Virus record (IMG/VR): IMGVR_UViG_3300021091_000340
Location: 1-27,500 of that record
Source: a virus
Direction: 5' to 3' (one strand)
DNA length: 27,500 bases
Shown here: positions 1 through 27,500 of the stretch, piece after piece
How positions within the stretch are numbered: the stretch's first letter is position 1
Layout: every line of letters begins with the position of its first letter
Notes under the pieces: generated by a model
The model's input: the letters and a program-made list of their open reading frames with translations, nothing else
The model's database searches: none
What the model was told of the DNA's origin: nothing
Position numbers and translations under genes: made by a program

Positions 1-127
1 CATCAGTGAATCCAGAATCGTAAGAGTTAGTATCGGTAAAGAGTTTAATCTTGAGCAACTTTGCAATCAAAAAAGGAACAACGATTGCAAGGGCACCAGG
101 AATAAGAATAGAAAGAAGTGAAGTCAT
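1..127 (-). CDS. Small membrane protein, cut by window edge
   Basis: The reading frame opens at an ATG at 127 and runs off the left edge, so only the first 42 codons are visible. Residues 2-22 are hydrophobic (starting MTSLLSILIPGALAIVVPFL), a probable membrane segment or signal anchor, followed by a short polar stretch. An AAGGAG ribosome binding site lies just upstream, and the ATG overlaps the stop of the preceding gene as TGATG, so translation is probably coupled. Function unknown. Confidence 0.6.
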   Translation of the reverse strand, partial: MTSLLSILIPGALAIVVPFLIAKLLKIKLFTDTNSYDSGFTD

Positions 128-381
128 CAATTTTCTCCTTGGTGCATGTCAAACATCATCGCACCTGTCATAAAGGATTTGATCTCATCATCTACATTCA
201 TCCTACCTTGCAGGTCTTTGATGTCTTCCAGGACCATTTTGAGAGCACCTCTGGCATATCCAGAAGCATAAGGATAACCCTTTTCTTTATCACCTATTGC
301 CATCTCTGATTCATAAATTGCTTTCTTAAGTACTCTAGCAATATTATTCAATTTGTTTTCAATCATGATTTGATTGTTCAT
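127..381 (-). CDS. Hypothetical protein, 84 aa
   Basis: Soluble, mixed-charge protein with a predicted helical N-terminal half (residues 5-30) and no motif I recognise. I chose the ATG at 381 (MNNQIMIENK) because the upstream gene stops at 383; an in-frame ATG at 411 would overlap that gene by 29 bases. The gene ends with an AAGGAG that serves as ribosome binding site for the next gene. Function unknown. Confidence 0.65.
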   Translation of the reverse strand: MNNQIMIENKLNNIARVLKKAIYESEMAIGDKEKGYPYASGYARGALKMVLEDIKDLQGRMNVDDEIKSFMTGAMMFDMHQGEN

Positions 382-382
382 A

Positions 383-661
383 TCAAACTGCACCATAGAA
401 AGGATTACCAAGTTGGGGAGAGTTGATGTTATCTCCAGTGATCACATAATCATATGCAAGACGATCACGAATTGCGATTGCTTTCTCTACACGATTCAGA
501 TACTTTTTGCTGATCTGATCAACACCTTTCCAGGATAACACTTGCAAACACCATTCTTCTGAAATGTCACCAAATGATGTTTCGACAGGATAGAAACCTA
601 CCAGCATTGTGCCATCCTTAGATTGCATTGTGGGGAATTGAGTTGTGGTTTGATTTTTCAT
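383..661 (-). CDS. Hypothetical protein, 92 aa; paralog of 1937-2185
   Basis: Starts MKNQTTTQFPTMQSK. It shares a framework with the protein at 1937-2185: an FYP-(V/I)-(E/K)-T strand near the N-terminus, EW then L-VLS in the middle, LNR followed by a helix, and PQL-NPF at the C-terminus. The two are therefore diverged copies of one gene. The alternative start at 718 adds a Cys-rich stretch absent from the paralog and was not used. Function unknown. Confidence 0.7.
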   Translation of the reverse strand: MKNQTTTQFPTMQSKDGTMLVGFYPVETSFGDISEEWCLQVLSWKGVDQISKKYLNRVEKAIAIRDRLAYDYVITGDNINSPQLGNPFYGAV

Positions 662-692
662 ACATGTATGATAGAATGAATTTGAGCAAAAG

Positions 693-782
693 TCAAGGGG
701 TCGTGGACAGTTGATCAACTGTCACATCATTAGACTCTTCCGCATCATTTCCGTGATGTGCGTAATAAATTGAGTTGTTCAT
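693..782 (-). CDS. Very short ORF behind intergenic element, 29 aa
   Basis: Frame starts at the ATG that ends the 780-811 element and encodes a polar, acidic peptide (MNNSIYYAHHGNDAEE...). Its N-terminus resembles the MNT/MNN start of other genes behind the same element, because those codons come from the element itself. It ends 32 bases before the next start. It could be a real micro-protein or a leader peptide. Confidence 0.4.
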   Translation of the reverse strand: MNNSIYYAHHGNDAEESNDVTVDQLSTTP

Positions 783-811
783 ACTATAGGGACAATCTCA
801 GGGGCCCAGTT
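780..811 (-). promoter_or_regulatory. Intergenic element E1 (type A)
   Basis: Reading on the minus strand: AACTGGGCCCC, then TGAGATTGTCCC, then TATAGT followed directly by ATG. It sits between the stop at 812 and the start at 782. One of 11 related copies in the window; see the first finding for the promoter and RNA readings. Confidence 0.7.
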
Positions 812-967
812 TCAGTTATTGACTGGTGAGATAATATCAGCAACAGTGTGCAATGTGTTCGCAGTGATGTTACGAACTCCAGGTGATAGAATCATTGCAA
901 CGATGAAGATGACAGTAATTGTTCTCACTTTGTCAGGTGACTTGAATGTTAATCTTTTGGATGACAT
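812..967 (-). CDS. Small single-span membrane protein, 51 aa
   Basis: MSSKRLTFKSPDKVRTITV opens a basic N-terminus followed by a hydrophobic segment at about residues 16-30, which fits an N-in single-pass membrane protein. The ATG overlaps the stop of the upstream gene (TGATG), and the stop is followed at once by element E1. A plus-strand frame overlaps this gene but has no support. Function unknown. Confidence 0.6.
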   Translation of the reverse strand: MSSKRLTFKSPDKVRTITVIFIVAMILSPGVRNITANTLHTVADIISPVNN

Positions 968-1197
968 CAATCGAAGCGAGATGAAATATCAGGACCAGGA
1001 TTCTCAAGGTGTGCTACACTATCAGCAACACCTTCAGCACTTAATGCAAACTGAACTTTCTGACCTTCATAGTAAATGTCAAAGACAGATTGAACATAAG
1101 GAGTCAGATTGCCTTGCAAATCCCAGGCATTGCGTGTGTGTGAAGTCTCAACGATTTCGTAGACTTTAGATGTGAGTGGTGAAGTGTAGGTCATCAT
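967..1197 (-). CDS. Hypothetical protein, 76 aa
   Basis: Starts MMTYTSPLTSKVYEIVETS; the first ATG is the one fused to element E2, the second follows directly. The open frame continues upstream through the element (giving GPVKCPSS), but the same extension appears at 4216 and is only the translated repeat, so it was not used. Predicted beta-rich small soluble protein. The stop overlaps the next ATG. Function unknown. Confidence 0.6.
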   Translation of the reverse strand: MMTYTSPLTSKVYEIVETSHTRNAWDLQGNLTPYVQSVFDIYYEGQKVQFALSAEGVADSVAHLENPGPDISSRFD

Positions 1198-1224
1198 ACT
1201 ACTAGGACACTTTACAGGGCCCAC
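1195..1224 (-). promoter_or_regulatory. Intergenic element E2 (type B)
   Basis: Type B copy: AGTGGGCCC, TGTAAAGTGTCC, TAGTAGT, then ATG on the minus strand. Practically identical to E3 (4214-4244) and distinct from type A in the middle block, while the GGGCCC and the ATG-proximal spacing are kept. Confidence 0.65.
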
Positions 1225-1229
1225 TATTG

Positions 1230-1484
1230 TTATGCTTGATCATCATTTGTTACACTTTCAAGCAGATCATTCAATACTTCTTCATCATAATGGTACGACA
1301 ATTCTTCCATCAATTCACTCTCATTATAGTCAATCATATTATCAACAATCCTTTCATAGGCAAATGCACACAAATCGCGCATGTCCATGTTATCAACAAC
1401 TCGCTCTGCATAGAGTTGAGTGAGTTTGTAAAGTTGGTCTTGAGTCAGTGTCATTTTGCTTGTAGGATTAGGAAGGGAAATCAT
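1230..1484 (-). CDS. Hypothetical acidic protein, 84 aa
   Basis: Acidic and helical, with two similar stretches (VDNMDMRDL at about 30 and VDNMIDYNE at about 46) that may be an internal repeat. The start at 1484 lies five bases after the upstream stop; the ATG at 1454 (MTLTQDQLYK) is an alternative, and neither has a strong ribosome binding site. Function unknown. Confidence 0.6.
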   Translation of the reverse strand: MISLPNPTSKMTLTQDQLYKLTQLYAERVVDNMDMRDLCAFAYERIVDNMIDYNESELMEELSYHYDEEVLNDLLESVTNDDQA

Positions 1485-1489
1485 TAGTT

Positions 1490-1669
1490 TTACTGAACTT
1501 TGAGTTGATGAACTTGAACATCAGAATACTGGGAGTCTTTATACTCTTCGTTGTATTCTTGTTTCATCTCTTCTGCGCGACGATTTGCGTCCTCTTCTTT
1601 ATGAAACAAACCATAAAGTTCTTCTGGTTCGTAATCATCAAGACGGGCAAAGATTCCGTAGACAATCAT
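1490..1669 (-). CDS. Hypothetical protein, 59 aa
   Basis: Starts MIVYGIFARLDDYEPEEL; a short strand followed by a highly charged helix rich in Glu, Lys and Arg (about residues 20-45). Its ATG overlaps the stop of the upstream membrane-protein gene (ATGA). Function unknown. Confidence 0.6.
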   Translation of the reverse strand: MIVYGIFARLDDYEPEELYGLFHKEEDANRRAEEMKQEYNEEYKDSQYSDVQVHQLKVQ

Positions 1670-1806
1670 TTTGAGTTGCAGTAGTTAGTGTTTGCTTGGC
1701 AGAACAATTCTGCCTGTTGTTCTTGATACTCATTGGTCGTTGCATGTGCAATCAAACCAACGCGAAGGCCGAGTGCGAGTGTAGCAATCAGAAATGCAAT
1801 TCTCAT
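1666..1806 (-). CDS. Small secreted or membrane-anchored protein, 46 aa; paralog of 3905-4039
   Basis: Basic first residues and a hydrophobic segment MRIAFLIATLALGLRVGL give a signal peptide or membrane anchor, followed by NEYQEQQAE and two Cys near the end (FC...NYC). The product at 3905-4039 is nearly the same over the first 20 residues and keeps both Cys, so the pair is a recent duplication. ATGA overlaps at both ends. Function unknown; the paired Cys could form a disulfide outside the cytoplasm. Confidence 0.65.
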   Translation of the reverse strand: MRIAFLIATLALGLRVGLIAHATTNEYQEQQAELFCQANTNYCNSK

Positions 1807-1937
1807 TTGTTTGATTTTTTGTGTCGATAAGATGCAGATGGGTCTGGATCATAAACACCACCCCCATCTCTATCTTCAAGGTAAAAAAGTGTCAAGAAGG
1901 TGGAGAAAATAACTCCACCAATTACAAGAGTAACCAT
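1803..1937 (-). CDS. Small membrane protein, 44 aa
   Basis: N-terminal hydrophobic segment MVTLVIGGVIFSTFLTLFYL, then an acidic and a basic tail (EDRDGGG ... RHKKSNK), so a single-span protein. The start overlaps the upstream stop (TGATGG) and the stop overlaps the next ATG. Function unknown. Confidence 0.6.
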   Translation of the reverse strand: MVTLVIGGVIFSTFLTLFYLEDRDGGGVYDPDPSASYRHKKSNK

Positions 1938-2185
1938 CAAACTTCAACAAAAGGATTAGCAAGTTGAGGAATCGTATTGAAGTCTACAACTTCATAAGGA
2001 ACATTGAGACTAAGATATTCTTGAATCTCAAGATTCATCTCAATTCGATTGAGAAACTCTTTGGATTGAGTTTCACCCTGAAAGGACAATACTTTCAGAA
2101 ACCACTCATCAGATACATTACCCATAGGGGTTTTGATGGGATAAAAATCCACAACCATCGAACCGTGTTTGGATTGAAGTTTCAT
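1937..2185 (-). CDS. Hypothetical protein, 82 aa; paralog of 383-661
   Basis: MKLQSKHGSMVVDFYPIKTP aligns by eye with residues 12-31 of the protein at 383-661, and the two share LNR, EW and a PQL-NPF ending. The N-terminus is shorter here. The start overlaps the stop of the upstream gene (TGATG). Function unknown; the kept framework suggests both copies are folded proteins. Confidence 0.7.
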   Translation of the reverse strand: MKLQSKHGSMVVDFYPIKTPMGNVSDEWFLKVLSFQGETQSKEFLNRIEMNLEIQEYLSLNVPYEVVDFNTIPQLANPFVEV

Positions 2186-2337
2186 CAGAAATCGTAGTTA
2201 ATGGACTCTTGTGCAATCTCAATAGAATGAAGGATGTGTTCATAATCCTTCTTTTCTTTCTCGTTGAACTCACTTGCTTGCTGTTCCAAGCAATAGAGAA
2301 TCAAATCAAGTGCTTGTTGATTAAGATGCAATTTCAT
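2185..2337 (-). CDS. Hypothetical helical protein, 50 aa
   Basis: Starts MKLHLNQQALDLILYCLEQQ; two predicted helices rich in Gln, Glu and Lys, no recognised motif. Start and stop both overlap neighbours (TGATG), placing it in a tightly coupled set downstream of the ArdA-like gene. Confidence 0.55.
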   Translation of the reverse strand: MKLHLNQQALDLILYCLEQQASEFNEKEKKDYEHILHSIEIAQESINYDF

Positions 2338-2750
2338 CACCACATAGTAAGATTATGTTCTTGTGTGTCGAACACAAATCCATCAACATAGACACAATCC
2401 ATATTGTCGAAAGTTGCTTCCCAATCAACTTCCACAAAACCAGGAAGATCAGTGGTATAACAATCAGTCACATAGTTTTCTGCATAGTCTGCTTTGGAAG
2501 AATACTCACCACGATAAGCATCTTCAAAACCAGCAATGCTATCAATACCAAACTCAGCAACAAAAGCATCTACAGCATCATAAGAATGTGATTCGCCAAA
2601 CTCACAATACTCTTCATAGTAGTTTACAAGATTATCTTCACCTTGTTCTTCGATGAAGTCATAGATGTCTTCTTCACAGTAAGAGTTCTCAACAAGTTCA
2701 GCAATGAAATCTTGAGTTTCAGTCTTGAGTTCCACTTGAGTTGCAGTCAT
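2337..2750 (-). CDS. ArdA-like antirestriction protein, 137 aa
   Basis: Strongly acidic protein rich in Asp and Glu, as expected for a DNA mimic. The C-terminal half carries the pattern typical of ArdA: GFEDAYRGEYSS, then KADYAENYV, a Leu-Pro, VDWEATFDNM and a short VDGFVFD ending. ArdA proteins occupy the DNA groove of type I restriction enzymes and block cleavage and sometimes methylation; usual length is about 160-170 aa, so this one is a little short. I chose the ATG at 2750 (MTATQVELK): an open frame extends to 2855 but runs through hairpin and promoter-like sequence. It is the first gene after that intergenic region, so early expression is plausible. Family call from pattern memory, not a search. 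Confidence 0.65.
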   Translation of the reverse strand: MTATQVELKTETQDFIAELVENSYCEEDIYDFIEEQGEDNLVNYYEEYCEFGESHSYDAVDAFVAEFGIDSIAGFEDAYRGEYSSKADYAENYVTDCYTTDLPGFVEVDWEATFDNMDCVYVDGFVFDTQEHNLTMW

Positions 2751-2777
2751 TTGGTGTTTAACCTTGATTACTTCGTA

Positions 2778-2783
2778 ATTGTA
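2778..2783 (-). promoter_or_regulatory. Possible -10 box before ArdA-like gene
   Basis: TACAAT on the minus strand, preceded by TGC (extended -10 form), about 28 bases before the start at 2750 and just downstream of two hairpins. No good -35 box at 17 bases. Suggestive only. Confidence 0.3.
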
Positions 2784-2785
2784 GC

Positions 2786-2800
2786 ACCCCCAGCGGGGGT
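2786..2800 (-). terminator. GC-rich hairpin
   Basis: Five C, three-base loop, five G, flanked by an A-T pair. It stands alone in AT-rich sequence between genes but lacks a T-run on the minus strand, so it may be a weak or factor-aided terminator, or an mRNA 5' stabiliser. Confidence 0.35.
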
Positions 2801-2813
2801 TTGGGGAGTGTAA

Positions 2814-2837
2814 TGTGCCACAAGGATTAGTGGCACA
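2814..2837 (-). repeat. Dispersed hairpin TGTGCCAC / GTGGCACA, copy 1
   Basis: Perfect 8-bp inverted repeat with an 8-base loop, in the gap upstream of the ArdA-like gene. The same stem with a different loop occurs at 3700-3723, and a related stem at 23438-23466. Each lies in a gap that also holds a promoter-like sequence, so these hairpins probably mark transcription unit borders. Confidence 0.6.
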
Positions 2838-2857
2838 TCTCAACCTTGGTCTCATCC

Positions 2858-3064
2858 TTAGTTAGCAATAAGAACAAGATTAGCAACTCGATTCTCAGGC
2901 ACAAAATCTTGTAACTTATCATAAACTCGTTGGAATTGATTTCCAAGGTTCATATAGTATGCAGCAAGATGTTTATCATCTGCATCATAAAGAACATTTT
3001 CTTTCTCTTCAAGAGCAGAGATAATGTCTAGCAACTCACCAGACGTAAAAGAGATTGAAGTCAT
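2858..3064 (-). CDS. Hypothetical protein, 68 aa
   Basis: MTSISFTSGELLDIISALEE opens a mostly helical, acidic protein without recognised motifs. It is the last gene before a hairpin-bearing gap. Start overlaps the upstream stop (ATGA). Function unknown. Confidence 0.6.
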   Translation of the reverse strand: MTSISFTSGELLDIISALEEKENVLYDADDKHLAAYYMNLGNQFQRVYDKLQDFVPENRVANLVLIAN

Positions 3065-3282
3065 TCTGCAGAAATAGGGAGAGAGTTCTTATCAGGAAAG
3101 ATTGTATATTCTTCTATAACACTAAACAAAGATGAGAACTTGACATAGTTCCAAGTACCCTCATCTTCACCTTCTTGATAGCAATGAATAAGACCTTTTG
3201 AGTCTTGTTTCACATAGCAACCATCATAATCCTCATCATCAAAGACATAACCATCAGAGATAAGTATTTCAGAAAAAGTCAT
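3061..3282 (-). CDS. Hypothetical acidic protein, 73 aa
   Basis: Acidic, probably beta-rich (GYVFDDEDYDGCYVKQDSKG), no recognised motif. ATGA overlaps join it to both neighbours. The Asp/Glu content invites comparison with small DNA mimics, but no family pattern supports that. Confidence 0.6.
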   Translation of the reverse strand: MTFSEILISDGYVFDDEDYDGCYVKQDSKGLIHCYQEGEDEGTWNYVKFSSLFSVIEEYTIFPDKNSLPISAE

Positions 3283-3470
3283 TTGATATCAAAAATGTTG
3301 AAGATCTCGAACTGAGTTTTAGTAAACAAAGTATCTTCGGGGGGATAGTTGTGAACTTCCTTTTGAAGATCTTTGTACACATAAAGCATATCACGCAGTG
3401 CGGTGAGTTGCTTTTCGTTGAGCAATTCTTCAGTCATCAGAACTTTATCCAGTAGTGTTTGAGTAGTCAT
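3279..3470 (-). CDS. Hypothetical protein, 63 aa
   Basis: Helical protein beginning MTTQTLLDKVLMTEELLNEK. The ATG at 3470 is preferred to an in-frame TTG one codon upstream. Four bases separate it from the upstream stop at 3474. Function unknown. Confidence 0.6.
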   Translation of the reverse strand: MTTQTLLDKVLMTEELLNEKQLTALRDMLYVYKDLQKEVHNYPPEDTLFTKTQFEIFNIFDIK

Positions 3471-3473
3471 CAA

Positions 3474-3641
3474 TCAGTAATCAGTTCCGTCATTTTCACA
3501 TTTTTGAATCCAATAAGCATAAACAGGAAAGTTCATTGGATGATCTTGTTTCCTGCTATACCAATCAGAAACAAGTTTCACTCGATTCTCAGGAACCAGT
3601 AGGTAAGGAATGTTATGTGGAATGTGTGGAACGTAAGTCAT
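3474..3641 (-). CDS. Hypothetical protein, 55 aa
   Basis: I chose the ATG at 3641 (MTYVPHIPHNIPYL) because a GAGGA ribosome binding site lies six bases upstream; an ATG at 3659 would add six residues. Rich in Pro, Tyr and Trp, which suggests a compact or peptide-like protein. It is the first gene after the hairpin gap at 3660-3731. Function unknown. Confidence 0.55.
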   Translation of the reverse strand: MTYVPHIPHNIPYLLVPENRVKLVSDWYSRKQDHPMNFPVYAYWIQKCENDGTDY

Positions 3642-3665
3642 CGGGTCTTCCTCAACCATGAAACT

Positions 3666-3671
3666 ACTATA
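3666..3671 (-). promoter_or_regulatory. Possible -10 box, TATAGT
   Basis: TATAGT preceded by TGG on the minus strand, about 25 bases before the start at 3641 and downstream of the hairpin at 3700-3723. The -35 region is poor. It has the same hexamer as the intergenic elements but none of their upstream block. Confidence 0.3.
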
Positions 3672-3699
3672 CCAGATTTAGGGGTCTGTGCTCATTTAG

Positions 3700-3723
3700 T
3701 GTGCCACCAGTACAAGTGGCACA
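3700..3723 (-). repeat. Dispersed hairpin TGTGCCAC / GTGGCACA, copy 2
   Basis: Same perfect 8-bp stem as copy 1 (2814-2837) with an unrelated 8-base loop. Kept stem and changed loop suggest selection for the stem. There is no T-run, so it is not a classical terminator. Confidence 0.6.
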
Positions 3724-3731
3724 TCGCAGTA

Positions 3732-3908
3732 TCAAACTACCAGGTATGGATAATCTTTATCAATTACCGTTGGGACTTCATATGCAGTAATTCGCAAAGA
3801 AGTTGCATCTTTTAACAAATCAGTTTCTGGATCATAAATTGCAACTTCACGTTTGAGTTGCTGATGATCAAGAGTTTGAAGAAAGAAAAGCAAATCCTGA
3901 TAGGTCAT
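3732..3908 (-). CDS. Hypothetical protein, 58 aa
   Basis: Starts MTYQDLLFFLQTLDHQQLK, with helix then strands (EVAIYDPETD, LRITAYEVP). The shape resembles small phage proteins that begin with a short helical domain and carry one small beta sheet. Start overlaps the upstream stop (ATGA). Function unknown. Confidence 0.6.
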   Translation of the reverse strand: MTYQDLLFFLQTLDHQQLKREVAIYDPETDLLKDATSLRITAYEVPTVIDKDYPYLVV

Positions 3909-4039
3909 TTGCAGTAGTTAGGGTTAATTTGGCAGAAGCGATCTGCTTGCTGTTCTTGATACTCATTCACGGAAGCATGAGCAGCAAGACCAACGCGAAG
4001 ACCGAGGGCAAGTGTAGCAATCAGAAAGGCAATTCGCAT
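3905..4039 (-). CDS. Small secreted or membrane-anchored protein, 44 aa; paralog of 1666-1806
   Basis: MRIAFLIATLALGLRVGLAA is nearly the N-terminus of the protein at 1666-1806. NEYQEQQAD and the paired Cys (RFC, NYC) are also kept. DNA identity is high in the signal region. In both places the gene lies in a run of small genes, so single-gene duplication is likely. Function unknown. Confidence 0.65.
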   Translation of the reverse strand: MRIAFLIATLALGLRVGLAAHASVNEYQEQQADRFCQINPNYCK

Positions 4040-4045
4040 TACTAA

Positions 4046-4216
4046 TCAGTCAACAACAGAGTAACAAGCAACCCAGGAAGGAATCCCAGAAAGTGATAAT
4101 GAACCATTGCGGGCATCGCAATAGTCTTGTGCCTCATCTTCAGAGTAGAAAGGTCCAATATACTCTGGAGAATCCAGAGCATCGGATACGAAACGGACGG
4201 TGAAGGTTGTGTTCAT
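4046..4216 (-). CDS. Hypothetical protein, 56 aa
   Basis: Starts MNTTFTVRFVSDALDSPEYI at the ATG fused to element E3. Later EDEAQDYCDARNG reads like the small DUF-type domain in which a helix follows PF-(S/T)-EDEA, common in phage proteins that modify displayed input, but no function is known. The upstream extension is only the translated element. Confidence 0.6.
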   Translation of the reverse strand: MNTTFTVRFVSDALDSPEYIGPFYSEDEAQDYCDARNGSLSLSGIPSWVACYSVVD

Positions 4217-4244
4217 ACTACTAGGACACTTTACAGGGCCCACT
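4214..4244 (-). promoter_or_regulatory. Intergenic element E3 (type B)
   Basis: Second type B copy, nearly base for base the same as E2 over about 28 bp, followed by ATGAACAC. It separates the stop at 4247 from the start at 4216. Confidence 0.65.
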
Positions 4245-4246
4245 AA

Positions 4247-4420
4247 TCAATACCCATTCAGAAAGTCAGCAAGTGCTTCCTGATATTGTTCTTCGGTGTG
4301 ATAGGTTCGAGCACCAATCGTCAGAGGAAAGGTACGCTTCGGAGCAGAAGCTTTAGGCAGGTCACGACCCTTATCGAGAACCTGTTGAGTGTAGGGATTA
4401 GAGTTGTAGTTAGTGTTCAT
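4247..4420 (-). CDS. Hypothetical protein, 57 aa
   Basis: Begins MNTNYNSNPYTQQVLDKGRD; basic in the middle, ending YQEALADFLNGY. There is no other Met in the frame, so the ATG that ends element E4 is the only standard start. This makes it the best case for a start codon supplied by the element. Function unknown. Confidence 0.6.
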   Translation of the reverse strand: MNTNYNSNPYTQQVLDKGRDLPKASAPKRTFPLTIGARTYHTEEQYQEALADFLNGY

Positions 4421-4450
4421 ACTATAGGGACAATCTCAGGGGCCCAGTTT
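4418..4450 (-). promoter_or_regulatory. Intergenic element E4 (type A)
   Basis: Full-length type A copy, same as E1 over its conserved core and continuing into ATGAACAC. No alternative start exists for the gene downstream. Confidence 0.7.
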
Positions 4451-4453
4451 CAA

Positions 4454-4729
4454 TCACCAACGGCCTTGTTGTATCAGGATCTTACGGATTTCCTGATAGA
4501 TAAACTTTTTTAATGCCGCATCATCAGTCTCATCAAATGCCACATAAAGACGATTTAGATACTCATTTTGTGTGGTACATTTGACGACTTTCGCATCAGT
4601 CACACCCAGTTCATTGAGTGTAGAACCTGCTTTCACCTTTGCAACACCAAAGTTTCCAGTGATGTTACCTTTAGTGCGAAACTGTGTTTTAATCTTGGAG
4701 AGATTAGAGTAAGTTATTGGAGTGTTCAT
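4454..4729 (-). CDS. Hypothetical basic protein, 91 aa
   Basis: Starts MNTPITYSNLSKIKTQFRTK at the ATG fused to element E5. The frame stays open upstream to 4927 but that stretch is the element plus the shadow of the metallopeptidase-like gene. Positively charged N-terminal half, then an acidic patch (DETDD) and a basic helical tail. Function unknown. Confidence 0.6.
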   Translation of the reverse strand: MNTPITYSNLSKIKTQFRTKGNITGNFGVAKVKAGSTLNELGVTDAKVVKCTTQNEYLNRLYVAFDETDDAALKKFIYQEIRKILIQQGRW

Positions 4730-4760
4730 ACTATAGGGACAATTCAGAGGGCCCAATTTT
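4727..4760 (-). promoter_or_regulatory. Intergenic element E5 (type A, diverged)
   Basis: Type A copy with changes in the middle block (GGGCCCTCTGAATTGTCCC, one base shorter) while TATAGT-ATGAACAC is intact. The upstream gene has no stop before the element and terminates at the TAG inside CTATAG. Confidence 0.65.
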
Positions 4761-5171
4761 ATCATTGAGGTACAATGTATAAAGTTCTTGTTCTTTACAA
4801 TGTGCTTCAATCTCCCAAGGCATTTGATCATATTCGAGATCACTGCAATCAATACCTTTCCAGCAACGAATGTTCCTTTTATCTTTAAGATCACCCCGAA
4901 CGTGTTGTAGAACGTGTTGTAACTCATGAAGCAAGCAGAGAGTATAATTCTCAGTGTTCATATGTGTTTGTATTTCAATGAGAAAGTGTCGGGGTCTCCA
5001 ATTACAATCTTGCACAGAGCAATAACCATAAACGCCATCACGTTTCAATCCACGATGTATAATATCCACATCAATCTTGTGTCGTGGAAGAAACTGATTT
5101 AGAAACCAGATTGATACATCTTCACACACACGTTTGCTATAACCATAACCAGAATGATAGATTGTGCTCAT
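4731..5171 (-). CDS. HExxH metallopeptidase-like protein, 146 aa
   Basis: Contains HELQH within LLHELQHVLQHVRGD at about residues 77-91, the zinc-binding HExxH signature, followed by an acidic PWEIEAH segment near residue 128 that may supply a third ligand. This layout fits small phage zinc-peptidase-like proteins with the SprT or M78 type of fold, but substrate and activity are unknown. I chose the ATG at 5171; a TTG at 5213 would lengthen it. The last eight residues (IGPSELSL) are translated from element E5, whose TAG is the stop, so the natural C-terminus was probably lost or replaced when the element arrived. Confidence 0.6.
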   Translation of the reverse strand: MSTIYHSGYGYSKRVCEDVSIWFLNQFLPRHKIDVDIIHRGLKRDGVYGYCSVQDCNWRPRHFLIEIQTHMNTENYTLCLLHELQHVLQHVRGDLKDKRNIRCWKGIDCSDLEYDQMPWEIEAHCKEQELYTLYLNDKIGPSELSL

Positions 5172-5266
5172 AGCAAATGCTGTAGAATGACTAATGTAAG
5201 TCTGGTTCCCCAATTCATCAGAATAAAGAACGCTGAAACAAAGATAAGTTTGTCAGTTATTGTCAT
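5168..5266 (-). CDS. Small membrane protein, 32 aa
   Basis: MTITDKLIFVSAFFILMNWG and a second hydrophobic stretch make almost the whole protein apolar. ATGA-type overlaps at both ends place it firmly between its neighbours. Function unknown. Confidence 0.5.
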   Translation of the reverse strand: MTITDKLIFVSAFFILMNWGTRLTLVILQHLL

Positions 5267-5715
5267 CGTCGGTATAAATATCCTCCGCTCCAATCACAGT
5301 TTGCAAGAACATTCTCACGCTCTTTGATAATCAAGAGGTTATACCTTTCTCCTTTTGCTGGTGCTTTCCAAGATGCAGATTTTAGAACTGAACCAGTCCG
5401 CTTATCAATGAAACAATGAACAGAGCGGGAAGAACCACCATCAATCATAATGACTTTGTGGTACTTTTTACCAGTTTCAATCACATAATCAATCGGTAAA
5501 ATACCATTCTTAAGTTCATCAATCTTTTCCTGATGATAGTGTGACTGAACCGAATCAGTGGTGTCGTAGGTAGAATTGAAATTCTCAATCGCCCGTTGAT
5601 GACCACGAATAGCATACTGACGATAGTTGTCTTTCAGTGCTTCAATCAGCAGATGAGTGTACTTAAGCACATTATCTGCGATGGTTTGTTGTGCGTTCAT
5701 TTGAGTAGTGTTCAT
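5263..5715 (-). CDS. Hypothetical protein, 150 aa
   Basis: N-terminal helical part (residues 1-80) and a C-terminal part with a clear pattern: KYHKVIM, then SVHCFIDKRTGSVLKSASWK and APAKGERYNLL, ending with DWSGGYLY. I recall similar C-termini in many cyanophage proteins of unknown function, where the segment reads like a small beta-rich domain. Start at 5715 is fused to element E6; a second ATG at 5700 is possible. Confidence 0.7.
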   Translation of the reverse strand: MNTTQMNAQQTIADNVLKYTHLLIEALKDNYRQYAIRGHQRAIENFNSTYDTTDSVQSHYHQEKIDELKNGILPIDYVIETGKKYHKVIMIDGGSSRSVHCFIDKRTGSVLKSASWKAPAKGERYNLLIIKERENVLANCDWSGGYLYRR

Positions 5716-5744
5716 ACTATAAGGACAATCTCAAGGGCCCAGTT
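5713..5744 (-). promoter_or_regulatory. Intergenic element E6 (type A)
   Basis: Type A with GGGCCCTTGAGATTGTCCTTATAGT, then ATGAACAC; two substitutions from E1. It lies between the stop at 5749 and the start at 5715. Confidence 0.65.
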
Positions 5745-5748
5745 ACAT

Positions 5749-6624
5749 TCACCAAGACTTTTGAAGTGTAAAATTATGAAATGAAAAGACTGGGCGATCA
5801 ACCAACTTTATGATCATCTTATCATTTTTCAATACAAATCCCTCACCTACAATCCGCTGACCATTGATGAAAGCAACAGGACTATCTGTTACAATCATTG
5901 ACTGCATCAAATCTTCCTTAATTTCAATCATCGTAAGATAAAGATGTGCCAGTTTCTCACATCCAAAGATCTCAATGAGATTAAACCAAGTGAGTTCTTC
6001 ACCAGACTTGATGATGGCATTGATCTGTTTCTTTGCTTCCACTGCTTCCTTTGCAGACAGAAATCTCACACCAGTTGTATCAAATTGCGGAAGAATTGGA
6101 CGAACCAAATCTACACACGGTTGAACAAACTTTACATCGTCAGTATCAACGAAGAATGGTGCAGTTCCAGACACATAAGCATTTTTCAATTCACCATCAG
6201 TTTTCCAAACAGTGTGTGGTGCAATTACAATCTTTTGGGAGATTATCTGCGAAAACTTATACGCAATGGTATTAGGTTGAAGAGTATCAGTATTCCCAAA
6301 CCCAATAAAATCACACTGAATGATAGATTTTGTGCGAGGCAGATAATCAAAGCAAGCATGAAGAATGTCTGCAACCTTACCTTGAAAGTGCGTATCAATT
6401 TCTTCATGAGAATGACAGAGTTTGATTTTTACTTTATTGAACGCAGATTTGGTAGATACAAACCACTGACCATTTGCAGGATTAGTGCCAAATACTACAG
6501 CTGGACTTCCATCAATCTTCAATGAGACTTCATAGTCATTGTTAAAGAAATCCAGGACAGATAGATCACCAGTGATGATACAATCATCCCAATGTTCTTG
6601 ATGCTTGTTGAGTGGTTTGTTCAT
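5749..6624 (-). CDS. Nucleotidyltransferase of DNA/RNA ligase superfamily, 291 aa
   Basis: Motif I is SLKIDGSPAVVFG near residue 35, in which the Lys of KxDG would carry AMP. Near the C-terminus GEGFVLKND followed by IIKLVDR resembles motifs IV (EGxV) and V (K...K). These are the marks of ATP-dependent ligases and capping enzymes. It lacks a clear OB-fold or other added domain, so it may be a minimal ligase or a diverged nucleotidyltransferase; similar proteins are found in cyanophages without known function. I chose the ATG at 6624 (MNKPLNKHQEHWDD); the frame's earlier ATG lies inside a terminator. It starts a unit, directly after that terminator. Confidence 0.6.
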   Translation of the reverse strand: MNKPLNKHQEHWDDCIITGDLSVLDFFNNDYEVSLKIDGSPAVVFGTNPANGQWFVSTKSAFNKVKIKLCHSHEEIDTHFQGKVADILHACFDYLPRTKSIIQCDFIGFGNTDTLQPNTIAYKFSQIISQKIVIAPHTVWKTDGELKNAYVSGTAPFFVDTDDVKFVQPCVDLVRPILPQFDTTGVRFLSAKEAVEAKKQINAIIKSGEELTWFNLIEIFGCEKLAHLYLTMIEIKEDLMQSMIVTDSPVAFINGQRIVGEGFVLKNDKMIIKLVDRPVFSFHNFTLQKSW

Positions 6625-6640
6625 AAATCTATGATGACAT

Positions 6641-6667
6641 AAAAAAGGGGACACTACAAGTCCCCTT
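6641..6667 (-). terminator. Rho-independent terminator
   Basis: Perfect 8-bp stem (AAGGGGAC / GTCCCCTT) with a 7-base loop followed on the minus strand by a run of six T. It ends the unit containing 6679-6957, just before the nucleotidyltransferase gene. Confidence 0.85.
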
Positions 6668-6678
6668 GTGACACTTTA

Positions 6679-6957
6679 TCAAGCGGCCACACGACGGCGT
6701 GAACGTGTGCGCTTTGATGCAACTTTGACTTCCTCTTTTACGGGAGTTTCAAATACATTCTGGTTTGCATATTCATACGCAACCGATGTAAGTTTATTCA
6801 CATAAAAGAGAGTTTGGTTAATGCTCTTGCGAACTTTATTTGCTCCATCATTCTCTTCGTATGCACGAATGAGAAATCGAGTAACACCTACAATAAATGC
6901 GCTGATAGTAGCAACATTGTAGACGAGAGTATCAACGAACTTCCAGTAATAGGTCAT
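6679..6957 (-). CDS. Membrane protein with basic tail, 92 aa
   Basis: One hydrophobic segment at about residues 10-30 (LVYNVATISAFIVGVTRFLI), a helical middle, and a very basic Arg/Lys tail ending SKRTRSRRRVAA. The tail suggests contact with nucleic acid or acidic lipids on the cytoplasmic side. It is followed within 20 bases by a strong terminator. Function unknown. Confidence 0.65.
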   Translation of the reverse strand: MTYYWKFVDTLVYNVATISAFIVGVTRFLIRAYEENDGANKVRKSINQTLFYVNKLTSVAYEYANQNVFETPVKEEVKVASKRTRSRRRVAA

Positions 6958-6977
6958 AGTTTGAATTAGAAACTGCT

Positions 6978-6996
6978 GGGAGGTTTGTGTCCTCCC
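6978..6996 (-). other. Hairpin GGGAGG / CCTCCC directly after element E7
   Basis: Perfect 6-bp stem, 7-base loop, between element E7 and the start at 6957. No T-run follows on the minus strand. It could be an mRNA 5' hairpin. A 9-codon frame starting at the ATGATG of the element crosses it. Confidence 0.4.
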
Positions 6997-7024
6997 ATCA
7001 TAGGGACAATCTCAGGGGCCCAGT
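6996..7024 (-). promoter_or_regulatory. Intergenic element E7 (type A, ATG displaced)
   Basis: GGGCCCCTGAGATTGTCCC is the same as in E1, but the hexamer reads TATGAT. The real downstream start (6957) lies about 40 bases away, beyond a hairpin, so this copy does not supply a start codon. Confidence 0.65.
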
Positions 7025-7213
7025 TCATTCAACTGGAAGTTTTGCAATGCTTTTATTCATTTTCTTATGAGCATCAATGAACTTTCTTGCTGATGCTTCG
7101 GTCTTACATACTTGTAGTTGCTGACCATTGTAAATGATCATCAGTTGCTTACCATTTTTTCCACACGGTACGGCAGCATAAACTCCATCAGAAATTAAAA
7201 ATCCTTTAGTCAT
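7025..7213 (-). CDS. Hypothetical basic protein, 62 aa
   Basis: MTKGFLISDGVYAAVPCGKN opens a small, Lys-rich, probably beta-rich domain followed by a helix (ASARKFIDAHKKM). Start overlaps the upstream stop (ATGA). The stop is followed at once by element E7. Function unknown. Confidence 0.6.
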   Translation of the reverse strand: MTKGFLISDGVYAAVPCGKNGKQLMIIYNGQQLQVCKTEASARKFIDAHKKMNKSIAKLPVE

Positions 7214-7740
7214 ACAAGAAACCTCTGCTCATATTCCAACAAATCAGATGGAGCTGGGATGATGTTGTCATCATATTCTACAGCAGTCTTCCAGTTTGCA
7301 CCAGTCTTGCGATACAATTTGATGCCAAGATGCTGATACTTGAGATTGGTTGGAATATAAACTTTATAGTCAATAGTATTATTGCTAGTCAACTTACTAA
7401 GTTGCTTATTCTCTGATTTAGTCACTGTGATTGTGGAGCAAGATAACCAGAACAAGTTCTCGAATACATCATAATCAACCAGATACTTGTCTGGGTTGTC
7501 CATAATCATTCGACCAATGAATTGTGGTGACAAGCAGTGATCGTGTGTACGTTGAACAGGATTATCTTTTGCCGTCTCACTGATCAGACCAAGGTGATTC
7601 ACCTGCCCACAATCAAACACACCAATATAGTACAATCGTGTGATGGGTCGAAAGAAATCAGGATTACCCCAGTTGTCTATATTTGCCTGCAATGAGTTGA
7701 ATGTAGTTTGACAGTAGGCTTTCCAGTTCTTCGGATTCAT
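7210..7740 (-). CDS. Hypothetical protein, 176 aa
   Basis: No family I can name. It contains RTHDHCLSPQFIGRM (about residues 63-78), whose paired His residues resemble the start of an HNH-type metal site, but the remaining HNH pattern is not evident. It is the first gene after a terminator, so it begins a unit of two or three genes. It may be a nuclease or a structural accessory protein. Confidence 0.6.
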   Translation of the reverse strand: MNPKNWKAYCQTTFNSLQANIDNWGNPDFFRPITRLYYIGVFDCGQVNHLGLISETAKDNPVQRTHDHCLSPQFIGRMIMDNPDKYLVDYDVFENLFWLSCSTITVTKSENKQLSKLTSNNTIDYKVYIPTNLKYQHLGIKLYRKTGANWKTAVEYDDNIIPAPSDLLEYEQRFLV

Positions 7741-7851
7741 TTTAGGAAAAATCGGTGTTTTTGTTGCGATGGATGGGTTCTAAGTCGGTTGCAGTGAAAT
7801 TACAGAAAAATCAGGTTTTTGATCCTGATGGCCACTGGTGTCTTATGGGTC
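7741..7851 (-). other. Intergenic region between helicase and 7210-7740
   Basis: About 110 bases with a strong terminator on its helicase side and no element copy. AT-rich sequence upstream of 7740 must contain the promoter for 7210-7740, but no clear -10/-35 pair is visible. Confidence 0.4.
7803..7829 (-). terminator. Rho-independent terminator after helicase
   Basis: ATCAGG / CCTGAT stem with 8-base loop followed by TTTTTCTG on the minus strand, 23 bases beyond the helicase stop. It closes the nuclease-methyltransferase-helicase unit. Confidence 0.85.
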
Positions 7852-9093
7852 TCATCGGTTCACTGTGGGGATGCAGGGTTCACCTTTGGTAAAAATGGTA
7901 TCAACTACTGCTTGAACTTTGCGGGCAGTTGAAATACCAGCAGAAGTGTAAACTGGAATCACGCAGAGAGCAAAAGATTTGGTATATTGACCAAGTGCTC
8001 CAGGTGTAATCTTACCATCAGCAATACCTTTAGCATCATCGTGGTGAAGACGAACAATGCGACCAACAGATTGTGCAATTCCAATATAATCCATAGGACG
8101 CATAAAAATTACTGCATCAAGACCAGAGACCGAAATACCTTCACAAATGATAGAGTGATGGATGACAACAAACTTCTTAGAATTGTCCTTACCCCACTCA
8201 TTTAGAACATCAAAAAACACCTCACGATTGACTTTTTTGCCATCAATAATTGCACCTGTGCGACTCGTAATCACCATCCAAGAGCAACAACGATCCTCCA
8301 GTTCTTTACAGAAGTCAGTCTCAGAAATCAAACCAATGATTTGCTTGGTAGTCTTAGCACAAATGAGAGCTTTGGTCACTCCATAATCATCAATAGTCTC
8401 CATCAGATTTTCTGCATCTCGGTCAAAGATGACCTGACGACCCTTTACCATAGGAAGTTGCTTAACTTCTACTTTAGGAGGAACAATGTAACCTCCACGA
8501 ACCATCTCAGGACCAGAAACATTTGCAATAATTTGTCCGTACACTTCGCCCCAGTTCATACCAGGTTTGCCAACAACATTAGAGTTCTTGGGAGTTGCAG
8601 TATAGGAATAAAATCGTTTTGCAGTCTTGGAGAAATACTCCACAGCAGGGAAGAAATGTTTTTGCACACTATTATGTGCTTCATCCATATGAATCGTATC
8701 AACATCAATCCCTGCCTGCTGAAGGCGAGAAAGAGAATGATAGGTGGTGAAGATAAGTTTGTGAGAATCCTTGTGAGTATTCACCCAGTTACGAATCTCA
8801 TAAGGACGAGTAGAAGATTCCCAGTGAGTTTCTCCACTGTGGCAGTGAAATACCTTTGCATTAGTGATAAACTCAAGGTATTCGTGAGACAACTGCTCTG
8901 CCAGAAGAATCCGAGGACTGACCACAACAACAGTCTTAGGAGTTTCAGATGCAAACTCACGAACAGTATCAGCAACTCCAACAAGAGTCTTACCTGCACC
9001 AGTGACAGCGCAGATAATACCTTTGTCATATTTAACCATCACATCAGTCGCTCGTTCTTGATGAGGACGTAGATTAAGTTTCATTGGTGTCAT
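7852..9093 (-). CDS. SF2 DEAD/DEAH-family helicase, 413 aa
   Basis: Shows the SF2 motifs in order: Walker A AVTGAGKT near residue 34, motif Ia region VVVVSPRILLAEQL, DEAH in IHMDEAHNS near 138, motif III SYTATP near 164, and motif VI QSVGRIVRLH near 340. This is the two-RecA-domain core shared by UvsW-type phage helicases and Res subunits. In T4, UvsW unwinds branched DNA and RNA-DNA hybrids; this one is shorter, with no extra N-terminal domain. It lies downstream of the methyltransferase and nuclease-like genes behind element E8, so either a replication/recombination role or a link to that restriction-like pair is possible. Start at 9093 or 9084. Confidence 0.85.
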   Translation of the reverse strand: MTPMKLNLRPHQERATDVMVKYDKGIICAVTGAGKTLVGVADTVREFASETPKTVVVVSPRILLAEQLSHEYLEFITNAKVFHCHSGETHWESSTRPYEIRNWVNTHKDSHKLIFTTYHSLSRLQQAGIDVDTIHMDEAHNSVQKHFFPAVEYFSKTAKRFYSYTATPKNSNVVGKPGMNWGEVYGQIIANVSGPEMVRGGYIVPPKVEVKQLPMVKGRQVIFDRDAENLMETIDDYGVTKALICAKTTKQIIGLISETDFCKELEDRCCSWMVITSRTGAIIDGKKVNREVFFDVLNEWGKDNSKKFVVIHHSIICEGISVSGLDAVIFMRPMDYIGIAQSVGRIVRLHHDDAKGIADGKITPGALGQYTKSFALCVIPVYTSAGISTARKVQAVVDTIFTKGEPCIPTVNR

Positions 9094-9096
9094 TAT

Positions 9097-9126
9097 CTAG
9101 TATTAGGACAATCTGAGGGGCCCAGT
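9097..9126 (-). promoter_or_regulatory. Intergenic element E8 (type A, diverged)
   Basis: GGGCCCCTCAGATTGTCC is kept, then TAATACTAG instead of the TATAGT block, then ATAATG, the start of the helicase gene. It separates the methyltransferase stop (9127) from the helicase. Confidence 0.6.
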
Positions 9127-10086
9127 TCAATTCATCGCACTTAATAATGGATTATAGAACTCATCCATTGATTTTTCAAATGTAATTTTTCCATTTGGAT
9201 TTAAGTCAAACAAAATATACCTTCTATTTGTAAGAATAGCACTTCTTCCAACCGTGCCAGATCCAGCACAAGGATCCAAAACAATAGAATCTTCATCACT
9301 AAACATTGTGAGGATTCTATTCAGTAATGCGACTGGTTTTTGTGTTGCATAATCCAACTTTTCATTGCCCTGAATCTGTTTGATATCTGACCAAACATCC
9401 TTTACAGGAACACCATCTAGTTCGTCAAGGTATTTTTTGACTCTAGGTATTCCAGTCTTGGAAGAATATTCAAGTTTGTCATTGTCATGCAACAGTTTCA
9501 TTTTTTCTTTGGATACGTACCACTGCAAGTGATTTCCGTTCCATTCATATCGAAGATTCGGTCTTGGAACTACTTCAGGTTGACGATTGACAAGAGCATT
9601 TGTTACATATTTACGATTTGTTTTTTTGCATGTTTTTGCTTTACTCACATCATCATCACTATAAGATTTGTGTTCTGGATTGTAAATCGACTTTGTTGTT
9701 TTTTGATAAACAATAATCGTATCATGATTTCTTTGAAGTTGATTTTTTGATTTGTGATTTCCACCAGAAACCCACACAATTTCATTCTTAAATCTTTTTT
9801 CTCCAAAAACATCATCAAGAACTATACGAATGTGATGAGAAATCTTTGGTTCTACATGAACAACAATGTTTCCTACATTTGATAGAACTCGATGACACTC
9901 ATTAAGTAAGGGTCTGATTAAGTTTTCTCTGTAATCTTTACTAGATTCAAAGCGATCATCAAAATGATAAAAATCTCTTCCAGTGCAATATGGTGGATCA
10001 ATATAAATTAAATCTACCGAATAATCTTCTACTTGAGTCAGCAAGTCTAAACTATTGCCAACAGTATATTCATTTAGCATTTTCAT
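9127..10086 (-). CDS. DNA methyltransferase, beta class (N6-adenine or N4-cytosine), 319 aa
   Basis: Motif IV DPPY occurs in IYIDPPYCTG near residue 30, and motif I occurs later in VLDPCAGSGTVG near residue 270, with TQKP (motif X region) about 20 residues earlier. The order IV - recognition region - X - I defines the beta class. The middle segment (residues 100-230) would hold target recognition. I chose the ATG at 10086 (MKMLNEYTVGNS), which overlaps the nuclease-like gene by 17 bases; a longer frame starts at 10116. DNA methylation by a phage enzyme protects its genome against host restriction, and here also possibly against its own neighbour-encoded nuclease. Confidence 0.85.
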   Translation of the reverse strand: MKMLNEYTVGNSLDLLTQVEDYSVDLIYIDPPYCTGRDFYHFDDRFESSKDYRENLIRPLLNECHRVLSNVGNIVVHVEPKISHHIRIVLDDVFGEKRFKNEIVWVSGGNHKSKNQLQRNHDTIIVYQKTTKSIYNPEHKSYSDDDVSKAKTCKKTNRKYVTNALVNRQPEVVPRPNLRYEWNGNHLQWYVSKEKMKLLHDNDKLEYSSKTGIPRVKKYLDELDGVPVKDVWSDIKQIQGNEKLDYATQKPVALLNRILTMFSDEDSIVLDPCAGSGTVGRSAILTNRRYILFDLNPNGKITFEKSMDEFYNPLLSAMN

Positions 10087-10627
10087 AAGCAAGAACAACC
10101 TCTTTTGCTCTACCACGATATCTATCCATCAAAGATGCAGACACATTTTTGACCAGAATATCTGGATGTTTAGGGTCAATAAGTTCCTTAACTGGAATTG
10201 CAATAATATCAAGACCACCTGTATTTACAAAATCAAAATCTTTAGATGGAACTACAAATAAAGCAATATCAAATTCATCAGATCCGTAAGCTACATGTCC
10301 AGATTCACTTTTTGCACCTGCATTTTTTATACTATTCCTTCTTGTAGTTTCTAAAAATAACTTGGGACGACCCGATTGACTTTTTCCTCCGCGATATTTT
10401 ACTTGATCTCTTATATTATTTTCAGTCAGAATGTCCCAGGTTGTTTCATTCCCATTCTCATCATTTTCAGCACTTGTGCTTGCAATTCCACATTCTTCTT
10501 TCAACCAACGACGTACATATCCTTCAGCAACAAATTGCAGAAACTTTCCAATGTCTCTTGTATTCTTTTGTTCAACTTTTTCTTGATATGCCTCAAGAAT
10601 CAAATCTTGAATGTTGTAGTTGTTCAT
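10070..10627 (-). CDS. PD-(D/E)XK nuclease-like protein, candidate restriction endonuclease, 185 aa
   Basis: Central segment DQVKYRGGKSQSGRPKLFLE has the QxK strand and following hairpin of the PD-(D/E)XK fold. Then AYGSDEFDIALFVVP and LDIIAIPVKEL follow, the strand pattern seen in intron-type and type II restriction-like members of that fold. The acidic catalytic residue before QVK is not certain. N-terminal 70 residues are helical. It lies directly upstream of and overlaps the methyltransferase gene, an arrangement typical of restriction-modification pairs. If active, it would be a phage-encoded restriction enzyme, possibly for excluding rival phage or degrading host DNA. Confidence 0.55.
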   Translation of the reverse strand: MNNYNIQDLILEAYQEKVEQKNTRDIGKFLQFVAEGYVRRWLKEECGIASTSAENDENGNETTWDILTENNIRDQVKYRGGKSQSGRPKLFLETTRRNSIKNAGAKSESGHVAYGSDEFDIALFVVPSKDFDFVNTGGLDIIAIPVKELIDPKHPDILVKNVSASLMDRYRGRAKEVVLAYENAK

Positions 10628-10709
10628 GAAGTGAAATTAGTTCAATTGATTTTTTTTGATCGTTAAGATCATCAACAACTTAATTTGTTGACAAAACTGT
10701 TTCTACATT
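10628..10709 (-). other. AT-rich intergenic stretch upstream of nuclease gene
   Basis: Holds an imperfect hairpin (TCAACA / TGTTGA, around 10675-10696) and an A8 run near 10650. No ribosome binding site or clear promoter stands out. Together with 10788-10827 it separates this unit from the element-driven genes to the right. Confidence 0.3.
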
Positions 10710-10787
10710 CTAACACACTTTGAATATATTCTCAAGATCATGAATTACATGTTCTAGGACATCAATCCTCGTAAATGTAATTCTCAT
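10710..10787 (-). CDS. Possible short ORF, 25 aa
   Basis: Frame MRITFTRIDVLEHVIHDLEN, followed by a stop. It sits just downstream of a sequence (about 10792-10817) that matches type A element at 17 of 26 positions, which is weak. It could be a leader peptide or a remnant. Confidence 0.25.
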   Translation of the reverse strand: MRITFTRIDVLEHVIHDLENIFKVC

Positions 10788-10827
10788 AGTGTTGTAGGGG
10801 CAAACAGAGAGGTCTGGTGGCGATTAC

Positions 10828-10983
10828 TCAACCACCAAAGAGTTCATCAAACAAGGCATCACCAGACCTTTCACGTTCAGTCCAGACTTTATTAAATTGT
10901 GCCCGAATGAGTGCTTCTTCAATTTTAGCATCAACGGGCGATTGAGTGCTGTGCCAGTCACCACGGCGGTCTTGCCAGAGCAT
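10828..10983 (-). CDS. Hypothetical protein, 51 aa
   Basis: MLWQDRRGDWHSTQSPVDAK, then a helical segment (IEEALIRAQFNKVWTERE) and an acidic end DELFGG. Its ATG lies about 20 bases beyond element E9, so here the element leaves space for a short 5' leader. Function unknown. Confidence 0.6.
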   Translation of the reverse strand: MLWQDRRGDWHSTQSPVDAKIEEALIRAQFNKVWTERERSGDALFDELFGG

Positions 10984-11003
10984 TTTGTTTTGAGTGTTGT
11001 GCT

Positions 11004-11035
11004 TATACTACAGGGACAATCTCAGGGGCCCAGTA
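11004..11035 (-). promoter_or_regulatory. Intergenic element E9 (type A, ATG lost)
   Basis: Core the same as E1, followed by TGTAGT and TATAAGCAC where other copies have ATGAACAC. The next gene starts about 20 bases downstream. This copy and E10-E11 behave like an ordinary promoter with a leader. Confidence 0.65.
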
Positions 11036-11039
11036 AGTA

Positions 11040-11636
11040 TCAGGGTTTATAGTATGATGCTGGTTTTTCTTTTCCAGACTGAATATCTTTTACAAGTCTT
11101 TTACCAGCTCTGACCAGTTTCTTCTTCTCTTCACGACTATATTTGCCTTTAATCATATGATCCTCAGGGTCTCTAGAACTAGAGAACCTTTCATCTTTTG
11201 ATGCTGCTTTTGGTTTAGGTGCTGCTGATATTTTCTTTCTTAGTAATTCAGTTGCTTTTGCTTTTAATTCTTTTTCTTTTGGTTTCTCTACTGCTGGTGT
11301 AGATCCACTTTTCTTTGCGGCAATTCTTGCCTGTGCTGCTTTTTTTCTTTCTGCTTTTGCTGCTGCTAATTGTGCTTCTCTTGCGGACCCACGTTCTTGC
11401 TTTGGTGCTTCAATCGTGGATTCACGTTTCTTACCAATATCTTTGCGGGGTTTCTGAACTACAGGTGCAGTCTTTCCACCACCAACTCTCTTTGTTCTAC
11501 GTCTTTCAGGAGTTGTTATTCTACGCTCACGTCCAATGCGGCCTCCTGCACCAGTTCCAATAACTTGAGCTCCAGAACGGAACTCTGCATCGTAGGTTTC
11601 TTCGCAAAGAGACATGAACTCTTGGAACGTCTTCAT
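11040..11636 (-). CDS. Basic, Lys/Ala-rich protein, 198 aa
   Basis: N-terminus MKTFQEFMSLCEETYD resembles the opening (MKTF-F) of several T4-like virion and prohead-associated proteins, from memory. The rest is highly basic and of low complexity, with Lys/Ala/Glu helices (AAAKAERKKAAQARIAAKK) and Arg-Gly patches, which suggests a disordered nucleic-acid binding tail. It could be an internal head or DNA-packing protein, but no motif proves this. A -35/-10 pair and a late-type TAAATA lie just upstream. Confidence 0.55.
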   Translation of the reverse strand: MKTFQEFMSLCEETYDAEFRSGAQVIGTGAGGRIGRERRITTPERRRTKRVGGGKTAPVVQKPRKDIGKKRESTIEAPKQERGSAREAQLAAAKAERKKAAQARIAAKKSGSTPAVEKPKEKELKAKATELLRKKISAAPKPKAASKDERFSSSRDPEDHMIKGKYSREEKKKLVRAGKRLVKDIQSGKEKPASYYKP

Positions 11637-11641
11637 CTTAC

Positions 11642-11671
11642 TATCTAAACACTTTTTGAGTATTTAGTCAA
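11642..11671 (-). promoter_or_regulatory. Sigma70-like promoter before 11040-11636
   Basis: TTGACT (11666-11671), 18 bases, TAGATA (11642-11647) on the minus strand. The -35 matches consensus at 5 of 6. An ACTAAATA late-like octamer (11661-11668) overlaps the -35, so the site could be used early or late. Confidence 0.45.
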
Positions 11672-11713
11672 GAGGATTGTGTTCAGTTTTTACACCGTCA
11701 CAACCCCTCTTGA
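11668..11713 (-). repeat. Long imperfect hairpin
   Basis: TCAAGAGG (minus) pairs with CCTCTTGA, then a mismatch, then TTGTG with CACAA, giving about 13 paired positions around a loop of some 16 bases. It lies right after the stop at 11714 and its distal arm overlaps the -35 of the promoter. It may terminate the upstream unit. Confidence 0.5.
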
Positions 11714-11905
11714 TTAGATTACATCTTCGACAGGCTTATATGCTCCCTTTTGAACTCTACCGTCAGCATACAGATGTTGTACACGTTCTCGCCTTGCCTG
11801 AAGTAGCAAGTCATACTGCGATTGTTGCTCTTTGGAAAACACAAAATCTTGTTTCCTCCACTCAGTTTGAAGTTTTCGCAGATGATGTAGAATATTGGAG
11901 GTCAT
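11714..11905 (-). CDS. Hypothetical protein, 63 aa
   Basis: Helical N-terminal half rich in Lys/Gln (LRKLQTEWRKQ), then QYDLLLQARRERVQHLYADG, VQKGAYKP. I recall a similar ARRERV-YA-G-V-KG ending in small cyanophage proteins. The start overlaps the upstream gene by 44 bases, unusually long for this region, with no later Met to use instead. Function unknown. Confidence 0.55.
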   Translation of the reverse strand: MTSNILHHLRKLQTEWRKQDFVFSKEQQSQYDLLLQARRERVQHLYADGRVQKGAYKPVEDVI

Positions 11906-12059
11906 AGTTTTGAATGTGCTGTTGTTGAGATTTTTGTGTAGCGTTGATAGTTGTTTGTTGAATAGTTCTTACTCCACTATCAAGAATTGGAGCAAGACCA
12001 GAAAATCCTACTGTTGCAGTTGAAACTCCCAAAAGAAATCCAAAGATAAATGCCTTCAT
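11862..12059 (-). CDS. Small membrane or secreted protein, 65 aa
   Basis: MKAFIFGFLLGVSTATVGFS gives a membrane anchor or signal peptide, followed by a polar Gln-rich tail (QQTTINATQKSQQQHIQ). Its last 14 codons overlap the next gene in another frame. Start overlaps the upstream stop (ATGA). Function unknown. Confidence 0.6.
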   Translation of the reverse strand: MKAFIFGFLLGVSTATVGFSGLAPILDSGVRTIQQTTINATQKSQQQHIQNYDLQYSTSSAKTSN

Positions 12060-12184
12060 TTTCGGAGAGGAGAATTGAAGTAGGAACGAAAAACTGAAAC
12101 TAGAATTACAAGAGTAGAAACCACTCCAATAAATCCCAGCACAGTTACACCATCGCCAGCAAAATTAAGGGTTTCGGTGGTCAT
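12056..12184 (-). CDS. Small membrane protein, 42 aa
   Basis: MTTETLNFAGDGVTVLGFIG then a hydrophobic span to about residue 34 and a short basic tail ending SPLRK. One membrane span with a positive end facing the cytoplasm. ATGA overlap with the next gene. Function unknown. Confidence 0.6.
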   Translation of the reverse strand: MTTETLNFAGDGVTVLGFIGVVSTLVILVSVFRSYFNSPLRK

Positions 12185-12186
12185 AA

Positions 12187-12327
12187 TCAAAAGTCAGTGT
12201 TGGAGTTAAGATAAGATTGGAATGTGTTCTCATCAACTTTTTTGTCAATGAAAAACTCACTCACATCATCGTCAATGAAATCAAAGTTTTCAAGTTCTTC
12301 AACTTGAACATCATCAAACCAATCCAT
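12187..12327 (-). CDS. Hypothetical very acidic protein, 46 aa
   Basis: MDWFDDVQVEELENFDFIDD is packed with Asp and Glu and a few Phe. Such acidity could mean a small inhibitor or DNA mimic, but no family pattern is seen. It starts 11 or more bases beyond element E10. Confidence 0.55.
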   Translation of the reverse strand: MDWFDDVQVEELENFDFIDDDVSEFFIDKKVDENTFQSYLNSNTDF

Positions 12328-12337
12328 AGAATGAATG

Positions 12338-12374
12338 TGCTTACATTATAGGAACAATCTCAAGGGCCCAGTTT
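12338..12374 (-). promoter_or_regulatory. Intergenic element E10 (type A, perfect -10)
   Basis: GGGCCCTTGAGATTGTTCC, then TATAAT and GTAAGCACATTC before the ATG at 12327. The hexamer is a perfect -10 consensus and the next gene starts about 20 bases downstream, which is the best support for the promoter reading. Confidence 0.65.
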
Positions 12375-12397
12375 TTATGAGCGAGACATAATTACTC

Positions 12398-12568
12398 TCA
12401 TCTTTGCTCTCTGTCGTTGATAATCATATTGAACCAACTTTCGCTCATTCCACTGATAATATGATCTGCAGATTCATTGTCATCGGCATATCCTTCAGTA
12501 ATCAAATGCTCTACAAGTTGACTATGAACTTTATAAGTTTCTTGCAGTTTTCTTGGAGTTGGTTTCAT
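12398..12568 (-). CDS. Hypothetical protein, 56 aa
   Basis: MKPTPRKLQETYKVHSQLVE, then LITEGYADDNESADHIISGM and SESWFN. A small helical domain with the look of a conserved cyanophage protein; I recall similar YADD-ESAD-IISGMSE sequences, but none has a known function. It has a GATAAATA late promoter upstream. Confidence 0.65.
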   Translation of the reverse strand: MKPTPRKLQETYKVHSQLVEHLITEGYADDNESADHIISGMSESWFNMIINDREQR

Positions 12569-12585
12569 TGCACAATGTTTTTTGA

Positions 12586-12798
12586 TTATTTATCGACGAT
12601 GACACACTGTATTGGTTGAGGTTCTTTAGGAAAATGATGACTTCTGAGCACTCCATACACTATAAACCCGTTTGTAATAAAAATAGATAGAAACATTAAA
12701 AGTCGGACAAAGGCAATTTTGTCCGACTCTGCATCATTTTTACCTGCTTTTTCACCTAATGCTTTGGCAATTATTCTAAATGTATTATTCTTCTTCAT
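12586..12798 (-). CDS. Membrane protein, 70 aa
   Basis: Basic N-terminus with KAGKNDAESDKIAFVRLL, then one hydrophobic span (MFLSIFITNGFIVYGVL) at about residues 35-51 and a polar tail. Similar small proteins occur in cyanophages as far as I recall. Start overlaps the upstream stop (ATGA). Confidence 0.65.
   Translation of the reverse strand: MKKNNTFRIIAKALGEKAGKNDAESDKIAFVRLLMFLSIFITNGFIVYGVLRSHHFPKEPQPIQCVIVDK
12587..12594 (-). promoter_or_regulatory. T4-type late promoter octamer GATAAATA
   Basis: GATAAATA on the minus strand, 19 bases before the start at 12568. It matches the NATAAATA late motif of T4-like cyanophages, recognised by gp55/gp33 with host RNA polymerase. It overlaps the end of the gene upstream. 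Confidence 0.55.
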
Positions 12799-12971
12799 TT
12801 TCCATCAGCAAGAATAATATTTTCAAAATCCGACCGATACACAACAACTTTTACATCTTGTGCTTTGTGTTTTCCCTGGCGAATAAGAATAGAAATGTAT
12901 TGATTGGAAACAAATGAAACTACACCAGAAATGTTCTTGTAAATAATCTCTGTTCCTTCTTGAATAATCAT
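12795..12971 (-). CDS. Hypothetical protein, 58 aa
   Basis: MIIQEGTEIIYKNISGVVSF, then YISILIRQGKHKAQDVKVVV: a small beta-barrel-like pattern of alternating strands, similar to KOW or SH3-like phage proteins. No catalytic residues are seen. ATGA overlaps at both ends. Confidence 0.65.
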   Translation of the reverse strand: MIIQEGTEIIYKNISGVVSFVSNQYISILIRQGKHKAQDVKVVVYRSDFENIILADGK

Positions 12972-13267
12972 ACAAAAAACTTTTCTACTCCTTGATATTT
13001 AATCTGCATTGAAGTCCAAGGTCTTGTATCCTCAAACTTAACTTGTTTGCCTATTGTTTTGACATTTATAGGACTATAGAACTCACACTTTTTGTATGAG
13101 TAAAATCCCCAGATGCAAGAAACTGGTTTTCCAAGATTATAGTCAAACTCACGATTGTAGCGAATCCAAATAGAGAATACACCAGACTTGAACTCTTCAA
13201 CTTCATAACTACATCCCTCAGGTGCTTTGTGTTTGAATTGTGGAATTAAATCAACAGAGAGTTTCAT
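12968..13267 (-). CDS. Hypothetical protein, 99 aa
   Basis: Beta-rich, aromatic protein (IWIRYNREFDYNLGKPVSC, WGFYSYKKCEFYSPINVK) with three Cys. The ATG at 13267 (MKLSVDLIPQFK) is preferred to a TTG two codons upstream. No family recognised. It probably continues the operon toward 12795. Confidence 0.6.
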   Translation of the reverse strand: MKLSVDLIPQFKHKAPEGCSYEVEEFKSGVFSIWIRYNREFDYNLGKPVSCIWGFYSYKKCEFYSPINVKTIGKQVKFEDTRPWTSMQIKYQGVEKFFV

Positions 13268-13332
13268 CAGCAATCGTGGAACTTTTCGTTTGAAAAGAGT
13301 TTGATTTATTCATTAAGTTGTGTGATTTCTTT

Positions 13333-13434
13333 TTATTGCTCTGCAATTTTAGTTTGGAGTTGATTGATGCGTTCTTGATACTGAAACTTAAGTTGACTGA
13401 GCATTTGGTTGGTGTGAGCAACGTGATGAGTCAT
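13333..13434 (-). CDS. Short coiled-coil peptide, 33 aa
   Basis: MTHHVAHTNQMLSQLKFQYQ and ERINQLQTKIAEQ give heptad spacing of hydrophobic residues, so a short coiled coil is likely. It is followed by a CTTTTC/GAAAAG hairpin (13279-13294). Function unknown. Confidence 0.45.
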   Translation of the reverse strand: MTHHVAHTNQMLSQLKFQYQERINQLQTKIAEQ

Positions 13435-13486
13435 CAGGTTTTAACAACTATCTAATAGTAACAGAGAAATAATCAAAAGTCAATAT

Positions 13487-14155
13487 CTAGTGGTCAGTTT
13501 TAGAATTGTCTACTGTAGATTTTTTTCTGGAGATTCTTCCTCTTTTCCACCCGTCACCAGGACACTCAAAATCAATTCTTTCAGTTTTACCATCAGTCCA
13601 TCATTTTTTTCCTTTTAAAAAATTACTTTGGTGTTCACTCTTTTGTTTTTTATAATTTGGATTCTGTTCATAAAATTTTTTCATACTGCCACTAAGATTT
13701 TCTTTGTGTTCCTCAGTAAGTCTTTTATTCTTAAATGACTCGATAATTTTATTTCTTATTTTTGGATTTTGCCAAGATTTTTTAATTGAGTCACTTAGTT
13801 TTTTTCTTTGTTCTGGACTTTTGAATCGAATTTTTTGTGATTTATGTTGATTTTCTTTCCATTCCTCATTACGAATAATGCCACTAGTACCTTCACCTCC
13901 ATTAGTCTTATTTCGAAGAATACCAGTTCCCAAATCTTTTCTACCAAAAACGGAAATCATATACATTTCGTGTTTGAATGCTTCTTCTTCAGTTAGATTT
14001 TGTTTGAGTTTTATTATTCTAGATTTATCTTTTGGTGGTTTTATCTCACTTTTATTTTTTCTGTATAATCTATCACCGACTCCTTTGCCGATATAATAAG
14101 GAGTTTTATCCTCACGCAAATATGCGTAGGTATAAAATCGGTTAGGATTTACCAT
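13487..14155 (-). pseudogene. GIY-YIG homing endonuclease with in-frame TGA near C-terminus
   Basis: Catalytic N-terminal domain: FYTYAYLREDKTPYYIGKG (GIY-YIG strands), basic patch, then TEEEAFKHEMYMISVFG with the catalytic Glu and TNGGEG. A middle DNA-binding part follows with NUMOD3-like helices (SPEQRKKLSDSIKKSW, LTEEHKENLSGSMKKF). The frame stops at 13601 (184 aa), but translation in the same frame continues to 13487 as WTDGKTERIDFECPGDGWKR, matching the C-terminus of the homolog at 26430-27033 where two Trp stand together. The TGA therefore probably replaces a conserved TGG. Start chosen at 14155 (MVNPNRF). Late promoter and inverted-repeat cassette precede it. Confidence 0.75.
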
Positions 14156-14181
14156 AACTGCTCTTTTGTTGGGTGCAGTAT

Positions 14182-14189
14182 TATTTATA
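14182..14189 (-). promoter_or_regulatory. T4-type late promoter TATAAATA before GIY-YIG gene 1
   Basis: Exact late consensus on the minus strand, about 27 bases upstream of the ATG at 14155, inside the inverted-repeat loop. A transcript started here lacks the 5' arm of the inverted repeat. Confidence 0.75.
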
Positions 14190-14190
14190 C

Positions 14191-14214
14191 AAGAAAAGAG
14201 GCATTTCTGCCTCT
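14191..14214 (-). terminator. Terminator in endonuclease cassette 1
   Basis: AGAGGCA, GAAA loop, TGCCTCT, then TTTTCTT on the minus strand. It would block read-through from the upstream operon into the endonuclease gene, leaving the late promoter as the main source of message. Confidence 0.8.
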
Positions 14215-14252
14215 CATCTACCTGTGAAGATTGCACCCAACGCAGGCATCAG

Positions 14253-14260
14253 TATTTATA
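14253..14260 (-). promoter_or_regulatory. Second TATAAATA, upstream of cassette 1
   Basis: Exact late octamer three bases after the stop at 14263. A transcript from here would include the whole inverted repeat and run into the terminator. Confidence 0.6.
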
Positions 14261-14262
14261 AC

Positions 14263-14502
14263 CTATGTTGTAAATGCCTCCACCACTCGGGATTGTTGTT
14301 CTTCAACAAGAGCAAATCGTTGTGCATCAACAACTTTTTGCATAATCAAATTATCATATTTGTCAAGATAATCATCCCGCCATTCCAACAGAATATCGTG
14401 AACTTCATTATCATCTTTACCAACTACTGCAAGAAGTCCGCCATACTCACTGACCGGGAAACCTGGCCAGAAATTCATCAAATAAAGAAATTTTTGTGCC
14501 AT
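14263..14502 (-). CDS. Hypothetical protein, 79 aa
   Basis: Pattern FLYLMNFWPGFPVSEYGGLL, then DDNEVHDILLEWRDDY, and VVEAFTT at the end. I recall related small cyanophage proteins with NFW-PFPSSEYGG. Function unknown; compact alpha/beta fold is likely. Confidence 0.65.
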   Translation of the reverse strand: MAQKFLYLMNFWPGFPVSEYGGLLAVVGKDDNEVHDILLEWRDDYLDKYDNLIMQKVVDAQRFALVEEQQSRVVEAFTT

Positions 14503-14528
14503 TTGTTTGTGTAAATTACTCCTTAAGT

Positions 14529-14627
14529 TTAATGTGAGTGTGATGCATTGTCAACATCAGAGGCAAAGATAAATGCTGCACTGATTGTGAGTAAAGAACC
14601 CAGTCCCATTCCAAGCAAAAAAGTCAT
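14529..14627 (-). CDS. Small membrane protein, 32 aa
   Basis: MTFLLGMGLGSLLTISAAFI then a short polar tail. A single membrane span or signal peptide. A TATAAT about 35 bases upstream could be its promoter. Function unknown. Confidence 0.5.
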   Translation of the reverse strand: MTFLLGMGLGSLLTISAAFIFASDVDNASHSH

Positions 14628-14657
14628 TTCAAAGATAGGTTGGTTGCTTACAAAGTC

Positions 14658-14663
14658 ATTATA
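14658..14663 (-). promoter_or_regulatory. Possible -10 box TATAAT
   Basis: TATAAT just downstream of a terminator-like hairpin and upstream of the start at 14627. The -35 region (TTTCAC at 17 bases) is weak. It is followed by TGTAAGCAACC, nearly the same string found after E11. Confidence 0.4.
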
Positions 14664-14671
14664 CAACGAAA

Positions 14672-14693
14672 CAGAGGGTGGTGAAACCCTCTG
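14672..14693 (-). terminator. Terminator-like hairpin after GIY-YIG gene 2
   Basis: CAGAGGGT / ACCCTCTG perfect 8-bp stem with 6-base loop, followed by TTTCG on the minus strand; the T-run is short. It lies directly beyond the stop at 14702. Confidence 0.6.
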
Positions 14694-14701
14694 TGTGCCA
14701 G

Positions 14702-15274
14702 TTATTCAAGTGTCTGTTCTTTTCTTCTCTGGTAATAGAGTTTATTATACTCTCTCAATCTTTCTTTATTATCTTTTGTGTATTGTTTTATCTTATCTTT
14801 GTTTCTTTTTCTCCACTCTGCAAGATATTGTAACTTTTCTTCTTTATTATTTTCATAGCGTTCTTTCAATTTTTTCTTATTATTTTGATAATAGTTTTTA
14901 CTCTTTGTTTTAATTTTATCAATATTATTTTCTTTATAAAACTTATAATAATCGCTTTGAGTTTCGAATATTAAATCATATTTTTTGCGTCCACTTCCAC
15001 CTAAAGTCATATTATACCCATTTTTATAGGTATCAAAAAAATTAATAAAATATATTTCTTTTTCATCCAATAATTGAACATCATATTCGTCTACTATACC
15101 ATAAACAAAATTATTCCATCCATACTTTCTAACTGCATTATAAAATTTGCAATACATTTTTTTGCTATCAATTAAATGTCTTTGCTTTCTAACTTCCTCT
15201 TGTACTGTTTGTCCAATGTATTTCTCTCCTGTAGGAATACAATGGTAACAGTATATAATGCCCTTTGCTGACAT
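14702..15274 (-). CDS. GIY-YIG homing endonuclease 2, 190 aa
   Basis: Catalytic domain at residues 1-95: GIIYCYHCIPTGEKYIGQT, then KQRHLIDSKK with the catalytic-region Arg, and DEKEIYFINFFDTYKNGYN with the metal-binding Glu, then TLGGSG. This is the I-TevI/Seg type of domain. The C-terminal half is Lys/Tyr/Asn-rich and helical, with repeats of NNKKK-KERYENN, and would bind DNA. Unlike the other two endonucleases it lacks NUMOD3 repeats, so it is a different subfamily. The same kind of cassette lies upstream (15287-15360). The gene is probably mobile. Confidence 0.85.
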   Translation of the reverse strand: MSAKGIIYCYHCIPTGEKYIGQTVQEEVRKQRHLIDSKKMYCKFYNAVRKYGWNNFVYGIVDEYDVQLLDEKEIYFINFFDTYKNGYNMTLGGSGRKKYDLIFETQSDYYKFYKENNIDKIKTKSKNYYQNNKKKLKERYENNKEEKLQYLAEWRKRNKDKIKQYTKDNKERLREYNKLYYQRRKEQTLE

Positions 15275-15301
15275 AACTGCTTCTTAAATTAGGTGACTTA
15301 A

Positions 15302-15309
15302 TATTTATA
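15302..15309 (-). promoter_or_regulatory. T4-type late promoter TATAAATA before GIY-YIG gene 2
   Basis: Exact late octamer, 27 bases upstream of the ATG at 15274, the same distance as at endonuclease 1. It is preceded on the minus strand by the terminator T-run, CTTTTCTTG. Confidence 0.75.
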
Positions 15310-15310
15310 C

Positions 15311-15335
15311 AAGAAAAGGAGCATTTCTGCTCCTT
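15311..15335 (-). terminator. Terminator in endonuclease cassette 2
   Basis: AAGGAGCA, GAAA loop, TGCTCCTT, then TTCTTG on the minus strand. Compensating changes relative to cassette 1 (two pairs differ but both stems are perfect) show the stem is selected. Confidence 0.8.
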
Positions 15336-15370
15336 ATCTACTCTATAGTGTCACCTAATTAGAGCACCAC

Positions 15371-15378
15371 TATTTAGA
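15371..15378 (-). promoter_or_regulatory. Late-like octamer TCTAAATA
   Basis: TCTAAATA right after the stop at 15379, upstream of cassette 2. The CTAAATA form recurs at 11661, 15951 and 27059. Confidence 0.3.
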
Positions 15379-15516
15379 CTAATAAAACTCTTCCAAGATG
15401 TAGTCCACAGTTACTTGATACAACGTTGCCATTTCATTAACCTCCTGCCAGAACTCTTCTGCCTTTTTACTCATTTCTGCTTGTTGAATGAGTTGTTTGA
15501 TACGATCAGAAATCAT
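15379..15516 (-). CDS. Hypothetical protein, 45 aa
   Basis: MISDRIKQLIQQAEMSKKAE then EEFWQEVNEMATLYQVTVDY: a single long amphipathic helix with an acidic end. Overlaps the upstream gene's end by 11 bases. Function unknown. Confidence 0.55.
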   Translation of the reverse strand: MISDRIKQLIQQAEMSKKAEEFWQEVNEMATLYQVTVDYILEEFY

Positions 15517-15634
15517 TTGAGTCCTCCAGAAATTGTGCTTCGTCTTTGGGACGAATGACTTTGAAATAATAAACTAAAGATAGTAGGGCAAATACTACTA
15601 GAAGTAAGTATCCACCCACATAGAGAGCAATCAT
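15506..15634 (-). CDS. Small membrane protein, 42 aa
   Basis: One hydrophobic span (MIALYVGGYLLLVVFALLSL) followed by a polar tail with basic then acidic residues (VIRPKDEAQFLED). Start and stop overlap neighbours. Function unknown. Confidence 0.6.
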   Translation of the reverse strand: MIALYVGGYLLLVVFALLSLVYYFKVIRPKDEAQFLEDSNDF

Positions 15635-15759
15635 TTTTGTTGTGCGATTGGTTGACTGTATTGCTCAAAGAGTTTAGCATCTCTTTGAGTCAAAAACAAG
15701 TTCCATCCAAAAATGACAAGAAGAGCAGTTAGTGTTGCAGCAAGGTACTTGGCGTTCAT
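15631..15759 (-). CDS. Small membrane protein, 42 aa
   Basis: MNAKYLAATLTALLVIFGWN with a polar tail (LTQRDAKLFEQYSQ). The open frame extends to 15939, but the upstream part is the shadow of 15800-15943. A 15-codon frame (MTEGGMPVPTLQMNK, 15756-15803) ends in an overlap with this ATG and carries GAAGGAGG, so it may be a coupling leader. Confidence 0.6.
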   Translation of the reverse strand: MNAKYLAATLTALLVIFGWNLFLTQRDAKLFEQYSQPIAQQK

Positions 15760-15799
15760 TTGTTCATTTGAAGAGTAGGGACGGGCATACCTCCTTCGG

Positions 15800-15943
15800 T
15801 CATTTGAGTGCATTTTGCCCAATTCTATGTTGAATTGCTCTTGCTGCCATACGAAAGTTTCCAAAGTCCATAGTTTTATCTTCCTCACAGAAGTCCTCAA
15901 AAATCTTTTTGATTTGTTCGTCAGTGATTTGTGCGTCATTCAG
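15800..15943 (-). CDS. Hypothetical protein without an ATG start, 47 codons
   Basis: Frame reads LNDAQITDEQIKKIFEDFCE, then FGNFRMAARAIQHRIGQ, and has protein-like character: a small helical domain reminiscent of conserved cyanophage proteins with TDEQI-K-F. The only codon near the expected start is CTG at 15943; a stop lies three codons before it. The ATG at 15871 (MDFGNFRMAAR) is downstream and would leave 23 residues. Either a rare start is used or the start was lost. Confidence 0.4.
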   Translation of the reverse strand: MNDAQITDEQIKKIFEDFCEEDKTMDFGNFRMAARAIQHRIGQNALK

Positions 15944-15950
15944 GTGTGAT

Positions 15951-15958
15951 TATTTAGT
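15951..15958 (-). promoter_or_regulatory. Late-like octamer ACTAAATA
   Basis: ACTAAATA overlaps the stop codon of 15954-16373 and is only about 8 bases before the presumed start at 15943. If used, the message would be leaderless or start inside the gene. Confidence 0.25.
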
Positions 15959-16373
15959 TTTGCTTTAGACGCTGACTTTCAGTGATGGGAATTGGAATAC
16001 CTTTTTCTGTTGGAACATAGATCACGGTCTTCTCTTTACTATTATCTGCATTTTCAAGGTTTTGGATATAAAGGTAGGTAAGATATTCAGAATTACCTTT
16101 CAAACTTTCCCCAAGAATCTTATTAGCAGCAGACGCACCTTTTGCCCTTTCAACTTCTGCTTCTGCCTGTAGGACAGAAGCATCTTTAAGTGCCTTTGCT
16201 TCAAGAACTTTTACTTGCCTCGTGAATTCCGCCTTCTGTAGTTCTGCTTTACCTTGCAATGATTGTGCCCACACATTATAAAGCGGACCAACTACTGCAT
16301 CGATAATAAACAGCGAAAGAATAAAAGAAACACCAATGATAATGGCATTTCGCATAGTGTTATCTTGTGTCAT
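15954..16373 (-). CDS. SPFH/prohibitin-like membrane protein, 139 aa
   Basis: Membrane span at about residues 9-30 (AIIIGVSFILSLFIIDAVVG), a charged coiled-coil (residues 38-80, rich in Ala/Glu/Lys: AEVERAKGASAANKI), then LGESLKGNSEYLTYLYIQN and a KTVIYVPTEKGIPI segment. This order matches the C-terminal coiled coil and tail of prohibitin and HflC-type proteins, but the globular band-7 domain is missing (family members are about 250-300 aa). It would sit in the host membrane and oligomerise. Start overlaps the upstream stop (ATGA). Likely partner of the small membrane protein upstream. Confidence 0.6.
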   Translation of the reverse strand: MTQDNTMRNAIIIGVSFILSLFIIDAVVGPLYNVWAQSLQGKAELQKAEFTRQVKVLEAKALKDASVLQAEAEVERAKGASAANKILGESLKGNSEYLTYLYIQNLENADNSKEKTVIYVPTEKGIPIPITESQRLKQN

Positions 16374-16561
16374 TTAGAAGAACCTCCAGTGGGTTTGAAT
16401 ATTGCATTAGCAAGAAATACAATAAGTAGATTTTGCCAGAATGTCAATGACACATTAAACCAAGATAGAATGATGCCAAGAACCCACGCTTCAAGAAGAA
16501 GACCCGCAGTAGCAAGAACAATGAAGCCAAAAACAACGCCAAGAGCAGTAGAAGTTTTCAT
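16370..16561 (-). CDS. Two-span membrane protein, 63 aa
   Basis: Spans at about residues 5-30 (ALGVVFGFIVLATAGLLLEA...) and 38-56 (LTFWQNLLIVFLANAIF), short loop, polar tail PTGGSSK. Organised with the SPFH-like gene through an ATGA overlap, so they may form a membrane complex. Function unknown. Confidence 0.6.
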   Translation of the reverse strand: MKTSTALGVVFGFIVLATAGLLLEAWVLGIILSWFNVSLTFWQNLLIVFLANAIFKPTGGSSK

Positions 16562-16564
16562 ATG

Positions 16565-16975
16565 TCAAACAGCAAGTGCTCCAGAGGGGATTTCAACACC
16601 TTCCAAGTAGGAATCGTGCCAGTCACAGGTATCATAGCACAACCATTCCCCTTGTTGAGTATAAACATATCCAAACTCTTCTGCACCTTGAGTCAGATAG
16701 TCACCAAGATTTTTATCAAGACGAGGTGGCATGTCTTCACCACGAGCAGAATAGTAGAGAGGACCAGTAGTAGGCAGAGTTTCATTCTTCCAACCTGCAT
16801 TAGTCCAACAAGAGGACATATCACCACCATCAATCAATTTTACAACTTTCTCTTTGGTGTTGTAATGAGTGCGAAGAATACGACCCAACCATTCAGGATA
16901 ACCATCCCAATGGTGATATACAGAAAGAATGGATTCATCAGCAAGTTGAATACCAATGCGGGAACGAGTTGCCAT
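16565..16975 (-). CDS. Conserved-looking phage protein, 136 aa
   Basis: MATRSRIGIQLADESILSVY, then HHWDGYPEWLGRIL and VVKLIDGGDMSSCW. I recognise this N-terminal pattern (R-S-IGI, YCHWDGYP, GDLSSL) from many phage hypothetical proteins, which also carry later acidic GE-MPP-like segments. It is a probable alpha/beta fold of about 130 aa. No enzyme function is known to me. The ATG at 16975 lies 20 bases beyond element E11. Confidence 0.65.
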   Translation of the reverse strand: MATRSRIGIQLADESILSVYHHWDGYPEWLGRILRTHYNTKEKVVKLIDGGDMSSCWTNAGWKNETLPTTGPLYYSARGEDMPPRLDKNLGDYLTQGAEEFGYVYTQQGEWLCYDTCDWHDSYLEGVEIPSGALAV

Positions 16976-16988
16976 TTCAAGTTTGTTG

Positions 16989-17021
16989 CTTACACTATAG
17001 GGACAATCTCAGGGGCCCAGT
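16989..17021 (-). promoter_or_regulatory. Intergenic element E11 (type A)
   Basis: Core the same as E1 (GGGCCCCTGAGATTGTCCC, TATAGT), followed by GTAAGCAACAAAC and the ATG at 16975. It is the rightmost copy, more than 4.6 kb from its nearest neighbour. Confidence 0.7.
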
Positions 17022-17621
17022 TCACTTTTGCTTCTCCCATAAAACAGTTAATGACTTATCAAAAACCATCACATATCGGTGTTTGCGGGAGCGGTCTTTC
17101 CATTCACCATCAATACCCTTTACTTTCCCACGAGAGTGTTTAGTTCCGTCTGCATAGTAGAAATCTTTTTTTGCATCTGTAAGACCGTAGTAACCAAAAT
17201 TAAGAGAACGATAGATTGTACCATTATGGAAATCACTATCAGCGTAAGAGATGATTGCTTTAACTTCAGTATCCTTCCGTAACTGTCTAATCGCTCTTGA
17301 AACAAACCAAGAAGTGATATTATGCTCATCAGATTGGGTGTCTGGGTGGATGCAGAGGCGCGAAAGTTCAAAAAGTCCTTGTTGTTCGTTCCGTTCTAGT
17401 CCAAATGATCCTTTTGCAATTTCAGGTACAGGTAAATTTGTAAACACGCAGGCACCTAATGACCCATCAATATTTAACACATCTGTAAAAGATTTTTTAT
17501 ATAAAGAATAATTATATCCACTTTTGAAATCTTTTGATATATCTTTAAGATAATGGTAATTATATAATAATTCCTTTATTTCAGATTTAGGTACTCTTTG
17601 AATATAATAATCACTTTTCAT
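17022..17621 (-). CDS. Mom-like DNA-modification acyltransferase (GNAT fold), 199 aa
   Basis: Diagnostic block in the second half: FELSRLCIHPDTQSDEHNIT, SWFVSRAIRQLRKDTEV, AIISYADSDFHNGTIYRSLN and FGYYGLTDAKKDFYY. The run ELSRL - SWF - SYAD - H-GTIY - NF-Y-G is the pattern of phage Mu Mom and its relatives, which attach a carbamoylmethyl-type group to adenine in DNA and so block many restriction enzymes. Mu Mom is about 230 aa; this protein lacks little. N-terminal 50 residues are less typical. It begins a unit, with a -10 box about 115 bases upstream, and is followed by element E11. Function not proven. Confidence 0.6.
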   Translation of the reverse strand: MKSDYYIQRVPKSEIKELLYNYHYLKDISKDFKSGYNYSLYKKSFTDVLNIDGSLGACVFTNLPVPEIAKGSFGLERNEQQGLFELSRLCIHPDTQSDEHNITSWFVSRAIRQLRKDTEVKAIISYADSDFHNGTIYRSLNFGYYGLTDAKKDFYYADGTKHSRGKVKGIDGEWKDRSRKHRYVMVFDKSLTVLWEKQK

Positions 17622-17751
17622 TCGTATTAATCAAATAATCTGGATTAGGAACTCTGCTTATTTTCCAACCTTTATGCAGCAGAAATACAAATACTCAAAA
17701 ATCTTTTCATAATCTTAACGTGAATGACTGTATTATAACACAAAATAGACT
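17622..17751 (-). other. Leader region before Mom-like gene
   Basis: About 130 bases with a TATAAT (17732-17737), a possible 12-codon leader (MKRFLSICISAA) and, in another frame, a stop-ending string GWKISRVPNPDYLINTNEK (17611-17694) without a start, which looks like the tail of a lost gene. No element copy. Confidence 0.35.
17732..17737 (-). promoter_or_regulatory. Possible -10 box TATAAT
   Basis: TATAAT in the AT-rich leader of the Mom-like gene. TGTGT precedes it. No -35 box at the usual distance. Confidence 0.35.
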
Positions 17752-17919
17752 TCAACCACCCTTTTCCTTCAAACTTTTTACCAAGTAAGCAGTAAATTCT
17801 TCAAGTTTTTTTGGGTGAACCGAAGCAAGATTATCATTTATTGCTTTTCGTAAAGCATCAAGTTCTTGCCACTCTTCATTAGTAAGATTTTTATTTTTAT
17901 TTGCACTTGAAAGTGTCAT
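17752..17919 (-). CDS. Hypothetical protein, 55 aa
   Basis: MTLSSANKNKNLTNEEWQEL then DALRKAINDNLASVHPKKLE: two helices, rich in Lys and Asn. I recall LTNEEWQELDALRKAI from other cyanophage proteins, so it is probably a conserved family of unknown function. AGTAAATA lies about 33 bases upstream. Confidence 0.65.
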   Translation of the reverse strand: MTLSSANKNKNLTNEEWQELDALRKAINDNLASVHPKKLEEFTAYLVKSLKEKGG

Positions 17920-17952
17920 AGGTGATCCCGAATTATGTGTAAATCCTAACAG

Positions 17953-17960
17953 TATTTACT
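17953..17960 (-). promoter_or_regulatory. Late-like octamer AGTAAATA
   Basis: AGTAAATA, one base from the common form, 33 bases before the start at 17919. The preceding gene's stop lies about 50 bases upstream (18009). Confidence 0.3.
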
Positions 17961-18008
17961 CAAAATGTTGTGTTTCTTAATAATCATTTAATAGTGTTGT
18001 TACAAATC

Positions 18009-18230
18009 TTAATCATTAAAGAATGATCCAAAATTACCACTACTTCCTGGTTTGCGTTTTTCCAACATATCCATCAACTCTTCAATTTTCTTACAATTTT
18101 CCATATCAAGAAGAAGTTGTGAGAGTTGTTTTACCACAAGAGGTTTCTCGGACGTGGAAGCTACTCTTATAGCTGCACGAAGATGACTTTCTGCCTCTAA
18201 AAGATGGTCTAACGTTTGCTTACTTAACAT
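18009..18230 (-). CDS. Hypothetical protein, 73 aa
   Basis: Helical: MLSKQTLDHLLEAESHLRAA then SQLLLDMENCKKIEELMDML and a Gly/Ser-rich tail GSSGNFGSFFND. Two amphipathic helices suggest a small helical bundle. Function unknown. Confidence 0.65.
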   Translation of the reverse strand: MLSKQTLDHLLEAESHLRAAIRVASTSEKPLVVKQLSQLLLDMENCKKIEELMDMLEKRKPGSSGNFGSFFND

Positions 18231-18239
18231 TCACTTTCC

Positions 18240-18416
18240 TCAAAATTCGTTTCGTTTTTTAATTGGTTGCGAATACCATTTACAATATTCTGGAAGTTGC
18301 ATCTTTTCTTCTTCATAATAAGAACAAATGAGATCAACATTAGGTGGATATTTTGGTTGTTTTAATCTTTCCCAGTGGCAATAAAGATTTGCTCCACACA
18401 AAAGTAATTCAATCAC
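18240..18416 (-). CDS. Hypothetical protein with GTG start, 58 aa
   Basis: GTG at 18416 overlaps the stop of the upstream gene. AGAGAGG upstream may serve as ribosome binding site. It contains several Cys (LLCGANLYC, DLICSYY, EYCKWY) and ends PIKKRNEF. The Cys spacing is not a standard zinc finger. Function unknown. Confidence 0.5.
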   Translation of the reverse strand: MIELLLCGANLYCHWERLKQPKYPPNVDLICSYYEEEKMQLPEYCKWYSQPIKKRNEF

Positions 18417-18993
18417 CTCTCTTCTTTAAGAGGTATGATCCGTCACCGCGATCTACCCATTCTATCCAATCCCCCTCTTTAAGATTTGCTGCTTCCATTA
18501 AATCATCTGGGAACATTATAAAATATTCACCACTGGCACCATCAACTTCTACAGGAAGTTGCCATTTCATAACTTTATCTTTAGGTGATATAGGTGTCCA
18601 TTCATATCCACCATTTTTACGAACTTCTTCAATTTCAGATTCTAATGATTTATTATAATATTCTGCCTCTCTCAAAGAATATTCACGATTAGTGTCAGTA
18701 TCTTCCCAAAAGTCATTCCAAGCACCTTGACATTTTGGAGACGGATCATCTTTATCACAACTTAGGACTTTATCAACGGCATCATCATACGCTTTAATAT
18801 GACCTTTACCTTTACCATTCAGTAATGCAAGAAGTTCATATGCTTTTGATGTTTGATGCTTATATGTATAATAGTTTTCTTCCACTACTTTGCGAATAGT
18901 ATCATAAATCTCCTGTGGAGTTGCTTCTGCAGTAGACATCGCATCGTGAAGAAAATTAGATAATTGTTCCAATGAATACTCTTTATAGTCCAT
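18409..18993 (-). CDS. Protein with AbrB-like C-terminal domain, 194 aa
   Basis: N-terminal 140 residues helical and charged (MDYKEYSLEQLSNFLHDAMS). The C-terminal 50 residues, MKWQLPVEVDGASGEYFIM, FPDDLMEAANLKEGDWIEW, and DGSYLLKKR, match the swapped-hairpin AbrB/SpoVT/MazE type of DNA-binding or antitoxin fold. Such a module usually binds DNA as a dimer, so this could be a transcription regulator of this phage, and a candidate for contacting the repeated intergenic element. Start at 18993 chosen over a TTG two codons earlier. No known whole-length family. Confidence 0.5.
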   Translation of the reverse strand: MDYKEYSLEQLSNFLHDAMSTAEATPQEIYDTIRKVVEENYYTYKHQTSKAYELLALLNGKGKGHIKAYDDAVDKVLSCDKDDPSPKCQGAWNDFWEDTDTNREYSLREAEYYNKSLESEIEEVRKNGGYEWTPISPKDKVMKWQLPVEVDGASGEYFIMFPDDLMEAANLKEGDWIEWVDRGDGSYLLKKRGD

Positions 18994-18995
18994 AA

Positions 18996-19193
18996 TCAAT
19001 CTCGTGGTTTGGGTTTGTTACACTCATTGCAATAGTAGGAAAAACCAGACTTGAAGTATCTTACAACTTGATAGTGGTCCTTGTCAAGTGGCAGTTCCGT
19101 CTGGCATTTGCTGCAGGTTCTTTTTGTGTTTCTTTCGCAGTTTTTTGAGTTCTTTGAGTTCAAATTTAATATTCTTATAAGCAGTTTCTGCAT
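18996..19193 (-). CDS. Small zinc-ribbon protein, about 50-65 aa
   Basis: Two CxxC pairs: TCSKCQTE and YYCNECNKP with about 25 residues between, a zinc ribbon of the kind found at the end of phage HNH proteins. The frame from ATG at 19193 overlaps 19084-19287 by 110 bases, and its first 25 residues look like a shadow, so the real start may be a TTG near 19164 or the domain may be translated by coupling. Probably nucleic-acid or protein binding. Uncertain start. Confidence 0.45.
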   Translation of the reverse strand: MQKLLIRILNLNSKNSKNCERNTKRTCSKCQTELPLDKDHYQVVRYFKSGFSYYCNECNKPKPRD

Positions 19194-19287
19194 CTAACTT
19201 TCCTCCCATCTCTAATGCTATAATCACATCAACTCTTGTACCAAAATATGCTAGTGCTCTCTCAAAACTGTCTAACTCTTCATACAT
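19084..19287 (-). CDS. Hypothetical protein, 67 aa
   Basis: MYEELDSFERALAYFGTRVD, then ALEMGGKLDAETAYKNIKFE and a Lys-rich helix (KELKKLRKKHKKNL). Compact helical, resembling small cyanophage proteins I recall. It overlaps the upstream gene by eight bases and the zinc-ribbon frame by 110. Function unknown. Confidence 0.65.
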   Translation of the reverse strand: MYEELDSFERALAYFGTRVDVIIALEMGGKLDAETAYKNIKFELKELKKLRKKHKKNLQQMPDGTAT

Positions 19288-19504
19288 CTCGATTCATCCA
19301 TTTTTCTCCAGTAAGAATATCTATACGTGCATCTAAAGAGTTTTCCACACGATAGAGTTCATTCGTAAGTCCAACATTTTCTTCCTCAAGAACTTCAACT
19401 CTTGCTTCAAGTTGATTTAATTTAGAGTAAAGGTCATTAGTCTCTAAAGTTGGTTTTTTAGACGGTGCTAATAACCATTTGATAAGTTTAATCATATTAT
19501 TCAT
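19280..19504 (-). CDS. Coiled-coil protein with membrane-anchor-like N-terminus, 74 aa
   Basis: Amphipathic N-terminal segment MNNMIKLIKWLLAPSKKPTL, then a heptad coiled coil (LEARVEVLEEENVGLTNELY and RVENSLDARIDIL). Two candidate Met at 1 and 4. It probably oligomerises, perhaps at the membrane. Function unknown. Confidence 0.6.
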   Translation of the reverse strand: MNNMIKLIKWLLAPSKKPTLETNDLYSKLNQLEARVEVLEEENVGLTNELYRVENSLDARIDILTGEKWMNRDV

Positions 19505-19641
19505 ATTTTTTTTAAATAACGTCTATATGCAATAAAACGTCCCACAGATGGTTGTCCAGGGACATTGAGTTGGTGACAGATTTCGCAATACTGCAAGAAA
19601 CTGCACCAGGCAGTAGAATAATCAAGAATGTGATAGTTCAT
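19501..19641 (-). CDS. Hypothetical protein, 46 aa
   Basis: MNYHILDYSTAWCSFLQYCE, then ICHQLNVPGQPSVGRFIAYR and a basic end (RRYLKKI). Three Cys/His pairs could bind metal but no pattern fits. ATGA overlaps at both ends. Function unknown. Confidence 0.55.
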   Translation of the reverse strand: MNYHILDYSTAWCSFLQYCEICHQLNVPGQPSVGRFIAYRRYLKKI

Positions 19642-19805
19642 AGCAATTTTCTCCAAAAACTATCACCAAGACGAATTGCTAACATTGCAGTTGAATGTTC
19701 TCTTGCGTGTTTGTCTAAATCATTTTCTTTGAAATAAGTATTAGACCTTTCTATTGCACAATGAAAAACATTTGCCCAGAGTTGTTGTTTAAAGTTCAGT
19801 TTCAT
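19638..19805 (-). CDS. Hypothetical protein, 55 aa
   Basis: MKLNFKQQLWANVFHCAIER then KHAREHSTAMLAIRLGDSFW, a helical basic protein. It overlaps the downstream gene by ATGA. About 30 bases separate it from the gene upstream. Function unknown. Confidence 0.6.
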   Translation of the reverse strand: MKLNFKQQLWANVFHCAIERSNTYFKENDLDKHAREHSTAMLAIRLGDSFWRKLL

Positions 19806-19835
19806 TACAATTTCCCACCAACAGTTTCTTCATGT

Positions 19836-20009
19836 TTATGTGTTTCTGGCCTCTTGTTTTGCTTTCAAAAACCATCTTGTAGCACAAATACACTCTTCTT
19901 CAGTTAGAGAAGTAATAATACATTTATCTTCTTTATCGTAACTATCCCAAGTTCCCCATTTTTGCTTTACAACGTAGAAAGCATTTTCGTCATAAAATTT
20001 TTTATCCAT
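19836..20009 (-). CDS. Hypothetical protein, 57 aa
   Basis: FYVVKQKWGTWDSYDKEDKC, then SLTEEECICATRWFLKAKQE. A beta hairpin followed by a helix; I recall the string KWG-YDSYD in small cyanophage proteins. Function unknown. Confidence 0.65.
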   Translation of the reverse strand: MDKKFYDENAFYVVKQKWGTWDSYDKEDKCIITSLTEEECICATRWFLKAKQEARNT

Positions 20010-20151
20010 AATGACTTAACTGCCTCTCCAATTCTACTTTAATTTGGACCAAACGAATATTAAAATATTGTTCGTACTCGTTACTTTTCATCAATTGTAC
20101 AACATTATCGATCTGTTGTAAAGCAAGAATGAGTTTAGTTTGATTGTTCAT
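20002..20151 (-). CDS. Hypothetical protein, 49 aa
   Basis: MNNQTKLILALQQIDNVVQL then EYEQYFNIRLVQIKVELERQ, a two-helix protein of the kind common in cyanophages. Overlaps both neighbours by a few bases. Function unknown. Confidence 0.6.
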   Translation of the reverse strand: MNNQTKLILALQQIDNVVQLMKSNEYEQYFNIRLVQIKVELERQLSHYG

Positions 20152-20465
20152 TTAGATTTACGAGTGCGATTAGAGTTTCCACTGGCATCCAAGTCTTTGG
20201 TGCTCCCTTTAGTTCTACCTGAACTTCCGTTACTATTCTTTCCAGTTGTTTGTCGTACCTTTGCCTTGTTTGCTTTACTAGACTTAATGGATTGTTCATC
20301 ACGATACTGAATTTTAATAGTTCTTTTGTCTAACTTATAACGAGTAATATATTTTTGTAGATGTTCATAACACTCAAACCAGCAGATAGTGGTATTCTTT
20401 TTGCTGTCACTAAACTCCAAACGATATGGATGATTTTCGTGAGGAAACAAAGTGGGTTCAATCAT
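20148..20465 (-). CDS. Hypothetical protein with disordered basic tail, 105 aa
   Basis: Residues 1-50 form a probable folded part (HPYRLEFSDSKKNTTICWFE, then HLQKYITRYKLDKRTIK), and residues 60-105 a low-complexity tail rich in Lys, Ser, Gly and Asn (SSGRTKGSTKDLDASGNSNR). Such tails bind nucleic acid. I recall the HPYRIEF...CWFECE-H pattern from other cyanophages. Function unknown. Confidence 0.65.
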   Translation of the reverse strand: MIEPTLFPHENHPYRLEFSDSKKNTTICWFECYEHLQKYITRYKLDKRTIKIQYRDEQSIKSSKANKAKVRQTTGKNSNGSSGRTKGSTKDLDASGNSNRTRKSK

Positions 20466-20845
20466 TTTCGTGTGAAAGTCTCATAGTCCACTACTTTACC
20501 ACACTTGAAGTGAATTCTGCAACGGGGCCAATCTTCCCATTTTCTGTTCCAAATTGCAGGATAAACCTCAACATAATCAGTCACATAACAAGGTTCCACC
20601 TTACCATGTTTTCCTGTTGGCACCCATTCATAATTCAAGAACAAAAGTTTAGGGTCATAACGCTCATCATCTTCTTCAATAATCTCAAAGTCATGAGTTT
20701 CCCGATAGGTAAGTTCATACAAACATCCATCAGGAGAAATCCAATATCTTGCCATCGCACAAGCAAGTCCCTTGGTTTGCATCTCTACATTTGTAAACTC
20801 TGGTCCCAAATTATATGAAGACCTTATATCGTCGTAAAGCCCCAT
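20462..20845 (-). CDS. Conserved-looking phage protein, 127 aa
   Basis: MGLYDDIRSSYNLGPEFTNV, then ARYWISPDGCLYELTYRETH, VPTGKHGKVEP and WEDWPRCRIHFKCGKV. I recognise this set of segments from a widespread phage protein of unknown function. Length of about 125 aa is normal for that family. Beta-rich; no catalytic residues evident. Confidence 0.7.
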   Translation of the reverse strand: MGLYDDIRSSYNLGPEFTNVEMQTKGLACAMARYWISPDGCLYELTYRETHDFEIIEEDDERYDPKLLFLNYEWVPTGKHGKVEPCYVTDYVEVYPAIWNRKWEDWPRCRIHFKCGKVVDYETFTRK

Positions 20846-21015
20846 CAGTCGTAAATGTGTTGTTCGTGTTGTAGTTTATCTATAAAATGATAGATTGTAG
20901 TATTTGAATATTGAAACTCCTCAAAACGATTTGGTTTGCTTTTCTCCATCTTTGTGAGCATATTCAACCAATCATAATGAGTATTCACAACAAATCCATA
21001 GTGAGCGTCATTCAT
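20845..21015 (-). CDS. Hypothetical protein, 56 aa
   Basis: MNDAHYGFVVNTHYDWLNML, then KSKPNRFEEFQYSNTTIYHF. Helical, mixed charge, no motif. Overlaps upstream stop by 8 bases and abuts the next start. Function unknown. Confidence 0.6.
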   Translation of the reverse strand: MNDAHYGFVVNTHYDWLNMLTKMEKSKPNRFEEFQYSNTTIYHFIDKLQHEQHIYD

Positions 21016-21376
21016 CATCTAACTCCACATCTTTTACAAGGTCTTCCAATCTATTAAAGAAATCTTCATCCATAGGAGTAACTTTTTCTTTTCCAGTTCT
21101 TACATCATCACACATTTGTAAAAGACTGTCAAGAAAATGTTTGGGATAAATCTCATCTTCAAGACTACCCCAGAAGTATAGAATACACTGCTCTAATGGG
21201 TCATCAGATGCAAGAAGAGCATAATCTTGATAGTTATCTCCCATCAGGTCTGCCCAGTTCTTGAAGGCATACCAGCAATTCATCCAACCTTGTTGAATAC
21301 AAGAAAACACAATATACTCAAACCAAGATAGTTTGGTTTTTTCAGTATCAGTTCCTAAAAGTGGTCTACTAAACAT
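21008..21376 (-). CDS. Hypothetical protein, 122 aa
   Basis: Trp/Tyr/Cys-rich central part (SWFEYIVFSCIQQGWMNCWY) with an acidic C-terminus ending LVKDVELDDE. A strong AGGAGG ribosome binding site sits just upstream, inside the end of the preceding small gene. Function unknown. Confidence 0.65.
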   Translation of the reverse strand: MFSRPLLGTDTEKTKLSWFEYIVFSCIQQGWMNCWYAFKNWADLMGDNYQDYALLASDDPLEQCILYFWGSLEDEIYPKHFLDSLLQMCDDVRTGKEKVTPMDEDFFNRLEDLVKDVELDDE

Positions 21377-21378
21377 TT

Positions 21379-21471
21379 TTACCTCCTATTCAGATGACTT
21401 ATCAATAACCAAAACCAAATCTCCAGAAGAACTAGAACAATAATTCCAACAAGCACGGGTGGCAAATTCAT
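21379..21471 (-). CDS. Small membrane protein, 30 aa
   Basis: MNLPPVLVGIIVLVLLEIWF spans the membrane; tail SHLNRR is basic, so C-in orientation is likely. Its last codons (AATAGGAGGTAA) contain the AGGAGG that serves the next gene. Function unknown. Confidence 0.5.
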   Translation of the reverse strand: MNLPPVLVGIIVLVLLEIWFWLLISHLNRR

Positions 21472-21650
21472 AGATATTTCTTACTTTCACTATCAAACTT
21501 CCACCACTTAGTAATATTTAAGTACATCACGATTGTTGAATGTTCACGATCATAAAGTTTCCAGTCTTTGGAAACTTTTGCATTATATCTTCTACGATAA
21601 GCACAAGTCCAGAGATTATGATAGATTTGAGATTTTTCAATCTTTTGCAT
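21468..21650 (-). CDS. Hypothetical basic protein, 60 aa
   Basis: MQKIEKSQIYHNLWTCAYRR, later LYDREHSTIVMYLNITKWWK. Basic and aromatic, possibly an RNA or DNA contact protein. It overlaps the next ATG. Function unknown. Confidence 0.6.
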   Translation of the reverse strand: MQKIEKSQIYHNLWTCAYRRRYNAKVSKDWKLYDREHSTIVMYLNITKWWKFDSESKKYL

Positions 21651-21672
21651 TTTCTATTCGATCACCATAAAC

Positions 21673-21916
21673 CTATTTCCCATCTTCTTTTATGATCTCT
21701 TGATACCACTCTTCACCATCTTTGTGATGAGCATAGAAAGTACCATCCTCACGCTCATAAACAAAGTCACAAACATGAGGTGTATAAACAATCAGCCTAT
21801 AAATTTTATCAGTTTTTTGGAGTATTACCGTATTCTATCACAATTTTAGAATGTTGAGTGTTTCTGTCAACACAAGTATAATAAGATATTTTACCCTTGA
21901 GTTCTTCAATCACCAT
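21673..21916 (-). pseudogene. Hypothetical gene split by one extra A in an A6 run
   Basis: Frame 1 (MVIEELKGKISYYTCVDRNT ... NTPKN) stops at 21809 right after six A (21813-21818). Frame 2 then runs without a start as TDKIYRLIVYTPHVCDFVYE, EDGTFYAHHKDGEEWYQEII. Removing one A joins them into an 80-aa protein with continuous beta-strand character. Likely one intact gene with a sequencing indel, or a recent mutation. Function unknown. Confidence 0.6.
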
Positions 21917-22097
21917 TTCCAGTAGAAGTTTTTGTTCTTCCGTCAATTCCATTTTCATCAAGTTTGTTTAGGTGTTCTGTAATTGAGTTAATAAAATCTT
22001 GTTCGGTCCAAGTATTGAGAATACTTTCTTGAGGGTCATTTTCATTCCAAAAAATATCAAATGAATCATCACCTCTTTCTTCTACTTTAATAGTCAT
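21906..22097 (-). CDS. Hypothetical acidic protein, 63 aa
   Basis: MTIKVEERGDDSFDIFWNEN, DPQESILNTWTEQDFINSIT. The N-terminal strand pattern and WTEQDFI are those of a recurring small cyanophage protein, from memory. A 20-aa paralog fragment is at 24788-24850 (MISVKEEDNGSFTISWDEND). Function unknown. Confidence 0.65.
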   Translation of the reverse strand: MTIKVEERGDDSFDIFWNENDPQESILNTWTEQDFINSITEHLNKLDENGIDGRTKTSTGNGD

Positions 22098-22183
22098 TGT
22101 TTGAGATTATGATAGAGAGCAACGTAGTAAAATAAAAAAAATCCTGCTGTGAATACTCCAAAGATTGTAAAGAACTCAGTCAT
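22094..22183 (-). CDS. Small membrane protein, 29 aa
   Basis: MTEFFTIFGVFTAGFFLFYY, an almost wholly hydrophobic span with a short polar end (HNLKQ). Overlaps the peptide deformylase stop by 8 bases and the next gene by ATGA. Function unknown. Confidence 0.5.
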   Translation of the reverse strand: MTEFFTIFGVFTAGFFLFYYVALYHNLKQ

Positions 22184-22610
22184 ATGTTCTCTCCGTAAAA
22201 ACAATTCCAGAAAGATGATCAATTTCATGTAAAATACATCTTGCTGGCAGTCCCTCGTACCATTCTACACTGGGATGTCCCGAAAGGCAACGGTACTTAA
22301 TTTTAACTCGTTCTGGTCTTTCAATATCTAGATACTTTCCAGAAAATGACAGACATCCTTCATTCATCACACAATACTCTTCAGAAATATCAAGTATTTC
22401 TGGATTTATCATTACTCGTGGTTCATTATTCACAAGAACCACAATGATTTGCTTAAGAATTCCAACTTGGTTCGCTGCCAATCCAATGCCATTGTTTTCT
22501 TGCATTGTTTTTATCATACTCACCGCAATGTTGCGAATGGTGTCATCTATTCTAGAAACTCTCTTTGCTTTTCTGCGAAGTAATACATCATCTTCGGGAA
22601 TGAGTTTCAT
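22176..22610 (-). CDS. def: Peptide deformylase, 144 aa
   Basis: All three motifs are present: motif 1 GIGLAANQVG near residue 41, motif 2 EGCLSF near residue 88 (Cys metal ligand), and motif 3 CILHEIDHLSG near residue 126 (HExxH). The enzyme removes the formyl group from the N-terminal Met of new proteins, with Fe2+ or Zn2+. Marine cyanophages often carry a short deformylase of this size, thought to act on phage- or host-made photosystem proteins made during infection. The start codon, ATG at 22610 (MKLIPEDDVLLRRKAKRV), is conserved in look. First clear enzyme in this part of the window; the C-terminal extension of bacterial forms is absent. Confidence 0.9.
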   Translation of the reverse strand: MKLIPEDDVLLRRKAKRVSRIDDTIRNIAVSMIKTMQENNGIGLAANQVGILKQIIVVLVNNEPRVMINPEILDISEEYCVMNEGCLSFSGKYLDIERPERVKIKYRCLSGHPSVEWYEGLPARCILHEIDHLSGIVFTERTYD

Positions 22611-22641
22611 ATTTAGTGTCCCGTGTTATATTGTATATATT

Positions 22642-22987
22642 TTAATCTTCATCCCAAGGAGATTTCCGTTCAAGAATACGTTTTGTCTTTGCAATTCTTT
22701 CTGGGTCTGTTGGTTCAGTAAGTCGTTCCTGAAGAGCATCAAAGTCCTTTTGTAATAGGACAATTTTTTTCTGGTTGTGCTCCCTTGCCCCAGAACTTTT
22801 CAAACTCCCATTTGTAGTTCATATCATCCCAATCGTGATTTATATTCAACCAAAAATCCCAGTATCTTTGATAGTCGTCAAATCTCCAGTTAGAATGATT
22901 GATAAGACGAAACCAAAACCATATGGGAGTTCGTTGAATGGGTTTAAACCCGATTATCCATTTGTTTAACCACACAGGAAAGTCCAT
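22642..22987 (-). pseudogene. Hypothetical gene, frameshifted at A7; paralog of 24853-25191
   Basis: MDFPVWLNKWIIGFKPIQRT and EFEKFWGKGAQPE follow the intact paralog closely. At an A7 run (22764-22770) the frame breaks, and 82 aa are read instead of 114. Removing one A continues as KIVLLQKDFDALQERLTEP and ends ERKSPWDED, which matches the paralog's KIVLSKEEYDALIEKLNEP and RKAPWDE. This is the best evidence for the indel. Function unknown; the protein is rich in Trp and Phe with a NKWI-GF-PI motif. Confidence 0.75.
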
Positions 22988-23009
22988 TGTTTTTCTTGTA
23001 GTATAGACA

Positions 23010-23123
23010 TCATACCAAAATCAGAACCATCATCTTTGCGTGAAATGTATCAATATCCCGCACGATAATCTCATCGGGATTCTTGCATTCTTCCTTTGGA
23101 AAATCATTGCGGTCTCCTGTCAT
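23010..23123 (-). pseudogene. Truncated paralog of 25436-25666, 37 aa
   Basis: MTGDRNDFPKEECKNPDEII then VRDIDT agree with MTEDRNDFPKEETKNPDEII, VRDIDM of the intact copy, and the DNA is almost the same over some 75 bases. After about residue 28 it diverges and stops, so the C-terminal half is gone. It probably no longer makes a working protein. Confidence 0.65.
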
Positions 23124-23383
23124 TTGTAAGGATTCTCCATTTTATCTATAATTACTCTAAAGAATGCCAGTCGGTCTTTTTTGTAGAATACATCTACTTG
23201 ATGATTTTGACACAGTTTTTTAATTCCTTTGTCTCCCAAACTATAGGAATGGAAATCATATGTGCCAAACTCAATATGACTAAGAAACTCTTCTTTCATT
23301 ACCTCAAAGAGAAGAGCCATTTCTTCTTGAGTCAGTTCAGTTTCTCTTTCAGTGGGAGAATGTCCATTAAATGCGATTTTCAT
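23120..23383 (-). CDS. Hypothetical protein, 87 aa
   Basis: MKIAFNGHSPTERETELTQE, then EEFLSHIEFGTYDFHSYSLG and FYKKDRLAFFRVIIDKMEN. Mixed alpha/beta, no known motif. I chose the ATG at 23383; an ATG at 23410 lies inside a TATGAT-like -10 box. First gene of its unit. Function unknown. Confidence 0.6.
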   Translation of the reverse strand: MKIAFNGHSPTERETELTQEEMALLFEVMKEEFLSHIEFGTYDFHSYSLGDKGIKKLCQNHQVDVFYKKDRLAFFRVIIDKMENPYK

Positions 23384-23405
23384 TTTCGATTTGTTTAACT
23401 CTGTT

Positions 23406-23411
23406 ATCATA
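23406..23411 (-). promoter_or_regulatory. Possible -10 box TATGAT
   Basis: TATGAT with TGCTG just before it, downstream of the hairpin at 23438-23466, about 25 bases before the start at 23383. No clear -35. Confidence 0.3.
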
Positions 23412-23437
23412 CAGCAAAAAAGCGACCAGTGGGGAAA

Positions 23438-23466
23438 TGGTGTGCCACTTCAAAAATTGCACACCA
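23438..23466 (-). repeat. Hairpin TGGTGTGC / GCACACCA, related to dispersed stems
   Basis: Perfect 8-bp stem enclosing a 13-base loop that contains the Dam-remnant stop. It shares GTGTGCCAC with the hairpins at 2814 and 3700, so it is probably the same kind of border hairpin. A further GTGTGCCA occurs near 14693. Confidence 0.5.
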
Positions 23467-23761
23467 GAATTTCATTATCAGTAGTTTGCTTTCGCAATTC
23501 TTTCTTTGAATTCAAGGTTCTGTTCAAAGAAAAAGTATATTGAGAATAATCTTTGTAGAGATCTCTAATGAATTCGCAATTAGAATTTGCCAACATAAAT
23601 TTAATGCCAGACTTATTCAAGTCATTGCAGAAATCTCTGAGGTTTACTTGATCTTCCGATCCAAATCCTTCCACAGTATAAGAAGTGAAATCTGAAGTTG
23701 CAGACAATTCTTCTCTCGTATATGAGAATGCTGTTGCTTCTGGGTCAAGTTTGTAAGTCAT
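23450..23761 (-). pseudogene. C-terminal remnant of a Dam-type adenine methyltransferase, 103 aa
   Basis: After a short unrelated N-terminus (MTYKLDPEATAFSYTREELS) the sequence reads like the end of Dam: FTSYTVEGFGSEDQVNLRDF, CNDLNKSGIKFMLANSNCEF, IRDLYKDY, then RTLNSKKELR and NEILVCNF. In Dam proteins this block follows the DPPY motif. Here motif IV and the whole AdoMet-binding N-terminal half are absent, and full-length Dam is about 260-280 aa. The remnant cannot methylate alone. It overlaps the upstream gene by TGATG, so it is still translated. Confidence 0.65.
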
Positions 23762-24291
23762 CAGGAAAAGTTGTAATGAACTCGGGTATAAAAGTTCTTG
23801 TAACAATTAGCATTAGAAAGTTTCATCACCACAGGAGGAATGGAGAAAGCACATTCAGTATAGAAATCTTCTCTGCTGAGAAATTTGAGACCATACAAAT
23901 ACCAAGTGCCAAACTGTTCATGAAACTCTCTCACAGCACGATATTGTTTGGAGTTGATAGGCACATAGCGATTGTCTTCAGTAAAATCATCAGCATGTGG
24001 TGATGCTTGTGTCATCATAATACAGGTGGTTTGACCTTCACCAGTGCCAAAGTATTCACCAATCATATAGACGTAATATTCATCTACAGGGAATACATCA
24101 CGCTGATACTTCTTCTCATAATCACTCATGGCAACATCAGCAACCAGTTGGTAGTTTTCTTTCTTCTTTGCTTCCAACTCTGCTCGTAGCTCTACCTTTT
24201 CGGTTTTAGCAAGCTCTTTGAGAGCATCGGAATACTTACCGATAGCACCACAAGCAGTTTGGATTACTTTGATTCTTTCATCTTCAGTCAT
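23761..24291 (-). CDS. Hypothetical protein, 176 aa
   Basis: N-terminal helical, coiled-coil-like part (residues 1-55), then an alpha/beta part with EYYVYMIGEYFGTGEGQTTC, FTEDNRYVPINSKQYRAVRE and YLYGLKFLSREDFY. No family recognised. It begins a transcription unit with its own promoter (24315-24343). The stop overlaps the Dam remnant's ATG. Function unknown. Confidence 0.6.
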   Translation of the reverse strand: MTEDERIKVIQTACGAIGKYSDALKELAKTEKVELRAELEAKKKENYQLVADVAMSDYEKKYQRDVFPVDEYYVYMIGEYFGTGEGQTTCIMMTQASPHADDFTEDNRYVPINSKQYRAVREFHEQFGTWYLYGLKFLSREDFYTECAFSIPPVVMKLSNANCYKNFYTRVHYNFS

Positions 24292-24314
24292 CAGGTTTCT
24301 GTGTGTATGAAGGT

Positions 24315-24343
24315 ATTATATAGCATCAGGGCACAAAGTTCAA
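24315..24343 (-). promoter_or_regulatory. Sigma70-like promoter, TTGAAC-17-TATAAT
   Basis: -35 TTGAAC (24338-24343), 17-base spacer, -10 TATAAT (24315-24320) on the minus strand, about 24 bases before the start at 24291. The -35 sits in the loop of a hairpin (24328-24350). Confidence 0.6.
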
Positions 24344-24350
24344 GTGCCCT
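24328..24350 (-). terminator. Hairpin AGGGCAC / GTGCCCT with the -35 box in its loop
   Basis: Perfect 7-bp stem and 9-base loop. It lacks a T-run on the minus strand. It resembles the promoter-early stem-loop (PeSL) borders described between modules in T4-type phage genomes. Confidence 0.5.
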
Positions 24351-24372
24351 TGTTTCAGTTTGGGAAGTGTCC

Positions 24373-24801
24373 TTATGATATTCTTTTTCTCTTTAAGGTG
24401 TCTATACCTCTTGCCTTTTGATATTTTGTTAAGTTTTCCGGATTAGTAATGAAACCAGTTTCAAGACATTCCCATTTTTGAGAACAAACAGATTTTCCTT
24501 CCTCAACTTGATCTGGTGTTTGTGAGGTTGGTTTCCACTCACTCACCTTTTCTTCATAAGCAGCATCATAACCCTTCTGAAATGCTCTCCACCTAATATC
24601 AAAAATATTATCAACACTTGGATTAGTTGGAGGATATACACCCATCCAATTTTTGAATGCTTCTTCTACTGGTGATTTTGTTTTTTCCAGTTCCTTATAA
24701 AACTCCAACTTACTTTGAAGCACTTTGATTTCTGCTTCAATTGCCTCTACACTATTCAAATTTTTAATCTCTAATCCACCTTCAAATTTAGTCATTTTCA
24801 T
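24373..24801 (-). CDS. Hypothetical protein, 142 aa
   Basis: Starts MKMTKFEGGLEIKNLNSVEA, a coiled-coil (residues 18-45), then a C-terminal part with NWMGVYPPTNPSVDNIFDIR and CSQKWECLETGF. I chose the ATG at 24801 (next at 24795); the frame is open to 24843 with a GTG, but those codons overlap a paralog fragment in another frame. Function unknown. Confidence 0.55.
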   Translation of the reverse strand: MKMTKFEGGLEIKNLNSVEAIEAEIKVLQSKLEFYKELEKTKSPVEEAFKNWMGVYPPTNPSVDNIFDIRWRAFQKGYDAAYEEKVSEWKPTSQTPDQVEEGKSVCSQKWECLETGFITNPENLTKYQKARGIDTLKRKRIS

Positions 24802-24850
24802 CCCAACTGATTGTGAATGATCCATTATCTTCTTCTTTAACACTAATCAT
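24788..24850 (-). pseudogene. 20-aa fragment paralogous to 21906-22097
   Basis: MISVKEEDNGSFTISWDEND stops at once after the point where 21906-22097 continues with PQESILNTW. The N-terminal half of a gene was kept and fused near the start of the next gene. Probably not functional. Confidence 0.5.
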
Positions 24851-24852
24851 AA

Positions 24853-25191
24853 TCATTCATCCCATGGTGCTTTGCGTTGTAATACTCTTGCAATCTTTTC
24901 GTTGTATTGTGGTGGTTCGTTGAGTTTTTCTATCAGGGCATCATATTCTTCTTTGGATAGAACAATCTTCTCTGGTGGATAAGAACCTTTACCCCAGAAC
25001 TTTTCAAACTCATGAACATATTGCATGTGTTCCCATTCAGCATTTAATGAGTGCCAGAACTCTCCCCATACATGATAATCATCAAAGCGAAATCCCTGAT
25101 GAGACATTAACCGATACCACCACCAGAATGAAGTATGCTTAATCGGAAAAAATCCGATTATCCACTTGTTTAAGAACACTGGAAAGTTCAT
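24853..25191 (-). CDS. Hypothetical protein, 112 aa; intact paralog of 22642-22987
   Basis: MNFPVFLNKWIIGFFPIKHT, WWWYRLMSHQGFRFDDYHVW, EFEKFWGKGSYPPEKIVL, and ending RKAPWDE. Very aromatic N-terminal half with NKWI-GF-PI, and a Lys/Glu-rich helical C-terminal part. The pair differs most between residues 35 and 65. Overlaps the upstream gene by four bases. Function unknown. Confidence 0.7.
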   Translation of the reverse strand: MNFPVFLNKWIIGFFPIKHTSFWWWYRLMSHQGFRFDDYHVWGEFWHSLNAEWEHMQYVHEFEKFWGKGSYPPEKIVLSKEEYDALIEKLNEPPQYNEKIARVLQRKAPWDE

Positions 25192-25439
25192 TGACCCAAT
25201 CTCAACTTGCGTTCAGGTGAAGGAATGTTGTCCAATTCATCAGCAAGTTCATAAAGAGCACGAGCACTCACAACCATATCTTCACCATCACCAAAGTGAT
25301 AGTATTGAAGTTGATTTACAATCTCACGAATAACAGCACCAACAGCAATCTTATCGTCTTTGAATGTTGGTTTCTTACCCAAACAAGAACGATAAAACTC
25401 CTGCATTACTTTATTTGCTATTGGGTTCATATTATTCAT
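25188..25439 (-). CDS. Hypothetical protein, 83 aa
   Basis: MNNMNPIANKVMQEFYRSCL, then KDDKIAVGAVIREIVNQLQY and ALYELADELDNIPSPERKL: helical and acidic, no motif. It is the middle gene of the block and is absent from the second, decayed copy. ATGA overlaps at both ends. Function unknown. Confidence 0.6.
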   Translation of the reverse strand: MNNMNPIANKVMQEFYRSCLGKKPTFKDDKIAVGAVIREIVNQLQYYHFGDGEDMVVSARALYELADELDNIPSPERKLRLGQ

Positions 25440-25666
25440 AGTTTATCAGGGCTCATATTTCCCGTATTAGGAGACCATAGAGTGCTTAACTTCTTACCTT
25501 TTACTATAACATTAAAGTGGTCAATCTGTCCATTCTTGCGTGTTATTCCAATCCACATCGCATCAGGACCCATCATTTCCATATGAACCATATCAATATC
25601 CCGCACGATAATCTCATCAGGATTTTTTGTTTCTTCTTTTGGAAAATCGTTGCGGTCTTCAGTCAT
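25436..25666 (-). CDS. Hypothetical protein, 76 aa; intact paralog of 23010-23123
   Basis: MTEDRNDFPKEETKNPDEII, then MVHMEMMGPDAMWIGITRKN and DHFNVIVKGKKLSTL. The strand pattern suggests a small beta-rich domain. Starts at 25666 by comparison with the paralog. Overlaps the upstream stop. Function unknown. Confidence 0.6.
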   Translation of the reverse strand: MTEDRNDFPKEETKNPDEIIVRDIDMVHMEMMGPDAMWIGITRKNGQIDHFNVIVKGKKLSTLWSPNTGNMSPDKL

Positions 25667-26127
25667 CATACCCACCCAGCAAAACTAAAGATGTATTCAA
25701 GTCCCCATTCTAATGTATGAGGTGGTAATTCGTCAATATGATTGAATGCAAGTCGTCTTGCTTCCAAGATGCGTTCTTTACCTACCGCAAGTAGATTTGC
25801 TTTAGAACCTTTGAGAAACTCATTATAATCTGCCCGATTATTCTGTTTCGCACCAGAGATATACAATCGTCTCATTTCAGTAAAAAGTTCAGCAGTATCA
25901 GGAGCAAATGTAATCACTTCTTCACCCAAAGGGATTTCCATTCTTTTTATACATCCCATAGAGAACTTCATGGCATCTCTGACTTCATCAACAGTTAGTG
26001 TATCATCTTCACCAACACGATAGGTGTGTTGAATAATACCATTCGTACATTCAATCACTCGCAACAGAGCAATCTTATCCTTTTCTGTATCAGGTAGTGC
26101 TTGAAATCTTGTGTTCCAGTCAATCAT
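25666..26127 (-). CDS. Hypothetical protein, 153 aa
   Basis: MIDWNTRFQALPDTEKDKIA, later LTVDEVRDAMKFSMGCIKRM, and a helical C-terminal part. Mostly alpha-helical; no motif recognised. The first 33 bp of the gene and flank are duplicated exactly at 26401-26433. Function unknown. Confidence 0.65.
   Translation of the reverse strand: MIDWNTRFQALPDTEKDKIALLRVIECTNGIIQHTYRVGEDDTLTVDEVRDAMKFSMGCIKRMEIPLGEEVITFAPDTAELFTEMRRLYISGAKQNNRADYNEFLKGSKANLLAVGKERILEARRLAFNHIDELPPHTLEWGLEYIFSFAGWV
26095..26127 (-). repeat. 33-bp direct repeat, copy 1
   Basis: Covers the ATG and first 11 codons of 25666-26127. The exact same 33 bases occur at 26401-26433 in the same orientation; the flanks differ on both sides. 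Confidence 0.8.
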
Positions 26128-26129
26128 AA

Positions 26130-26357
26130 TCAAAATCCTTTTTTCTTCTTATTCTTTGGTTCTTTGTGATCTAGAACTTCAACATGACTTAAAAAATTAC
26201 CACCACGCTCAAACCATCTACGCTGCACATCTTCATAATTATCAAAGACAACGGTGTCGCCATTGCTCATTACTAATTTATAATCGTGACGAAGGTAGGG
26301 TTCGTCAGATGTTTGACGGAAATAGCGTGGATCAGAAGGATCAATTAGTTGTGTCAT
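26130..26357 (-). CDS. Hypothetical protein, 75 aa
   Basis: MTQLIDPSDPRYFRQTSDEP, YLRHDYKLVMSNGDTVVFDN and a basic tail KNKKKKGF. A small beta domain resembling phage inner proteins with displayed positive tails; I recall conserved cyanophage proteins with similar features. I chose the ATG at 26357; the frame reaches 26429 but that stretch overlaps the repeat fragment. Lies between the two copies of the 33-bp repeat. Function unknown. Confidence 0.6.
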   Translation of the reverse strand: MTQLIDPSDPRYFRQTSDEPYLRHDYKLVMSNGDTVVFDNYEDVQRRWFERGGNFLSHVEVLDHKEPKNKKKKGF

Positions 26358-26433
26358 TCGAGTGTAATTGCAGTGCGTGGTGTTTTCGGTGTGCGGCGAA
26401 TAGTGCTTGAAATCTTGTGTTCCAGTCAATCAT
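26341..26433 (-). CDS. Chimeric 30-aa ORF at repeat copy 2
   Basis: Starts MIDWNTRFQAL as in 25666-26127, then leaves homology (FAAHRKHHALQ...). It overlaps the start of 26130-26357 and its ATG overlaps the endonuclease stop (TGATTG). Probably a fragment left by a rearrangement, not a working gene. Confidence 0.35.
   Translation of the reverse strand: MIDWNTRFQALFAAHRKHHALQLHSNDTTN
26401..26433 (-). repeat. 33-bp direct repeat, copy 2
   Basis: Same as 26095-26127 base for base. It lies at the join between the endonuclease end (26430-26432) and 26130-26357. Confidence 0.8.
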
Positions 26434-27033
26434 TTTCTTCCAAGTCTCCAACCATCATCGGGACATTCTACCATCCTCTTACGATTTCCGCAACCATCAT
26501 TCCACCACTTTCTACCTTTATTTGCCTCACTTAATTTTCTTTTACTTTCTTCTGAGCGTGATTTGCCTTTTTGTGATTCACTTAATTTTTTTTTTATGTT
26601 CTTCTGAAAAGGTTTTACCTTTCTTTAACTCACTCATTTTTCTTTTTGCTTCTTCTGAATGAGTTTTGCCTTTATGTGCTTTACTTATTTTTTTTCTTAT
26701 TTCTTTTGAACGAGGTTTACCTTCATTTGCTTCACTCATTTTTCTTCTAGTTTTATCACTTACAACAGCACCAGAAACTCCATCTCCACCATTAGTTTTA
26801 TTTCTCAGCATACCTGTTCTCAAATCTTTTCTACCAAAGACAGCAATCATATAGATTTCGTGTTTAAATGCTTCTTCTTCGGTGAGATTTTGTTTGAGAA
26901 GTATTATTCTTGACTTGTCTTTTGGTGGTTTGATACCTCTATCTCTTGTTCTATATGCCCTATTACCTTTACCTTTTCCTATGTAATAGGGAGTTTTATC
27001 TTCACGCAAGTATGCGTAAGTATAGTAAATCAT
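26430..27033 (-). pseudogene. GIY-YIG homing endonuclease 3, frameshifted at an A10 run
   Basis: Catalytic domain: YYTYAYLREDKTPYYIGKGK, TEEEAFKHEIYMIAVFG with the catalytic Glu, and TNGGDG. Three to four NUMOD3 helix-turn-helix repeats follow (RRKMSEANEGKPRSKEIRKK, AHKGKTHSEEAKRKMSE). At ten A (26586-26595) the frame ends at 26578 as KKIK; removing one A continues as KKLSESQKGKSRSEESKRKL, SEANKGRKWWNDG, VECPDDGWRLGRK and stops at 26430, giving 200 aa. It is a close relative of endonuclease 1 (13487-14155). Start at 27033. Confidence 0.75.
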
Positions 27034-27036
27034 TTG

Positions 27037-27111
27037 TGTGCCTGGGGATTGACTATACTTATTTAGGTAGCATATTTGGGGACTTATGCAACTTTCATCT
27101 CCCCAGACACA
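27037..27111 (-). repeat. Endonuclease cassette 3: inverted repeat around a late-like promoter
   Basis: TGTGCCTGGGGA (27037-27048) and TCCCCAGACACA (27100-27111) pair at 11 of 12 positions. Inside lies CTAAATAA (27059-27066). There is no terminator hairpin as in cassettes 1 and 2, so this is a weaker version of the arrangement. Confidence 0.55.
27059..27066 (-). promoter_or_regulatory. Late-like octamer CTAAATAA
   Basis: CTAAATAA about 26 bases before the start at 27033, the same distance as TATAAATA before the other two GIY-YIG genes. Confidence 0.4.
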
Positions 27112-27129
27112 AGTTGCTGCCCCTCCACC

Positions 27130-27294
27130 TTATAACAAGCAATAGAGCATAATTTGTTGTGATAGTTTGTCTCTTAACTCATTAATTCTTTTATTATCAT
27201 ACTGCTGAAAGTTTCCTTTCTTCTCTACTTTCTTATAATAGTGTAGAGCATTTATAATTATACCAAAATCTTCCATCGTGATATCAATTTTCAT
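27130..27294 (-). CDS. Hypothetical protein, 54 aa
   Basis: MKIDITMEDFGIIINALHYY, then KKVEKKGNFQQYDNKRINEL: helical, similar in shape to small MKID proteins of cyanophages as I recall. Overlaps the upstream stop by 11 bases. Function unknown. Confidence 0.6.
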   Translation of the reverse strand: MKIDITMEDFGIIINALHYYKKVEKKGNFQQYDNKRINELRDKLSQQIMLYCLL

Positions 27295-27500
27295 AACTCA
27301 ATTGAATAATCTTTGATATATCTATTGTTGCGAAGAATACCTGTAATCCTACAACATCCCAAGTTTTAATTTTAATGGAGAACGGAACCATTACTAAACC
27401 ACCAATCAAACGAAACCAACAACCAGTTTTGACATCAACATAAAGAAGAATAAAATATCCAACGATCAATAGAATACTACCAATAATACGAAGAGATGTT
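27284..27500 (-). CDS. Membrane protein, cut by window edge
   Basis: Open frame enters from the right edge, so the start is not seen. Visible residues: IVGYFILLYVDVKTGCWFRL, IGGLVMVPFSIKIKTWDVVG, LQVFFATIDISKIIQ, with two or three hydrophobic spans. A TTG at 27469 is not needed as a start because the frame continues. I recall similar MKTGAWFRL-GG membrane proteins in cyanophages. Function unknown. Confidence 0.6.
   Translation of the reverse strand, partial: TSLRIIGSILLIVGYFILLYVDVKTGCWFRLIGGLVMVPFSIKIKTWDVVGLQVFFATIDISKIIQLSYEN

Follow-up and report, generated by a model that had tools for sequence, protein, structure and literature searches.

A probable early promoter of T4-like cyanophages with a lineage-specific box in place of the -35 element

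In 2016, Doron et al. reportedly described a 'novel regulatory element' that serves early genes of the cyanophage Syn9. The stoperators of Cluster A mycobacteriophages are asymmetric, genome-specific sites that all lie in one orientation. In the middle promoters of T4, the MotA box is located at -35 to -26 (PMC2988021). T4-like cyanophages have neither MotA nor AsiA, and their takeover of the host polymerase has been described as unclear (PMC2984593). The element reported here is probably an early promoter of such phages, used by the host polymerase, with a phage-specific site in place of the -35.

The DNA analysed (the window), a viral record of 27.5 kb, carries most of its genes on the minus strand, and its proteins group with those of T4-like cyanophages in protein comparison. 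The element is 28 bases long, and the original prediction of 11 copies in one orientation was borne out: all lie at the positions given, on the minus strand, a 19-nt pattern with up to three mismatches matched exactly these 11 copies in the window (0.12 expected), and GGGCCC occurs 11 times in the window, always inside the element (0.69 expected). GGGCCC had been placed about 18 bases before the hexamer; the gap is 13 bp, or 19 bp from start to start. Two types, A and B, have unlike cores and an unchanged GGGCCC box.

An ATG directly follows the hexamer in copies 1 to 6, as had been noted, although in copy 1 it opens a frame of only 29 codons (all coordinates that follow refer to the minus strand). 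Copy 1 (type A, 783..810) is composed of the box ACTGGGCCC, the core GAGATTGTCC and the hexamer TATAGT at 783-788, followed by ATG at 780-782. The ATG after copy 2 (type B, 1198..1225; box AGTGGGCCC, core TAAAGTGTCC, hexamer AGTAGT), at 1195-1197, is in the frame of gene 967-1197. Gene 4046-4216, whose N-terminus (MNTTFTVRF...) is conserved in relatives, starts with the ATG of copy 3 (type B, 4217..4244), at 4214-4216, and the ATG of copy 4 (type A, 4421..4448), at 4418-4420, is the sole start of gene 4247-4420 (phrog_649), in agreement with the claim that this gene has no other. The last bases of ORF 4731-5213 fall within copy 5 (4730..4757), with the TAG stop of the ORF inside TATAGT, and the ATG after this copy (4727-4729) opens gene 4454-4729; the description of the copies as lying between a stop and the next start needs correcting for copy 5, which is not purely intergenic. 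In copy 6 (5716..5743, TTATAGT), ATG 5713-5715 opens gene 5263-5715 (phrog_818, T4-GC68), which has a second in-frame ATG 15 nt further on.

The remaining copies lie at varying distances from the gene they precede. Copy 7 (6997..7024, TATGAT) has no ATG at the hexamer, and the start of gene 6679-6957 follows after about 40 nt; gene 7852-9093, for a UvsW-type helicase, starts about 6 nt past the hexamer of copy 8 (9099..9126, AATACT). Past the hexamers of copies 9 (11007..11034, TGTAGT ATAAGCAC), 10 (12345..12372, TATAAT GTAAGCAC) and 11 (16994..17021, TATAGT GTAAGCAA), the starts of genes 10828-10983, 12187-12327 and 16565-16975 (T4-GC66 family) follow after about 23, 18 and 19 nt, respectively. 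The hexamer states listed in the original prediction are right; those missing from it are AGTAGT, in the two type B copies, and AATACT, at 9099-9126.

The element is not peculiar to this phage, and the motif recurs between genes in many related phages. Viral contigs scanned for exact matches to GGGCCCNTGAGATTGTCC yielded 16 stretches, several with at least 10 copies amid early genes, and at least 120 stretches emerged when only the shared part was sought. In the numbering used here, the G of GTCC is 0 (box -17 to -9, core -5 to 3, hexamer TATAGT 5 to 10, ATG/GTA triplet 11 to 13). A search matrix built from the scan matches listed found 652 sites among them, against 7 in reversed control sequence. 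After deduplication, at least 539 distinct copies were retained from viral contigs and from the isolates S-SM2 and SynMITS9220M01, a count that does not represent independent events because many of the contigs are pieces of phages related to one another. Each isolate has 12 copies of a clearly homologous element in the corresponding early-gene region, between the tail-fibre genes and gp25/gp6/gp7, with the same spacing and unlike boxes (TTACTCACC-TCTAAAGTGTCCC-TATAGT in SynMITS9220M01 and GGGGGGTCG-CCTAAAGCGTCCC-TATAGT in S-SM2). In the two complete genomes, the copies are confined to one strand of a single stretch of 11-14 kb (38.9-50 kb or 42.7-56.3 kb), and 99 of the 103 contigs with at least three copies, among the matches listed, carry them on a single strand. 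The region is early, not middle, in related phages such as Syn9, and gene content and position suggest early timing for the genes of the element.

The comparison of all these copies showed that the element has two parts. A chassis, AAAGTGTCC-C-TATAGT-RTRA-RCAC, is common to all copies; upstream of it stands a box of 9 bp, whose distance to TATAGT is always 13 bp. Among the matches listed, the core is 92% identical within a contig and 88% between contigs, whereas the box is 94% identical within and only 49% between contigs; at least 34 boxes were found across 101 contigs of the matches listed, each constant in a genome and differing by lineage. Compared position by position, the genome-specific part is -17 to -9, where G-14 and C-10 are the only bases that most boxes share, and the GGGCCC box is the version of the lineage of this window. 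In RB11-B, which has the TTACTCACC box, GTCC is slid by one base and the 13-bp spacing between box and hexamer is kept. Because the site is repeated ten times and changes together between lineages, it may well be the trace of a co-evolving, sequence-specific DNA-binding protein. No description of a variable box in a constant chassis was found in the literature searched, and no open paper was found to cite the element as a promoter in cyanophages.

The nature of the hexamer is suggested by sister lineages, whose repeats in the corresponding region contain TATTCT (Syn9), TATACT (ACG-2014f, 23 copies), TATAAT (S-SRM01 and S-SKS1) or TATTAT (DSL-LC02); these TATAAT-like hexamers in the same region argue for an early promoter of the host polymerase. 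The distance from the hexamer to the start codon ranges from 0 to more than 100 nt, as expected of a promoter. The geometry is that of T4 middle promoters, which likewise combine a sigma70-like -10 with a phage box of about 10 bp, 13 bp upstream, in place of the -35: the hexamer is of sigma70 type (TATAGT, or TATAAT, TATACT and TATTCT in sister lineages), and the box stands at a fixed 13 bp before it, where about 12-13 bp is required for a box centred at -30. Unlike T4 middle promoters, however, the element has a conserved spacer and lies in an early-gene region of phages devoid of MotA and AsiA, and the MotA box TTTGCTTA matches none of the 34 boxes, here ACTGGGCCC. MotA and AsiA (PF09114, PF09158, PF09010) were not found in S-SM2, SynMITS9220M01 and five contigs, and were found in T4, so that a MotA/AsiA promoter was rejected. 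A T7-type promoter, suggested by CCCTATAG, was rejected likewise: T7-type RNA polymerase (PF00940) was absent from eight carriers, two of them complete genomes, and was found in P-SSP7. Promoters of the T7 family (..CACTATAG+1) share with the element the look of TCCCTATAG and a start near G, but the carriers have no single-subunit RNA polymerase and the specificity box of the element is too far upstream. Since MotA, AsiA and T7-type polymerase are all missing from the two complete carrier genomes and the partial contigs searched, the element resembles a MotA promoter in its working but is not one. The part of the original prediction that survives is therefore a phage promoter whose own element replaces the -35 with T4-middle geometry, and not its literal dependence on MotA and AsiA.

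As a promoter, each copy would be a compact unit used by the host RNA polymerase for early genes. TATAGT would act as the -10, and the box, ACTGGGCCC in the window, would substitute for the -35 at about -34 to -26, where a phage-specific DNA-binding factor would read it; a specificity differing between lineages would keep the box uniform within each genome. The spacer AAAGTGTCC may be read by something that all of these phages share, possibly the polymerase or a common half-site. We infer that the element initiates transcription, and likewise its start site, its early timing and its recogniser. A search for genes present in S-SM2 and SynMITS9220M01 and absent from Syn9, ACG-2014f, Bellamy and Syn1 returned a small number of hypothetical proteins, of which none is clearly a DNA-binding protein.

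That the box calls for an activator is likewise our deduction, and it could equally be the operator of a repressor. If so, the genome-specific box would bind a phage repressor that silences early genes, in the manner of stoperators, and the core alone would be the promoter. The element shares with Cluster A stoperators its asymmetry, its single orientation, its position near genes and its constancy within and difference between genomes, and early genes are already expressed at a time when no newly made activator could be present. Stoperators, however, are repressor/terminator sites across temperate genomes, whereas the element is part of a promoter and restricted to one region. The invariable distance of 13 bp to the -10 and the lack of a further -35 speak for a positive role, and no repressor is known in these lytic phages; we consider the operator distinctly unlikely.

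An objection to the promoter reading, already raised in the original prediction, is the ATG after the hexamer: transcripts begun 7 bases past TATAGT would lack it, and for some genes it is the sole start. This objection stands and has been sharpened. Among the 539 copies (matches listed), the triplet after the hexamer is ATG in 214, GTA in 182, ATA in 74 and GTG in 22. Although ATG is thus one form of an R-T-R-A consensus, it is selected as a start codon: in 198 of the 214 listed cases it opens a frame of 30 codons or more, while GTG at the same spot opens a gene in 8 of 22, which equals background. In copies with ATG, 130 of 163 listed matches have their next ATG in the same frame, against an even distribution over the frames (117/93/92) in listed copies without it. 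No nearby in-frame alternative exists in 70 of the listed ATG cases. Also among the matches listed, 54% of ATG-only genes are followed by a gene that has an element of its own, versus 18-24% of other genes, and the element therefore seems to serve the ATG-only gene itself.

These data can be explained in two ways. Either the 5' end is 7 bases past TATAGT and the overlapping ATGs are translated from upstream, read-through transcripts, or the mRNA is leaderless or nearly so, starting at or just before the purine that follows TATAGT in nearly every copy (position 11), with the ATG as its 5' end; TATAGT would then not be an ordinary -10. Besides the use of ATG as start codon, the latter would account for the near absence of start codons 3-14 nt past the hexamer and for the lack of a Shine-Dalgarno sequence in 214 of 214 ATG copies (both among the matches listed). 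It would also fit the T4-GC71 gene (MKNTHLEHPEDSILTGD), which in many lineages begins, with a conserved N-terminus, exactly at the ATG after TATAGT. Its orthologues start at the expected +1, exactly 6 nt after a -10-like hexamer, in P-SSM2 and S-SSM7 (both TATAAT), Bellamy (TATCTT) and S-CREM1 (CATACT); leaderless expression of T4-GC71 thus looks ancestral.

A sigma70 polymerase, however, cannot start one base after a -10 hexamer, and a T7-type polymerase is absent from the carriers. In a variant of this reading, transcription would start at A6/A8 from an upstream -10, TAAAGT, but this upstream candidate reads GAGATT in the lineage of the window. Moreover, the A at position 17, 7 bases past the hexamer, is conserved in 78-92% of the matches listed, in coding and non-coding copies alike. 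Because of this A and of the hexamer homology, we lean towards read-through translation, and regard leaderless mRNAs as unlikely. The start would then most likely be at the conserved A, giving short leaders without Shine-Dalgarno sequences. Genes without an overlapping ATG mostly start 15-24 nt past the hexamer (some more than 100 nt), and a Shine-Dalgarno sequence precedes 6 of 248 of them among the matches listed, compared with 10 of 39 and 19 of 41 other genes in the two isolates.

The element could also be imagined to act in a translated region or at the RNA level, as a translational operator or processing site in a polycistronic mRNA, since it often abuts the start codon and the genes that carry it have no Shine-Dalgarno sequence. 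Its distance from the start codon varies widely, though, and sister lineages have TATAAT-type hexamers. No consensus RNA fold of the element was obtained, single elements mostly fold no more stably than shuffles, and an Rfam search with the element gave no match. A stem GGGAC/GTCCC, drawn from the overall consensus, was rejected: no base pair of the element was changed on both sides, and pairing equalled that of shuffles. The view that sequence rather than RNA shape is conserved is upheld by this lack of covariation, and an RNA-level role appears highly improbable.

The box is a simple means to link contigs of one phage lineage. As a promoter, the element marks 11 candidates in the window; several hundred more lie elsewhere, most of them in uncultured phages. 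The element bears on how the host polymerase is taken over; the box changes as a unit between lineages, so a factor must covary with it, which makes the question testable. It is conceivable, although we advance this only tentatively, that the element is a fast-evolving promoter password, i.e. a conserved chassis with a swappable 9-bp box and dozens of mutually exclusive factor specificities, with some mRNAs starting at AUG. The phage-specific factor would be delivered, or made at once, on infection, and such a password would bar co-infecting phages from each other's transcription machinery.

The early promoters of Syn9, ACG-2014f and other T4-like cyanophages share with the element the gene region and the position of the -10, and the half-site AA[GC]TGTCC of their palindrome, GACAGTT..AACTGTC, resembles the core of the element. 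In contrast, their palindrome is located some 52 bp ahead of the start. The chassis AAAGTGTCCCTATAGT was absent from Syn9 (0 matches with up to one mismatch), ACG-2014f, Bellamy and Syn1, and its absence from Syn9 points to a class at least different from the Syn9 element. A Syn9-type palindromic operator upstream of the -10 was absent from all 11 copies. In the same window, the palindromic operator was found at two other promoters.

In four lineages, a -10-like hexamer lies exactly 6 nt upstream of the start of the T4-GC71 gene, namely in P-SSM2 (L222:5992-6006; L numbers denote comparison sequences), S-SSM7 (L224:4993-5007), Bellamy (L024:25254-25268) and S-CREM1 (L223, near 5000), and from the sequences this spacing is predicted to represent a conserved leaderless arrangement. 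The T4-GC71 homologue of the window (phrog_455; region 6620-6665, minus strand) is without the element; CATCAT stands exactly 6 nt upstream of its ATG, and a terminator-like hairpin, GGGGACTTGTAGTGTCCCC-T6, is located upstream of the gene.

A canonical promoter, TTGACT-N17-TATCAT, is present at 659-723 of the window (minus strand), its hexamer being exactly 6 nt upstream of an ATG (661). The palindrome GGACAGTTGATCAACTGTCC is centred about 53 bp upstream of the predicted start, and this promoter is predicted to carry an operator of the Syn9 type and to give an early mRNA that lacks a leader. Positions 13433-13510 of the window (minus strand) carry a second such promoter, TTGACT-N17-TACTAT, whose operator, GACAATTCTAAAACTGACCAC, is degenerate. 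The 23 promoters of ACG-2014f (L028:382-14600) read CTATACT(A/T)..CATACC, with TGTGACAGTTGAGGAAGTGGCACA about 30 nt upstream of them. A lone GGGCCCTTGAGATTGTCC in a 202-kb contig (L011:143-160), with neither the hexamer nor other copies there, is probably a chance occurrence.

Immediately upstream of copy 11, a Mom-family DNA modification protein (PF25680) is encoded at 17022-17621 (minus strand). Directly following the cluster's first element is a gene (S-SM2 42787-43263, annotated as an ImmA/IrrE-type peptidase, PF06114; SynMITS9220M01 36424-36831) that is absent or weak among non-carriers. Finally, 13890-14134 and 26780-27024 of the window, within two genes, form a repeat (81% identical), which also shows 80% identity to an S-SRM01 gene and is perhaps a mobile endonuclease gene.
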